Shown in pieces: positions 1-64,000 of a stretch of DNA of 64,000 nt (positions are counted from its first letter, which is position 1; each line of letters opens with the position of its first letter). Source of the stretch: Anadara kagoshimensis (lineage: Eukaryota > Mollusca > Bivalvia > Arcoida > Arcidae); assembly GCA_021292105.1 (NCBI GenBank), contig CM037860.1, positions 17,316,698 through 17,380,697 of the forward strand, read 5' to 3'. The position numbers and the translations under genes were made by a program. Under the pieces are notes generated by a model, which worked only from the letters and a program-made list of their open reading frames with translations, did no database searches and had not been told where the DNA came from.

Positions 1-990
1 ATGTCATTTTTGTTTGATGATGACATTATTAGCCCTTAATAGTATGATATATTAGTGACAGGGTTTATCACATGACTTATTTCTAAATTAATCATATAAA
101 TATCTAAAAATAAACTTTTTTATATACTGACATAAGGACTTATTGTACAAAATATACACAGCTTCAATAATGTATATGATCTTATTCACCGTTTGATCCA
201 GGAAAAATGTTTCTTTTTAAAGTGTCTTGTTATATATATCAATTAAAAATAAAAATAAAATGAAAAAAAGGTGTAAACACGAAAAACTTGTTTCTTTTAA
301 AACGTCTGGTTATTTATTTCATTTAAACCAATAAATAAAAGGTAACAAACATGCCATATATAAACATGAAAAAATACATAGACGTCTGATTGAAAAAAAT
401 GGTTAAACACAATTTAGTGTCAAAGGTTAATTTAATCTTACTGTAATTGTTTAAAAAATAATAAAACTTGCAAATTACTCTACAAAAAACAGAAAAAAAT
501 CTAAGACAATTAAAGGAAGGTTTTCGTTTTAAAACTTGTGATTTCCTTGATTGGTTAAAATAAATCATGTTACATGCTTTGAGATGTACGGATGAGGCAC
601 AAAACCAGGAAATAGATATTTGTTAATGTACAATAATTTATGTATAATTGATTTAGTTATTTCATGTTTCTTACACATTATTTAGATTGTTTTACAAGTT
701 ATTAGATACAGAAACATCCTGTCTTGCTTCAATTTGCTTTTAAATTTTCATGTTTTCATCTCCGAGTATGAGTTATAAGGACAGAACAGGAAAACAAAAA
801 TCTCCATTTCTGCAAGGAATATGAGTTTAAAAACTGATTTTTCCGATTTTTACTTCATCAAACTAGGCTTATTGCCTATAATGAATAACCACTAACCCTT
901 CTTAATTTTCACCAGCCATATACTAGCATGGGGTCAGCAGAGGCATTGATGCTAGTATGTCAATTCTAAGTAGAGCTATTTTGCAATTGT
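1..990. other. AT-rich sequence without recognised gene
   Basis: I see no supported exon or repeat family here. The sequence is AT-rich with short A and T runs. The only long open frame (323-568, - strand) has biased low-complexity composition and no recognisable motif, so it is not annotated as a gene. Confidence 0.5.
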
Positions 991-1345
991 GTTTTATGCT
1001 TCAGTCAAGATTCTTCCACTTATATCGAGATGGTCAATTCTGGGGTAGCAAAGGAAGCCAAAGTGCCCAGAGAAAATCAGTGACCTTGGTGAACAGACAA
1101 ACTGAGAACAATGACCTTGGGCAGTTGACTGACTAAACTGAAAAACCAACATCTTTCAAAAAATAAATTAATAAACTGAAAACCATTGACCTTGGACAAG
1201 TTAATTGATCAACTGAAAATCAATGACCTTATACAAGTGAACTGATAAACTGAAAACCAATGATCTTGGTCAAGTAAACCAATAAACTGAAAACCAATGA
1301 TTTTCAACAAGTGAACTGATACTAGGAACTTCAGAAACTGAATTC
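991..1345 (-). mobile_element. SINE-A copy 1, with an internal tandem expansion
   Basis: On the - strand the 3' part of the SINE-A family is readable: a 'CTGGGCACT..' segment, 'ATTGACCATCTCGATATAAG', then 'GAATCTTGACT' and a tail like 'GCATAAAACAC'. SINE-A is the name used here for a tRNA-Leu-like SINE present at least a dozen times in the window. The SINE body is interrupted by a 37-bp tandem array (1081-1322). Body sequence appears to resume beyond it at about 1321 ('ACTAGGA', matching the family's 'TCCTAGTGTGAGAAA' on the opposite strand). Boundaries are approximate. Confidence 0.7.
1081..1322. repeat. 37-bp degenerate tandem array inside SINE-A copy 1
   Basis: About six imperfect units of the form 'GACCTTGGACAAGTTAATTG' followed by 'ATCAACTGAAAATCAAT'. 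Read on the - strand the unit is 'CAGTTNACTTGTCCAAGGTC' plus 'ATTGGTTTTC', which matches the internal SINE-A segment 'CAGTTGGCTTGCCAAAGGTC' plus 'TGTGGTTTTC' seen in undisturbed copies at 16, 28 and 35 kb. The array is therefore an amplification of the middle of the element. Confidence 0.65.
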
Positions 1346-2150
1346 TCGAATACACTCTGAAAAGCTAAAATCTTCAAAATTTATTTGTTACCTTAAAGTC
1401 AATTAGTTAAAAGGTTTTAAATTTTGATTGCATTTCTATTTCAAATTATTAACATCACTATATTGGATGTTAAAATATGGAATAGCAAATTAAATTTTTT
1501 TCTAAAACTGCAGTTCAGTTAATCTACCTAAGCGAGCATGTGATAATGAAAATTGTGTTTGGGGTGTGTATCATTTAAATGGACCTATTTCATAGATTAA
1601 CCATGCATTTATTGTAAAATTTAGGGGCAATGTATTTTGTTTTAGCCATTTTGCAGTAAAATATGTTTTAGTTTTAAATGCTTGAATGATAGTTTCAAAA
1701 GATTGTTTTAGGTCTTTTTGCCAAGACATTCTATCTTTTATAGGAAAAATTTGGGGTGGTTACCAGAAATTATCATTTGGCAAGATATTCTACAATGGAT
1801 TGGAAAATTTTGGGGTGTTGACTTATGTTTTGGCTGTTTTGGCAAATTATTCAGATTTGTAAATCAGTAATGCTTCATTTTTCCAGACAGAAGAAATATA
1901 TATTGGATTCTGATGATCTATATGTCTGATTGTGTACCATGCTATTATAAAAAAGAAGAGTTTTATTGTTGGTTATTCTATTATTAGTAATAAATCCATA
2001 TACAAGAATATTAAAAAGTATGTACAAATATATAAATAGATAAGAAAGAAGGTTAAGTAAAAATTTGATAGTCAGTTGCTTTTGGTAATAATTATTATGT
2101 AAACCAAATAACTTACGGTACCATCTCATGTTTGATGAGAATAAATTGAA
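1346..2150. other. No recognised feature
   Basis: AT-rich sequence. There is a weak internal similarity between 1720-1760 and 1775-1810 (a 'CAAGAYATTCTA' phrase followed by an 'AATTTTGGGGTG' phrase, about 60 bp apart), which may be an old tandem duplication. No exon or structured element is supported. Confidence 0.4.
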
Positions 2151-2154
2151 CGAA

Positions 2155-2476
2155 TGAGGTTTAATGTCCCAGTCAAAAATATTTCAATGACATCAAGATT
2201 TACCAGGTTTCGGTGAAATGGTAGAAATTTTTACCTTTGCAGTATGTTCAGGGCATTCACAGTGCAGGGATGGTTCTTCACTGTGCCATTACTACCATGA
2301 CATGGGGCGTCTGTTTTTAAGGTCTTTTCTAAAGGACCCAGCGACTTCAATTTCTAAATTCCAACCAACTGTGCTTTGCAAAAAGAAAAAGAGTCACTAC
2401 CTATTTTCAGATTTTGGTCAGACCTGACAAGGGTTCAAACCCTGACAGAGCAAACACTTTACCAACTGAGCTACAT
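2155..2476 (-). mobile_element. SINE-B copy 1 (tRNA-derived), near full length
   Basis: Read on the - strand, the element begins with a tRNA-like head carrying an A box ('TAGCTCAGTTGGTAAAG') and a B box-like 'GGTTTGAACCC' about 40 bp later. It runs through a body with 'GGTCTGACC', 'GTCATGGTAG' and 'GAACCATCCCTGCA', and ends in 'CTGGGACATTAAACC'. Copies with the same order of motifs lie at 16.3, 19.7, 48.6 and 53.9 kb. The small open frame at 2218-2427 on the + strand is contained in it and is not a gene. Confidence 0.75.
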
Positions 2477-3160
2477 GTATATGGTTGATTAATAAGAGAT
2501 TTCCATCAATTCAGTCACTATGAAATTTAAATAAAAAAAAGTGGATATATGCTATTATGTCTATCATAATTTTTGTGAAAAACACATCATTGATTTTGTG
2601 TTCTCAGAAAACATCTCTTGGTTTAATCTAATGTGCCATGTCTGACAATTGTTAGTATGATTATACGGTATTTTCAGAATACATTGTGGGTGATTCTGTT
2701 GTAAATTGAAAGGTAAAAGAGTTTAAAGCCATTAGCCACAGCAATAAGACATTTACTTTACACATAAAATTATACAAGTATCTTACCATGTAAATCTAAC
2801 TTGCTTAGAATTGTTACAGAGCAACAATATACTTCTGCATGAGTCTGTGGTATTGTTTCTATATATAAAGTGGTCAACCTATGAAAACCAAACCCTACAT
2901 AAACCAAAAACCTGTCTAAACTGTTCTACCAGTAAAATGTTAGAACATGTCATTTATATTGTGAAAAGTAAATTATGTCTCTTTGATACAGAGGGTGCTT
3001 GTTTAAGAAAGGTTATGGTTTTTTTTAATATTAAATTGGCAATGCTACAAGAAGACACATCTTTGAATAAATGTACAGGTTTATCTGAACAGACAGTAGA
3101 ACCTCAGATCAGTGGCCGAGTTGTACAAAGGATTGACTTACAGATCTCAATGCCTCCCAA
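2477..3160. other. No recognised gene; one uncharacterised open frame
   Basis: The + strand frame 2811-3167 (118 codons) is the longest here. It has no recognisable domain and its end overlaps the MITE at 3163. I see no splice or promoter support, so it is left unannotated. Confidence 0.4.
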
Positions 3161-3162
3161 GT

Positions 3163-3345
3163 TTTAATCCTATTTGGTGTAAGAAAGGCCACCCAAGGGA
3201 ACCAGTAAGAGTGGTCTTTATGGACAGGTGGCCTATATATTTAGGTCCAAATAATATGAATAAAGAACTATTGGGATTCAATTCTGCTGGCCTTTATAAG
3301 CAGGTGGCCCCTTTATAGCGGTGACCTTTAAGGCAGGTTGGACTG
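3163..3345. mobile_element. TIR element MITE-1, copy 1
   Basis: A non-autonomous element of about 180 bp. The right end 'GCAGGTTGGACTG' is followed by TA and its complement gives 'CAGTCCAACCTGC'. The interior alternates 'AAAGGCCACC', 'GGTGGCC' and 'TTTATAAGCAGGTGG' segments so that the two halves fold on each other. It is colinear with the element at 48405-48582 read in reverse ('AAGGGAACCAGTAA', then 'CAAATAATATGAATA', then 'ATTGGGAT'). TA flanks suggest a Tc1/mariner-type transposase source. The left end is degraded. Confidence 0.7.
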
Positions 3346-3349
3346 TATG

Positions 3350-5590
3350 CCTGTTCACTTATTGAACATCAGTGGTGTCTTGAGTACCTCAGTTTCCTCT
3401 ACCATCTCAAAACTACCACCTCAATACAGGTGAATGAATCCTGACGAGTTGGTTAAATACTGCAGTCCATTTTTTTCCAGACACACAACAATACTTCTTG
3501 TCTTGCAGAGTCTTGTATATACCGTTTCTCAATATGAGATATCTATGAGCTTGTTGGAGATTTTTATATCTTGTAATCTTATATTATTGAAAATTTACAG
3601 TTTATTAATGGGTAATACATAACGATACTGACTACTAACTAAGCTTTGAATACCTATACTGGATCTAACTCTCTTTATTCATCACCAGTTACGAGCTGTG
3701 GTAGAATTTATTGTACATTATAGTGTGCTGCGTCAATTCCCGACGGTGATAGGCTGCACTTGCAACCGAGAAATCAATACCTTTATCATCTACTTCTACT
3801 GAAATAATTCACCCAATCAGATGGACTTTTACAAATGTCAGGGTTGCCTGAGGCAAATCTAACAATTAGGGAATACACAATACAATGAGCGAGATGAAGA
3901 CAATTTTTTTATCGCAGAACTTCAAACGTTTGTATCTTTATAAAAGGAAGATAGGAGAAACAATTTGTGTGTATTTGTTTAATATGGCAGAAAAAGTTTC
4001 TTTTTTATTTTTACTTCATGGTGATCTGGTTAATATTTAAAACAAACAATGATAATGCTTGGTCTGGAATTTGATAAAAATAAAAATAAAAAACTGATAT
4101 CATTACTGGGGTCTAATCAAGATATATCATTACTGGGGTCTAATCAGGGTAGATATTGTTTGAACTTGTGTGGGTGTCTTCTTGATGTTATTACAATTAT
4201 ATTGGACCCAAGGGAGACAAATATGTCATTGACCATCACGTTGGTGTTATGTAAATCTGTAGATTTACTGTGTGTCATCTTTGGATTTAACTTAATGGGG
4301 TATTTAACCAATAGCTCGTTAAGTGCTCTTAGAGTTGATCCATAAAGCACCATGGCATGATGGGATTAATTAGATTGTACAGACATGCAGTCACAAAGCC
4401 TTTATTTGTTTCCATCAGAACATAAGTTATTCTTAGTGTTCAATTTAAATGCATATCCTCTTCTTATGTGTCCAAAACCAGACAGTACTGACTTAAATAC
4501 TTAAAGATTTTTAAGCCGAATTTATACTTAGAAAAAAAAAATATGAAAAAAATATGAGAAAACCATTTCCAAAAATATGAGAAAACCATTTCCGTGTCTA
4601 TTGACATGCTTTGATATCAATATTTTTAATTGATTGATAGACCTGAATTCCAAAAAGTTTACCATCTTTAATGTTGATCTATTCTGTCACTCTGAAATCA
4701 TAACTGCATTTCTTCAATAGTTACTAGACGTTTCTTAGCCTTATGATGATAAGGTACTACTTAATGTGGTAGATATTCAAAAGCATGTTGATCAAGACAT
4801 TTTTAATTGAATCAAATCTTGTACAAACATACCAGTCCATATTCAAATCAAAATGCCGAAAGCAAAGTAAAAACCTTGAAAACTGCCAAACTTGAAAAAG
4901 TGTAAATTGAGTTAAACATATGAACTTCCACTATGTCAGTGTGGCCTATTGTTCTGAAAGGGTAACCACCTCTCGCTAAGCTAGCTACACCTACTACGCC
5001 ACTACTTGTGAAATCAGAATTGAGAATCAAAGGAAACTTAGAATAATTGGCTCAGATTACAGAAAGATTACCTTATTCAGGCTAAAAATATATTTATTAA
5101 TAAGATTAAGACATTGTTTTACATTGCAATCAGGTTTTTCAGGTTTTGCCAATGTGATCAATACAGGGCAGAATTCCAGAACAGATAAGTCATAGAAAAA
5201 AACACCTTCAAACTGGACAATAGATTTAGTTTTGATTTATGATACAGTCCCTAAATTATACAAGTTTTATGGCCTTCTGTCCTCCTCCTTATTCTCAATA
5301 ACCAATGGGAAAACCTCAAAACATGACTTATGTATTAAAAATTAATGATATCCTAACAATTTCAAGAAACAAAACAATTTATTATGCTGATTATTCAACA
5401 CTAATGTAGTCATGGATGGTGGGCAAGCAATGGAGGGAAGGTGAGGCTAAGCGTCATTGATGTTGTCTACAGTAATTGATTAATAATAAAGTATCAGGAT
5501 ACCTGGTTGTTTATAGTACTTTTATGACTATACATGGTGTTACCTTAGACACATAGTCATACACATGTAGCTACAATGGATTGACATCTA
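3350..5590. other. Mostly unique AT-rich sequence with small duplications
   Basis: No exon is supported. Small local duplications are visible: a 'TATCATTACTGGGGTCTAAT' unit twice at about 4097-4147, and 'AAAAATATGAGAAAACCATT' twice at about 4551-4593. The frames at 4049-4345 and 4144-4353 overlap on opposite strands and look like chance frames. Confidence 0.4.
4810..4960. repeat. Dispersed repeat, copy 1 (partner at 51.75 kb)
   Basis: The stretch beginning 'ACAAACATACCAGTC' and continuing 'AAATCAAAATGCCGAAAGC', 'AAACCTTGAAAACTG', 'AACTTCCA' is recognisably similar to 51745-51840 ('ACAAACATACCAGTCTGTG', 'AAATCACAATCCCAAAAAGC', 'AACTTTGAAAATGGGC', 'GACCTTCCA'). Both copies have the same orientation. 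Family unknown. Confidence 0.55.
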
Positions 5591-5597
5591 TCCAAAA

Positions 5598-5711
5598 GGT
5601 AGGACATCTTGTACTTTTAGTCACTTCATACTGCGGACACTGGAATAAACACTAATCGGACATCTTGTGCTTCTAGTCACTTCATGCCACTGACACTGGA
5701 ATAAGCATTGA
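5598..5711 (+). repeat. Two-copy tandem duplication
   Basis: Two adjacent units of about 57 bp share 'GGACATCTTGTRCTTYTAGT', 'CACTTCAT' and 'GACACTGGAATAA'. They are about 85-90% alike by eye. No function is apparent. Confidence 0.6.
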
Positions 5712-6332
5712 TCTAGGCTCGGGTGTTGGAACTTTTTCTACTTAAATATAAAATATAACAGAATACATCTGAATTTTATGCAGTGTCTGAAACTGGACTG
5801 GAATCCTATCCAGCTTGAGAAAACTCAAAATTTCAATGCTTTCTTTAAGATAAATGTGCAGAAAAATTTTCAAAAAAAAAAAAAAAAAAAAATTACAAAC
5901 CCAACTCGATTCTCCAGCTATCTCTTCTTTGTAGCAGACACAGGAATGTGCTTTTCTTGTCCATTATTTAAGCCCAAATAAAAGAAACAGGTTTTGGACC
6001 TTGGGACTGGCCTAAATATCAAATGTTTATTTCATATGGCAATAGTCAAGAGTCATCAGAAATATCAGTAAATGATAAACATGCATTGAAGCTATTGATT
6101 ATGAAATCAGTGATTTATTATTGCTGTCGCAAATGGAGAGTGTCCAATTTGCATGAAGTTCATTTTTTACATCATAAACACCAGACAAAATGTTAAATGG
6201 TGTCTAGTAGTGCTGCAGTATGCAAGTACTTTTTGGGGACATTTTACAATTAAGCTTTTTTTGCACGAAGTCATGCAATATGAATGCATTAAAAGTTTGT
6301 AAGTAAGCTGTATTATATAAGTAAACAATAGG

Positions 6333-7055
6333 CCATCAAGGTATAGGCAACAGATCCAGAAGGGGCTGACAATCTAGAAACACTACAAATGTTGTAGTTG
6401 AGCTCCAATGGGCCAAAAAGGTGTAGGCAGCAGGTCCAGAAGGGGCTGACAATCTAGAAACACTACAAATGTTGTAGTTGAGCTCCAATGGGCCAACAAG
6501 GTGTAGGCAGCAGGTCCAGAAGGGCCTGACAATCCAGAAACACTACAAATGTTGTAGTTGAGCTCCAATGGGCCAACAAGGTGTAGGATGCAGGTCCAGA
6601 AGGGGCTGACAATCCAGAAATACTACAAATGTTGTAGTTGAGCTCAAATGGGCCAACAAGGTGTAGGCAGCAGGTCCAGAAGGGGCTGACAATCCAGAAA
6701 CACTACAAATGTTGTAGTTGAGCTCCAATGGGCCAACAAGGTGTAGGATGCAGGTCCAGAACGGGCCTGACAATCCAGAAACACTACAAATGTTGTAGTT
6801 GAGCTCCAATGGGCCAACAAGGTGTAGGATGCAGGTCCAGAACGGGCCTGACAATCCAGAAACACTACAAATGTTGTAGTTGAGCTCCAATGGGCCAACA
6901 AGGTGTAGGATGCAGGTCCAGAACGGGCTGACAATCTAGAAATACTACAAATGCTGTAGTTGAGCTCCAATGGGCCAACAAGGTGTAGGCAGCAGGTCCA
7001 AAAGGGGCCTGACAATCCAGAAACACTACAAATGTTATAGTTGAGCTCCAGCAGT
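6333..7055. repeat. 80-bp minisatellite, about nine copies
   Basis: Units of 79-81 bp with the order 'GGCCAACAAGGTGTAGG', 'CAGCAGGTCCAGAAGGGGCT', 'GACAATCCAGAAACAC', 'TACAAATGTTGTAGTTGAGC'. Each unit holds a short palindrome CTACAA-ATG-TTGTAG. Unit variants are GCAGCAGG versus GATGCAGG and AGGGGCTGAC versus CGGGCCTGAC. Because 80 is not a multiple of 3, the reading frame changes with each repeat, producing the overlapping - strand frames at 6383-7096. These are by-products of the repeat, not genes. Confidence 0.9.
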
Positions 7056-7097
7056 AAGAGGTTCAAAATGTTATGAACTAGGAACTGGAAATACATG

Positions 7098-7254
7098 GCT
7101 TAATTCCTTTGCAAAAGGAAATTTGTGTTTAAGAGGTCACAATCAAAATCAAGGTTCCACCAGACACAGATTAGAAATAAATTGCTTAATTCCTTTGCAA
7201 AAGTAAATTAGAGTTAAAGAGGTCAAAATCAAAATCAAGGTTCCACCAGACAAA
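7098..7254 (+). repeat. Two-copy direct duplication of about 85 bp
   Basis: The unit starting 'GGCTTAATTCCTTTGCAAAA' and ending 'ATCAAGGTTCCACCAGACA' occurs twice in tandem with a few substitutions, directly after the 80-bp array. It shows local duplication continuing beyond the array. Confidence 0.7.
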
Positions 7255-7660
7255 AACTGCTCTTTTAGGTCATTGTGTAGACCATTTGTTTTATAATTGA
7301 CATTGGCATATTTCAGACATAAAACTTGCTAGTGACTGTTTAGTCAATAAATCCTCTTATGTTGTGAATTGACATAAAACAATTATGCAATATTAACCAA
7401 TTGCAAGTAACCAACTTTCAGGATCTGGGTTCAGTTTGATCCAAAGTTTTTGTTCTGAAATTTTTGTTGAAGAGATGTTGAATAGTTAATTTCAATTCAA
7501 ACTAAAGCACATTGTTTTAAAACATTGATTTAAAAATGACACTTTTGTTTTTTGATTGATGTTTGAAATTAATTCTGTACTTTTCACTGATTAAGTTATA
7601 GATATCAAGTTTAGTACAACTTAGACAAAATATTTACATTAATTGGTAATTTTGTATATA
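7255..7660. other. No recognised feature
   Basis: AT-rich sequence between the duplication and the 49-bp array; I see no exon, RNA or repeat family. Confidence 0.4.
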
Positions 7661-7664
7661 ATAG

Positions 7665-8600
7665 TAGGTGGAACACTGGGACAAAATATTTATGGCAATT
7701 TTGGATAGAATAGTAGGTGGAACACTGGGACAAAATATTTATGGCAATTTTGGATAGAATAGTAGGTGGAACAATGGGACAAAATATTTATGGTAATTTT
7801 GGATAGAATAGTAGGTGGAACACTGGGACAAAATATTTACATTAATTGGTAATACAATATTAGGTGGAACACTGGGACAAAATATTTATGGTAATTTTGT
7901 ATAGAATAGTAGGTGGAACACTGGGACAAAATATTTATGGTAATTTTGTATAGAATAGTAGGTGGAACACTGGGACAAAATATTTATGGTAATTTTGTAT
8001 AGAATAGTAGGTGGAACACTGGGACAAAATATTTATGGCAATTTTGGATAGAATAGTAGGTGGAACACTGGGACAAAATATTAATGGCAATTTTGGATAG
8101 AATAGTAGGTGGAACACTGGGACAAAATATTTATGGTAATTTTGGATAGAATAGTAGGTGGAACACTGGGACAAAATATTTACATTAATTGGTAATACAA
8201 TATTAGGTGGAACAATGGGACAAAATATTTATGGTAATTTTGGATAGATTAGTAGGTGGAACACTGGGACAAAATATTTACATTAATTGGTAATACAATA
8301 TTAGGTGGAACACTGGGACAAAATATTTATGGTAATTTTGTATAGAATAGTAGGTGGAACACTGGGACAAAATATTTATGGTAATTTTGTATAGAATAGT
8401 AGGTGGAACACTGGGGCAAAATATTTATGGTAATTTTGTATAGAATAGTAGGTGGAACACTGGGACAAAATATTTACATTAATTGGTAATACAATATTAG
8501 GTGGAACACTGGGACAAAATATTCATGGTAATTTTGGATAGAATAGTAGGTGGAACACTGGGACAAAATATTCATGATAATTATGCATAGAAACGATAGT
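7665..8600. repeat. 49-bp minisatellite abutting a SINE-A tail, about 19 copies
   Basis: The unit is 'AATAGTAGGTGGAACACTGG' then 'GACAAAATATTTATGGTAAT' then 'TTTGTATAG'. A variant block with 'TTTACATTAATTGGTAATAC' recurs several times (near 7840, 8180, 8280 and 8475), so the array has a higher-order arrangement. On the - strand the array starts exactly where SINE-A copy 2 ends. The SINE tail 'CACCATTCCACCTACTAT' shares 'TTCCACCTACTAT' with every unit, so the repeat unit contains the last bases of the SINE plus its 3' flank. Confidence 0.8.
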
Positions 8601-8605
8601 AGGTG

Positions 8606-8815
8606 GAATGGTGTTCTATAATTTGTTCTTATCAAGGTGGTCAGTAATAGAATAATGGAGAAAACAGGAGTGCCCAGAAAAAACTCCTGACCTTTGGAAA
8701 GCAATCGGACACTTTTTGGCGCTAGGATCTGCTTAAAAGGAATCCTGACCAGATGGTGAGAGACATTTAGAGTCAGTATGCCTGTGCTTTTGACCACTTG
8801 GCCGCCAAGGCCCCT
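8606..8815 (-). mobile_element. SINE-A copy 2, full length
   Basis: On the - strand it begins 'GGGGCCTTGGCGGCCAAGTG' (A box TGGCCAAGTGG-like, here GCGGCCAAGTGG), continues 'TCAAAAGCAC', a degenerate B-box region, 'TGGGCACTCCTG', 'ACTGACCACCTTGATAAGAA', and ends at the 49-bp array. It is one of the better preserved heads of the family. The - strand frame 8474-8869 covers this SINE and part of the array and is not a gene. Confidence 0.75.
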
Positions 8816-8889
8816 AATTCTGCAGATAACTGTAACCATGGGAGTGAATATAAATAACATTAAATGCAAAAAATTTTAATTATTAATAT

Positions 8890-9860
8890 ATAACCAACTA
8901 TATCAACCTCACAAGGTGCTACAGACCTAATGTTATAATTAAAAAATTGCAAGCAGGTGGACAAAATGCATGGAGATACGATGAGACTTGTGTTCTTTAC
9001 ATTTAAATAAAAAGATTTTGAAAATTTCTTTTAAATTTTTAAAGTCTGTAATTAAATAATTGTTGTTAAAAAATGAGGTACAGTTTAAATATTTTAATTG
9101 TATTCTAAGTTAATCTATATTTAGCTTATTACGCATTTTTCCAGGTGTTTACATGCTGATGTCATGTTAAATATTTCTGTTTAAGATTAAGTTATCAGCT
9201 TATTAAGGTGCATTCAAGCTTATAAAGCAATAAGTTAACAAATCTTTATTCTAAAACCTATATACCTTCTTATGCCTGATGATATCACGGTGGTTATCTG
9301 CAGATAGCGATCGGAACAAAATGAAACCTTTTGAATTGTTAAGCTATTTAAAAGACAATTGATAATTGTATATGATTGCAAGCAAGCTTGGGAATTGTAA
9401 CTGTCTTACACACCGTTATATTGTATCTCTATTTTAAAAAGATTTACAAGTATTTTTAGTTGAAATGGATATGAAACTGATATGTATTGCCGTTAAATCT
9501 GACATTGACGCGTGTATAAAAAGTGTCATATAGGTTATGGGATAAATGTTACAATTCTATTGAAGACAAATAGCGCTTGAATTGTGTTCAGAGATTTTTA
9601 TATAGATTGTTTCAGTTTTTCATGCTCACAGTTTTTCTCATGATATTTTGTTTCTCCAGTTTTTTTTTGTTTCTTTAATTTATAGCTCTTAATGATGAGA
9701 AACAGCAAATTTTTACAAGTTTAATTTTTGAATTTTTTTGAAAATTGTCAACTGCTGAATAGTTAAATTTTGTGATTTTTGGAATTTTAAAGAATTTGTT
9801 TTACAGTTTGAATAAATTTGCACCTAAAAGAGATACATACACAATTGATAACATTCATTT
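8890..9860. other. No gene; CpG-bearing segment at 9285-9570
   Basis: Mostly AT-rich. Between about 9285 and 9570 there are several CpG sites (CACGG, GCGATCGG, GACGCGTG, GCGCTTG) and a TATAAAA at 9515-9521. This might be a regulatory element, but I see no transcript attached to it. Confidence 0.35.
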
Positions 9861-9864
9861 ATTT

Positions 9865-10040
9865 TAATTATATTGAGATGTCACCAGCTAAGGTAGTGTT
9901 GCAGAAAGTTATACCTATACATTATGCATCTATTACTGTTTTAGCGGTGGAGTTTCTTTATCATGGTATAAGCACTATCAGTTTTAAAGATCTTTTCCAA
10001 AAGGATGCTGTTACTTCTAGATGCTATGTTCTTTGAAGGA
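9865..10040 (-). mobile_element. SINE-B copy 2, degraded
   Basis: The sequence 'ATATTGAGATGTCACCAGCT' followed by 'GTTGCAGAAAGTTATACCT' and 'CAGTTTTAAAGATCTTTTCC' corresponds, in order, to the 3' body and middle of SINE-B in the copies at 16.4 and 48.6 kb. The tRNA-like head is missing or unrecognisable. The short frame at 9818-10036 is inside it. Confidence 0.5.
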
Positions 10041-10279
10041 AACTTTCAAGTCTTGGTCAAACATTCTGGTATTGCTGCAAGTGAGAAAGGATTTTGCCTT
10101 GTCCTAGACAAGTGGTTGGCTTTGTACCAGTATAATGGATTGATTGATCTGTTATGTTTATTTGTGGCGTTGCATGTAAATGTACTAGAACTGAAAATTT
10201 TGCTTTATAGCAATAGTGCCACAGAGTTGTCAGTTAGTACTATGCAACATATATCAGTATACTGCATGTTAGGTAGTTG

Positions 10280-10800
10280 AATGGTCTGAAGTTCTGGATT
10301 AATGATCACTGTGCTTTTTAATCTCACTCAGAATATACCAGTACATACACTTGTTTGAGTAAGTCCATTTACTCAGTTGCTAAATATGCTTGTACACAGA
10401 AGTCAGAAACAAAAGGGCATGACCACAATACCAGTACTAGGCCACTGATGTTATCAATCATGACTCTAAGATTGCGAGTGTGGTGTTAAACATCACAAAA
10501 CACAGTATATTTATCAATAAATACATGAGGTTGTTATAATAAGAAACGCTGATGTCATCAGATTTTGGCTGTCTTTAAACTCCTATATTAAATAAAATAA
10601 TAAGTGAAATATTTTTAAAAAGGTAACACATGCTAAGTATAATTAAACATACATTAGATTGTTTAAACATAGAGTGTCATTGTGATGTATAAGTAGTTAT
10701 AAAAAAAATAAACGCACACACTTGTTTTTATTTCTTAAAAGTCAAGACAACAGGTTTATTATAAAGAAATTCATTAGTTCAGGTAGTCTGTAATAGTTAA
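10280..10800. other. No recognised feature
   Basis: AT-rich sequence without a supported exon. The frame at 10005-10280 just upstream has no recognisable domain and begins inside the degraded SINE-B copy. Confidence 0.4.
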
Positions 10801-10803
10801 ATA

Positions 10804-11057
10804 CAGTACAGGCCTGTTGAAAGTTAAACACTCAGCTAACTAATTAGTGCCGAATTAGCAGCTCATCTTGGTCCCTCAACAGCTATATTTCGTCAGTTTT
10901 TTGACAGCAGGTATCTGTCTCTGAAGAGTTTTTTGGTCTCTAGCTATCAACCACTTGATCACTTGACACTTTATCGGTCTCTAGCTATCGGCTGTCTGTC
11001 ACTTGACAGCCGATCTCCGACTTCTTTTGGTGTTAAACTTTCGACAGGTCTGCACTG
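10804..11057. mobile_element. TIR element MITE-2, copy 1, flanked by TA
   Basis: The left end 'CAGTACAGGCCTGTTGAAAG' is complementary to the right end '..CTTTCGACAGGTCTGCACTG', and both are followed by TA. The terminal repeats extend about 30 bp ('GTTAAACACTCAGC' on the left, 'GTGTTAAAC' on the right). The interior contains an imperfect direct repeat of 'GGTCTCTAGCTATC' and 'CACTTGACA' segments about 50 bp apart. A second copy with a large internal array is at 33430-34039. TA target duplications and CAGT ends fit a Tc1/mariner-type source. Confidence 0.8.
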
Positions 11058-11059
11058 TA

Positions 11060-11594
11060 GTTCATATTTTGTGAGAGGGAGATATGAGAATGAACATAAT
11101 AACTTTAACTTACATAATTATACCCAGTTAAACCTTTATAAGTGGATTTAAATGGTTTAAAAAATCCTTCAAAATCCAGACTTCTCATTCAGTATAGAAT
11201 GTTGATACTTATTTTTTACGATCTTAAGAAAATGTTATGTCATAATTCAAATCAAGAGATGCTGGGGGTGGGGTTGGGGGGTTACTTTAGATTTCTATTT
11301 TATTGTTTAAATGAAAATCATTCTTTCAATATTATTGTGGATTTTGTAACGCCCTTTATCATATGTGATACAAAAGAAGCATAATCTTTTTTTGTAATTC
11401 CCTTAGTCTCATGTGATGCCAAAGAAAACATAAATCTTCGATCTTTAAATATTGACTTGCACATTGACTTAGGCTGCAATAGTAAAGTGCTATATAAAAA
11501 GTAAGCTTAGCAATATTTTTATAGCTTTTAATGTTCAATATGAAGACCCTTAGAGGCTGGATATTATTATATGTATATATCTGTTTCTTTTAAA
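11060..11594. other. No recognised feature
   Basis: AT-rich sequence with a short G-rich patch near 11262-11282. The frames at 10933-11151 and 11142-11384 have no recognisable motif. Confidence 0.35.
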
Positions 11595-12630
11595 GGCCTT
11601 GGTGGCCAAGTGGTCAAAGCACATGTTAATAAACCAAGGTGTGGCCAAGTGGTCAAAAGCACATGTTAATAAACCCAAGGGTGTGGCTTAGTGGTCAAAA
11701 GCACATGTTAATAAACCTAAGGGTGTGGCCAAGTGGTCAAAAGCACATGTTAATATACCCAAGGGTGTGGCCAAGTGGTCAAAAGCACATGTTAATAAAC
11801 CCAAGGGTGTGGCTTAGTGGTCAAAAGCACATGTTAATAAACCTAAGGGTGTGGCTTAGTGGTCAAAAGCACATGTTAATAAACCCAAGGGTGTGGCTTA
11901 GTGGTCAAAACCACATGTTAATAAACCCAAAGGGTGTGGCTTAGTGGTCAAAAGCACATGTAAATAAACCCAAAGTGTGTGGCTTAGTGGTCAAACGTGC
12001 ATGTTAATATATCCAAGGGTGTGGCTTAGTGGTCACAAGCACATGTTAATAAACCTAAGGGCGTGGCTTAGTGGTCAAACGTGCATGTTAATATACCCAA
12101 GGGTGTGGCTTAGTGGTCAAAAGCACATGTTAATAAACCCAAGGGTGTGGCTTAGTGGTCAAAAGTGCATGTTAATATACCCAAAGTGTGGCTTAGTGGT
12201 CAAAAGCACATGTTAATATACCCAAAGTGTGGCTTATTGTTCAAAAGCACATGTAAATAAACCCAAGGGTGTGGCTTAGTGGTCAAAACCACATGTTAAT
12301 AAACCTAAGGGTGTGGCTAAGTGGTCAAAAGCACATGTTAATAAACCCAAAGTGTGGCTTAGTGGTCAAAAGTGCATGTTAATATATCCAAAGTGTGGCT
12401 AAGTGGTCAAAAGCACATGTTAATAAACCCAAAGTGTGGCTTAGTGGTCAAAACCACATGTTAATAAACCCAAGGGTGTGGCTTAGTGGTCAAACGTGCA
12501 TGTTAATATACCCAAAGTGTGGCTTAGTGGTCAAAAGCACATGTTAATAAACCCAAAGTGTGTGGCTTAGTGGTCAAAAGCACATACTAATTTACCCAAG
12601 AGTGTGGCTTAGTGGTCAAAAAGTGCATGT
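11595..12630 (+). repeat. 42-bp minisatellite, an expanded SINE-A head, about 25 copies
   Basis: The first unit begins exactly like SINE-A ('GGCCTTGGTGGCCAAGTGG'). Later units run 'GTGTGGCTTAGTGGTCAAAA', 'GCACATGTTAATAAACCCAA', 'GG'. Unit length is 42 bp with 39-41-bp variants. Each unit keeps a Pol III A-box match TGGCNNAGTGG (NN is CA in the founding units and TT in most). The last unit runs straight into the rest of a SINE-A body, so the array is an internal expansion of the head of one SINE. The + frames at 11639-11944 and 11977-12216 are repeat translations. Confidence 0.85.
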
Positions 12631-12846
12631 TCAGACTGTGTTCATGGGTCACATTGCCTCTCACTGCCTAGATTTGTATTTGACTCATTAATGATCCTAG
12701 TCAGTAGTGTGAAAAAGTTTTAAAGTTTTTTGGCCAAAGTTTGGTGTTTTTTCCATACACTCTGGTTTCCTTCACAATCCCTAAGCTGATCACCTTAATA
12801 TAAATGAAAGAATCTTGACTAGAACTTAAAATGGCATTGCTCAACT
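12631..12846 (+). mobile_element. SINE-A copy 3, body and tail after the expanded head
   Basis: Continues from the array with 'TGCCTCTCACTGCCTAGATT', 'GATCCTAGTCAGTAGTGTGA', a 'TTGGCCAAAGTTTGGTG' segment, 'CTGGTTTCCTTCACAATCCC', 'CTGATCACCTTAATATAAAT' and 'GAAAGAATCTTGACTAG'. Order and spacing match SINE-A at 15.9 kb. With the array it forms one element of about 1.25 kb instead of about 0.2 kb. Confidence 0.8.
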
Positions 12847-12959
12847 TCAGGCCATTGCATGGATCTCTGGATTCATTTTCAATGCAGTTCATATTGAATC
12901 CAAAAAGGATTGCACAGAGGGCCAAAGTAATGAAGGCCAATCATCAGTGCTCTGCTTTA

Positions 12960-13530
12960 TTTCATGGGAGGTGGGAGGTCTGTCTTTAAGCCTGTTTGTG
13001 TTTATATATAAACATAAGTATATAAAGACTTATGAGTACAAACAAAAAAATATATGTATAATCTTTTAAAATCTTCATTAAGAAAATAAATGTGAATACA
13101 CGAAAATGAGTCATTTTAAAATTTGCTGTGGGAAAAAAGACTTTAAAAGCAATGTGTGTAATAAAAACAAAATATGCTTATAAATAAGCTTTGAATTAGA
13201 TTAAGAAAAATTCAAATACCTCAAAAATCAACAATTATTAACGGAGAGAAAAAACCACAAGCATGAGTCAGAGAGTGTTTGCATGACCAGTTCGATTTGT
13301 GACACTAATACACTAAATAAAACTATCATAATCTCTACAAATATAATTATATCCCTGGCATAGATCTGGTCGAGGACAGCATTGACCCACAAATACTTAA
13401 TATTTAACTTAAAGCGGACTTCTATGGCCAAAAGGCAAATAGTTGGGTTGTATGTTGGTCCATACCGAATACACAACTTTTTCTGAAGTATTATGACCAA
13501 GCATTTTTACATATGATAAATGTTTGATAC
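12960..13530. other. No firm feature
   Basis: AT-rich, downstream (- strand sense) of the candidate exon at 13536. A - strand open frame at 13228-13500 is discussed under rejected items. Confidence 0.35.
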
Positions 13531-13535
13531 AGTAC

Positions 13536-13672
13536 CTTTGGATAATTACTAACAAATCCCTGTGGTTGGGGCCAGGTATTAATCTGAAGGTCATCCGCTG
13601 TCATTCCAAAGTGTTCTGACTCATACCCCAGATAATATTTGTATACCATAAAGGAATGAAAAACTACTTCAC
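13536..13672 (-). CDS. Candidate internal exon of an unrecognised gene
   Basis: On the - strand there is an acceptor (a T-rich stretch, then 'TGTATTCAG') and a donor-like GTACTG, bounding 137 bp. This is open in one frame and encodes about 45 residues, starting GEVVFHSFMVYKYY and ending GFVSNYPK, with aromatic, acidic and Gly/Pro residues spread as in a folded protein rather than in low-complexity DNA. It is not part of any repeat family seen in the window. I do not recognise the protein. No flanking exons were found, the donor is not a strong consensus, and it could be an old pseudo-exon. The exon would start in phase 1 and end in phase 0. Confidence 0.4.
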
Positions 13673-13679
13673 CTGAATA

Positions 13680-14215
13680 CACATTTTATTAAGAAAAGAA
13701 TGCTTTAATCATCATCTGATAGTTGATTTTAGTACATACTTCTTATCAATGGTAACAATTGGTTTAAAATACTTATTTTCCCCGTTATTTAAAACAGGCA
13801 TAGATATGTATCAGGTGTGGTGTTTGATCATTTAACCAAAGCTATTGTTTGATGCATTCTGTATACACCCAATAAAAAAATGTTAAAGATGCCATGAGGA
13901 CAAATTTAGATATTACAATTACATCGATAAAAATATCTTGATATTTATTTCTCCATTAAATATTTCAATAATATCATTTTTCAATCAAAATTTTAAATAT
14001 TTTATTTGATGTATTTTTTCATATTTCTTGAATTTGTTTTTGGACCAAAGTAAAGATAGCTAGCATGTTTGTGTGTGGTAAGTGTTTGGTGTCTGACAAA
14101 AAACATAGACATACAAAAAATCTTTTTTGAATGATTCAGTCAATTTATCATTTGAAAGGATCCTTTGTTTAATTTTCAGTGCAGATTATTGTTTCACAAT
14201 TTTTTCAGGATATAT
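13680..14215. other. No recognised feature
   Basis: AT-rich sequence upstream (- strand sense) of the candidate exon. A plausible pyrimidine tract for that exon lies at about 13685-13705. Confidence 0.35.
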
Positions 14216-14216
14216 G

Positions 14217-14339
14217 CAGGGCTCAAAATAAGGGCGAAGTTGGGCGATATCTTCGCCCCTGTTTCCAAAAACTTCTCCCTCATCTTAGCTGAGGGAGAAG
14301 TCACTTCTCCCTGTTTCAAAATCTAATTTGAGCCCTGAT
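14217..14339. mobile_element. Fold-back MITE of about 122 bp
   Basis: The ends 'CAGGGCTCAAAATAAG' and 'CTAATTTGAGCCCTG' are inverted complements. Inside, 'AACTTCTCCCTCATCTTAGC' and 'TGAGGGAGAAGTCACTTCTC' form a second nested stem. The flanks share the direct repeat ATATG. 'CAGGGCTCAAA'-type ends recall hAT-type MITEs, but an 8-bp duplication is not clear, so the superfamily is uncertain. Confidence 0.75.
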
Positions 14340-15910
14340 ATGTGATATTGCATTGAGGGCTCTGGAGAAAGAGGTTTTGCAGATATAGAAGGAATTGTAT
14401 AAAAAAAAAAACGGTTCTGCCATTGGTCTCTGTAGCCCTGTTAGTTAGTAATTGAGGGAATACCCTTGGACCTAAATAGCTAGCTTGCCAAGTAGGACAG
14501 TATGTAAACCTTCAACTACTGTCAATACAGCCCTACTGCATGCACCTTAATCAATTCAGCACATACAGATATTAGTGGCCCCAACTAGCTAGTTTACCTG
14601 GTGTCAGAATAGTTTGGTAGTGGAAGTGAGACCAGGTGCTATGGATGACAAAATAGGCATTGTTCATGCAGACCAGAAACACAACTTATATTCACAAATT
14701 TATGATCACTTTTCCACAGTCCTAACCTTTATGAAAAGTGAATTCCACAAATGATAGCCACTGAGTGATTGTACACTCAGGATTTCCCAACTATTTTGTC
14801 ATGACATTTGTACACTACATGTATATCATTTAACATACTTTTTCCATGAGAGCCTGTTCTTTTTCTAGGTCAAAATGTTCTTTTTAAGATTTAGGGTCAA
14901 AGTTTTTATTTTAAGTCAGGGCGGAATAACTTACTGGTGATTTTTTTTATCAAGTACATCCATTGTTTGTAAATGCCACTTATATTGTTAGTAGCCTAAA
15001 TATTTTTGTTTTTATTTTATTACTAAACGTGAAAGGTCTGTGACCTATGGTTAAGGGTTAAAAATGTTATAGTATAGCACTCAGATACCACTATATGGAG
15101 TATTTCAAAAATTCAATTAGCTTTCTTTAAAATTCTAAATGTTGATGATGTTTTTGTTTTTTTTAAATATTGATTAAAAATCTGTTTATAAATAAGAATT
15201 TTTAAAAATAGACTTTGAATAATTTAATCATTAGAGTTTTATATATGCTAGAATTGTATAGTTTTTATATTTTTTTCAATATTTTAACTCAGGACACTTC
15301 ATACGGCAGGTGTTTTTTGGCAAGAATTTCTCTGATTATAGTATATAAAACACTTTAAAACACAAATTAAAGTGGTGTCTTTATACATTGTTCACACAAT
15401 CAGACAATTTCAAATTTATTTAAATTAAGTGCACTGAGCCAGTAATAAGAACCAGCAATAAAATACATCTTGTACAGGGTATTAAAGCCATTTTGATTTC
15501 AAATTAAGGAATGGAAAATGACAAAAATGGCTTAATTCTCCTTTTAAGATTTTGTGTTGGTATTTTGTGGAGTTGTTAAGTTATCCAGTCAGGTCTATAA
15601 TCCCTCTGTACAGTCTATTTTGTGTGGTTTCTGTATAGATATACAAGGAGATTTGACATGTCAGATAAATTAGAATCATTTGATCCAAGAACATAAATAA
15701 AAAAAGCCGACTCATCGGATTTATAGTCCTAGGTCCCCCTTTAAATAGAGAGAGAGAGAAGATAATAATTGTTCAAAAAATTGTAAATAGAGAGCTGATG
15801 TAATATTTTTTTACTGTAATAAATATATAGTATTTAAATAGCTATTTTATTAAGGTACATATTGCCTCCTTGGATTTTTTGGTAAAGTTTAATTTTGAGG
15901 CAAAGCTTAA
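14340..15910. other. No recognised gene
   Basis: Unique-looking AT-rich sequence. Contains a short GA run at 15748-15760. No exon, tRNA or repeat family is supported. Confidence 0.4.
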
Positions 15911-15913
15911 GTC

Positions 15914-16131
15914 AGGCCTCTGTGGTCAAGCGGTCTAAAGCACCAGCTAACATATCACAGTACCTCTCACTGTCTGTTTCCAAATCCCACTCACCAGGAT
16001 CCTAGTGTGAGAAAATTTGTCAGTTGGTTTACCAAAAGTCTGTGGTTGTCCAGTCACCTCCACCATCCCAGAACTGACCATCTCAATATGAGTCAAAGAA
16101 TCTTGACTGGGGCATGTAACAATATTATTTC
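15914..16131 (+). mobile_element. SINE-A copy 4, the clearest full-length copy
   Basis: Head 'GGCCTCTGTGGTCAAGCGGT' with 'CTAAAGCACC'. A B-box-like 'GTTTCCAAATCCCACTC' follows at about 15976. Body: 'GGATCCTAGTGTGAGAAAAT', 'TGTCAGTTGGTTTACC', 'CACCTCCACCATCCCAGAAC', 'TGACCATCTCAATATGAGT'. Tail: 'CAAAGAATCTTGACTGGGGC'. The head resembles tRNA-Leu (GGCCNAGTGGTCTAA..), including the long spacing between A and B boxes expected of a variable-arm tRNA. This copy is the reference for the other SINE-A calls. Confidence 0.85.
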
Positions 16132-16339
16132 TAGACTTTATGGTAAAGTACTTATTTGACCCATTTAGAGTCAAAGATGAAGCTTTGTATTTAATAAAGT
16201 CTGGTTTTGATTCCACCTTTGTCATATTGCCAATGCATTATTATAATACAGTATTCAAGTGTTTTGGTATGAAACAAACAGATGTGTATCAATTGTCTGT
16301 TAAATGATAAGCTTCTTTGCTTTGGCCAAAGAATAATTA

Positions 16340-16560
16340 ATTGATTGATTGGGGTTTTTACATTCTAGTCAAGAATATGTCACTTATATCAAGACATCAC
16401 CAGCAATGATGAAATGGTGAAATGGCAGAAATTTGTACCTTTGCAGTGTGCTCAGGGAAATGTGCAGGGAGGGTTCTTTAACATGCCATGGCCACCTTGA
16501 CGTTTTTAAAGTCTCTTCAGAAGGACTGACTTTCATTCCCAATGCCAAATTTTCATGAGA
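16340..16560 (-). mobile_element. SINE-B copy 3, head missing
   Basis: Read on the + strand: 'TGATTGATTGGGGTTTTTAC', 'CAAGACATCACCAGC', 'CCTTTGCAGTGTGCTCAGGG', 'ATGTGCAGGGAGGGTTC', 'CATGCCATGGCCACCTTGAC', 'GAAGGACTGACTTTCATTC'. This is the reverse of the SINE-B body. The tRNA-like head is absent, so it is 5' truncated. Confidence 0.7.
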
Positions 16561-17215
16561 AGCAACATTTGCATAAATGCAAGTGAATTATATAAGAAAA
16601 AATATTTGCAAATTTTTTATTTTATTTTGCATCTTGTTACTTCCACCAATTTAAAATAAAATGAAGGTGTAACATATATGCTAAAATTTATTTGAATTTT
16701 TATTTATTGGTGTACAATCAATCTTAAAATCAATTGGTGGCTTATTTATATAAGAACAAATTATACGTTGCATCTTTTGAACATGTAGAAGTTCCATTAA
16801 AATCTATGCTGTGGTCCAAAGGTCCCGGACTTTGGAGGGGGGATGTTTTATGGATTAAAAGACCAGCTGCAGCTAGGATAAGTGCTGCTTTAAATTGTGT
16901 AACTTTGCTTTTATGTCTAGACCTTTAAATATAAAACTCATTCATCATATTGTCACATTATCAATATATGTCTTTAAATGTGTCTCTTCTACCAATGTAA
17001 GCTTAAATCAAATAAAACACCCTCCAGTTTATACAACATGTGCATTAATTTGATCTGAGAAGCAGGGTGCTTTAAAGATTTATTATATTATGTTGAATAG
17101 TATTACATATACTAAGTATGGCATTTTATTTATTATCTTTTTAGAATTAAGATTTTATTTTCTGTGAATAAACATAAAAATAGCACAGAGTAATATTCAG
17201 CACATAATCAAATAG
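16561..17215. other. No recognised gene
   Basis: AT-rich sequence. The + strand frame 16734-16928 has no recognisable domain and no supporting splice or promoter signals. Confidence 0.35.
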
Positions 17216-17217
17216 TC

Positions 17218-17522
17218 TGTAAGGGCCTTCAAACCGTATAGTGCCTCCAACACAACTCCAAACAAAAAAGGGCCTCAAAACTGCAAACAGCTTCCAAACT
17301 AAATAATATCCCCAAACCAAATATTGCATCCATACTGAACAGGGCTTCCAGACCAAATATAGGTTCCAAACCAAAAGGGCCTCCAAACCAAAGATGGATT
17401 CAAATCCAAACATGTCTTCCAAACCAAATAATGTCTCTAAACCAAATATGGTTTTCAAACCAAATAGGCCTCCAAACTAAACAGTGCTTTTAGAACAAAT
17501 AGGATCTCCAAACCAAATAGCA
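17218..17522. repeat. Degenerate 17-20-bp tandem repeat
   Basis: About sixteen imperfect units of the type 'CTTCCAAACCAAATAATGT' and 'CCTCCAAACCAAAGATGG'. In the opposite strand this gives a periodic FGLE-type frame (17147-17458), an effect of the repeat rather than a protein. Substitution level suggests an old array. Confidence 0.75.
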
Positions 17523-17694
17523 TAATTTATCAATAAAAAAAACACCACCTTACAAAGCACCATGTTCCTACAACATGTAGTACATACACCATAAATGATT
17601 GGCATTCATTACCCTAGCATATAACCACATATCACTTCAACAAACATAGACCAAACCACACTTGTACATCTAAACATACAAGCTATAGCAGCAC

Positions 17695-18240
17695 CACATG
17701 TAAGCACCACCTTGTTTAACATCAGTACAATTCACATTTGTGCAACCAAACTGCACATTCATACATATCTTAGCACCACATTACCTAACCCCAGTACAAT
17801 TCACACTTATGCTGCCAAACAAAACATGCACACATATACATACACACACTGACACCACATGTCCAAAATTTATAAATAGCATAAATGGCACCACTTAACT
17901 TAACATGAGTATAATTCATACCCATGCAAGCAAACCACATATTCACTTTGGCACCACATGCCACAAATTAATATATACACTCTAGATAGCACCACCTTAC
18001 ATAACATTTGTAGAATTCACACATTTGCAATCAAACCACACATGTTCATATATACATATACTCACTTTGACACCACCTGTCCAAAATTAATATATTAGTA
18101 TACACTCTAAATAGCACCACCTTACTTAACATCAGTAGGAATTAACACTTATGCAATCAAATTGTGCAAGCACACTTATCATAGCACCACTTTACTTATT
18201 ATTAATTAATAAAAGTTCACACTTATGCACATATATGCAA
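17695..18240. repeat. Decayed satellite-like repeats, units of about 70-125 bp
   Basis: A block 'AGCACCACCTTACTTAACAT' plus 'CAGTACAATTCACACTTATG' plus 'CAANCAAACCACAC' recurs at about 17700, 17770, 17890, 17990, 18110 and 18180. The spacing changes because linkers of CA/TA-rich sequence vary. It directly follows the 17.2-kb repeat. Likely an ancient tandem array. Confidence 0.65.
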
Positions 18241-18269
18241 TACATATATGCACCAGCACATGTTTAATG

Positions 18270-19100
18270 GTATCAATATTTCCCCGGTATGCAGTCAGTC
18301 AGACACATTACACTTGACCTGCCCCCCTTCTGTCTAACCTGCTGACAAGGTATCCCACCCTCTCTTTAGAAGGTGAAATCAGTTTGATATGACCTAACCC
18401 CCAACTGGAATTAGGTCAGTGTTATTTCTCAGGATGTCCAATGAATTACCCATCTGACAAATATTCAGACCCTTAAAGATTGTTAAAATACTTTGAAGTT
18501 TATTTAAGCTTGATTTTAAATTTGATTGTATTTAAATGCTTGTAAAAAGGTAAAAATCTGGATCAATTAAATATACAAGGAAAACCGGGTTTATAACTGT
18601 GTACTACATATTTTCAGCATGATAGCATGGGAGATTTAACATGTTTCAAATCTTTTAAGTTAAAAGTTGCACAAATATTTTAAGAAAATTCTTTAAATGT
18701 TTAAACTATGAAGTTCAAATTATTACTTTTAAAGACGAAATATCTTTCAATAGCCATATGGATTTTTTTTAAAAAGAAACTTAATTTCCCGTTAAAATAA
18801 TTATTAATTTTATAAATAGACATGTGATTATTTTCTTTATGTTTCTACTTAAACTTATAGAACAAAGTTTTCAACACAAGATGTACATTAAAATTCTTTT
18901 TATTGAAGTCATATTAGGACAAATATTATCTTTACAATCTAACAATAGAATAAACACAAAATAATTCTAATATCAACATTTAGTGTCATCTTGTGCCTAT
19001 GACAAATTTTATTTTTTTCAATTTTTTGTACATTCATAAAATTGAAACTACTTTAACTTATAATAAAGACTTATAACTTTGATTTATCTCTGGCCAAACT
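18270..19100. other. No recognised gene
   Basis: Contains a less AT-rich patch at 18285-18460 with C-runs ('CCTGCCCCCCTTCTGTC') and the repeated phrase 'GACCTAACC'/'TTAGGTCA'. The rest is AT-rich without a supported feature. Confidence 0.35.
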
Positions 19101-19138
19101 GCTATGTTCTTTCTTATGCAAGCTGTTGTAAACTCCCA

Positions 19139-19345
19139 GGGCCTCCTCAGGTTGAGAAGTCAAAAGTGCTCACTTACCAATCACAGCTGCTCTAACCTCC
19201 TAGGTTCTGGTGCTATCAGAGCTGATCTAGTGAGAGAAGTTTTTTTTCTGTTTTTTTCTGGGCACTCCAGATTCCTCCACCATCCCATAACTGACTGCCT
19301 CAATATAAGTGAAATAATTTTGACTGGAGTACTCTACAACTTATT
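19139..19345 (+). mobile_element. SINE-A copy 5
   Basis: The head is diverged ('GGCCTCCTCAGGTTGAGAAG', 'TCAAAAGTGCTCACTTACC'). The body and 3' end are clear: 'CTGGGCACTCCAGATTCCTC', 'CACCATCCCATAACTGACTG', 'CCTCAATATAAGTGAAATAA', 'TTTTGACTGGAGTAC'. A 25-bp tandem array begins about 45 bp after its tail. The frame at 19104-19415 is this SINE. Confidence 0.7.
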
Positions 19346-19384
19346 TATCCAAGTCAGATACATACATTCCCACTGTGCCTTGTA

Positions 19385-19655
19385 CATTGTGTGCTACTTT
19401 TTGTGTTACGTTTGAATTAATTGTCATGTGCTACTTTTGATTAAATTGTCATGTGCTACTTTTGAATTAGTTGTCATGTGCTACTTTTGAATTAGTTGTC
19501 ATGTGCTACTTTTGAATTAATTGTCATGTGCTACTTTTGATTAAATTGTCATGTGCTACTTTTGAATTAGTTGTCATGTGCTACTTTTGAATTAGTTGTC
19601 ATGTGCTACTTTTGAATTATATTATTTCCTAAAAATTCAAAAGTAGCACATGACA
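19385..19655. repeat. 25-bp tandem array ending in an inverted copy
   Basis: About nine units of 'TGTCATGTGCTACTTTTGAA' plus 'TTAGT', with TTAAA and TTAAT variants in a repeating order. At 19636-19655 the reverse complement 'TTCAAAAGTAGCACATGACA' occurs once, so the end of the array can fold into a hairpin with the last forward unit. It lies between SINE-A copy 5 and SINE-B copy 4. Confidence 0.85.
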
Positions 19656-19656
19656 C

Positions 19657-19965
19657 TACTATGGTAGCTCAGTTGGTTGAATGCTTGCTCCATATGTGAG
19701 AGGTCAGAGTTCAAACTTAGCTGGGTCTGACCAAGACTTGCCTTTTTGCCAAGCAATCATCACTTGGAAATAAGATTCATCACAGGGTCATTCTGAAGAA
19801 ACCATAAAAACTGATGCTTAGTGTCATGGTAGGTTTGGCTTGCTAAAGGTCTCTCCCTGCACATTGTCCAGAGTGCATTTCAATAATAAAATTTCTGCCA
19901 CTTCACCCATAGCTGGTGGCATCTCAATATAAGTGATAAATTTTTGGGCATAAAACCCCATGTAA
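19657..19965 (+). mobile_element. SINE-B copy 4, full length
   Basis: tRNA-like head with A box 'TGGTAGCTCAGTTGGTTGAA' and, about 35 bp on, B-box-like 'GAGTTCAAACTTAGC'. Body 'GGGTCTGACCAAGACTTGCC', 'CAGGGTCATTCTGAAGAAAC', 'GTGTCATGGTAGG', 'TCTCTCCCTGCACATTGTCC', 'TTTCTGCCACTTCACCCATA', 'GCTGGTGGCATCTCAATATA'. Tail 'GGGCATAAAACCCC'. It is the clearest copy of the family. Its 3' end 'ATCTCAATATAAGTGA' resembles SINE-A's 3' region, so both families may be mobilised by the same LINE. Confidence 0.8.
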
Positions 19966-19969
19966 TAAC

Positions 19970-21375
19970 TTCACTTTGGTTTATTTTGATTGAATGAAAG
20001 AAAATTTCAATGTCTACAATAAATTTTGTCTTCATGTCCATCTTGCACAAGGACAACTTGCCAACTAAAAAGCATTTAAATGCATCACCATTGTTACTGG
20101 TAAAGAATAAAAAGTCCTCAATACTGTCCCCTACTTTTTATCCATTTGTTTATGGCCTGTAAATAAAAACCACCTGCTCAGCAATACCACCATAGAAGGT
20201 TTGTTTCTAAAGTATATGCTTTACTGTGTTGAGTACTACTTACAAAAAATATGTAGTGATCTAAGGGAGATTACTCTAATTTGCTTTGAAATCCTGTGTA
20301 TCTGATTCATTGAGAGACCTAAGAGAAAACTTTCGGTAATAAGAAAAGTCATGTCTTAAAAATTGCTCTCTAGGGTTAGGAAGTAGGTGTTTTAAGAGTC
20401 TCAGAATTGTTATTCAATAACTATGTAGTGTTGTATTCTCTCAAGTGATAAAAACTGGGAACATTTATAAGATCTGGGAGAAAGGTGAAAATATATGGTA
20501 TAAACAATTTATTTTCTTGTTATAACCAGCTGAGTTTTGTTGGATGATTGGTAATTTAATTGTATTTACACACTACTTCTCTAGTTTATATGTTTATTAT
20601 ATGTGCAGGTTTCACCATAAATTGTTTATGCTTTTTTGCATTTCATTTTTTTTCTGTTTTGTTTTTTATACAGCTCAATTTAACATATAATAAAGAGGTT
20701 TTTTCTGGGGATTTTTTCAGATAATGAGTTTTTTCAATATTGATTTTATGAAAAAAAAAAGATTTATTATTGTCATCGGTTTATGTTTTTTAATTCTTAT
20801 ATAAGAAGTATGTCACAGAGAAACTCTCTAGGCAGTCGCTATAAGTTAGCTCTCAGTATGGACTCAGATGTTATCTTTTTTGCCTAGCCCTACACTCTTT
20901 CAAAATTTGTGAGGTTGCAGATGTCACAATTCATTTTAACTGATATTGATTTTAGAAATGTATTTAGTTTAATTAAATATCGGATACAAAAGGCTAAAAA
21001 CAAATCATAAAAGTGAGCATAATTAGTTTTAGCAAGGAATAAAAGTTAAGGCAAACCTGTAGCCATCAAACCTGAGAATTTAGATTTAAATTTATCTAGA
21101 ACTTTTTATATTTTTAACTTTTCAATTAGAGTCACTTAATAATAAAGTTTTGGATTGACATAAATATAAAGATGTCCAATATGGACCAATATGAATTAGT
21201 ACTGCTAGTGAAATCATTTGAGCACATAGTCCATGATCTTGTCATTGGTGATTTCATCATGTTTGACATGAATTAGCAGTAGTCCGTTCGTTAACCTCTC
21301 TTTACAAGAGTAATAGCCTGTGACCACCAGTTTATTCGTTAGTTAACACATGTGTACCGTTTGTCTTCATTTCGC
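19970..21375. other. No recognised gene
   Basis: AT-rich sequence with no supported exon. Short poly-A (20751-20760) only. Confidence 0.4.
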
Positions 21376-21414
21376 CTTAGTAAGATTAATAGTTGATTAG
21401 TGTATAAACTGAAA

Positions 21415-21610
21415 AACAGAGGGGCAATATCCATGCAATAGTACTGTAACTCTATAAGGCAATAATATGAGACAATATTGAATATATAAGGCGATGATAT
21501 ATGATATAGACCCACCCGGTATATAGTACAATGATATACCGGTACCAGGGGCAATATCGACCAATAGTACTGTAACTCTGTATAAGACAATAATATATGA
21601 TAAATTATAG
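21415..21610. repeat. Two-copy 128-bp repeat with an internal hairpin
   Basis: 'GGGGCAATATCCATGCAATA' followed by 'GTACTGTAACTCTATAAGGC' at about 21420 recurs at about 21548 as 'GGGGCAATATCGACCAATA' followed by 'GTACTGTAACTCTGTATAAG'. Between them 'CCGGTATATAGTACAATG' and 'ATATACCGG' form a hairpin. Looser echoes ('GGGCAGTATCTATTACAGAG') follow to about 21720. Confidence 0.6.
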
Positions 21611-21719
21611 ACCTATAGCATAATGATATAGGGCAATAATTAACATATACCTAAAAGTAATACAGGAAATAATTGATATCTTAATCTTAGGGCAGTATCT
21701 ATTACAGAGAGCAATACAT

Positions 21720-22208
21720 ATACTATTATTGCAGTTTAGGGGGCGATATCCATGGTAATCAACATGCAGTAATTACAAGAGTCAATGTCTAATATGAAAA
21801 CATCTGGAAAAATAGCATAAAAAACTAAGTTTTCAAAATAAAAACAAAAAGTATGACATATTATCAGAAAGGTGTGCTGAATGAATACCAATACATAAAA
21901 TCCTCGTTTTAATTAAAATATAAATGGTTTAATTGTGTGCAGTAGTAGTGTGTCATATAGTTTTTGCCACCATATCATATATCAGTAATAGGGCTCATTA
22001 ATTTTGCACTCTCCAATAACTACTTGATCACCGAGACTTAAAAAAATATATACATACATACACAGATAGATTGATAATATTTAAGACATATGTGCCAATT
22101 TTTAGTTCAGTCGTTAATCTCTGAGGTTTCAGTTCGACATCAGATGGAAGATGTAGTGTACTGTACATCCAAAATTATAAAATTATTATAATTTGCATTA
22201 AATTATAT

Positions 22209-22239
<31 letters not shown>

Positions 22240-24110
22240 TATATATATATACTGATACATGTAATAGAGATATGATAAGTGAAAGTAAAACAGCTATAAA
22301 GGGTGATACAAAAGATACTATATACCATATATATATACTATATATATCCTGTCTATATCAATCAGCTGTTTTGTGAAGCAGTTGGACTGGAATCACTTAG
22401 TTAATCAATTTTTTCCAACTGAACTTTGACAATAAATGGTGAAATTAAGTGAAAAAGAAGCTTGATTTATTTTTTAAATACATGCCACTCTTTTTATAGT
22501 GGAGGTAAAATATGACTAGTAACAGACTCGGATATTTAGGGCCTATAATTACCGATTTTATAATGCTCTGGTGAACTACCTATTAATTTCAATACACTAT
22601 TTAAGTGGTTTTCTTGTTATGTACACTTTTTTCACAGTTCCACAACTTTAACTTGACCTTTTGACCTTTCATAGATGAATATTGATTAAGGCGATTCTAT
22701 TACATAATTAAGTGGAGATGAAATGAATTTGTTGGATATTTGTTCAACTACTGGTTTTAATTTAATCTAGGTTTGCCCCTGTATCAAGCAATCAGCATGA
22801 TCTGCTCAGAATTCAAGACAAAGGTCAAACCATCATCTCATGTCAAATTTTTTCCAGCTATATTGGTTAAATATCAATATTTTTGCTAAAGTAACAGACA
22901 CCAGAAGTTTATGTTTTAATGTCTATGTACTTGATATTTTCATGCCACTCCACCCATCCCAGAGGGTATAAAAACTAAATAATGGCAGATTAATTCTCAT
23001 TTGGTTTCTATTTTCTATTTCTGTTTTACATTTATAAATTATTTTTAGTTTTTCTGTAAAGATTAAAGATGTAAATATATAGGTCAAGTTTGAATCAGTT
23101 CAAGTTGTAACATTTATAACTTTTAGAAGTTAGAAGTAGTAATATAAGAAATGATTACTGCAGTAATCTAAAACTTTTTTAAGCAATCATGATGCTAGTA
23201 TGATTAAATAATAAAGAAACCCACATCTTTTTAAGGACCACTGCATTTCTTGTCCTAAAATTTGTTTACTTTTCATCAAGAACTGGTGTCATCTTGATGT
23301 AACTGTAGCAATGAATATAGCTTTATGGTAAAGTATGTACTGTGTACAGGTTAAGAGACTGTCTCACCTTTGGGGTACAAATGATGTAAAATGGTCAACC
23401 TGAGTTTGATTCTCTGCGTGACAGGAACAAATTGTTTCATTGTAATTAGTATGTGTATTTACATAACCTAAGTAAAATTATCTTCACTTTGATTTTTTTT
23501 ATTAAAAAAAAAAAAAAAAAAAGGATTTTAAAAGTTTTTTATTTTTTGGTAAATATGGTTGTTTGATTTTTACCTGTGTATACTGACCACCTGTCCACAC
23601 CTGTCCACAGGGAAGCTTACTTTGTTGTCTCAAATTAGAACTATATTACACCTGTAGTGTACGTTTTTTATCTTGATTTTTGACATTGCATTTTTTCACA
23701 GATATTTTCGTTTTGACTATGTTTATTGGTATTTAGCACATGTGACCTTATTTTATGAGTTACTAAGATTAGTTTTAAGAAGTAGTGTGTTTCCATGCAA
23801 AGTAACAGATATATACTGTGTGAAGTACTCTCTCTGGGAGCTCTGACTAATCCGTAACATCCTTGACATTCTGTATACATTAAGTCAGCAAAAAATCCAA
23901 AGTATCTGTAATAATAATATATCCAGGAAGTTTGCTTTAAAGTTTATTTTTAAAATGGTTTTAACATTCATGATCAGAGAGGAAACCTATATAGAACATA
24001 TGTATAACTGAATACACAGGAAATCTGTTTTATTAAGAGTTTTTATGAATTATATTTGTGCATGTTAATGCATAGAAAATAGGATTTAAATATTGTAGAG
24101 ATGACATGAG
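21720..24110. other. No recognised gene
   Basis: AT-rich, with an (AT)n microsatellite at 22205-22251, poly-A at 23505-23523 and a compact 'ACCTGTCCAC' doublet near 23590-23610. No exon is supported. Confidence 0.4.
22205..22251. repeat. (AT)n microsatellite
   Basis: Alternating AT with one phase break. Related short TA runs occur again near 22323-22350. Confidence 0.95.
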
Positions 24111-24139
24111 CTTAATTTTGCTATACGGTTTACCAGCAT

Positions 24140-24330
24140 ATCAGTGATACCCCTGTAAAAAGTCAGGCAGGAAAAACCTTAAATAAAATCACTTTATCAC
24201 TGAGTGCCCCAGTTGAGGATCAAACCAAGCCCTCCCAGATGAAAAGTGAACATTTTACCACAAGGCTTTCAAACACTATTATAACTACTATATATAATAA
24301 TGCAACACCACAACTAGCTCAGCTCTGTGT
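24140..24330 (-). mobile_element. SINE-D-like fragment, copy 1
   Basis: The order 'GTCAGGCAGGAAAAACC', 'AATCACTTTATCACTGAGTG', 'AGTTGAGGATCAAACCAAG', 'TTTTACCACAAGGCTTT', 'CACCACAACTAGCTCAG' is shared with 26575-26765. On the - strand 'TTTGATCCTCAACT' sits where a B box would be. It may be a degraded tRNA-derived SINE of the type seen better at 37 kb. Confidence 0.45.
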
Positions 24331-24600
24331 TTTAGCTCAAAATGTTTTCTCAAGAATTTGTGATGTAAATATTTTTAATTCATTGTTCCATACAAACATG
24401 AAGAGGTATTATTATCATATGGTACACTGATGGGGTCCCATTGTAGGGGAAACCAGAGTACCACTAAAATTCAAACCCTTTAATTCTCAACATCTCAAAA
24501 CCCACTTACACCCAGCCAGGGATCAAACTCATGACCTCTCCATTTACCGCGTGAATTATTTTTGAGATCCTATGCAATGGGATAAGGTCAGTGTTGAAGA

Positions 24601-24696
24601 GACTCTCTTTCTCCTCTCTCTCTCTCTCTCTCTTTTGCTCTCTCTCTCTCTCTCTCTCTGTGCGTGTGTGAGGGAGAGAGAGAGAGAAAGAGAGCA
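24601..24696. repeat. Compound (CT)n / (GA)n microsatellite
   Basis: CT-rich runs followed by GTGTGTG and GAGAGA runs; the two halves are partly complementary and can fold. The - strand frame 24506-24697 is an effect of it. Confidence 0.95.
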
Positions 24697-24699
24697 TGT

Positions 24700-25860
24700 C
24701 TATGTATAATGTGTAGTATTAATCACTTCAAAAGGAGTTTAATCTTGTAGAAATTCGTGCATTTTGTTATCTTCAGACATCATTTAAGTATTTTATTTGA
24801 AATTCTAAAGTCTGAAAAAAGTTAAAAGTGATTAAAATATTTGTATATCATGAATTAATCTCATTTTGAGTTTAGCTTCAATAAGACATAATTACCAATA
24901 AGTTTAATGTTAGGTGGAGTAACGTTTATATTTTATATGTATGTATATGAATCTGAAAACAGAAATAAGAAAGGTGTATGCACCATATAATTTTATCATG
25001 TGGAGCGTTAAATATCCAAGATAAAATCGAAGAATGAGATAGAATTGTAAAGACTGATTGATAAAAGGGCGAATTTTAGAAACTTACACCACAGTATATG
25101 AGTATTTTAATTTAGGATTTGTGAGTATTAAATCTGAACTGTTTATATGGTGCAGGGCTCGGGAACATGGACTTGTTTGTTGTATGTTAGTGACCCTAGA
25201 AAACCTTATATGTTATATATATTAGGTGCAAGATTCACACAGATAGATCAGTTAGTAAAACTTGTAACTAATCCTAGGTAAACACCTGACATATAACACC
25301 TGTAGAGGTACATGGATAAGGTTTTAACCATTAAAATAATATTCTAAACATTCAAATCATATACAATGGTAATTTTGTTTTCGAGTACTTCTGTGTACAA
25401 GATCGCAGTTCGCTTTTTGATTTATTGACCTTCAGTTCTTGTGTTAAATTTTAACCACAAGTTTTTCTTTTCTTTTTTTTTTAATTATTAGTGTGTTCTT
25501 ATATTTCATTTTTAAAAGATGTCTTATTTTCTTCCTCCCATTTTGTTAGAGGTTAAGTCTTATATTATTCCTCCCTTTTTTGTTAGTGGTTAAGATTACG
25601 ATTTTGACTGAACCCTGTAAATGGCACCACAGATACTACTATAATCAAATACACTGTCTGGTGTTCTAAAGCTGAAAAGCTGCATTTAGTAGATAATTAT
25701 CACTTTTCCTCTAGTACAGTCTTAGTACTTGACTGAACCACTTAGCACTAAATGATTTAAATGTACTAGAATTTAAATTAAAGGGGCAGTATTTTAATAT
25801 ATATATATATATAAGTAGTAGAAATGTAGCATTAAGACTCCAGTACTTATGAAAGTTCCA
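24700..25860. other. No recognised gene
   Basis: AT-rich sequence. A short (AT)n at 25796-25814. No supported exon. Confidence 0.4.
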
Positions 25861-25867
25861 GTTCACT

Positions 25868-26030
25868 CAGCTGAAAAATAAATGAGTACCAGCAAAATGC
25901 TGGGGGTTAACCCTGCGATGGACCGGCGTCCCATTCAGGGGAGAGTCTTGTACTCTCAGTCGCTTAGCGCCACCGAAACCGGGATAAGCTCCGGCCTGAT
26001 GGGCCTAATGGCTCGAGACAGACTTTAACT
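25868..26030 (+). mobile_element. Dispersed element with GC-rich 3' segment (type C), copy 1
   Basis: 'ATGAGTACCAGC', 'GCTGGGGGTTAACCCTGCGA', 'TGGACCGGCGTCCCATTCAG', 'GGGAGAGTCTTGTACTCTCA', 'GTCGCTTAGCGCCACCGAAA', 'CCGGGATAAGCTCCGGCC', 'TGGGCC..GGCTCGAGACAG'. This is a well-preserved repeat 3' part, more GC- and CpG-rich than its surroundings. I recognise it as a common mollusc interspersed repeat type. A degraded copy with the same order ('GAACTGGCATTTC', 'CTCTTAGTCGC', 'GGGCTCGGGACAG') is at 35.9-36.15 kb. Confidence 0.7.
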
Positions 26031-26039
26031 TTTTTTTTT

Positions 26040-26345
26040 AACTTATGAAAGGGACAAAGTGTTGATTTTAAGAACATTAATTTCTGTGTAACTCTTGTTT
26101 TCTCTATGCTTTTATAGGATGTTGAATAAAAACAACTCTTATTTCATACATAGAAATTTCACATAGCAGAAGGAGACCTAGTCCCTGACCATAGACCACC
26201 TCATCTCATCTTGCAGTAGCTCTCTGATGATGTAAGGGGAGATAATTCCGTGACCAGACACACCCTCTTCCCATCTTGCAGAAGCTCTCTGATGGTATAA
26301 GGGGAGATAATTCCCTGACCAGAATACCTTATCCCATCATGCAAC
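26040..26345 (+). repeat. Segmental duplication, copy 1, with tandem units
   Basis: 'ACTTATGAAAGGGACAAAGT', 'GTTGATTTTAAGAAC', 'TACATAGAAATT', then two to three tandem units 'CTCTGATGATGTAAGGGGAG', 'ATAATTCCNTGACCAGA'. The same order of sequence is found at 26815-27238 in direct orientation. Confidence 0.75.
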
Positions 26346-26574
26346 AATAGTTGTTACAACATATCTGAATAGCTTGTTACTTATATACGGATAATATAGA
26401 CTGACCTAAAGAATTTAAGTTTGCTGAAAGGACAGAATTTTCAGTGGGCAGTTGGATAATGAGTTAAGGTTTTAAGATAGCTTATCAAACAAAATTTGTT
26501 TGGGAAGAGTTCTAACTATTAAGCCCCTTATTACTTACAATTTGTACTATGCATTTAGTTGCCAACAATTGTAC

Positions 26575-26765
26575 AGGAGTGTAATAGGAAAGAGAAAATA
26601 CCTAAAAATCCACTTTCTTATCGAATGACCTGGCTGAGGATTGAACCAAGTGAAAATTAAGTGTTTTATCTCAAGGCTTTAAGTTCCAACCAGAAACTCT
26701 TGCAGTAAATCACTCTCTTATATCTATATACAACACTATAACACCACAACTAGCTCAATCAACCA
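26575..26765 (-). mobile_element. SINE-D-like fragment, copy 2
   Basis: 'GTAATAGGAAAGAGAAAATA', 'GACCTGGCTGAGGATTGAAC', 'CTCAAGGCTTT', 'CACCACAACTAGCTCAATC'. 'GGTTCAATCC' on the - strand is a B-box match. 'AGGAAAGAGAAAAT' corresponds to the tail of the SINE-D copies at 37 kb. Confidence 0.5.
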
Positions 26766-26814
26766 TGCTACAGAAGTAAGAATGCAGGGTTATGATAATG
26801 AATAAAAACTCTGG

Positions 26815-27238
26815 TACTTTTGAAAGGGGCAAAGCATTGATTTTAAGAAAATTTAGTTTTCTCTACACTTTCAAGAGATATTAGATAAAAAGTACTCTTG
26901 TTCCGTACATAGAAATTACTGTGGAACATTTTATTTTGCAGAAGGGGAGATAATCCCTGACCAGAACACCACCTCATCATCTCTCTGATGATGTAAGGGG
27001 AGATAATCCCTGACCAGAACACACCTCATCATCTCTCTGAAGATGTAAGGGGAGATAATCCATGACCAGAACACCTCAATCCTTGATAAGTCTCTGTATG
27101 TCAGGGAGATAACCCCTGACCAGAAACACCACCTCATCATATCTCTGATGATGTAGGGGGAGATAATCCCTGACCAGAACACCACCTCAGATGTAAGGGG
27201 AGATAATCCATGACCAGCACACCTTATCCCATTCTGCA
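26815..27238 (+). repeat. Segmental duplication, copy 2, with about six tandem units
   Basis: Starts 'GGTACTTTTGAAAGGGGCAA', continues 'GATTTTAAGAAAATTTAG', 'CGTACATAGAAATTACTG' and then an array of about 50-bp units 'GATGATGTAAGGGGAGATAA', 'TCCCTGACCAGAACACCACC', 'TCATCATCTCT'. Compared with copy 1 at 26040 the array has more units, so it grew or shrank after duplication. The - strand frame 26931-27239 is repeat-derived. Confidence 0.8.
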
Positions 27239-27601
27239 ACAGGAATTGTTTCAGTATACTTTTATCTACAACACATGGTAATTAACAGATTAATCAGGTG
27301 ATGATTTACCTAGTTTGTTACAATCTGGATGTAATGATTCAGACTGATTGACATGAAATCTGTTATATAAGAAATCCCATATGTTAAATAAGAAACTCCC
27401 ATATCTGATTTAAGCTGAATCAGCAAAAATAAAAAATCAATTATAGTTTGTTTAAAATTAAAAATTAGCTGAATAAGCATAATATTATAGTTGGTCTTAG
27501 TAAATATAACTCACACATCTGATTGTTTTACTTGTGTTTTATGCCCATTTACCAGAAATGAATTTCTTTAATTAATACATTTCTTTAACTTGCTTACAGA
27601 T

Positions 27602-27765
27602 TACAGTGCCTCACACTGTCTATTTTCAAATCCCACTCTGACAGATCCTTGTGCGAGAAAGTTTGTTAGTTGGCTTGTAAATTCACTCGTTTTCTCTGAA
27701 TACTTTGTTTTCCTCCACAATTCCAGAATTGACCCCCTCAATATAAGTGAAAGAACCTTAAGTCT
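27602..27765 (+). mobile_element. SINE-A copy 6, 5' truncated
   Basis: 'GTGCCTCACACTGTCTATTT', 'TCAAATCCCACTCTGACAG', 'ATCCTTGTGCGAGAAAG', 'TTGTTAGTTGGCTTG', 'TCCTCCACAATTCCAGAATT', 'GACCCCCTCAATATAAGTGA', 'AAGAACCTTAAGTC'. It lacks the A-box head. Overlapping frames on both strands (27590-27909) are this SINE. Confidence 0.7.
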
Positions 27766-28181
27766 ATTATCCCATCCCACTCCTTTAACATGCTTCAGTC
27801 CATCGGCCCTAGTTTTGATGCTACTATATAGTCTTTGCTTTTGGACAAATAATTTTAATTTCTTGTAACTGTCAGAATTTCTGGGCTCTTTTTTTTTCTT
27901 TTGTACCATGGTAATTCATTGTTTAATCAATAAGAAGAGAATACTGTGCAGTCTGTGTTCTCTGGAAATTGGTATTGTGCTTTTCCTTTTTGACGGATTG
28001 CCGATTCATTGGCAACTGGAAAAAACATTAAAATTTCAAGTAATTTTGTTATTTGAAATTGAAATGAGAGACAATTTCATCTGAAAATTTTGTATACATA
28101 GGAAACATTCTGTTGAATGTTGAAGCAAGAAACTATAGATGACTGCAATATATTACAAAGTAGCATTAATTTTGTTGCCCT

Positions 28182-28440
28182 GAGTCTTGGTGGCCAAGTG
28201 GTCTAAAGAACTTATGGATCACATAGGTTTGAAAAATAATTGGGCAGATATCCTGGTTTAAAAAACTTTGTCAATTTGCCAAAAGATTGGTGGTTTTTCT
28301 TCAGGAACTGTAATTTCCTCCACCATATCAAAACTGACTGTCTCAATATAAATGAAAGATTCTTGACTTGTGCATAAAACACCATTACTCAACTCCACCA
28401 TCCCAGAACTAACCATCTTGATTGGGGCATAACACGCCAC
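28182..28440 (+). mobile_element. SINE-A copy 7 with a partially duplicated tail
   Basis: Head 'GTCTTGGTGGCCAAGTGGTC' (A box TGGCCAAGTGG). Body with 'TTGTCAATTTGCCAAAAGAT', 'TAATTTCCTCCACCATATC', 'GACTGTCTCAATATAAATGA'. Tail 'CTTGACTTGTGCATAAAAC' ending 'ACCATTACTCAAC'. A second 3' segment follows at once (28394-28440): 'TCCACCATCCCAGAACTAAC', 'CATCTTGATTGGGGCATAAC'. The tail region is thus present twice, possibly an early stage of tail amplification. Confidence 0.75.
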
Positions 28441-28459
28441 TCTTAAATTGCTCCTCACT

Positions 28460-29140
28460 TAAAACCAGAGCTGAATATTGCTGACATTGCAGGAAACATG
28501 CTATTGAAAAATGAAACAAGTGAAAATCACTTACTTAGGACAGATAACTAACTGTTATTTAATTCTATTGTAATCTAACACGGGTTTCATGATGACAACA
28601 TTTAAAACTATGTCACAGGTAAGGTAAATTTTTTCAGATTTCGATTTTTTGACAGAAGGAATGTGAACAAGTCTCGACATAATTAATAAGGACATTATAT
28701 CAAGCTATAACCAATGCAGGTGTTTTGTGGGGTCTCTGTTTGTTCCATCCACTTGTCTGATCCTGTACAAGGCTTTATTTTTTATCGGGAGTTCACCACA
28801 GATCAGCCGTATTTGTCTACATTTTGCCTATAGCTACAAGAGAATTAATTCACCTTATATAATTCTGCTGACTTAGCTAAATGATATCCTATCAGATTTT
28901 AAGGTAGAGCGATAAATCTTTACAGAAAACTTGTTCACTCATTAAATGTTTTCTGAGGTACCCCTTAGGAAGGGATAGATTATCAGATTGTCATTACACA
29001 CAATTCATAAAGAAGACAATTAAAGATGGAATCCCAAACAGCAGGTGTCATGATAATCAATTTAAACACCTCATCCAGAGTCTTTATTTATTAAAATATA
29101 GTGTTTGAAGTACCAGTATACCTTTGGATTTAAAAAAGGG
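28460..29140. other. No recognised gene
   Basis: Unique-looking AT-rich sequence; no exon or repeat family supported. Confidence 0.4.
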
Positions 29141-29141
29141 G

Positions 29142-29300
29142 AGGTTCGTCTGATGTCTGGGTAGTTAATTAGAAAGTCGGTGATTCAGAGGTTATGGGTT
29201 TGAATCCTACTGAAATGTATGAATTTGTGTCATACATACATAGTTAATGTCAGGAAAAGGGCAAATTAAAATAATCCTTGCCTAACTAAAAAGATTTATT
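29142..29300 (+). mobile_element. tRNA-like SINE head fragment
   Basis: 'TCTGGGTAGTTAATTAGAAA' followed by 'GGTTATGGGTTTGAATCCTA' has the order and spacing of Pol III A and B boxes (GGGTTTGAATCC is a close B-box match). The downstream body is too diverged to assign to a family. Confidence 0.4.
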
Positions 29301-30240
29301 GGCATGGACTCGACTTTGAATGGTCATTGGCTGTATAATATGAAACATAAATACTACATGTAGCAAAATATGTGTCTTTCCTTGATGCTAGGAACTAAAC
29401 TCAGGATGCCCATTAAATACTTACAAAAAATCTATCCAACTTCTCATGAGCTTCACTTAAGATTATCCTAAATTGGCCAGTAATAAAAAATTCATTGAAC
29501 AATAATTTTATGGGGCAGAAACCTATGATTTGGCTCTATGTTTAAAGGACCTATCTAGAGTGGTATTTAATGTAAAATTAAGCCTGAGATTTGCTGATTC
29601 AGCCATACTTATTTTTATTATTTGTATCATTTCCTGTTTTTTCATGTTTCAGTAGATAACAAAATCAAGATATAGATCAGGTCAAAAGGAGAAAAAATTA
29701 AATAAATGAACAAAATCACAAATTAAATACTAGTTAAATGAACATATTAAATTTCTTCATAAAACATTTTAAGATGTCCTCTAAAAGATTGTACCTATAT
29801 GATTGGTCTATATTTTCCCTGATAGTCATCATTTAAAAGATGTATTTTAAGATAACATGGTCAACAATCTGTAATTTAAACTGTCATTAGTGTATCACAA
29901 AATTATTGGAATCATTTTATGTTGCTGAGCAGGTGCCCACAAATAATGCACTGTATTTTCTCAATTAGCTGTGAAATTTTTGATAAAGATTGAAAATTTT
30001 TTTGCATCTGAAGTATTTTTTTGTTCTTGATAACATTGTTGTAATGATTTTAAATCAATTATAAATATTTTTAAATAAATCACGTTTAACGGCGAGTACC
30101 ACCTATGTAGATAAATCAGGTATATAGAGTTACGTTATGTACTGACCTAGGTGTTCTCTTAACTTTAAATTTGTTACTTTGATAATCTTTTTTTTTTTTT
30201 TTTTTAAAAAAACCAAACAAACAAAAACAATGCCAAATAG
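29300..30240. other. No recognised gene
   Basis: AT-rich. A poly-T run lies at 30187-30205; the - strand frame across it has no domain. Confidence 0.4.
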
Positions 30241-30444
30241 TTTATGTAAAATAAACCCTGCCATAGTGACCACCTTTATATAAAGATTACTTGTCAATAA
30301 GGTCTCTTGTTTCAAGTTTCATTTGTCAAAGTTGGACCAGAAAAATACATTAATTAGCCAACTACTGCCCCACCCAAACCACTGGTTTATATAGAAATGT
30401 TATTTATCAATTAAGAATCTGTTAAAACACCAACCATTTACTTA

Positions 30445-30525
30445 AAACCTGTATATAAAGACCAAATGTTGAACTTGTATAAAAAGACCAAATTCCAACC
30501 TGTATATAAAGACCAAATATTGAAG
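30445..30525 (+). repeat. Short tandem repeat of a MITE-1-like terminal motif
   Basis: 'AACCTGTATATAAAGACCAA' occurs at about 30447 and 30499, with a variant 'AACTTGTATAAAAAGACCAA' between them. The motif is the same as the 'CAACCTGCNTATAAAGGCCA' end of MITE-1. Sequence just upstream (30255-30300: 'CCTGCCATAGTGACCACC', 'TTTATATAAAG') also looks like this element, so the region may be a degraded, partly amplified copy. Confidence 0.5.
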
Positions 30526-30835
30526 AATGAGCTGTTAATTAGGTTTTCTATCTCACATACTACGTCTTTCTTTTATTTGCTAGAAGTCAATTATACCGAA
30601 GTAATCTGAAAAGCTTCTTATTTTTATTTTATTGCTTAGAACAAATTCTGCTGGATTTGCTTGGTTAGACACTTATATGATTGAACAACTAGATGAGTCA
30701 TGTATGACAGTGGGTCTGAACTGGCAATGTTTTAAACTGTTTATAAATATGAACATACATTCTTTGAGAACTGCAATCTACTGTTCTGGAAGTAGTATTG
30801 GCAAATCCAGCATCAAATGGACATAAGCAATGAAA

Positions 30836-31745
30836 CTAGCTAGACATGAGTAGTAGAACTAACTGGACACAAGCAGTAGATAGATCTAGCTGGACATGAG
30901 CAGTAGAACTAATTGGACTAGAGCAGTAGATAGATCTAGCTGGACATGAGCAGTAAAACTAACTGGACACAAGCAGTAGATAGATCTAGCTGGACATGAG
31001 CAGTAGAACTAATTGGACTAGAGCAGTAGATAGATCTAGCTGGACATGAGCAGTAAAACTAATTGGACACAAGCAGTAGATAGATCTAGCTGGACATGAG
31101 CAGTAGAACTAATTGGACACAAGCAGTAGATAGATCTAGCTGGACATGAGCAGTAGAACTAATTGGACTAGAGCAGTAGATAGATCTAGCTGGACATGAG
31201 TAGTAGAACTAACTGGACACAAGCAGTAGATAGATCTAGCTGGACATGAGTAGTAGAACTAACTGGACACAAGCAGTAGATAGATCTAGCTGGACATGAG
31301 CAGTAGAACTAATTGGACTAGAGCAGTGGAGCAAACTGGGCATGAGCAGTAGAACTAACTGGATATGGGGATTGGAACTTACTGTACATGAGCAGTGGAA
31401 CTAACTGGATATGGGGATAAGTGGACATGATCAGTAGAACTTACTGGACATGAGCTGTGGAACTAACTAGACATCAGCAGTGGAACTTACTGGACATCAG
31501 CAGTGGGTCAAACTTGACATGAGCATTGGAACTAACTGGTCATAGGCAGTGGAAGTTACTGGACATGAGCAGTAGAACTAACTTGACATAAGCAGTGGAT
31601 CACACTTTATATCAGCAGTGGAACTGACTGGACATGAGCAGTGGAGACCAGTGGAACTAACTGGACATAAGCAGTGGAAGTAACTGGACATGGGCATTGG
31701 ATCTAGCTGGACATGAGCATTAGATCAAACTGCACATGAGTAGAA
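30836..31745 (+). repeat. 50-bp minisatellite passing into a degenerate 25-30-bp array
   Basis: From 30840 to about 31330 there are ten units of exactly 50 bp: 'CTAGCTGGACATGAGCAGTA', 'GAACTAATTGGACTAGAGCA', 'GTAGATAGAT'. Each 50-bp unit is itself two related halves (GCTGGACATGAGCAGTAGA and ATTGGACTAGAGCAGTAGA). Units with GGACTAGAGC and GGACACAAGC alternate, giving a partial higher order. From 31330 the array decays to single half-units ('AACTAACTGGACATGAGCAG'). Confidence 0.85.
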
Positions 31746-31759
31746 ACTGGAAAAGTAAT

Positions 31760-33280
31760 GAACGAGTCCAAGATCAGATTTTATAAAGATTGGGAACTTT
31801 AACATCCAGTGTAAAGTTGACCCTATAAGCTACCAAAAAAAAAATATCAAAATAATCTCAGGAGTCATAGTTAAAGAACCTAAATCAGTGAATTATGTGT
31901 TATCTGATTATCAAAAACAGATACACTTAGACTGTACAGAAAAGGATAAGTAATGAAACTCATAAACAATCACAAAATGTCATGTGTGAGGTGAAAGTAC
32001 CAGTATATGTTTTATCAGTGGTATGCATCATTAACACTTTAAAAAATGAAAATCTTGGACCAAGGTTATCCACATTGAAAGAATTGTGAACATTGCCTGA
32101 TTATTACCTTAAAAATGGTTAATTTTGAGTTTGATGAGTGAAATCGTTAAAATGGGCGGGTTAGGATATTGTTACAGTTTTGCGGTAGTATTTATTTACA
32201 CACCTCAGTCCGATGTAATCAGTCCCGTTATTACTAGTTTTAATTTTATCACTGCGATTAATCAGATCTCCGTTCTATTCTTCCCGATCAGACGACCTTT
32301 CACCAATATAAAACTAATAATTTGTGTGCAAAACGCCATGACAAAATATAATTTGAGTCACATTATTTATTTTACAAATGTCAATAACTCCGACATCAAC
32401 TAGATGATGAGAAATCGAGGGGAATTGTACCTGTCATATTGCTTTAATGGATATGTTTTATGAAAATCAAATCAAGTAAAATGGCCGATATTTTAAGCAA
32501 ATATAACTTTAAATGATTGTAAAGATTAACAGATCTATTTTCAGTTAAATGTGTAAATTTTTATTTGAGTTATTTTATGTATTAACAAAGTTTTAAGCGA
32601 TTTAAAGATACTGATTAAATAATGAATTACAATTTTGCGGAAAACAAATTTTAATTAAACTCTCCATAGACCTGATTTATGTATATCAAAATGTTAATAA
32701 AAGTTTCAATTTTAAGTAATTAAATTTTAAAATGAGTTTTGAATTTCAATATTTCATTCATAGATGACATTTTAATCAATTTATACACAGGTGTATGACA
32801 TTAATTACCTGTTGGTTAACGAGGAGGGCTTATTCCTTCTTTGGTATGTGTGTTGTGTCTGGAGGTACCTGGTAATATGGCCTCAATTAGTAAAATTAAA
32901 CAAGATTTATTAATTACAGTAATTAGACTATGTAATAATAAATGGTTTATTGGAAAAAAAAGGAACATTCTATGTCATCATAATTATCATAATTGCTATA
33001 GGTCTATAATTTACAAGGATGTTTATTTCAACATTATACACATACATATGCTGCTGGTGTTGTTGCTCTGGAAAGCTGGCTCTGGAATTGCACATTTGAT
33101 TTCAGCATTGTTTTATCAGTAGGCTTTCCAAATATGGAAATTTATGGACAACTTAACAAATGCTGATATGACAAATCCTAATCCTTCAATTGAATACACA
33201 ATGAAATACTGTCAACAGGATATCCTAGACTTTCTCCCCGAGATTAAAACACAAGTGTATCCGAGATTATCCTTATAAGA
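31760..33280. other. Unique sequence with a CpG-richer island
   Basis: No exon or repeat is supported. The segment 32125-32420 is notable for CpG content (see separate entry). The + frames 32125-32403 and 32841-33122 lack recognisable domains. Confidence 0.4.
32125..32425. promoter_or_regulatory. Candidate regulatory element, CpG cluster
   Basis: About a dozen CpG sites fall in 300 bp (for example GGGCGGG at 32154-32160, TTGCGG, TCCGATG, CCCGTTA, CTGCGA, CTCCGTT, CCCGATC, GACGACC, AACGCC, TCCGACA, ATCGAGG) in a region where neighbouring kilobases hold only a few. It has no tandem or SINE structure and unique composition. This would fit a conserved, unmethylated enhancer or promoter, but no transcript is visible and the call rests on composition only. 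Confidence 0.35.
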
Positions 33281-33299
33281 TAACAACAAACCCTCGTGT

Positions 33300-33412
33300 T
33301 TTTGTACAAAGAATAGATAAAACAGGAAAAGGCAAAAAATACAGTGGACCAACTCTGATTTGAACCGAAGACCTTTCCAGTACAAGCAGGATGCTTAATG
33401 TATAAAGCTAAT
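33300..33412 (-). mobile_element. SINE-D copy 3
   Basis: Read on +: 'AACAGGAAAAGGCAAAAAAT', 'ACAGTGGACCAACTCTGATT', 'TGAACCGAAGACCTTTCCAG', 'GCAGGATGC', 'TAAAGCTAATTG'. It matches the two better copies at 37.07 and 37.28 kb (tail, then B box on the - strand, then degraded A box). It abuts MITE-2 copy 2. Confidence 0.6.
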
Positions 33413-33429
33413 TGTCTACTTATCAAGTA

Positions 33430-34039
33430 CAGTATAGACCAGTCTAAAGTTGAACACTGAGCTAACAAAAAGACGTCAAAGGACAGCTGCCCAGTGGTCA
33501 AGATATGAGAAGATAGTGGCGGAAAAGTTGTCATAAGAAATAAAGAAGCCTCAGATAAGCTGTCCAGAGATGAGAAATAAAGAAGCCTCAGATAAGCTGT
33601 CAAGAGATGAGAAATAAAGAAGCCTCAGATAAGCTGTCCAGAGATGAGAAATAAAGAAGCCTCAGATAAGCTGTCAAGAGATGAGAAATAAAGAAGCCTC
33701 AGATAAGCTGTCCAGAGATGAGAAATAAAGAAGCCTCAGATAAGCTGTCAAGAGATGAGAAATAAAGAAGCCTCAGATAAGCTGTCGAGAGATGAGAAAT
33801 AAAGAAGCCTCAGATAAGCTGTCGAGAGATGAGAAATAAAGAAGCCTCAGATAAGCTGTCCAGAGATGAGAAATAAAGAAGCCTCAGATAAGCTGTCCAG
33901 AGATGAGAAATAAAGAAGCCTCAGATAAGCTGTCCAGAGATGAGAAATAAAGAAGCCTCAGATAAGCTGTTGAGAGATGGGATGCCGATTTGGTAATTAT
34001 TTGTTAGCTCAGTGTTAAACTTTCGACAGGCCTGTACTG
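33430..34039. mobile_element. TIR element MITE-2, copy 2, enclosing a minisatellite
   Basis: Ends 'CAGTATAGACCAGTCTAAAG' and, inverted, '..CTTTCGACAGGCCTGTACTG', flanked by TA on both sides. The terminal repeats continue to 'GAACACTGAGCTAAC' and 'GTTAGCTCAGTGTTAAAC', about 38 bp in all, the same as in copy 1 (10804-11057). The interior is almost entirely a 37-bp tandem array. The whole element is 610 bp against 254 bp for copy 1. Confidence 0.85.
33528..33975 (+). repeat. 37-bp minisatellite inside MITE-2 copy 2, about 12 copies
   Basis: Nearly identical units 'GAGAAATAAAGAAGCCTCAG' plus 'ATAAGCTGTCCAGAGAT', differing mainly at one site (CCAGAG, CAAGAG, CGAGAG, TGAGAG). CC and CA types alternate in the first half, which suggests duplication of pairs. 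High identity implies recent expansion or homogenisation. Confidence 0.9.
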
Positions 34040-34044
34040 TATGA

Positions 34045-34710
34045 CATTTACTTTCAATATGGTGTCTAGTAAGCATAATTTTAATTTTTTGCAGGAAGGG
34101 CAATACAAATATAAAAAAAAACCATCTTGTTTGGCTATTTTATTAAAATATTGTTTCAAGTTCCTGATTGATTTGGCTGCTTTAACAAACACCTGGTATT
34201 CAGCTACATTTCTACATTCAATTATAGAATTATTGAAAAAGAAATTATGCTTGCTCTCTGACATCAATTTGTGAAGGTCATTATAATATTTTAAGTGAAA
34301 AACTAATTATTTTAAATGAGATTTGCTAATGAAACATTCTGAAAACAATAATTTATATTATGATCATTATTAATCTGTCGTCCTACAGAATCAATCTCAG
34401 AGGTTATCTTGCTCTTGTTTCAAAGCTGGATATAGATCAAGGATTTAATTTTTAAAGGAGGTACAAGTACCTGTTAATGGTTTTAAAAAGAGAAACAGGA
34501 TTTACAGCGATGAGAACAAGAAGTTGATCTGTATCAGTACAATGTTTGTATTGTTTTTAACTCAAGTGTCCATTATTTTATCAGGAGAAAAACTTTCTCC
34601 TCTTAAGTGTAACTGATGTGTATCTATTAAGTTTATTTGATAAAGTTAAGATTTTTGTCAAAATTTAAAGACCATGATAAAATTGTGTTCTGCCCATCAT
34701 TACTCTTAAT
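34045..34710. other. No recognised gene
   Basis: AT-rich. Overlapping frames on both strands (34004-34274) have no recognisable domain. Confidence 0.4.
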
Positions 34711-34711
34711 T

Positions 34712-34830
34712 GTAGCTCACCTGGCCAAAATGCTATGTGAGCTTATGACATAGTGTTTTGTGTATCTGTGCATATGTTGTTAACACTTATTTTTGACTTT
34801 TCCAATACATTTCAGTTTTATAGGTCTACA
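34712..34830 (+). mobile_element. 'AGCTCACCTG' mollusc-type repeat, degraded copy
   Basis: 'TAGCTCACCTGGCCAAAATG' plus 'CTATGTGAGCTTA' forms the start hairpin of the element present at 63.4 kb, followed by 'TCTGTGCATATGTTGTTAAC'. It is short and diverged. An AATC/ATCA simple repeat (34845-34882) follows. Confidence 0.55.
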
Positions 34831-34844
34831 GTCATTTATTCATC

Positions 34845-34882
34845 CAATCAATCAATCAATCAAACAATCAATCAATCAATCA
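34845..34882. repeat. (ATCA)n microsatellite
   Basis: About nine repeats of the tetranucleotide, with one CAAA interruption. Confidence 0.9.
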
Positions 34883-34889
34883 ATTATTA

Positions 34890-35600
34890 ACACCTAATGA
34901 TCAGCTAAAAATGTAAAGAATCGTAAGAAGCCTGTCTGTCTGTCCTATTGATTAAAGCTTGTAAAATCTTCTATCATGACATAATTGAACCAATTTACCT
35001 TTTACATAATCATGTGTTGTCTACCTGTAATATTTATACAGTCTTATAATTCTTTAGGTGTGTATATGGGTAAACCTTTGATGTGATTGTCATTATAACT
35101 GGTGAGTTTATCCCCTGAATGACAGGAAAAGCTAACTGTACAATTAATATAGAGTTAATATGCTTAATGACAGTCATAAAGCTGAGGAGATCATTTATTA
35201 TCTTAAAAGCTATAGAAATTGATAAATTTATAAAACATACTTTTTGATATACAAACATTTAAGCTAGATCTTCCTCTAGTGGATAAAAGTGTATTCAAGC
35301 CTGGATTTTCTTTATCATTGTTTATATACTTGTAGAATATTAATTTATTTTTAAAAGGATCAAGTTTATACTTATTCTATTTTAGTTTTCTGTCAGATTT
35401 TTCCACTTGGTTTATAGATAATTATACATTTTTTGAGGGACCTATATAACTAACTAGCAATATATCCCTGGTTTTTACTTGTCAGTTTTTTAATTCAATA
35501 TGAAAATGTTAGTTCACTTTGATGATTTTTATTGAAATCTAAATTCATCAGATTGTGAGACATTCAAAATTTCCTGGTTGGCCATGGTGTCACATACTAT
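34890..35600. other. No recognised gene
   Basis: AT-rich sequence; nothing supported. Confidence 0.4.
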
Positions 35601-35614
35601 TGCAAAAGACAATA

Positions 35615-35822
35615 CATCCCTTACAAATGGTCAAGTGGTCTAAAGCACTCACTTTCTAGGTTCAAATATCACTTGTAACAGATCTTAAGTGTGAGAAAGG
35701 TGTCAGTTTGCTTGCCAAAGGTTGTGGTTTTCTCTAGGTACTCCAGTTTCTTCCACCATCCTAGAACTGACCACCTCATTACAAGTAAAAACATCTTGAC
35801 TGGGATGTTAAACTTTATTACC
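35615..35822 (+). mobile_element. SINE-A copy 8
   Basis: Head 'AATGGTCAAGTGGTCTAAAG', B box 'TAGGTTCAAATATCACTTG', body 'GATCTTAAGTGTGAGAAAGG', 'TGTCAGTTTGCTTGCCAAAG', 'TACTCCAGTTTCTTCCACC', 'CTAGAACTGACCACCTC', tail 'AACATCTTGACTGGGATG'. Full length and well preserved, including a recognisable B box. Confidence 0.85.
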
Positions 35823-35904
35823 TTACTTCACGTCATCTGAAATTTCTTTGGTAAACTTGTATCTTTCAAAAATTCAGAATGCATTTTCATGCCAAAAACT
35901 GATA

Positions 35905-36150
35905 TTTAGGCTCCAGATTTAAGGTTGTGGGTTTTAGATCCAGCTGGGGTATATGGCGTTTCCTTGCATGAGGCAATAATTTCACATTGACCCAGTCTAC
36001 CTAGCTGATCAATTTCTATCAGCAAAAATGCTAGGATGAAATTTGCAATGAACTGGCATTTCACTCATTCTCTTAGTCGCTATACATGAAAAATGAGAGA
36101 TGTTTGCCTGATGAGCTTATAAAGGGCTCGGGACAGAATGACTGAAACCC
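35905..36150 (+). mobile_element. Dispersed element type C, copy 2, degraded
   Basis: A tRNA-like B-box region 'GTTGTGGGTTTTAGATCCAG' is followed by 'TTCCTTGCATGAGGCAATAA', 'ATTGACCCAGTCTACCTAGC' and then by the type C 3' part in the same order as at 25.87 kb ('AGCAAAAATGCTAGG', 'GAACTGGCATTTCACTC', 'CTCTTAGTCGCTA', 'GGGCTCGGGACAGAATG'). This copy suggests that type C is also a tRNA-headed SINE. Confidence 0.6.
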
Positions 36151-36154
36151 ATCA

Positions 36155-37060
36155 ATTTAATCAAACACCATTTGACAGGATGATGTCATAGTAAAAAGAC
36201 AATGTGACAGTTTTATCCTGGTTAATTGGGTCAGTAGGTTTGCTGATTGCTAGGTTATATAGGTTCGTTGGCCTTTACCGATTCTTTCATCTATATCTGC
36301 ATTTGATTGTTATCGTTGTAGAGATTTTTTTTGGGGTATAAGTTTGACTGTATCACACAGACCATATAAAGTCAACACAGTACATGTTTATATATAGATA
36401 TATAGACCCCTATTATTTAAGAGATGATATCAGATTTTATGTTTTCTGTGCAGTTACTGCCAAAAAGTATCGCTTTATTCTTATTTAAAATGGGAGGACA
36501 CTTTTTTTCATGCGGAATATAATTATATTTAATCAATAGGATATATATTTTGTCTATGAACTAAGGACCAATTTTTCATACATGCATCACGATTTTCCGT
36601 ACCAGGTACCGTGGAAAACAATAAGAAAAAACTTCTCTTAAACAGTTATTCTTTTTAAGATAAATCTGATACTGAGTGTGAACACAGGTTAAAGGTGTGC
36701 CTAAGTCTTCAAAGAGACTGAAACTACAGGGCAGGCAAGGAAGATTCATAAAACTTATTAGACGAATCTGAGAGACAGTTATTCTTATTACTCAGATGAC
36801 AGACAATGTAGATTACTTATGTTTTTACCTACTTGGTGGTTGTCTGTGTCTACCTTGTCATATAGTTTATGTTAGATATCATTTCTGCCTTTGATAAGCC
36901 CTCAAGATTAATATTAAATGTCTGTAATCTGAAGATACAATGATATTAATAATTAAATGTGTAATATACTATGTGATAGATGCTACACGACTAAAGTCAC
37001 AAACTGTACTTACTAATACAGGTATATGAATCATCATATTTTTTATTAAAAATTATGTGT
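36155..37060. other. No recognised gene
   Basis: AT-rich sequence; no supported exon or repeat. A palindrome-like 'ACCAGGTACCGTGG' occurs near 36602. Confidence 0.4.
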
Positions 37061-37065
37061 GTAAC

Positions 37066-37400
37066 AGAAAAGGGATAAATGCAGTGGTCAAACCATTACT
37101 CTGACCAATACTAGCGGGATGCTCTACCAACTGAGCTACCTGGTGTCCCATCAAGTCCAGTCTGCCACATTCCTCCCTTCCCTTTTTTCAATTCAACTTC
37201 CTTGAATTAAAACAACCAGGTCCTACCCTGGGACCAATCTGATGATCACCCTCTTCCCAAGGACAGACAAGCCTCCAAATGTAACAGGAAAGGGAGAAAA
37301 TGCAGTGGTCAACCCAGGACTTAAACCCGTGACTTTCCCAATACTAGGTGCTACCAACTGAACTACTTGGCCACCTATCAAGCCCGGTCAGCTTACCAAA
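37066..37400 (-). mobile_element. SINE-D, two copies in tandem
   Basis: Read on the - strand each copy has a tRNA-like head. The 37.07-kb copy shows 'CCAGGTAGCTCAGTTGGTAG' (A box TAGCTCAGTTGG), 'AGCATCCCGCTAGTATTGG', then 'TGGTTTGACCACTGCATT' and a tail 'CCCTTTTCTGTTACA'. The 37.28-kb copy repeats the order with 'GGGTTTAAGTCCTGGGTTGA' as B-box region and tail 'CTCCCTTTCCTGTTACA'. Spacing between equivalent points is about 210 bp. The A/B pairs look Pol III-competent in sequence, but they are SINE heads, not tRNA genes. Confidence 0.7.
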
Positions 37401-37828
37401 AATGATGCCACAACATTAATAAATGAAATGGGGTTTGATCATTTCAAAATCGACTTAAATTGAGATATATCCAGCTATAGGTGAAGTTGCAGAAGTCTGT
37501 TCCTTTGCAATGCACTATAAGGGTTCCTGTTTTGTGCTATGGTGACTCTGACACAGAGCAAGACAGAAATATCATATCAGACAATGTTAAGAGCACTGGT
37601 GCTTTAACATGCAACCTTTGGCTTGTAAAGCAAGTGACGCTCCCATTTAGTGCCAAAGAAACTGGTGTTATGTAATGCATGGGTACTCCTTAAAAATTGA
37701 AATCCGATCATTTTATCAACCTCACATGTCTGCATGTTCAGATCGAAGATATACCATACCACTTGATCTATTAATGTGATGTTCGCCCAAAATCATAGAA
37801 AATGCTTAATATATTTGGTATTTATGTA

Positions 37829-39513
37829 CATTGGAACCTGTCTGAACTGAAAACCTCCTGGGCTCAAGATTTTGTATTAGACAGGTCTTCAGATAGGATA
37901 AATTTGTAAAACTTTTTTGTGCCCCTCAATCATTAAATTCTATGTAAAACCTTTGAAGAATTTGAATTGTTCTCCCCTCGCTTGATTAATCATTTTTAGG
38001 TTTTTATGGTCAAAGTTAAAATGCTTGTAGAGGTACAAATTGAAGTTCTTCTGTTAATTTTATAATATTACTGAGATATACTGGTATTCTTACAAATTAG
38101 TTAGCCAGTTAAAACAGGTTTACAAGTGGCTCATTTTTTACAGGTTCCACAATAGTTCAGTTCATACAGGCTTTTGGTTTACAAGTGGTTCAGTTTTCAC
38201 AGGTTCCCAATAGTTCAGTTCATACAGGTTTTTGGTTTACAAGTGGCTCATTTTTCACAGGTTCCACGATAGTTCAGTTCATACAGAGTTTTGGTTTACA
38301 AGTGGTTCAGTTTTCACAGGTTCCACAATAGTTCAGTTCATACAGGCTTTTGGTTTACAAGTGGCTCATTTTTCACAGGTTCCACAATAGTTCAGTTCAT
38401 ACAGAGTTTTGGTTTACAAGTGGTTCAGTTTTCACAGGTTCCACAATAGTTCAGTTCATACAGGCTTTTGGTTTACAAGTGGCTCAGTTTTTACAGGTTC
38501 CACAATAGTTCAGTTCATACAGACTTTTAGTTTACAAGTGGTTCAGTTTTCACAGGTTCCACGATAGTTCAGTTCATACAGGCTTTTGGTTTACAAGTGG
38601 TTCAGTTTTCACAGGTTCCACAATAGTTCAGTTCATACAGGCTTTTGGTTTACAAGTGGTTCAGTTTTTACAGGTTCCACAATAGTTCAGTTCATACAGG
38701 CTTTTGGTTTACAAGTGGTTCATTTTTTACAGGTTCCACAATAGTTCAGTTCATACAGACTTTTAGTTTACAAGTGGTTCAGTTTTCACAGGTTCCACGA
38801 TAGTTCAGTTCATACAGGCTTTTGGTTTACAAGTGGTTCAGTTTTTACAGGTTCCACAATAGTTCAGTTCATACAGGCTTTTGGTTTACAAGTGGTTCAG
38901 TTTTCACAGGTTCCACGATAGTTCAGTTCATACAGGCTTTTGGTTTACAAGTGGTTCAGTTTTCACAGGTTCCACAATAGTTCAGTTCATACAGGCTTTT
39001 GGTTTACAAGTGGTTCAGTTTTTACAGGTTCCACAATAGTTCAGTTCATACAGGCTTTTGGTTTACAAGTGGTTCATTTTTTACAGGTTTTACAGGTTCC
39101 ACAATAGTTCAGTTCATACAGACTTTTAGTTTACAAGTGGTTCAGTTTTCACAGGTTCCACGATAGTTCAGTTCATACAGGCTTTTGGTTTACAAGTGGT
39201 TCAGTTTTCACAGGTTCCACAATAGTTCAGTTCATACAGGCTTTTGGTTTACAAGTGGTTCAGTTTTTACAGGTTCCACAATAGTTCAGTTCATACAGAC
39301 TTTTAGTTTACAAGTGGTTCAGTTTTTACAGGTTCCACGATAGTTCAGTTCATACAGGCTTTTGGTTTACAAGTGGTTCAGTTTCACAGGTTCCCAATAG
39401 TTCAGTTCATATAGGCTTTTGGTTTACAAGTGGTTCAGTTTCACAGGTTCCCAATAGTTCAGTTCATACAGGCTTTTGGTTTACAAATGGTTCACTTTTC
39501 ACAAGTTCCACTG
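37829..39513. mobile_element. TIR element whose terminal repeat has been amplified
   Basis: Left end 'CATTGGAACCTGTCTGAACT' plus 'GAAAACC'; right end inverted: 'CAGTGGAACTTGTGAAAAGT' plus 'GAACC'. Both ends are followed by TA. Between them is a short unique part (about 37860-38100) and a 59-bp array of about 24 units. Each array unit contains the right terminal repeat itself, so the array is a serial duplication of the element's end. Size is about 1.7 kb. Confidence 0.7.
38111..39505. repeat. 59-bp minisatellite, about 24 copies
   Basis: Unit 'TTTTGGTTTACAAGTGGTTC', 'AGTTTTCACAGGTTCCACAA', 'TAGTTCAGTTCATACAGGC', with alternating variants (GGC/GAC/GAG before TTTTGG; CACAATAG/CACGATAG; TTTTCACAGG/TTTTTACAGG). 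Sets of about five units repeat their variant order (for example GAC-TTTTAG then CACGATAG recurs near 38520, 38757, 39119 and 39297), which indicates higher-order duplication. One unit near 39088 carries a 9-bp TTTACAGGT duplication. Confidence 0.9.
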
Positions 39514-39519
39514 TATATG

Positions 39520-41570
39520 TTAATAACTTTTTTATCATATGATATTTGTTGTCAGTATGTTGGGGAATAATTTCTTAATGCAGGGATTTACTATCTAAAC
39601 ACTTTGTTACTTACATCACTCTGTAATTCTTGTCTTATGTGTTAAATATTTTGAACAAAAAATAATGAGCTCACCTACAAACACTAAGTAGAGCAGAGTA
39701 TCCTCTAACAGATTGTCACCTGTTACAAGATTAGACATGATGCAATCAATCAAATTTGCTTTTTTAAAGTAATACATATATTTTATTAATGTGTTTTAAA
39801 ACAAAATTTGTTTTATTCTATTAATCTTAAGGATCTAGCTTACAAAAAATTTAACAATATTAACATAGAAATAAACATTAATTATCTTTTTGTCCTTGAA
39901 AGTCATTTAAAATTTAAAAGACAAAACATCATTCATTTTAGACTCTCAGAGCAGACTTTTTTTGCCAAGTAGCTAAAGGGAGGTAACTCTACACCCACAT
40001 TATAACCTCAGTTTGATTATAAATTATCATTTCATAATTTTCATTACATGGAATAAAAAAGTTTTGATGTGTTTTTATCTCAATGTCTTGTTTCTTGTTA
40101 TTTCATTCTTTTGTTGGTTTGTGTACTTGGTTAGCTTAATTATTATAAAATACTGGTAACTAGTATATGTTTTTTGTTTTTACAGCTGCAGATCTAGGTC
40201 TCACTTGATATCATGCTACCCCATTTCCTTAAGCTTCTTTTTTTAGTTTTAAAAAAACCATCATAGACACTGTCACATCTAAGAACAAAGTGTTCATCAT
40301 TTGTAATAATAGATTTTCAGATATATTAATGTTTTACTGTTTTAACATGGGGGAACAGAGATATAAACACTTAAAACGGGAAATTACAATTTATTAACAA
40401 AAACATGGTGTGTAAAAAAATACTTCTCAGTACAAATATTTCAGGTATATTGTTTTATTGTTTGTATTAATTGTAACATCAGTTATTTTTATTTCATGAT
40501 TTTGGCTGCTTAGACAATATTTATATAATGTCAGTACATTTCATGTTTTTTGGCGGTTTAAACAATATTTTTATAATGTCAGTTTATTTCATGTTTTTGG
40601 CATATAAGTGATATATATAGGGTTGATAAAATTAGTAAAGAATTTATATAATAAAAGGTACAAAGATATTTCAACAGAAATGTGTTTGATCTCAACTGTT
40701 ATCTCGGAATTAAGTTTCATTTTTCTCAAAAGATGTTTAACTAAACAGAACGTGTTAAGTAACTCGTCTAAGTCTGCTGGGTCAATACATCCAAAATTAC
40801 CGAATCATCTATAATTATATGAAGTTTATTTTCAATTAATATGACAATATACCTATCATGCTATAAGTGCAAAGCGTGAACCTAGACAGTTTTTGCACGG
40901 ATTGACATCAATGATTTTTCTGTACTTTAGTAAAAACCTTTTAATTCTACAAAAATCCTGATACCTATGTTACTTATGATCATTATCTGAACAATCGCCT
41001 TTCTAATGCAATACACATCCCTTATATCTTTTGTAAGTAAAAACCTGCCTTTAAGTTATTTTTTGATTTCTTATACTTAATCGCAAAGAATAATAATTTT
41101 CCCTGGATCATTATAATGCTCTGAGTTGGTCAAGATTTATTTAAGAATATTTAATATTGATAATTATAAGTAAGAGACTGTCGGAATATCTTTTAAAGTT
41201 TGTTGACAAAATATCTCTACATTGTATCGGCTAATTGCAAGTTGTTTATGTATCTTAGATGGTATTTAAGACTTATTTGAGAAACTCTAATCCTGCTTAT
41301 TTTGACCGTTTGTTTGAATAGCTGAAGACATACCTTATGACAAGTTGGTACACTTCTGTCATGCCTATCCATTGATCTTATATTTGTATATCCGCAGATT
41401 TGGATAAGATTCCGGAGATTTGGATTATTTTGTTTATCTTTATTACCCAGCTTTTATCATTACAAAGATAATTTTCTTAATAAGGACCCTAACTGACATA
41501 TTTCAATTAACACAAATTGTTAAGATATCATTATGCCCGCTCTTAAGATAAATGAAAATGTTTGGACCAA
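39520..41570. other. No recognised gene
   Basis: AT-rich unique sequence. 'ATATTTNTATAATGTCAGTN' followed by 'TATTTCATGTTTTTGG' occurs twice (about 40520 and 40568), a small tandem duplication. The + frame 40608-40814 has no domain. Confidence 0.4.
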
Positions 41571-41577
41571 ACAAGTG

Positions 41578-41620
41578 ATTGGATATATAAAAGGCGGAAT
41601 TAAAATTCAAAACTTTACTT
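41578..41620 (+). promoter_or_regulatory. Candidate TATA core promoter
   Basis: 'ATTGG' (inverse CCAAT) at 41578 is followed by 'TATATAAAAGGCGG' at 41584-41597, a strong TATA-box match with a GC-rich 3' flank. Thirty bases on is 'CTTTACTTATCTGAG', a weak initiator context. No exon can be attached. In an AT-rich genome TATA matches occur by chance, so confidence is low. Confidence 0.25.
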
Positions 41621-41624
41621 ATCT

Positions 41625-42325
41625 GAGTATGTGAAATAAACATAATATAGACACTGTTGTATAGTCAAACAACATTGACCTGTCAACTTGACCTTTGATT
41701 CAAATATTTATTATGAACAAGTATATTTATATATATAGGAGCCTACATGTTTATTTTGTCTACATAATGAGAAGCAATTAAAATGAACACTGTTCTTGTA
41801 TGAACAGCCAATCCTAACACTACTAATTGATGGATTCTCCATATGAATATTCTAAATGAAAGGTCAAACAGACAGGTCAATGTTGTCTGCCAATATATAC
41901 CCCTTGTAATGTTTACTTGAAGTGAATATCACAGTTATCTTTGAAGAGGAAATGCCAATATTGTAAGGTGTAAAGGGTTGAAATTATTATTTATCAAGGA
42001 TAAATTACCGATCTTAGTACTGACTCATTGGTCATTTAAACACTTGACCCTCTAAAATATTTTCATTTCCTTTGGCTATTAAACTTAGAGAATTATAATG
42101 GCTTAAGAAAAAATTAAGTTAAATAAACCATCATACATTAGCAATAAATCTCTCTGTTTCTCTCTGATTTTATTTACATGTGTATATGTAACTTGTATTT
42201 GTAAATAATATTGTCTTCAAACTGTTCAAATAGGAAATATTTGTACTATTAGCAAATTTGAATTTATGAAAAATACTAATACATCATTGTTCAACATTCC
42301 AATTACCTGCAGTACTCGCCTCTTT
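41625..42325. other. No recognised gene
   Basis: AT-rich; nothing further supported. Confidence 0.4.
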
Positions 42326-42330
42326 ACATG

Positions 42331-42442
42331 CAAACACACACACACACACACACCACACACACACACACACAGTATGAAAGAGAGAGGTCAGTTTTCTTTG
42401 GTCCACTGTTTATCTGACACTCTCACACAAACACTCTCTCGT

Positions 42443-42518
<76 letters not shown>

Positions 42519-42543
42519 GAGAGTATGAGAGAGAGAGATAGAG
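42331..42543. repeat. Compound (CA)n / (CT)n / (GA)n microsatellites
   Basis: (CA) runs at 42331-42372 and 42459-42485, (CT) runs around 42436-42458 and 42486-42516, then GA runs. The segment 'GAGAGAGGTCAGTTTTCTTT' follows the first CA block and a near-copy 'TAGAGGTCAGTTTTCTTTG' follows the second, so the whole microsatellite-plus-flank unit is duplicated. The + frame 42266-42520 is an effect of it. Confidence 0.95.
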
Positions 42544-42549
42544 GTCAGT

Positions 42550-44223
42550 TTTCTTTGATCCACATTGGTGTCAGTCTGTTTATCTGACTTCAGAAGTTTA
42601 TATGCTGGTCAGTTCTTTCATGATAAATTATACAGATGAGGTGTTAACATTAATTTACAAGGTGGTCATTTCTTCATCTCCGGACAGAGTGATGGGCAGT
42701 TACTAATTCTCAGTTGAAAACTGACCATAAAAATAACCCTAACACAAATTGTTGCCAATGACAAAAGTCAAATTTAACAGTAATTCCAGATTGATTATTC
42801 TGCACTCAGAAGATGTACGAGTTTTGTTTGGTATTTTGATAATGCGGAATATATCCTAATGATGACCACCCAAACAAGTTTATGATGGTTCAAGTGGTCC
42901 CTATATCCATATCAAAATAATGCTACAAAATGATTCAATCAAAACTATATTCTAAGGTAACCTACAAAAGAACTGAGCTTTAATAGCAGGTAGACTGTAT
43001 ATTTAAAGGGATTTCTTAATAACCTTTTTTACAGAAATGTTCAAACTGCTTGATTCTGCCATTTTTTGTCTTTTGAAAAAAATTTTACATTATTTTTCTG
43101 ATGCATAATCAATTGATTTATTATTATTTAACAAAGATTTTGAAACCCAGGCCTGCAGTCCTGTTTTCCTGACTTATTTTGTACTAACAATAAGAAGATT
43201 TCTGCCTCAAAATGAGGATTCACCAAAATAGGAATTTATATATTTAAAAACACATAATTTTTCAGATATACATTAATATTTATAAGACTACTGTTTTACA
43301 ATTACCGGTAGACTAATTAGGGTCATATATAAATGTGCTATCTGTGATCAAAAGTCTAAAATGTTAAGTTTAAAAAAAGTATGAAAGTTGTAATTTTGAA
43401 ATATTAGTATTATACTAAAAATTAAAAAAAATATATATATATTGTTCATGAATAATTTATATGTATTTACAGTTCAGTGTATCCTTACAATACATCTAAA
43501 TATTAGAGATTTTTCTTATATTTTTCTGGGTTTATTATTAATATTGAGCACAAATGTCAAAAAAACAATTTTTAGGTTTAATTACAAGTTAAATATTATG
43601 CTTGAGGGAATACACATTGTTACCGGTATATCACCAGGGTTAAATCCTAGATAGATTGGGCAGACCCTTTTTCAAATTTTTCACTCATGAGCTCATATAA
43701 AATTGATGTAGTCTTAAATTTTTTAAAGAAATCCAAATTCAATAGAATACTATAAGAGTGGTGGAAAAAGAATATTAAAAAAAACTGGTTTTCTATACAT
43801 GTAACTTAAAATGAGATTATTGCCCCTTGCTCCCGTTATTCTTTTGAAAATTTTGACTGTTTAGCATAGTTAACAGTTAACTAGTCTGTGGTCAATCGGA
43901 GGTCATGACCTCTGGCCAAGTTTACAGACAATATTGGAAGACGTTGAGAACAAGTTTAACAGATGGATGATGGGGATATGATGAGAGGTTTTCAGAGTTC
44001 ACAACCTGACTTCTCAATGTAGCTATCTGAAATACTTCAGTTAATCTCTCTCTCCTTTTTCTTTTCATTGAAATCACTGTCTTCTGTTCCAATTTTTTCT
44101 CAGTGTTAAAATTTGGCTTCTGTATAAAGTTCATTTCCTTCAGTCATATTTAATGGGAAATGAGAAAGTTAAAAACCTTATTAAAATTAAATTTATCAAC
44201 TCGGTGAGTGTGTCAAGTATTCA

Positions 44224-44225
<2 letters not shown>
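42550..44225. other. No recognised gene
   Basis: AT-rich. Short (AT)n at 43430-43442. The + frame 43442-43654 and - frame 43922-44134 lack domains. Confidence 0.4.

Positions 44226-44227
<2 letters not shown>

Positions 44228-44261
<34 letters not shown>
44228..44261. repeat. (GT)n microsatellite
   Basis: About seventeen uninterrupted GT dinucleotides. Confidence 0.95.
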
Positions 44262-44262
<1 letters not shown>

Positions 44263-44424
44263 TATTACCAGTTGTAACATCATGATATTCAATAGTTGCA
44301 AATCCACTATAATCGCCAAAGTTGAAACAGAGCAGTTGAACCAGTGTAGATGAAATCTTGTATTATGTATAGCAGGCTTTAAATCTACCCAAGATGTGGT
44401 TACAATAAGTTTGATCACCAAAGA

Positions 44425-44528
44425 TGCTGATGCTGCTGCTGCTACTGCTGCTGCTGATGATGATGAGGATGATGATGATGACATCATGACGGTGATGATG
44501 ATGACATCATGACGATGATGATGATGAT
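44425..44528. repeat. Imperfect GAT/GCT trinucleotide repeat
   Basis: GATGCTGATGCTGCTGCTGC-type sequence followed by (GATGAT) runs and a duplicated 'GATGATGACATCATGACG' segment. The poly-Ser/Ala - strand frame across it (44224-44487) ends in the GT run and is not supported as a gene. Confidence 0.9.
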
Positions 44529-44647
44529 TACACTACAATTAAGCTGTCTTTGGGATGAAATTGGCTTGTGTAGTTTTCTTTTCAGGAAGATATTCAGTAA
44601 TGACTGAAGCTACTGTATACTGTTTGACCTATAGTCCCTTAAGCTAA

Positions 44648-44868
44648 AGAAGCCTTCACGGCCAAATAGTCTAAAATGTGCTTAAAACCATAGAGCTTCT
44701 CACAACCTATAAGTTCCAATCTGAATCGGGCAGGTTGTAATGTGTGAACAAGTTTGTCAGTTCACTTGTCAAAGACCTGAGTTTTTTGGACACTCAGATT
44801 TTTTTCGCCATCCCAGAAATTACCATCTCTATACAATTGAAAGAATCTTGATAGGAAAGTAAATCCCC
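44648..44868 (+). mobile_element. SINE-A copy 9, diverged
   Basis: 'AGCCTTCACGGCCAAATAGT' (head), 'CTAAAATGTGC', 'CAGGTTGTAATGTGTGAACA', 'AGTTTGTCAGTTCACTTGTC', 'GGACACTCAG', 'CCATCCCAGAAATTACCATC', 'TCTATACAATTGAAAGAATC', 'TTGATAGG'. Full length but with many substitutions. Confidence 0.7.
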
Positions 44869-44869
44869 A

Positions 44870-46985
44870 TTTAATCTCAATCCAATAATTAAACTAAATT
44901 CACAAAATTTATTGAACTCTATAACTAAGTAAGGAACAAGTTCTTCAAGGTGTCAGTTTATGAAGGTTACACTGTAGCTGTACCAGAAATTCAAATATTC
45001 TCCTTCTCCTGTGAGTGCCTCCCTCAAATTTGAGTATATTCGCACTGTTTATATAACCTTGGTAGATTTAAGTTAATTATGAACTCGCATGTAAAAGTCG
45101 AAGCTTTAATTGACGTATGGAGTTGATAAATACTTTACTTACAGCATGTTGTAAGTGCAATATACTTCCTACATTTCATTAAGGATTTGAACCGTGATTT
45201 CACATTTCTTCATAATTTAATAAAAATCACACTGTAATATGCATTGATATCTTAATACCACGGAACATAACTCGTGGAAATTCCGATCATCCATGTGTTT
45301 TGTACATATCAGAGTTAGAAACATAATTTGTCTGAAGTACATTTTGTGGTTCATTTAGAAAATGCATATCAGCATGAAACTTTAATCTGATGTCGGCTTA
45401 AATACAGACGAGAATGTAAAAGAATAGAAAAACTTACCAGTGCATATATACACAAATGTATATACAGATGCCAGATCTTAAAAAACATTCTAGATTTTAT
45501 ATCTATTGACAAATATGCTGATAAAGCATTATTATTTTTTAGAAATCTTGTCAACTTTAATTTTAATATATCAGGAATTAATTTTTTAAACTTGGTGCAT
45601 ATTTCTTCATTTAATTATTTGATAATTTTAAACCGTTTATTCTGTTAGCCTGAAATTTTTATAATTCCTAGGTTATAAGATGAAAGCCACTGTATTTCTT
45701 TTGACATATTCAATGTTTGCAACATTAATTAGTTTATTATATATATACTCCATAAACCCAGTGCTTTAGATCTCTTGAGGACCAAGACCCTAAGTTCTGA
45801 ACTTTATAGATCTGTAGGCCACCGAGACCTTTATGTTTTGAGCTTTAGATATCTCATCAACCAAGAGTTTTAAGTTTTGAGCTATAGATCAGACCCATTT
45901 TGAGTTAGAATTTTCAACAAGACTGTAAATGTATTAATGTTAGTGTTCACAAATTTTAGAGTCTGGTAAATTATAATTTGGGTAAATTCACATAGACTTG
46001 AATTAGCGTAACTCTCATGGATGATCATTGCACTACAGTCTTATTTGGTTTGGTGGTGGATTTAAATTTGTGCTACTGTATCATAATGGAAATCACTAAA
46101 ATTATGGTAATACATTTAAACATTTAAAAATAATTTGTAAAAAATATTTCAATCGCGAACATCTAGTATAGGATGCATTTCAAATACATTTACAGTCTTG
46201 TTCAATAATGCAAAAATTAAAGCAAGATACTTTGAAAACACACAGGAAATACAGACAGGTAGAAGTTTAAAAAAAATGCTTCGGTCAGCAGGATAACATA
46301 ATAAGGTTAATACAAGAGGGTCAGAAAGTCAGTGTTTTGTATTTTGTCCAAAACCTTCTTCACTTGAATTGATGATGGCCATTGTATCCTGCTATCTATT
46401 GTGGAATATTTTTACTGCTTTAACAGATGAGAATGCACAATTATAATATAATTACTATGACCTGGGAATGGTATAGAGCTAGCTACTGATGGACATCACA
46501 CAAGACACTGACCATCACCACGGATCAGCTAGATGGTGTGTGTGTGAGGTGGAAAGTGCTGGAGAGATTAGTACACCTCTATACAAATCAGTTTCCCCTG
46601 ATTTATCTGTTTGACTCTTGTCAATTTCTGGTCTATAAGGATATAAACATGTCAGCAATCTAAGTACAGGAATATATTACTGGTAATTGATTTCATACAG
46701 GGGGTTATAAAAGTTAACAGTTATGTAATCACTTTACTGTCAGGGATAACTAACCATTAAGAAGATATCCCCTTGTATCATCCCTTTTCCTGTGGTTTAT
46801 GACCTGTTGCCAGATTTAAGAATATTTAAACAGGTCATAAACCCTTAATTTTGTTTAATTTGGTTTTAAATACATAAAAATGTTTTCATAAGTATTTTTA
46901 TTAGATCAATCCAGTTGACTTTTGACTCTTTAGTGTTTAATCTCTGATATAGAGATAAGGTCATGTACAGCTATATTGCATGCCA
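44870..46985. other. No gene; small old tandem repeat at 45.77-45.90 kb
   Basis: AT-rich. At 45765-45895 three units of about 55 bp share 'GCTTTAGATCTCTTGAGGAC', 'CAAGACCCTAAGTTCTGAAC' with many changes. A segment at 45055-45320 has several CpGs (CTCGCATG, AGTCGAAG, GACGTATG, CACGGAAC, CTCGTGG, TCCGATC) and might be regulatory. No exon is supported. Confidence 0.4.
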
Positions 46986-46988
46986 TGG

Positions 46989-47145
46989 GGAGAGAGAGAG
47001 AGAGAGAGATGTGAAATATACATAAAAACTAGGTTAAGGGGAGAGAGAGAGAAAGAAAGAAAGAGAGAAGACAGATGTGTGAAATATATATAATGGATGT
47101 GTTAAGGAGAGAGAGAGAGAGATTAGAGAAAGAGAGAGATTGAGA
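46989..47145. repeat. Interrupted (GA)n microsatellites, tandemly duplicated with flank
   Basis: Three GA blocks (46989-47008, 47040-47070, 47107-47145) are each followed by 'GATGTGTGAAATATATATAA'-like sequence (47009-47034 and 47076-47103), so a microsatellite-plus-flank unit of about 60 bp is repeated. Confidence 0.85.
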
Positions 47146-47159
47146 TTAAAATGTATATT

Positions 47160-48400
47160 TAATTGGGATGTACATAAAAATGATGCCAGATTAGGGAAAA
47201 GAAGAAGCTGTCCCCATAATCGGCGATTGATGATTATTTGATGGTCTAAGGGAGACAACTCTTCAAATATATATTAAATTTGTTTTATAGTGCTACTTGA
47301 TAAAATAACCTGCTGTAAATAATTACTGATTTTTATATGTGTGTGTGTGTGATTATCCATTTTTAAAGAAATAAACTGTCAACAACCTTTCATAAGAATT
47401 CAAAGTTGTGCATCTACTATTTAGGTGTAAAATAAATGTTTTTGTGCTTGAAGTTATCTTGAAGGTCTTGTACAACAATAAGACTAAACTGCAGTTTTTT
47501 TAATCACAATCAGGTCACAAAAACGTATGTAGACAACGCCTTAAGGGAACAACCCCTTACCCTATTACAATTGAAAGTTGTTAATTTGTTTATCGTGTGT
47601 CATGCTGCGTTCTTCAAGGATTGTGGGAGGGTACTTCTATACTTGTGTCCCTTTTCTATAACTAATGTATGTAGTTATTATACTAGTAGTATATAGACAA
47701 TATATAATATGATATTATATGTATATAGAAAGTATTTTGGGGGGTTATTTACAGTTTTTATGAATCATAGTTATGTTATCCGACTCTTATTTTCAGGCCA
47801 ATTACACACAGAAAGAGAACTAAACTCAGTAAAATTGACAATATGTCTAATTTGTAAATTTATAATCATAAAATATGAATAGCGGTATAAAAAAGATATA
47901 ATTTTATACATTATCATTAAAATTCATGACCTTTTGAAATAGTTTAAGTAAAGAAGTGATTTTGTTGCTGATCAAAGACCTATATGCTGTTTCAAATTGA
48001 ACAATTGACTCAGAAGTGGATTTTATAAATTCTATTTAGTTGGGTGTCAATCTATCTTAATTTTGTCAGCTATTCTTTGAGTTCTGTGACAAATAATCAG
48101 AGTTAATTATGATGAATTGTGAATGGAAAAACGGGCAGAATATTAAAGTCATGGCTTTAAAAAATTTAAAGGTTCTTCATATCAGATTAATATAACTTAT
48201 TGTGAAGTAGAGATTTCAAATTTTTCTATTATTTAATTATTTGAAAGACAAATATTGTGACATTAATTTCACTAGATATTTGAGCCAAAACAGTTCATTT
48301 AGTTCAGTGTTAAGACTTTTTAAATTTGTGATCGCAGGTTCATTGTAGAGTCTTGTTTTACTAGGCCTGAATAAAGTATTTGTTTTGGTACATACTTCTA
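47160..48400. other. No recognised gene
   Basis: AT-rich unique sequence. A short (GT)n at 47337-47352. No exon supported. Confidence 0.4.
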
Positions 48401-48404
48401 TATA

Positions 48405-48582
48405 CATTCCAACCTGCCTTAAGGCCACCTTTATATAAGGACCACCTGTTTATAAAGGTCGATAGAATTGTATCCCAATTGTTCTGTATTCATATTATTT
48501 GAACCTGTATATAAAGGCCACCTGCCCATAAAAGCCACTTTTACTGGTTCCCTTGGATGACTTTTATAGACAGGTTTAATTG
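48405..48582. mobile_element. TIR element MITE-1, copy 2, TA-flanked
   Basis: Left end 'CATTCCAACCTGCCTTAAGG', right end inverted 'CAATTAAACCTGTCTATAAA', both followed by TA. The interior 'TTTATAAAGGTCGATAGAAT', 'AGGCCACCTGCCCATAAAAG', 'TTACTGGTTCCCTTGG' is colinear with the reverse complement of 3163-3345. It is the better-preserved copy of the pair, about 178 bp. Confidence 0.8.
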
Positions 48583-48602
48583 TACCAAAGTAATCATTTT
48601 TA

Positions 48603-48912
48603 GATTGATTGATTGAATGGGGTTTAAGTCCCAGTCATGAATATTTCACTTATATTGAGATGTCACCAGCTATAGGAAAAGTTGCAGATTTGAACTTTGC
48701 AGTGCACTCGGGGCAATGTGCAGGGAGAGTTCTTTAATATGTCATGCCTACCATGACTCAGGTCATCAGTTTTTATAAGGTCTCTTTCAAAGGACCATGT
48801 GACTTTAATTTTTTTTTTTAAATGCAAAGTCACTTTTTTTCAAGTCTTGGTCAGATCTGGCTGGGATTTCAAACCATGACCCCCACATATGCAGCAAGCA
48901 CTCTACTAACAA
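48603..48912 (-). mobile_element. SINE-B copy 5, full length
   Basis: Read on +: 'GGGGTTTAAGTCCCAGTCAT', 'GAGATGTCACCAGCTATAGG', 'GTTGCAGATTTGAACTTTGC', 'GCACTCGGGGCAATGTGCAG', 'GTCATGCCTACCATGACTC', 'TCTTGGTCAGATCTGGCTGG', 'GATTTCAAACCATGACCCCC', 'GCACTCTACTAAC'. The tRNA-like head is at the right end but its A box is damaged. Confidence 0.75.
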
Positions 48913-49145
48913 TCATTTTAAGACCATGTTACAACACATGTCCATCCAATAGCAGGTGAAGCCTAAATATTATTAACTTAGACATTCCAATGCTTTCTCA
49001 CATCAATAAAACCCAGAGTGCTAAAATGAGTGAGTGGAATATTGTTTCATATAAATGATCATGATTTTTGTTGAAATAGAGTTTTAAACCCAGGAAAGAT
49101 TTTTTGGCTGATTATTTATATGGATACTGTCAGTTGTGGATTGGT

Positions 49146-49262
49146 TGAGGAAACCAGAGTACCCAGAAAAATATACTGCATGACCTTTAGCAAGTAAACT
49201 TTCTCACACTAGGATATGCCCTAGTAGCATTTGAACCTAGGTGATGAGAAGCACTAATTTTA
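49146..49262 (-). mobile_element. SINE-A copy 10, 3' truncated
   Basis: On +: 'GAGGAAACCAGAGTACCCAG', 'GACCTTTAGCAAGTAAACTT', 'TCTCACACTAGGATATGCCC', 'ATTTGAACCTAGGTGATGAG', 'AAGCACTAA'. These are the reverse of SINE-A middle and B-box region. The 3' tail and A box are missing. Confidence 0.65.
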
Positions 49263-49269
49263 TTTGCTA

Positions 49270-51740
49270 ACAGGTGCTGATAATTTGTTTAAAAAAATTA
49301 AAATAAACAAATAAAAAGAAACACTTTAAGGAAATAAATGTCAAGGGAATTTAAATGTGCTTGCTTTAATAAATGTAAAAGAGAAATTTTGTTAAAGTGC
49401 ACATCAACCTTTCTTAATTAAGAGTTGAAGTCACACAATATGGTGAAGTATATAACAGTATAAGTAACTTATAAAATTCCATCTTAGTGAGTTAACAACA
49501 TAAAACCAGGTTTATTGCGGATTCTCATTCAACAGAGACATTTATATTTACACTTGACATACTTTTCTCAAAATTAAAAATCTTTAAATATTGCTTTTCT
49601 CAAAATTAAAAATTTATAAAATATTCTCATAGCCAGCTGCTATCATTTTGTTGGAAATTATTTTTACCAGTTTTTAACTATTGATAAATGTTAAGTTCTA
49701 GTTGAAGACTACTTCACTGACCAATTGGTTGAAGCTAACAGTTTTGAACCACCAATTCCAGAAGAGCTAACAGTATTTTGACATTGGTTTTGTTACAAAT
49801 TATTTTTTTCTAACTCATTATACAAATATGGGTTATATCTGATTAACATTTAGTCTCACATTTTGATAACTAAGGTAACAGCAGTATGGTCGATGGAATG
49901 TCTTGTTTTGTCCTTTAACATCCAGTGATGCACCTAAACAACTTTAGAATATACATGTACATGATTATTGTCAAAAATGACATTTTTGAAAAATTTTAGA
50001 ACACATATACATATTATCAAAAAGTGACATTTTCGAAACATTTTCGAACATATATAGATATTATAAAAACAGTGACATTTTCGACGATGTCTCTTAAAAT
50101 TGCTGATTTTAGATATACCAGTAATACATGTATCATGGACAATCCTAAAAATTGGAGACCTATTTTAAAAGTCCACTCAATCAAGAAATGGTTATACAAC
50201 TGGGATGAAGAGAGGGGAGTGAATGGTCCTATTTATCTAATCCTGCTGATTCAGGCTAATTTTACAGATTTTAAATAAATTTTGATTAAGTGATTGTCAG
50301 TTTGTTTTTAAATTTTAGTGGTTTAATATGATTAAAGAAGAAAATGTGTGAGAAAATTTTCTGATTAGTGGATAATTTAGGTATTTTCGTCATATTTTTG
50401 TGGTTTTGTGAAATAATTGTTTACCTACATGTCAACCTACACATCTATAATGACAATATGTGTTGGTAAATATTGAATCATTTTAGTGGCAATGAATGGT
50501 CTATTTATGAAGTAGGCATTTTAAATCCATTATACTAAGAGTAACAATGCAATTGTGTGGGCAAAAAATAAAAATTCATCTAAGAATATAATGTCCATAA
50601 ACTTTTGAAGGGCCCACAAATCTCTGGACCATGTGTTAGCCATGCCTCATCTTTAGATGGCTGCCATAGTAACCAGAGACAAGGCACTGGACAGTACTGT
50701 AGAAGTAGAAGTGTTTGCAGTGTTTGTAAATGTTCATGTTTTTCATGGTCACCATTTAACCCTGATTTCAAATACATCACAAAATGAAATATTATGTAAA
50801 ATATGAATAAAATTTATTAGTTTATAACAACAAAAACCCCTGTGCATCTGAAACTGCTAACTTTATACAAGCAAATATTTCTATGTTTACAGTTCAACAT
50901 ATTTGGTAAGGTCTACCCATGTTGTCTGAAAGGTCTAGACATGGCAACTTAAGCAGTGTTAAACAGGTGAAGAAATTTTAGTTCCTGGTTAAATGTCATT
51001 TTCTCTAATACTGTGAATAATCAGAAGGTGATATTTGATCCTTATTGAGTTTCTGAACCATTTTTTCTCTCAATAATTCAACAAAAAGTCTTAGTCAATC
51101 CAATGGACTTTGAAGTTCCAATATATTTCATAAAAGGGATAAATTTTTGAAAATAGATAGATATTTTAAATTTTTCATGCCAAACAAAATAAATGACTTT
51201 CAATATTTGATTTATTATCAGATAAGATCGAAAAATCCCAATAAGCAAAATCCTGTCGATAGGGACAGAAAACTAGACCTCTACCCTCCCCGGATTGGAA
51301 ATACACATGAAATTAAAACCGCACCATTGTACATTTATATGTTATCATTGGTTTACGCTAGTATCTATGTTATATATACATTTTGTATATTCCTAAAATC
51401 TTTAAACGCACATTTATAATTTTTATCAGCTTCGGGTAGATTTATTTTTATCTACCTTCAGACAGATGTAAAATCTTGACTTTAAAATTCGGGAATATTA
51501 AATGATATTTATGGGGAAATAGTTGCTTAAGTTAGCTTAGTTGGTTAGAAGTGACATGATTTGTGGACTCACAGCAACTAAGTGTCTTTTCTTTTCATTT
51601 TACAGTTTTGTTTGTTTACAACATGTTATAACCTTTTGCTGGTGGTTTATGCCTTTTTGAACAAAAAGGAGACATTTCTAGCTTATATTAATGTATCCCT
51701 TTAAAGTAACAGTTAGATAACTGGTTGTTAATGATAAATC
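49270..51740. other. No firm gene; small local duplications
   Basis: AT-rich. 'CTTTTCTCAAAATTAAAAAT' occurs twice at about 49562 and 49595. Three degenerate units with 'AGTGACATTTTCGAA' lie at 49975-50092. The + frames 50024-50278, 50605-50787 and 51147-51419 were inspected and show no recognisable domain; the last overlaps a slightly CpG-richer patch (51228-51320). Confidence 0.4.
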
Positions 51741-51741
51741 A

Positions 51742-51845
51742 AAAACAAACATACCAGTCTGTGTCCAAATCACAATCCCAAAAAGCTAAGTATAAACTTT
51801 GAAAATGGGCAAAATGTGTAAAACATAAGACCTTCCATCAGGGAA
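51742..51845. repeat. Dispersed repeat, copy 2 (partner at 4.8 kb)
   Basis: Matches 4810-4960 in the same orientation (see that entry). Both copies are diverged, so the family is old. Confidence 0.5.
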
Positions 51846-52424
51846 TTGAGGACAATGTAATACAATAGCTTTTACCACAATTCATACTGAAAGTACAATT
51901 GTAAAATTTTTCAATTAGAATTATGTTGAATAAACCAATTTCAAACAAATTTCTTCAGCTTAAAGCATAGAAAAACAATGTATTTTTGATAATATCCAGT
52001 TTGGGCTAGTGCATTTTAAATTATTATAATGACCCCCAGGACACAATTGAACCACTAGACCAAGCAGGAAAGGACAAATATAATGTTCCAAATAATCTTC
52101 TGATTGGGTAACTAGAACTGAGATGTTTCCATTCAAACTTTGAAAACAATCACAAAAATCCTCTCTATACAAACCTAGGTTTGTAGGTTGTAGCTTATTA
52201 CGGTACCTCCCTTTTCCAAATGTATTTCAAAAGAAAAGTTTTCAATTTTTCATAATTTGCTGTAATGTGGTCAGAATCTATGTTTTGAAAGCATATATCA
52301 ATGTTAAACAATACATTGAATGAAAAACAACCATAGTCAACTTCTGCACCTTTCTGTTCCAGCTTTTCAAGTTATCTTCCTTAATTTTGCAGGTAGACTC
52401 AATCAGATGAACTCCATATCTTTA

Positions 52425-52680
52425 TTATTCCCCACTTCGAAGAAGAAGGGGCATTATACTGGTTCACCTCTGTTCTCCTGTCCATCCATTCAAAAGAAAC
52501 ATTTTCGTAACAGTTTTCTCAGCAATGACTAAACACTGTGTGAGCCACTTGAAATGTTGTATGTGAGTTCAGTATTAGGTCCCATGCCACAAGTACGTAT
52601 TTCAAGTCTGCCAGACATTTACTTCCTGTTTACCAAAAAGCAGGGCTATTCTAATTGCGCAGAGGCTCACATATTTCTTG
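52425..52680 (+). mobile_element. 'CCCCACTTCGAAGAAG' mollusc-type repeat
   Basis: Begins 'ATTCCCCACTTCGAAGAAGA' plus 'AGGGGCATTATACTGG', continues with 'TCCTGTCCATCC' and 'CATTTTCGTAACAG', and ends in 'GCAGGGCTATTCTAATTGCG' and 'CAGAGGCTCACAT'. I recognise the start as a repeat common in molluscs and related animals. It lies 110 bp upstream of the first recognised kinase exon, close to the acceptor. Confidence 0.6.
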
Positions 52681-52789
52681 TTAGATTTTAAGTTTTCTGA
52701 TCATTTGATTAATAAATCAGATTCAGTTTCTTATTAGATATTTTTTATAAAGACAAAAATACTAAGATATTGACTTTTATATATTTCAG

Positions 52790-52848
52790 AGATCTGAAGA
52801 TGGAAAATATAATGTTGGATGAAAAGAAAAAGAACATAAAAATTGTTG
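52790..52848 (+). CDS. Ser/Thr kinase exon a: catalytic loop (subdomain VIB)
   Basis: A 59-bp exon, bounded by 'TTATATATTTCAG' and 'GTAAGTAAG', encoding (R)DLKMENIMLDEKKKNIKIV(D). The first base completes an Arg codon begun in the preceding exon, so the D-L-K-x-x-N catalytic loop with its Asp base, Lys and Asn is intact. The last base, G, joins AT of the next exon to make the Asp of DFG. Starts in phase 2, ends in phase 1. DLKMEN without the Pro of DLKPEN is common in CAMK-like kinases. The preceding exons with the N-lobe (glycine loop, VAIK, HRD histidine) were not found; 52.8 kb upstream has no recognisable candidates, so either the upstream intron is very long or I missed a short exon. Confidence 0.92.
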
Positions 52849-52910
52849 GTAAGTAAGTTATATAAATACAAGATGATAGTGAATACCAAAGTCATCTTCT
52901 ACAGAAAAAC

Positions 52911-52911
<1 letters not shown>

Positions 52912-52946
<35 letters not shown>

Positions 52947-53070
52947 CCAAAATGTCTTGAATATATCAATTTAAAAAAAAAATAAATAAATCATTCAATC
53001 CACTACTATCCAGTGTAATTACATAAAACAGAGAGAGAGTGAGAGAGAGAGAGAAAGAGAGAGAGAGAGA
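52912..53070. repeat. (GA)n microsatellites in the kinase intron
   Basis: (GA) runs at 52912-52942 and 53031-53070, the second with GAGT and GAAA interruptions. They lie 64 and 183 bp after the exon a donor. Confidence 0.95.
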
Positions 53071-53523
53071 TGTTTTCTCACAGTTTTAATCAGGATATTT
53101 TGTTAGTTTTAATCCGGTGTGATCTTAACAGATGGTATAATTTTATCCTAGATTAATTAAATCAAGAAGCAGTAAGCCTCAATGTAAAATGCCTCTTTAA
53201 CTCAATTTTCTCTGTTCAAAATTAACTCATTTTCAATCAGATATTTTCCCCAACTGTCACTGTTATTGATTTGGGGTTCTTGAGGAGGAGGATCAGGATA
53301 AAGGTGTACCAATCTGTCTGTAACTTGATTATCCCTATGGAGAGCAGGGAAATAACCTTGTATCATGTTACATATCTTAATAATGAAGTATAAATTATGT
53401 TCCATAATATTGAATAAAATCATGAGAAATTTTCTCCATAAAATCTTTGATATTCTAAGAAATTATTGTTAGAACATTTTCCATAACTAATTATTAAATA
53501 ACCACTATTAACACACAATTGTT

Positions 53524-53700
53524 AGAGAGTATTACATGGCATTTTGGTTTACCCAATCACGGATCTTCTACTGAATCCAGACAATTGAGAGAGGGTATCA
53601 CATGGTACAATACATGTAGTTGTATAACCCTATTAGGGATCTTGTAATGAATCCACACATTCCTTAGAGGGTATCACATGGAAACTTACTTGTATGACCC
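53524..53700. repeat. Degenerate three-unit repeat
   Basis: 'AGAGAGTATTACATGG', 'GAGAGGGTATCACATGG' and 'AGAGGGTATCACATGG' recur at about 53524, 53588 and 53666. Two of the intervals also share 'GATCTTNTANTGAATCCA'. Old tandem repeat. Confidence 0.55.
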
Positions 53701-53796
53701 TGTTAAGACTAGGGATTTTGCGACATCACAACTTTTGGTACAGACTCCTGTGTAAATTCATTCTGTCAAGATTGTAAATGAGTTACTCTCGTCATG

Positions 53797-53940
53797 TAAA
53801 TTCGGAATAATCAGACCCAATCTGGAATAAACAGGCAAAAATACAGAATAATCAGGCAAAATCCGGAATAATTGGTCTATTTTTTTATGGTAAATTTTCC
53901 CGAAATCTTAAAATTCCAGCAAGTGTCTGATTATTCCGGT
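53797..53940. repeat. Short repeats of GGAATAATC with an inverted copy
   Basis: 'TCGGAATAATCAGACC', 'CTGGAATAAACAGGC', 'CAGAATAATCAGGC', 'CCGGAATAATTGG' in a row, then the inverse 'TCTGATTATTCCGG' at 53926-53939. A hairpin can form between the last forward unit and the inverted copy. Confidence 0.65.
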
Positions 53941-53942
53941 TT

Positions 53943-54132
53943 TTAAGGTCTCTTCCATAGGACCCATGACTTTCATTTCTAAATGCCAAATGCTTGGCAA
54001 AAGAACAATCAATACCACTATCAAGTTTTGATCACCCTGACTGTGGTTAGAACCCACGATCTTCCTAATACAGAGCCAGCACACTACCGATTCACCTACC
54101 AAAGTGTTAAATCTTGACTGGGACATAGAATG
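53943..54132 (-). mobile_element. SINE-B copy 6, 3' truncated
   Basis: On +: 'TTAAGGTCTCTTCCATAGGA', 'CCATGACTTTCATTTCTAAA', 'CACCCTGACTGTGGTTAGAA', 'CCCACGATCTTCCTAATACA', 'GCACACTACCGATTCACCTA'. The head is at the right with damaged A box. It is followed at once by 'AAATCTTGACTGGGACATAG', which matches a SINE-A tail on the + strand, so two SINE fragments meet here. Confidence 0.65.
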
Positions 54133-54464
54133 TCATCATTCCACTGTATTTATTACTTGCGGTGACATTACTACAGTTTTATTGTTTAACATGACACACT
54201 AAGTATTTGATACCAGTATTCTAATGATTCTTCATATTGAATTTCTTGTTGTTTATCCCTATTTGTTTCTTATTTCATTTACCAGTAGTTATGACAGTTT
54301 GAACCAGGTAATTTTCCATGTCGACATCTTATTTAGGTTTCCATTATGTTAATAAGTTCTGATTTGTAAATCAAGAAGTCGGTCTTGGAAATTTACACAG
54401 GAAAAATAATTTCTGCCTTCAATATAGCTAAACTAATTTAGTTAAAAAAAATACAGGACTAGAA

Positions 54465-57400
54465 TATCAGGGCCCTTGATGGCCAAGTGGTCTAAAGAGT
54501 AGACATAGTGAAACACAAATACAGGACTAGAATATCAGGGCCCTTGATGGCCAAGTGGTCTAAAGAGCAGGCATAGTGAAACACAAATACAGGACTAGAA
54601 TACGAGAACCCTTGATGGCCAAGTGGTCTAAAGAGTAGACATAGTTAAACACAAATACAGGACTAGAATATGAGACCCTTGATGGCCAAGTGGTCTAAAG
54701 AGCAAATAGTTAAACACAAATACAGGACTAGAATATGAGACCCTTGATGGCCAAGTGGTCTAAAGAGCAGACTAGTGAAACACAAATACAGGACTAGAAT
54801 ATGAGGACCCTTGATGACCAAGTGGTCTAAAGAGCAACTTAGTGAACACAAATACAGGACTAGAATATGAGGACCCTTGATGGCCAAGTGGTCTAAAGAG
54901 TAGACTAGTGAAACACAAATACAGGACTAGAATATAGGACCTTGATGGCCAAGTGGTCTAAAGAGCAAACTTAGTGAAACACAAATACAGACTAGAATAT
55001 GAGTACCCTTGATGGCCAGGTGGTCTAAAGAGCAACTTGTGAAACACAAATACAGGACTAGAATATGAGGACCCTTGATGGCCAAGTGGTCCAAAGAGCA
55101 ACTAGTGAAACACAAATACAGGACTAGAATATGAGGACCCTTGATGGCAAAGTGGTCTAAAGAGTAGACATAGTGAAACACAAATACAGGACTAGAATAT
55201 GAGGACCCTTGATGGCCAAGTGGTCTAAAGAGCAGACTTAGTGAAACACAAATACAGGACTAGAATATCAGGGCCCTTGATGGCCAAGTGGTCTAAAGAG
55301 CAGACATAGTGAAACACAAATACAGGACTAGAATATGAGGACCCTTGATGGCCATGTGGTCTAAAGAGCAGACATAGTGAAACACAAATACAGGGCTAGA
55401 ATATCAGGGCCCTTGATGGCCAAGTGGTCTAAAGAGTAGACTAGTGAAACGCAAATACAGACTAGAATATGAGGACCCTTGATGCCAGTGGTCTAAAGAG
55501 TAGACTAGGAAACACAAATACAGGACAAATATGAGGACCCTTGATGGCCAAGTGGTATTAAGAGCAGACTTAGTGAACACAAATACAGGACTAGAATAGA
55601 GACCCTTGATGGCCAAGTGGTCTAAAGAGCAGACATAGTGAAACACAAATACAGGACTAGAATATGAGGACCCTTGATGGCCAAGTGGTCTAAAGAGCAT
55701 AGTGAAACACAAATACAAGGCTAGAATACAGGGCCCTTGATGGCCAAGTGGTCTAAAGAGCAGACATAGTGAAACACAAATACAGGACTAGAATATGAGG
55801 ACCCTTGAGGGCCAAGTGGTCTAAAGAGCAGACTTAGTGGAACACAAATACAGGACTAGAATATGAGGACCCTTGATGGCCAAGTGGTCTAAAGAGCAGA
55901 CATAGTGAAACACAAATACAGGACTAGAATACTAGGACCCTTGATGGCCAAGTGGTCTAAAGAGCAGACTTAGTGAAACACAATACAGACTAGAATATGA
56001 GGACCCTTGATGGCCAAGTGGTCTAAAGAGCAAACTTGGTGAAACACAAATACAGGACTAGAATATCAGGGCCCTTGATGGCCAAGTGGTCTAAAGAGTA
56101 GACATAGTGAAACACAAATACAGGACTAGAATACGAGAACCCTTGATGGCCAAGTGGTCTAAAGAGTAGACTTAGTGAAACACAAATACAGGACTAGAAT
56201 ATGAGGACCCTTGATGGCCAAGTGGTCTAAAGAGCAGACATAGTGAAACACAAATACAGGACTAGAATATGAGGACCCTTGATGGCCAAGTGGTCTAAAG
56301 AGTAGACATAGTGAAACACAAATACAGGACTAGAATATCAGGGCCCTTGATGGCCAAGTGGTCTAAAGAGCAGACATAGTGAAACACAATACAGGACTAG
56401 AATATGAGGACCATTGATGGCCAAGTGGTCTAAAGAGCAAATTAGTGAAACACAAATACAGAACTAGAATATGAGAACCCTTGATGGCCAAGTGGTCTAA
56501 AGAGCAGACATAGTGAAACACAAATACAGGACTAGAATATCAGGGCCCTTGATGGCCAAGTGGTCTAAAGAGCAGACATAGTGAAACACAAATACAGGAC
56601 TAGAATATCAGGGCCCTTGATGGCCAAGTGGTCTAAAGAGCAGACATAGTGAAACACAAATACAGGACTAGAATACGAGTACCCTTGATGGCCAAGTGGT
56701 CTAAAGAGCAGACATAGTGAAACACAAATACAGGACTAGAATACGAGTACCCTTGATGGCCAAGTGGTCTAAAGAGCAGACATAGTGAAACACAAATACA
56801 GGACTAGAATACTAGGACCCTTGATGGCCAAGTGGTCTAAAGAGCAAACTTAGTGAAACACAAATACAGGACTAGAATATGAGTACCCTTGATGGCCAAG
56901 TGGTCTAAAGAGCAGACATAGTGAAACACAAATACAGGACTAGAATATCAGGGCCCTTGATGGCCAAGTGGTCTAAAGAGCAGACATAGTGAAACACAAA
57001 TACAGGACTAGAATACGAGTACCCTTGATGACCAAGTGGTCTAAAGAGCAGACATAGTGAAACACAAATACAGGACTAGAATACTAGGACCCTTGATGGC
57101 CAAGTGGTCTAAAGAGCAAACTTAGTGAAACACAAATACAGGACTAGAATATGAGGACCCTTGATGGCCAAGTGGTCTAAAGAGCAGACATAGTGAAACA
57201 CAAATACAGGACTAGAATACGAGTACCCTTGATGGCCAAGTGGTCTAAAGAGCAGACATAGTGAAACACATACAGGACTAGAATAGGACCCTTGATGGCC
57301 AAGTGGTCTAAAGAGCAAACTTAGTGAAACACAAATACAGGACTAGAATATGAGGACCCTTGATGGCCAAGTGGTCTAAAGAGCAGACATAGTGAACACA

Positions 57401-59015
57401 AATACAGGACTAGAATACTAGGACCCTTGATGGCCAAGTGGCCTAAAGAGCAGACATAGTGAAACACAAATACAGGACTAGAATACTAGGACCCTTGATG
57501 GCCAAGTGGTCTAAAGAGCAAACTTAGTGAAACACAAATACAGGACTAGAATATGAGGACCCTTGATGGCCAAGTGGTCTAAAGAGCAGACATAGTGAAA
57601 CACAAATACAGGACTAGAATACTAGGACCCTTGATGGCCAAGTGGCCTAAAGAGCAGACATAGTGAAACACAAATACAGGACTAGAATATCAGGGCCCTT
57701 GATGGCCAAGTGGTCTAAAGAGCAGACATAGTGAAACACAAATACAGGACTAGAATACTAGGACCCTTGATGGCCAAGTGGCCTAAAGAGCAGACATAGT
57801 GAAACACAAATACAGGACTAGAATATCAGGGCCCTTGATGGCCAAGTGGTCTAAAGAGCAGACATAGTGAAACACAAATACAGGACTAGAATACTAGGAC
57901 CCTTGATGGCCAAGTGGTCTAAAGAGCAAACTTAGTGAAACACAAATACAGGACTAGAATATGAGGACCCTTGATGGCCAAGTGGTCTATAGAGCAGACA
58001 TAGAAACACAAATACAGGACTAGAATACAAGAACCCTTGATGGCCAAGTGGTCTAAAGAGTAGACAAAGCGAAACACAAATACGGGACTAGAATATGAGG
58101 ACCATTGATGGCCAAGTGGTCTAAAGTTCAGACATAGTGAAACACAAATACAGGACTAGAATATGAGGACCCTTGATGGCCAAGTGGTCTAAAGAACAAA
58201 CTTGGTGAAACACAAATACAGGACTAGAATATGAGGACCCTTGATGGCCAAGTGGTCTAAAGAGCAAACTTAGTGAAACACAAATACAGAATTAGAATAT
58301 GAGTACCCTTGATGGCCAAGTGGTCTAAAGAGCAGGCATAGTGAAACACAAATACAGAACTAGAATATGAGGACCCTTGATGGCCAAGTGGTCTAAAGAG
58401 CAGACATAGTGAAACACAAATACAGGACTAGAATATGAGGACCCTTGATGGCCAAGTGGTCTAAAGAGCAGACATAGTGAAACACAAATACAGGACTAGA
58501 ATAGGAGAACCCTTGATGGCCAAGTGGTCTAAAGAGCAAACTTAGTGAAACACAAATACAGAACTAGAATATGAGGACCCTTGATGGCCAAGTGGTCTAA
58601 AGAGTAGACATAGTGAAACACAAATACAGGACTAGAATATGAGGACCCTTGATGGCCAAGTGGTCTATAGAGCAGACATAGAAACACAAATACAGGACTA
58701 GAATACAAGAACCCTTGATGGCCAAGTGGTCTAAAGAGTAGACAAAGCGAAACACAAATACGGGACTAGAATATGAGGACCATTGATGGCCAAGTGGTCT
58801 AAAGTTCAGACATAGTGAAACACAAATACAGGACTAGAATATGAGGACCCTTGATGGCCAAGTGGTCTAAAGAGCAAACTTGGTGAAACACAAATACAGG
58901 ACTAGAATATGAGGACCCTTGATGGCCAAGTGGTCTAAAGAGCAAACTTAGTGAAACACAAATACAGGACTAGAATAGGAGAACCCTTGATGGCCAAGTG
59001 GTCTAAAGAGCAGAC
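54465..59015 (+). repeat. 68-bp satellite of SINE-A head plus flank, about 67 copies
   Basis: Unit: 'GACATAGTGAAACACAAATA', 'CAGGACTAGAATATGAGGAC', 'CCTTGATGGCCAAGTGGTCT', 'AAAGAGCA' (68 bp, with small deletions in the first third of the array). About 30 bp is the SINE-A head (CCTTGATGGCCAAGTGGTCT AAAGAGCA), the rest appears to be 5' flank. Every unit carries the Pol III A-box match TGGCCAAGTGG with very few exceptions, and no B box. The final unit continues into a SINE-A body at 59015. Variants form shared haplotypes (see findings). The - strand frames within it are repeat translations. It lies wholly inside the kinase intron in the + orientation. Confidence 0.93.
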
Positions 59016-59275
59016 ATATAGTTCATCTCTAGATGCCTCACTTTGTCAAAGCCTCTTACTGGAAAGCTCTTAGGCTGGGTAGATCAAAGTTTGATTGAGA
59101 CATTTAATACCATTACAGAGGTACCCCACTTCTCCATTGTACAATATAGGAAATCCCTATCAGTGGGTTTTTTCTGGATACTCTAGTTAATTCCATCATT
59201 CAGAATCTGACTACCTTTACCATGTACATTTATATTAAAGAATCTGGTCCTGATTTAGGCGTTAAATACCATTAC
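59016..59275 (+). mobile_element. SINE-A copy 11, body attached to the 68-bp satellite
   Basis: After the last A-box unit: 'TAGTTCATCTCTAGATGCCT' and a poorly conserved middle, then 'CCTATCAGTGGGTTTTTTCT', 'GGATACTCTAGTTAATTCC', 'ATCATTCAGAATCTGACTAC', 'ATTTATATTAAAGAATCTGG', 'GCGTTAAATACCATTAC'. The order matches SINE-A 3' sequence, so the satellite grew from the head of this element. Confidence 0.65.
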
Positions 59276-59279
59276 TTCA

Positions 59280-59920
59280 CCTCTCCATTCTGCAATATAT
59301 ATTTTTTCATCAACTTATCAATTCAAGATAACTATGTAATGAATGTGTGCCATTTTCAGTCTTTAAACCAATTTTTAGCTACAGAGTCAATACAAATCTA
59401 GAATAATGGAAAACCATTTCTGACAGCCACATATTTTCTACCAATTAAACACACTGTAATCTTATACAGATTTAATACAATGGATAGAAATTGATGGGGG
59501 AAGAGTTCATGTGTCTTCCCTTATCATAACATAACTAATATTCAAGTGATTTAAGGCAGAATATGATTTCTGTAGAAATGGTCGCAAAATCAATATCAGA
59601 ATTACAATATAAATACTTTGGTTACATTTTCACGATTTTTGTCCAGATCATATCATGCAACTGTTTATTACAGGAACGTATTGTCTTATAAATTATATAG
59701 AATCGTCTCGTTGATTATATATTGATAAAGTAATAGCTTTTATATATACAGTATTTTTGTTATTCAGATAATTATTAATTGAAAGAAGATACCGTCTGGG
59801 ATCTATGGTAGCTTTTTATTCCTTTTATGTATTTTTCCTGTTTATTAGTATTATTGGTAATTATTGTGATTTTTGAAGAAATAATCAATTCATTTTAGGT
59901 TTTCTGTACAATGAGCACAT
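59280..59920. other. Intron sequence, no recognised feature
   Basis: AT-rich; no exon or repeat family seen. Confidence 0.4.
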
Positions 59921-59934
59921 GACAAAACCTGACA

Positions 59935-60735
59935 TCAGAATGGTGTAATGGTGTTTTGTGCCAAGGTCTTCTGTACTTTGAGCACATGTCTAAAACCCTT
60001 CTACTTGAAAGTGGAATAATGATGTTTTGTGCCAAGGTCTTCTGTACTTTGAGCACATGTCTAAAACCCTTCTACTTGAGAGTGATGTAATGGTGTTTTG
60101 TGCCAAGGTCTTCTGTACTTTGAGCACATGTCTAAAACCCTTCTACTTGAGAGTCGTGTAATGGTGTTTTGTGCCAAGATCTTCTGTACTTTGAGCACAT
60201 GTCTAAAACCCTTCTACTTGAGAGTGATGTAATGGTGTTTTGTGCCAAGGTCTTCTGTACTTTGAGCACATGTCAAAAACCTTCTACTTGAGAGTGGTGT
60301 AATGGTATTTTGTGCCAAGGTCTTCTGTACTTTGAGCACATGTCTAAAACCCTTGTACTTGAGAGTGGATTAATGGTGTTTTGTGCCAAGGTCTTCTGTA
60401 CTTTGAGCACATGTCTAAAACCCTTCTACTTGAGAGTGGTGTAATGGTGTTTTGTGCCAAGATCTTCTGTACTTTGAGCACATGTCTAAAACCTTCTACT
60501 TGAGAGTGGTGTAATGGTGTTTTGTGCCAAGGTCTTCTGTACTTTGAGCACATGTCTAAAACCTTGTACTTGAGAGTGATGTAATGGTGTTTTGTGCCAA
60601 GGTCTTCTGTACTTTGAGCACATGTCTAAAACCCTTCTACTTGAGAGTGGATTAATGGTGTTTTGTGCCAAGGTTTACTGTACTTTGAGCACATGTCTAA
60701 AATCCTTCTACTTGAGAGTGGAGTAATGGTGTTTT
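59935..60735. repeat. 71-bp minisatellite on a SINE-A tail, about 11 copies
   Basis: Unit: 'GTGATGTAATGGTGTTTTGT', 'GCCAAGGTCTTCTGTACTTT', 'GAGCACATGTCTAAAACCCT', 'TCTACTTGAGA' (71 bp). On the - strand it contains 'CACAAAACACCATTACTCCA', which is the 3' terminus of SINE-A, followed by flank. The right-most unit passes directly into SINE-A copy 12, so the unit is the SINE's last ~25 bases plus ~45 bases of 3' flank. Units are 90% or more alike by eye. Frames on the - strand (60344-60874) are repeat-derived. Confidence 0.88.
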
Positions 60736-60925
60736 GTCCCCAAGTAGAGAATATTTCATTTATATCAAGGCAGTCAACTCTAAATTGGTGGAAAAACCAC
60801 AATGCCAGGAGAAAAAACACCATTTGCAAGTGCACCAAAAAAATTTTCTCAAACCAAGATCTTTGAGAAGACATGTGGTTGACAAGTCAATGCTTTAGAT
60901 CACTAGGTCATTGGGGCCCTCAAAC
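60722..60925 (-). mobile_element. SINE-A copy 12, full length
   Basis: On -: head 'GAGGGCCCCAATGACCTAGT' and 'GATCTAAAGCATTGAC', body 'GTTTGAGAAAATTTTTTTGG', 'TTCTCCTGGCATTGTGG', 'TTTTTCCACCAATTTAGAG', 'TTGACTGCCTTGATATAAAT', tail 'GGGGACAAAACACCATTACT'. Tail abuts the 71-bp array. Confidence 0.75.
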
Positions 60926-61197
60926 CTTTGGCATGGAGACTATTGTCTAATGACAATTTAGTGAAATAATTTTTGATGGACCTGAGATGCAGGTGAGCTA
61001 GCCTGTTCTAAAGAGATAGTTATTGAGACACTATAATCTACTGCATTTTTCAATCAAGGCAAATCACAGATCTGATTTTTTTTTACCTCAAGTAAACATG
61101 AATTAAATAATTACAAATAATCAATCAATGACGATGGCTTTGAAACATATTTTCAAGGACATACCGGTAATATTCAAGGTTATTCATATTGCTATCT

Positions 61198-61440
61198 GGC
61201 CCCAGTTTCACAATCATTCCTTAACTTAAATCTTGCAAAATTTTAAATCTTTATAATTTTGTTAATTTTCAATATATTGAGGAATTTAAGTTGTCATTTT
61301 TAAGATCACTTTTAGATTAAAACATTTACATTTAGTTTTGACAAAAATATCCACCAGTAGTTCCAAAAAGAGATTACAAAAATTTGCTAAATTTAAGTTA
61401 AGGAAAATCTTAGCTAAGAAATTATTGTGAAACTGGGGCC
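61198..61440. mobile_element. Fold-back MITE just upstream of kinase exon b
   Basis: 'GGCCCCAGTTTCACAATCAT' plus 'TCCTTAACTTAAATC' at the left and its inverted counterpart '..AAATTTAAGTTAAGG' plus 'AAATTATTGTGAAACTGGGG' 'CC' at the right; terminal complementarity is about 14 bp perfect and continues imperfectly to about 50 bp. No clear target duplication. It ends 215 bp before the exon b acceptor. Confidence 0.75.
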
Positions 61441-61655
61441 TGTTCAAGGAAATTGTACAGTGAATATCTTATCTTCTCTTGTTCAGTCTGTTTCAATCGC
61501 TTCTAGTTGTAAGCGTCCTCTGTAGCAGCCACAGGTAGCCTACCTGTCAATCTCTACAGAGGTGTCTTTAGCATGCACAGAGACAGGACACCTTGGTTTT
61601 AAGTCTCATTGGAAAAAATTTGTTCACCAGTAAATATTTGTTTTCTTTCTTTCAG

Positions 61656-61785
61656 ATTTTGGTTTAAGTAACGCATTCAGTAAAGATAAGCTTATGAAAA
61701 CACATTGTGGTTCTTTAGAATATGCTGCTCCTGAGTTAATCGTAGCTGATGATGCTTATGGCCCAGAGGTTGATGTCTGGAGTGT
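61656..61785 (+). CDS. Ser/Thr kinase exon b: DFG to subdomain IX
   Basis: A 130-bp exon, from 'TTTCTTTCTTTCAG' to 'GTAAGTATT'. It starts in phase 1 and ends in phase 2. Protein begins (D)[19 protein letters not shown] and continues [20 protein letters not shown] then VWS(V). It holds the DFG motif, an activation-loop Thr in K-T-H-C-G-S (codon 61700-61702) at the position phosphorylated in LKB1-dependent AMPK-related kinases, the Y-A-A-P-E form of the APE motif, and D-V-W-S of subdomain IX. F-G-L-S-N and C-G-S-x-x-Y-A-A-P-E-L are hallmarks of the CAMKL group. Subfamily is uncertain; YGP-x-x-DVWS-x-G and YAM..LPFT in the next exon point towards HUNK-like kinases. Confidence 0.95.
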
Positions 61786-63200
61786 GTAAGTATTTAAATG
61801 ATTGGAAATTTTTAAAGAGAAATTATTTAAAAGTACAATGAAGATCTTGATACTGTCACAGTCTGCATAGCCGATACTGGCCAAACAGTAATTTTTATGG
61901 TCAAAGGGGAATAACTCCATATTCCTTATGTTGAATTAGCTAAATTTTCTAGTTATTAAGCTTAATTCAGTTATTTGTGAGGGAATTGTTTTTGAAATGT
62001 CCAAAATTCATGGGTAATTTTGGTAATTCATAGTGTGGTCAGCACATTCCAGGTGAGTTGAGAACCCTGGTTTATACCATTTAAACATAAACATTTGTTA
62101 TACAGTAAAACCTAGATTCATTGTCACTATTTGTTCATTTAAATTTTGGCATTTAATATAGGGGTTTAGCAATAAATTGATGGAGACCTGAAAAGGAAAC
62201 TAAATAAGTAATTGATTTTGGGATTTCAAAATACTGTAGGTATAAGTGAGGCGGCAAAGTAATTGAAGACAATTATAAAGAGGTTTTACTGTACGGTATA
62301 TTATTGAAAGTCTTTTACCAATTTTGTCTAAAAATGCTAAAAGCTTGTTAATTTCTTTTCATCTGTTGATCTTCCCTAAACTTACCAGGTATTTTCTATA
62401 TTGAAAAAAATTAACACCCTGATAAGTTTGTGTTTCTTTTTTGGGGCTGCATGTTGTTTTACAACACATCAGTAATTTTCAGCTAATCTAAATAGAATAC
62501 ACTTCCATTAGCTTGTAGGATAAATCTTAACACATGATCATGATGTCACCTGTGGGTTTTTGAGTTTTTACAATGTACTTAATTTCCGCGTTTTTGTAAT
62601 TACTAACCTTTTCCCTGGTGTAATATTCATAGATTTGTAAACCTGACTATAAAATCATGAATATATATTACGTGTAGTACAAATTTTAGGACATCAATAT
62701 ATTGGTAGGTATAAGGAAGAACATCCGAAGTCGAAAATAGCGAAAATTACACCACAAATGAAACTACACTTGTGGTATTTCTGATGTGCTTATATACTAT
62801 AGAAATCATGACAATAATTTAGTATACTAGCTAGCACACTTTCTCAAAATGTTTCAAATTATCATGATCATTAAAAATGGTTCTTTTGTATCATTATTTT
62901 CGGAAGTGGAGCCATTGTATAAAGTGTTTTTAAGGAACAATTTTTCTTGCAAGTACAAGTGAAATCCTAAGATTTACTCACACTTACACACTTGGCCAGC
63001 ACAGTCCTTTGCTTGGTATAGGTTGTTCACAATCTGATTGCATTGTTTTCAACGAATACATTTTAATATTTGGGTTGATGGAACAAATAAAGCACATAAA
63101 AGCCCGAATGTGAACACTGCCACACTGCCATCAGATGATGAACAACCTGCATAATCTACTGGTCTAAGGGAGATAACTCAATATTTTATTTTGATTTCAG
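61786..63200 (+). other. Kinase intron of 1.4 kb
   Basis: GT at 61786 and AG at 63199-63200 ('TTTTATTTTGATTTCAG'). It carries one TA-flanked MITE (62103-62291). No additional exon is seen. Confidence 0.85.
62103..62291. mobile_element. TA-flanked MITE of 189 bp in the kinase intron
   Basis: Ends 'CAGTAAAACCT' and 'AGGTTTTACTG' are perfect inverted repeats of 11 bp, each next to TA. The second block 'TTCATTGTCACTA' and 'GAAGACAATTATAAAG' shows weak further pairing. CAGT ends plus TA point to a Tc1/mariner-type source. Different terminal sequence from MITE-1 and MITE-2. Confidence 0.8.
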
Positions 63201-63346
63201 TGGTATAATTCTTTATGCAATGGTTGTTGGAAAGCTGCCTTTTACTACACCGTATACTGACCAGTATCGCAAACAAAAACTACAACGACAAATAGAGAAA
63301 GGTCTATCAGAGAGACATGAAAAAGACATGGCCCATCTTTCATCTG
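63201..63346 (+). CDS. Ser/Thr kinase exon c: subdomains IX-X
   Basis: A 146-bp exon between 'TTTTGATTTCAG' and 'GTATGTCGG', starting in phase 2 and ending in phase 1. It completes V and encodes GIILYAMVVGKLPFTTPY, then TDQYRKQKLQRQIEKGLSER, then HEKDMAHLSS(G). G-I-I-L-Y-x-M-x-x-G-x-L-P-F is the standard kinase helix F/loop. The following stretch is strongly charged and differs from the usual AMPK-type 'KIxxGxYxxPxxLS', having LQRQIEKGL then a basic/acidic segment before HLS. This may be a subfamily feature. The rest of the C-lobe (subdomain XI Arg) and any C-terminal extension lie beyond the window. Confidence 0.93.
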
Positions 63347-63445
63347 GTATGTCGGGCATATAGAGTTATTCCTTTTATATTTTTAAATTGTATATCATTC
63401 TCACTGAATTTAAAGAGATTAACTTTCAACTTTCAGTGTCTTTTT

Positions 63446-64000
63446 TAGCTCACCTGAGCCAAAGGCTCAGATGAGCTATTGCAATCTATCACCGTCCGTC
63501 GTCCGTCGTTCGTCGTCCGTCGTCCGTCGTGCGTCGTGTGTAAACTTTACATTTTAATCTTCTCCTCCAAAACTACTGGGCCATATTTGATGAAACTCGG
63601 TGACTATCATGCCTAGGTAACAGCTTTTCAAAATTGTGTTCGGGGTTTGGCCACGCCCAACAAGATGGCCGCTGTTACTAAAAATAGCAAAAAGACAAAA
63701 AAATCTTCTTCTCTGAAACCAAAAGGTGCAGGCAAATTTTGATTGGATATTTGGATTCAGCATACTTGGGAACATTAAAATTGTGTTTTTCATGAAAATT
63801 AGACGAAAAATGGGTTACGCGTTTTTTGCGTAAAATTACGTAATTTTTAAAATGAGACATTTATTGTTATAACTTTATAACGGCTGAAGATAATTGTATG
63901 GAGTTTTCACTGTTGATCTTGTCTTGCAATTTTCTTCCAATTGATGTCAAGGTCGAAGGTCAAGGTCATGTCCCAGTTTTTGACCTTTGATAAAAAATGC
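63446..64000 (+). mobile_element. 'AGCTCACCTGAGCC' mollusc-type repeat, running off the window
   Basis: Starts with a near-perfect hairpin 'TAGCTCACCTGAGCC'-AAA-'GGCTCAGATGAGCTA' (63446-63478), then seven or so CGTCCGT units (63491-63535), then conserved phrases 'AACTACTGGGCCATATTTGA', 'TGAAACTCGGTGACTATCAT', 'GGTTTGGCCACGCCCAACAA', 'GATGGCCGCTGTTACTAAAA' and 'AAGGTCGAAGGTCAAGGTCA'. I recognise this structure from mollusc genomes. It begins 99 bp after kinase exon c. The - strand frames at 63554-63860 lie within it. Confidence 0.8.

Follow-up and report, generated by a model that had tools for sequence, protein, structure and literature searches.

Satellites derived from SINEs (sSats) are already known from squamate reptiles (PMC10702118), and in human 7,276 of 31,472 minisatellites (23%) are element-derived, with Alu and others as sources (PMC3389668). 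The squamate report describes several features that we find again in arrays associated with a dispersed element, SINE-A: the units stem from different SINE parts with several independent origins, a longer end unit runs into the remaining SINE, some units hold extra sequence of unknown origin, and units are more alike than SINE copies (PMC10702118). Some squamate sSat variants occur at thousands of loci (PMC10702118), while the SINE-A units listed here, from a host that is probably no reptile and may be a mollusc, recur only on one chromosome. The work on human minisatellites indicates that, as in the SINE-A arrays, any region of an element can be repeated, and that most element-derived minisatellites are without flanking direct repeats (PMC3389668). 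Alu-derived arrays there average 2.3-2.4 units (PMC3389668), whereas the arrays in our window, the whole stretch of 64,000 nucleotides that was analysed, have 6 to 68.

We show here that tandem arrays with differing units have arisen from a single SINE family at no fewer than 27 separate loci, in a genome in which about 15% of random sequence is array. Many of the examined arrays keep an adjoining single-copy SINE as a dated reference, and arrays dated in this way make it possible to study how minisatellites begin, a step that is poorly understood. The arrays are probably local minisatellites, born by duplication in or beside an inserted SINE-A and then grown and homogenised. A SINE-A copy would insert, a short stretch, either inside the SINE or across its edge into neighbouring DNA, would duplicate head-to-tail, and the pair would then expand and be homogenised, so that an array came to lie within or next to a SINE that is ordinary in other respects. 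End-joining or replication slippage may account for the first duplication, and slippage or unequal exchange for growth and homogenisation; targets would be supplied by abundant SINE-A in a genome that makes arrays in most places sampled.

SINE-A is a dispersed element with a tRNA-like head. Its 215 bp consensus, built from 31 copies, contains GGCCGAGTGG and GGTTCGAATCC, putative Pol III A and B boxes. By its tRNA-like head and high dispersed copy number the element classes as a putative tRNA-derived SINE; ARAGORN detected no tRNA in the window. The consensus also contains GGTTTTCTCTGGGCACTCCGGTTTCCTCCACC, which may resemble the Meta core domain of the MetaSINE superfamily, reportedly described by Nishihara et al. 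in 2016. SINE-A is like this superfamily in its tRNA-like head and in a central motif that may correspond to the Meta core; it is unlike it in that the SINE-A tail is common to a second element, SINE-B. Merged SINE-A copies number 26 in 210 kb and 14 in the window, and the exact head motif occurs 3,090 times genome-wide, copies within arrays counted (reversed control, 0). Extrapolation from the sample gives about 110,000-140,000 copies or fragments in the genome. Profile matches place undisturbed copies at 16, 28 and 35 kb, as claimed by the sequence-only reading of this DNA; bases 35660-35820 of the last served as the genome query. Further copies lie at 19151-19331, 27589-27761, 44660-44871 and 49074-49255, and fragments near 3.1-3.5 kb.

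All five arrays named in that reading, with units of 37, 49, 42, 68 and 71 bp, were found by TRF where it had put them (Table 1). It had also held that every array contains part of SINE-A. This is clear for the 37-, 42- and 68-bp units from unit shuffle and profile and probable by contiguity for the 71-bp unit, while for the 49-bp unit the sequence points to adjacency only. Against SINE-A, the unit of array 1 (period 37 or 74 bp by TRF) gave a shuffle p of 0.007 and 4 profile matches (best E 0.015), and that of array 4 a p of 0.013 and 68 matches (best E 0.0003); array 3 stood above background by profile (23 matches, best E 0.005), with a shuffle p of 0.093. These profile matches agree with the segments proposed, namely middle at 1.1 kb, head at 11.6-12.6 kb and head plus 5' flank at 54.5-59.0 kb. 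The tail plus 3' flank proposed at 59.9-60.7 kb is backed by contiguity, but not by the unit of array 5 alone, which did not match SINE-A above background (shuffle p 0.16, zero profile matches). We assign array 5 to SINE-A because the adjoining copy runs 15 bp into the array and the unit holds the tail bases AAAACACCATTA. A SINE-A tail plus flank had also been seen in the unit at 7.7-8.6 kb, and here the claim found no support: the unit of array 2 is not recognisably SINE-A (shuffle p 0.60, no profile match), which speaks against array 2 as SINE-derived, and the array begins about 15 bp beyond a SINE-A 3' end. Reversed arrays, as a control, yielded one profile match of -0.3 bits. In arrays 1, 3, 4 and 5 the terminal unit extends into the remaining SINE.

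Table 1. Tandem arrays and SINE-A copies in the window
Feature	Positions	Strand	Evidence
SINE-A copy (3' half, positions 94-213), broken by array 1	985..1107	-	83.6 bits, profile
Array 1: 37-bp unit, 6 copies, SINE-A middle (~positions 90-126)	1089..1321	-	TRF, unit shuffle, profile
Array 2: 49-bp unit, 19.4 copies, adjoins SINE-A 3' end	7644..8592	-	TRF
SINE-A copy next to array 2, positions 1-213	8607..8803	-	124.8 bits, profile
Array 3: 42-bp unit, 24.4 copies, SINE-A 5' end and head	11602..12621	+	TRF, profile
SINE-A copy into which array 3 runs	12606..12838	+	103.9 bits, profile
Undisturbed SINE-A copy	15924..16127	+	157.4 bits, profile
Undisturbed SINE-A copy	28192..28388	+	126.1 bits, profile
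Undisturbed SINE-A copy	35629..35821	+	162.8 bits, profile
Array 4: 68-bp unit, 67.9 copies, ~21 bp 5' flank (boundary within unit placed by eye) and SINE-A head	54449..59018	+	TRF, profile
SINE-A copy into which array 4 runs, positions 1-107 and 119-215	58992..59275	+	18.7 and 30.6 bits
Array 5: 71-bp unit, 11.9 copies, probable ~20 bp SINE-A tail and ~50 bp 3' flank	59897..60737	-	TRF, contiguity
SINE-A copy running into array 5	60723..60909	-	73.6 bits, profile

The whole-genome test for SINE-A arrays was run as exact-pattern searches. After merging of same-unit neighbours it gave at least 17 head loci (from 100 of 251 matches and 100 of 109 matches), array 3 being one of them, and 10 middle loci (from all 57 matches). 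Spacings range from 30 to 61, and 7 of the 27 loci hold a single exact pair only. With at least 27 independent loci, 7 of them single pairs, the repeated independent birth of arrays from different SINE-A segments, suggested for this one stretch, is real and genome-wide. Profile matches identify SINE-A sequence in the units of L030, L034 and L036, the matches at L031, L033 and L035 are weak or at the edge, and the L032 unit is linked to SINE-A by the common head motif. At L030, L032, L034 and L036 the array runs on into the rest of the SINE; at L033 the head repeat is present but the adjoining SINE body was not recognised. Among the matches listed, units vary from locus to locus, with recurrence only between places on one chromosome. 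Some units recur on a single chromosome at distances of 0.1-2.3 Mb. For the two pairs compared, spread of the unit was rejected, as their flanks are 96-100% identical (L034/L038, 100% over 668 bp; L039/L040, 96%) and mark them as duplicates of a segment or of the assembly. The same-unit neighbours at C2:65.0, C4:0.5-0.7, C5:46-49 and C8:48 Mb were merged on unit and position.

Arrays 1 and 3 and those at L034 and L036 have units wholly inside the SINE, as would fit arrays that the reverse transcriptase made during insertion by slipping on its template. However, the units of arrays 4 and 5 and of L031, L032 and L035 carry non-SINE flank, defined as not SINE-A, and slippage is excluded for these arrays because a SINE transcript would not contain flank. 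Units also mostly resemble one another far more closely than SINE copies resemble the consensus: SINE-A outside arrays has 0.74-0.85 identity to the consensus, whereas units are 91-97% alike except in array 1 (mean pairwise identity 0.906 in array 3, 0.943 in array 4 and 0.939 in array 5; TRF matches of 96% at L034 and 97% at L036). Moreover, array length was altered after a locus was duplicated, with 486 bp at L039 and 350 bp at L040. Slippage at insertion is hence extremely unlikely, and flank in units, uniform units and the length change at a duplicated locus argue together for DNA-level duplication after insertion. The units of array 1 have a mean pairwise identity of just 0.788, so that array 1 and its SINE could be of almost the same age. 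We consider it quite improbable that SINEs inserted into or beside pre-existing arrays. Array 2, which touches a SINE-A end with a unit lacking recognised SINE sequence, would suit this scenario, but it fails for arrays 1, 3 and 4, whose units hold SINE-A that runs on into the adjoining copy, and probably also for array 5.

The sequence-only reading linked array birth to the element or to its insertion. Such a mechanism is not supported, in view of flank in units, uniform units, array starts in the SINE-A interior as well as at its edges, and arbitrary 13-mers and two other repeats that behave alike. SINE-A might still have an inherent tendency to duplicate in tandem, for instance if its Pol III promoter, or its RNA or DNA when folded, stalls forks, which seems rather unlikely to us. 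It is equally doubtful that a sequence or transcription-linked property of SINE-A starts tandem duplications several-fold to tens-fold above similarly diverged dispersed repeats; if true, SINE-A would be a natural reporter for minisatellite beginnings. The comparison with other repeats speaks for such a property. SINE-B is similarly diverged (mean identity to consensus 0.806, n=19; SINE-A 0.800, n=20) and similarly dense (24 copies in 210 kb), and two of its motifs, with 15,849 and 3,986 exact occurrences, gave 2 and 4 tandem loci (0.013% and 0.11%), single exact pairs only at 2 of 2 and 1 of 4. A third, unrelated repeat gave 16 tandem loci, 9 of them single pairs and same-unit neighbours on C3, C8, C15 and C18 merged on unit and position; this is about 0.04% per motif for some 39,000 copies, extrapolated from 7 in 200 kb (15,700-80,400). 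Per intact motif, SINE-A thus lies several-fold to tens-fold above the two other families tested, although counting by exact motif overstates the rate for families in which single copies have lost it. Against this, the excess over arbitrary genomic 13-mers is small. These were in exact tandem at 0.416% (bootstrap 0.248-0.626) for spacing 28-58 and 0.345% (0.201-0.520) for spacing 40-61 with seeds per array limited, and at 0.536% and 0.454% without the limit. The SINE-A head reached at least 14 of ~2,750 at spacing 40-61, or 0.51% (0.28-0.85), and the middle 14 places of ~1,250 at spacing 28-58, or 1.12% (0.61-1.88), which collapse to 10 loci and 0.80% (0.38-1.47); the denominators 2,750 and 1,250, and 3,700 for the second SINE-B motif, derive from counts of 3,090, 1,383 and 3,986 by subtracting chance matches and copies inside arrays, in part by estimate. 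The enrichment anticipated earlier is therefore found over the two repeat families, but over 13-mers it is just ~1.5-2.7 times, and less against the 0.454-0.536% background; the uncollapsed middle is 2.7-fold above the point estimate, with intervals that barely overlap.

Overlap within the window also favours a prone SINE-A, as SINE-A sequence is present in 4 of the 14 arrays and a fifth lies against a copy. By the automatic rule 3 of 14 overlap against 0.72 expected; with array 4, whose flanking match is below cut-off, the Poisson p is 0.006, and with adjacency 5 stand against 0.82 expected (p 0.002), p values that refer to a window chosen because of the pattern itself. In the sample (random regions and L009), however, 0 of 29 arrays touch SINE-A, with 0.85 expected, and window and sample pooled give 4 against 1.57 (p 0.07). 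This proximity test used 29 of 30 arrays, leaving out the all-array region L027; L009, picked near the window, entered the unit-shuffle and proximity tests and was kept out of the 13-mer rates and array coverage. The SINE-A excess over SINE-B and the third repeat, the uncollapsed middle rate, the window enrichment, array 1 and L033 speak against an origin as local minisatellites. SINE-B and the third repeat likewise form arrays with differing units, and since ordinary DNA and other repeats also form arrays, the clustering mostly resembles repeats arising in the usual way and not a peculiarity of the element. After arrays with <2.5 copies, <100 bp or a period <15 were dropped, 20 random 10-kb regions held 29 arrays, which hit 16 of the regions and cover 15.3% of the 200 kb, or 11% without the one all-array region.

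SINE-A, the 215-bp repeat family studied here, combines a Leu/Ser-type tRNA-like head and a central motif with a tail that is common to a second element, SINE-B. The consensus was built from 31 array-free copies, and the profile was seeded from seven copies or parts picked by eye. The family accounts for 14 merged copies or fragments in the window (3.7% of bases) and for 26 merged copies in 21 fetched regions (1.8%). We show here that different SINE-A segments have repeatedly given rise to tandem arrays. A 13-base head motif recurs in tandem at spacings of 28-58 at 251 places (reversed control, 0), and a middle motif at 109 places (control, 2). Collapsing same-unit neighbours leaves, among the matches listed, at least 17 head loci, array 3 included, and at least 10 middle loci, with spacings of 30-61; 7 of these 27 loci show just one exact pair. 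For head spacings of 40-61 the listing is complete (57 places, 14 loci). Thus, the independent array births that the sequence-only reading saw in one locus occur genome-wide. Seven of the head and middle loci were fetched with their flanks (L030-L036). The array interrupts the SINE cleanly in L034 and L036, the unit includes 5' flank in L031, L032 and L035, the SINE resumes beyond the array, with an interruption, in L030, and of SINE-A the head alone is recognised in L033.

All five window arrays that had been read from the sequence (units of 37, 49, 42, 68 and 71 bp) were recovered by TRF. That every one of them holds SINE-A stood for arrays 1, 3 and 4 by their units and probably for array 5, with 0 profile matches in its unit, by contiguity, because a SINE copy runs into it. 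It did not stand for array 2, in whose unit neither unit shuffle nor profile search recognised SINE-A and which has a SINE-A end nearby. Unit shuffle gave p <0.05 for 2/14 window arrays (1 and 4 only) and for 0/30 arrays of the fetched regions.

Tandem arrays and related repeats (positions in the window unless a fetched region, L, is named)
Feature	Location	Unit or length	Description	Unit shuffle p
Array 1	1089-1321	37 bp	SINE-A positions ~90-126	0.007
Array 2	7644-8592	49 bp	begins ~15 bp beyond SINE-A 3' end	0.60
Array 3	11602-12621	42 bp	5' end and head of SINE-A; 23 profile matches	0.093
Array 4	54449-59018	68 bp	~21 bp 5' flank and SINE-A head	0.013
Array 5	59897-60737	71 bp	~20 bp SINE-A tail and ~50 bp 3' flank	0.16
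Further sizeable arrays	6326-7050, 30818-31740, 33536-33979, 38117-39511	80, 23/50, 37, 59 bp	four arrays, no SINE-A in units	>=0.67
25-bp array	19402-19619	25 bp	71 bp from SINE-A copy 19151-19331; no SINE-A in unit	0.60
SINE-B	16332-16548, 2139-2363, 48604-48811, 19764-19977	~210 bp	SINE-like family; SINE-A tail in opposite orientation
Third repeat	L011, L012, L017, L021, L025, L026		motif TCCGGAAGGGTAA; tandem arrays or pairs at 16 collapsed loci, 9 of them single pairs
145-bp family	L009 6992-9089, L018 802-1939, L025 5499-6902	145 bp	near-identical unit in 3/21 fetched regions

The incorporation of non-SINE flank into units, the uniformity of units (identity 0.91-0.97, array 1 0.79, vs 0.74-0.85 for SINE outside arrays) and the different array lengths (486 vs 350 bp) in 96% identical duplicates (L039/L040) point to a DNA-level process that acted once SINE-A had inserted, duplicating sequence in tandem and altering array length; we infer a lesion that would have initiated the duplication. 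L039 and L040 lie 1.2 Mb apart on the same chromosome, L034 and L038, 100% identical over 668 bp, 2.3 Mb apart on theirs; both pairs are recent segmental duplications or assembly duplicates. Squamate SINE-derived satellites have the same anatomy (PMC10702118). Human minisatellites derived from mobile elements have also been described (PMC3389668), and a review names salamanders and Xenopus as further hosts of SINE-derived satellites and reports an oyster satellite originating from a pearl-type DNA element (PMC9659126). For molluscs, titles and abstract openings, with partial coverage, yielded no report of SINE-derived arrays.

Does SINE-A itself promote duplication? The window (contig C4, bases 17,316,698-17,380,697; G+C ~33%) belongs to an assembly of 1.115 Gb in 36 contigs, whose size and repeat style would fit a bivalve mollusc. 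Of 200 kb drawn from it at random, arrays make up 15.3% of bases (10.9% once one all-array region is set aside), and 16/20 of the regions drawn contain them. Given this background and an extrapolated >100,000 SINE-A copies, many SINE-A arrays are expected. The head at spacing 40-61 is tandem at 14 loci in ~2,750 copies (0.51%, 0.28-0.85), arbitrary 13-mers at 0.345% (0.20-0.52); the middle, among the matches listed, is tandem at 14 places in ~1,250 copies (1.12%, 0.61-1.88) or 10 collapsed loci (0.80%, 0.38-1.47), its comparison 13-mers at 0.416% (0.25-0.63). This puts the SINE-A rate at ~1.5- to 2.7-fold that of background, and the intervals overlap. SINE-B also seeds arrays (L037, 31 bp x 16; L021 4830-5796, with a 40-bp unit that overlaps one end of a SINE-B copy). 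Rates per intact motif are lower for SINE-B (2/15,849 for one motif, 4 loci/~3,700 for another) and for the third repeat, another dispersed family (16 loci/roughly 39,000, copy number extrapolated), denominators counted from exact motifs being biased because single copies lose the motif and arrays retain it. By total copies SINE-A leads SINE-B by 27 to 6 loci, ~4.5-fold, with the bias reversed because more SINE-B copies remain exact. Mean identity to consensus (0.800 and 0.806) and density are alike, so mean age or copy number does not explain the gap. It is on this gap that a SINE-A property starting tandem duplications more often would rest, which we regard as unlikely.

Locally, 3/14 window arrays touch SINE-A by automatic overlap vs 0.72 expected, and 4/14 (Poisson p 0.006) with array 4, which the rule missed because its flanking SINE-A match fell under the cut-off; these figures come from a window selected on account of its array/SINE-A pattern. 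In the sampled regions 0/29 arrays touch SINE-A vs 0.85 expected, and pooling gives 4 vs 1.57 (p 0.07).

Among other arrays, a 57-bp tandem array spans the whole of one random 10-kb region (L027 1-10000), and the 145-bp family is a candidate dispersed satellite or may belong to a mobile element. An exon-like AMPK/SIK/MARK-type protein kinase stretch lies at window 61652-61786 (+) (best PDB match SIK3, E 4e-10), and the introns or upstream region of such a kinase gene may harbour arrays 4 and 5.
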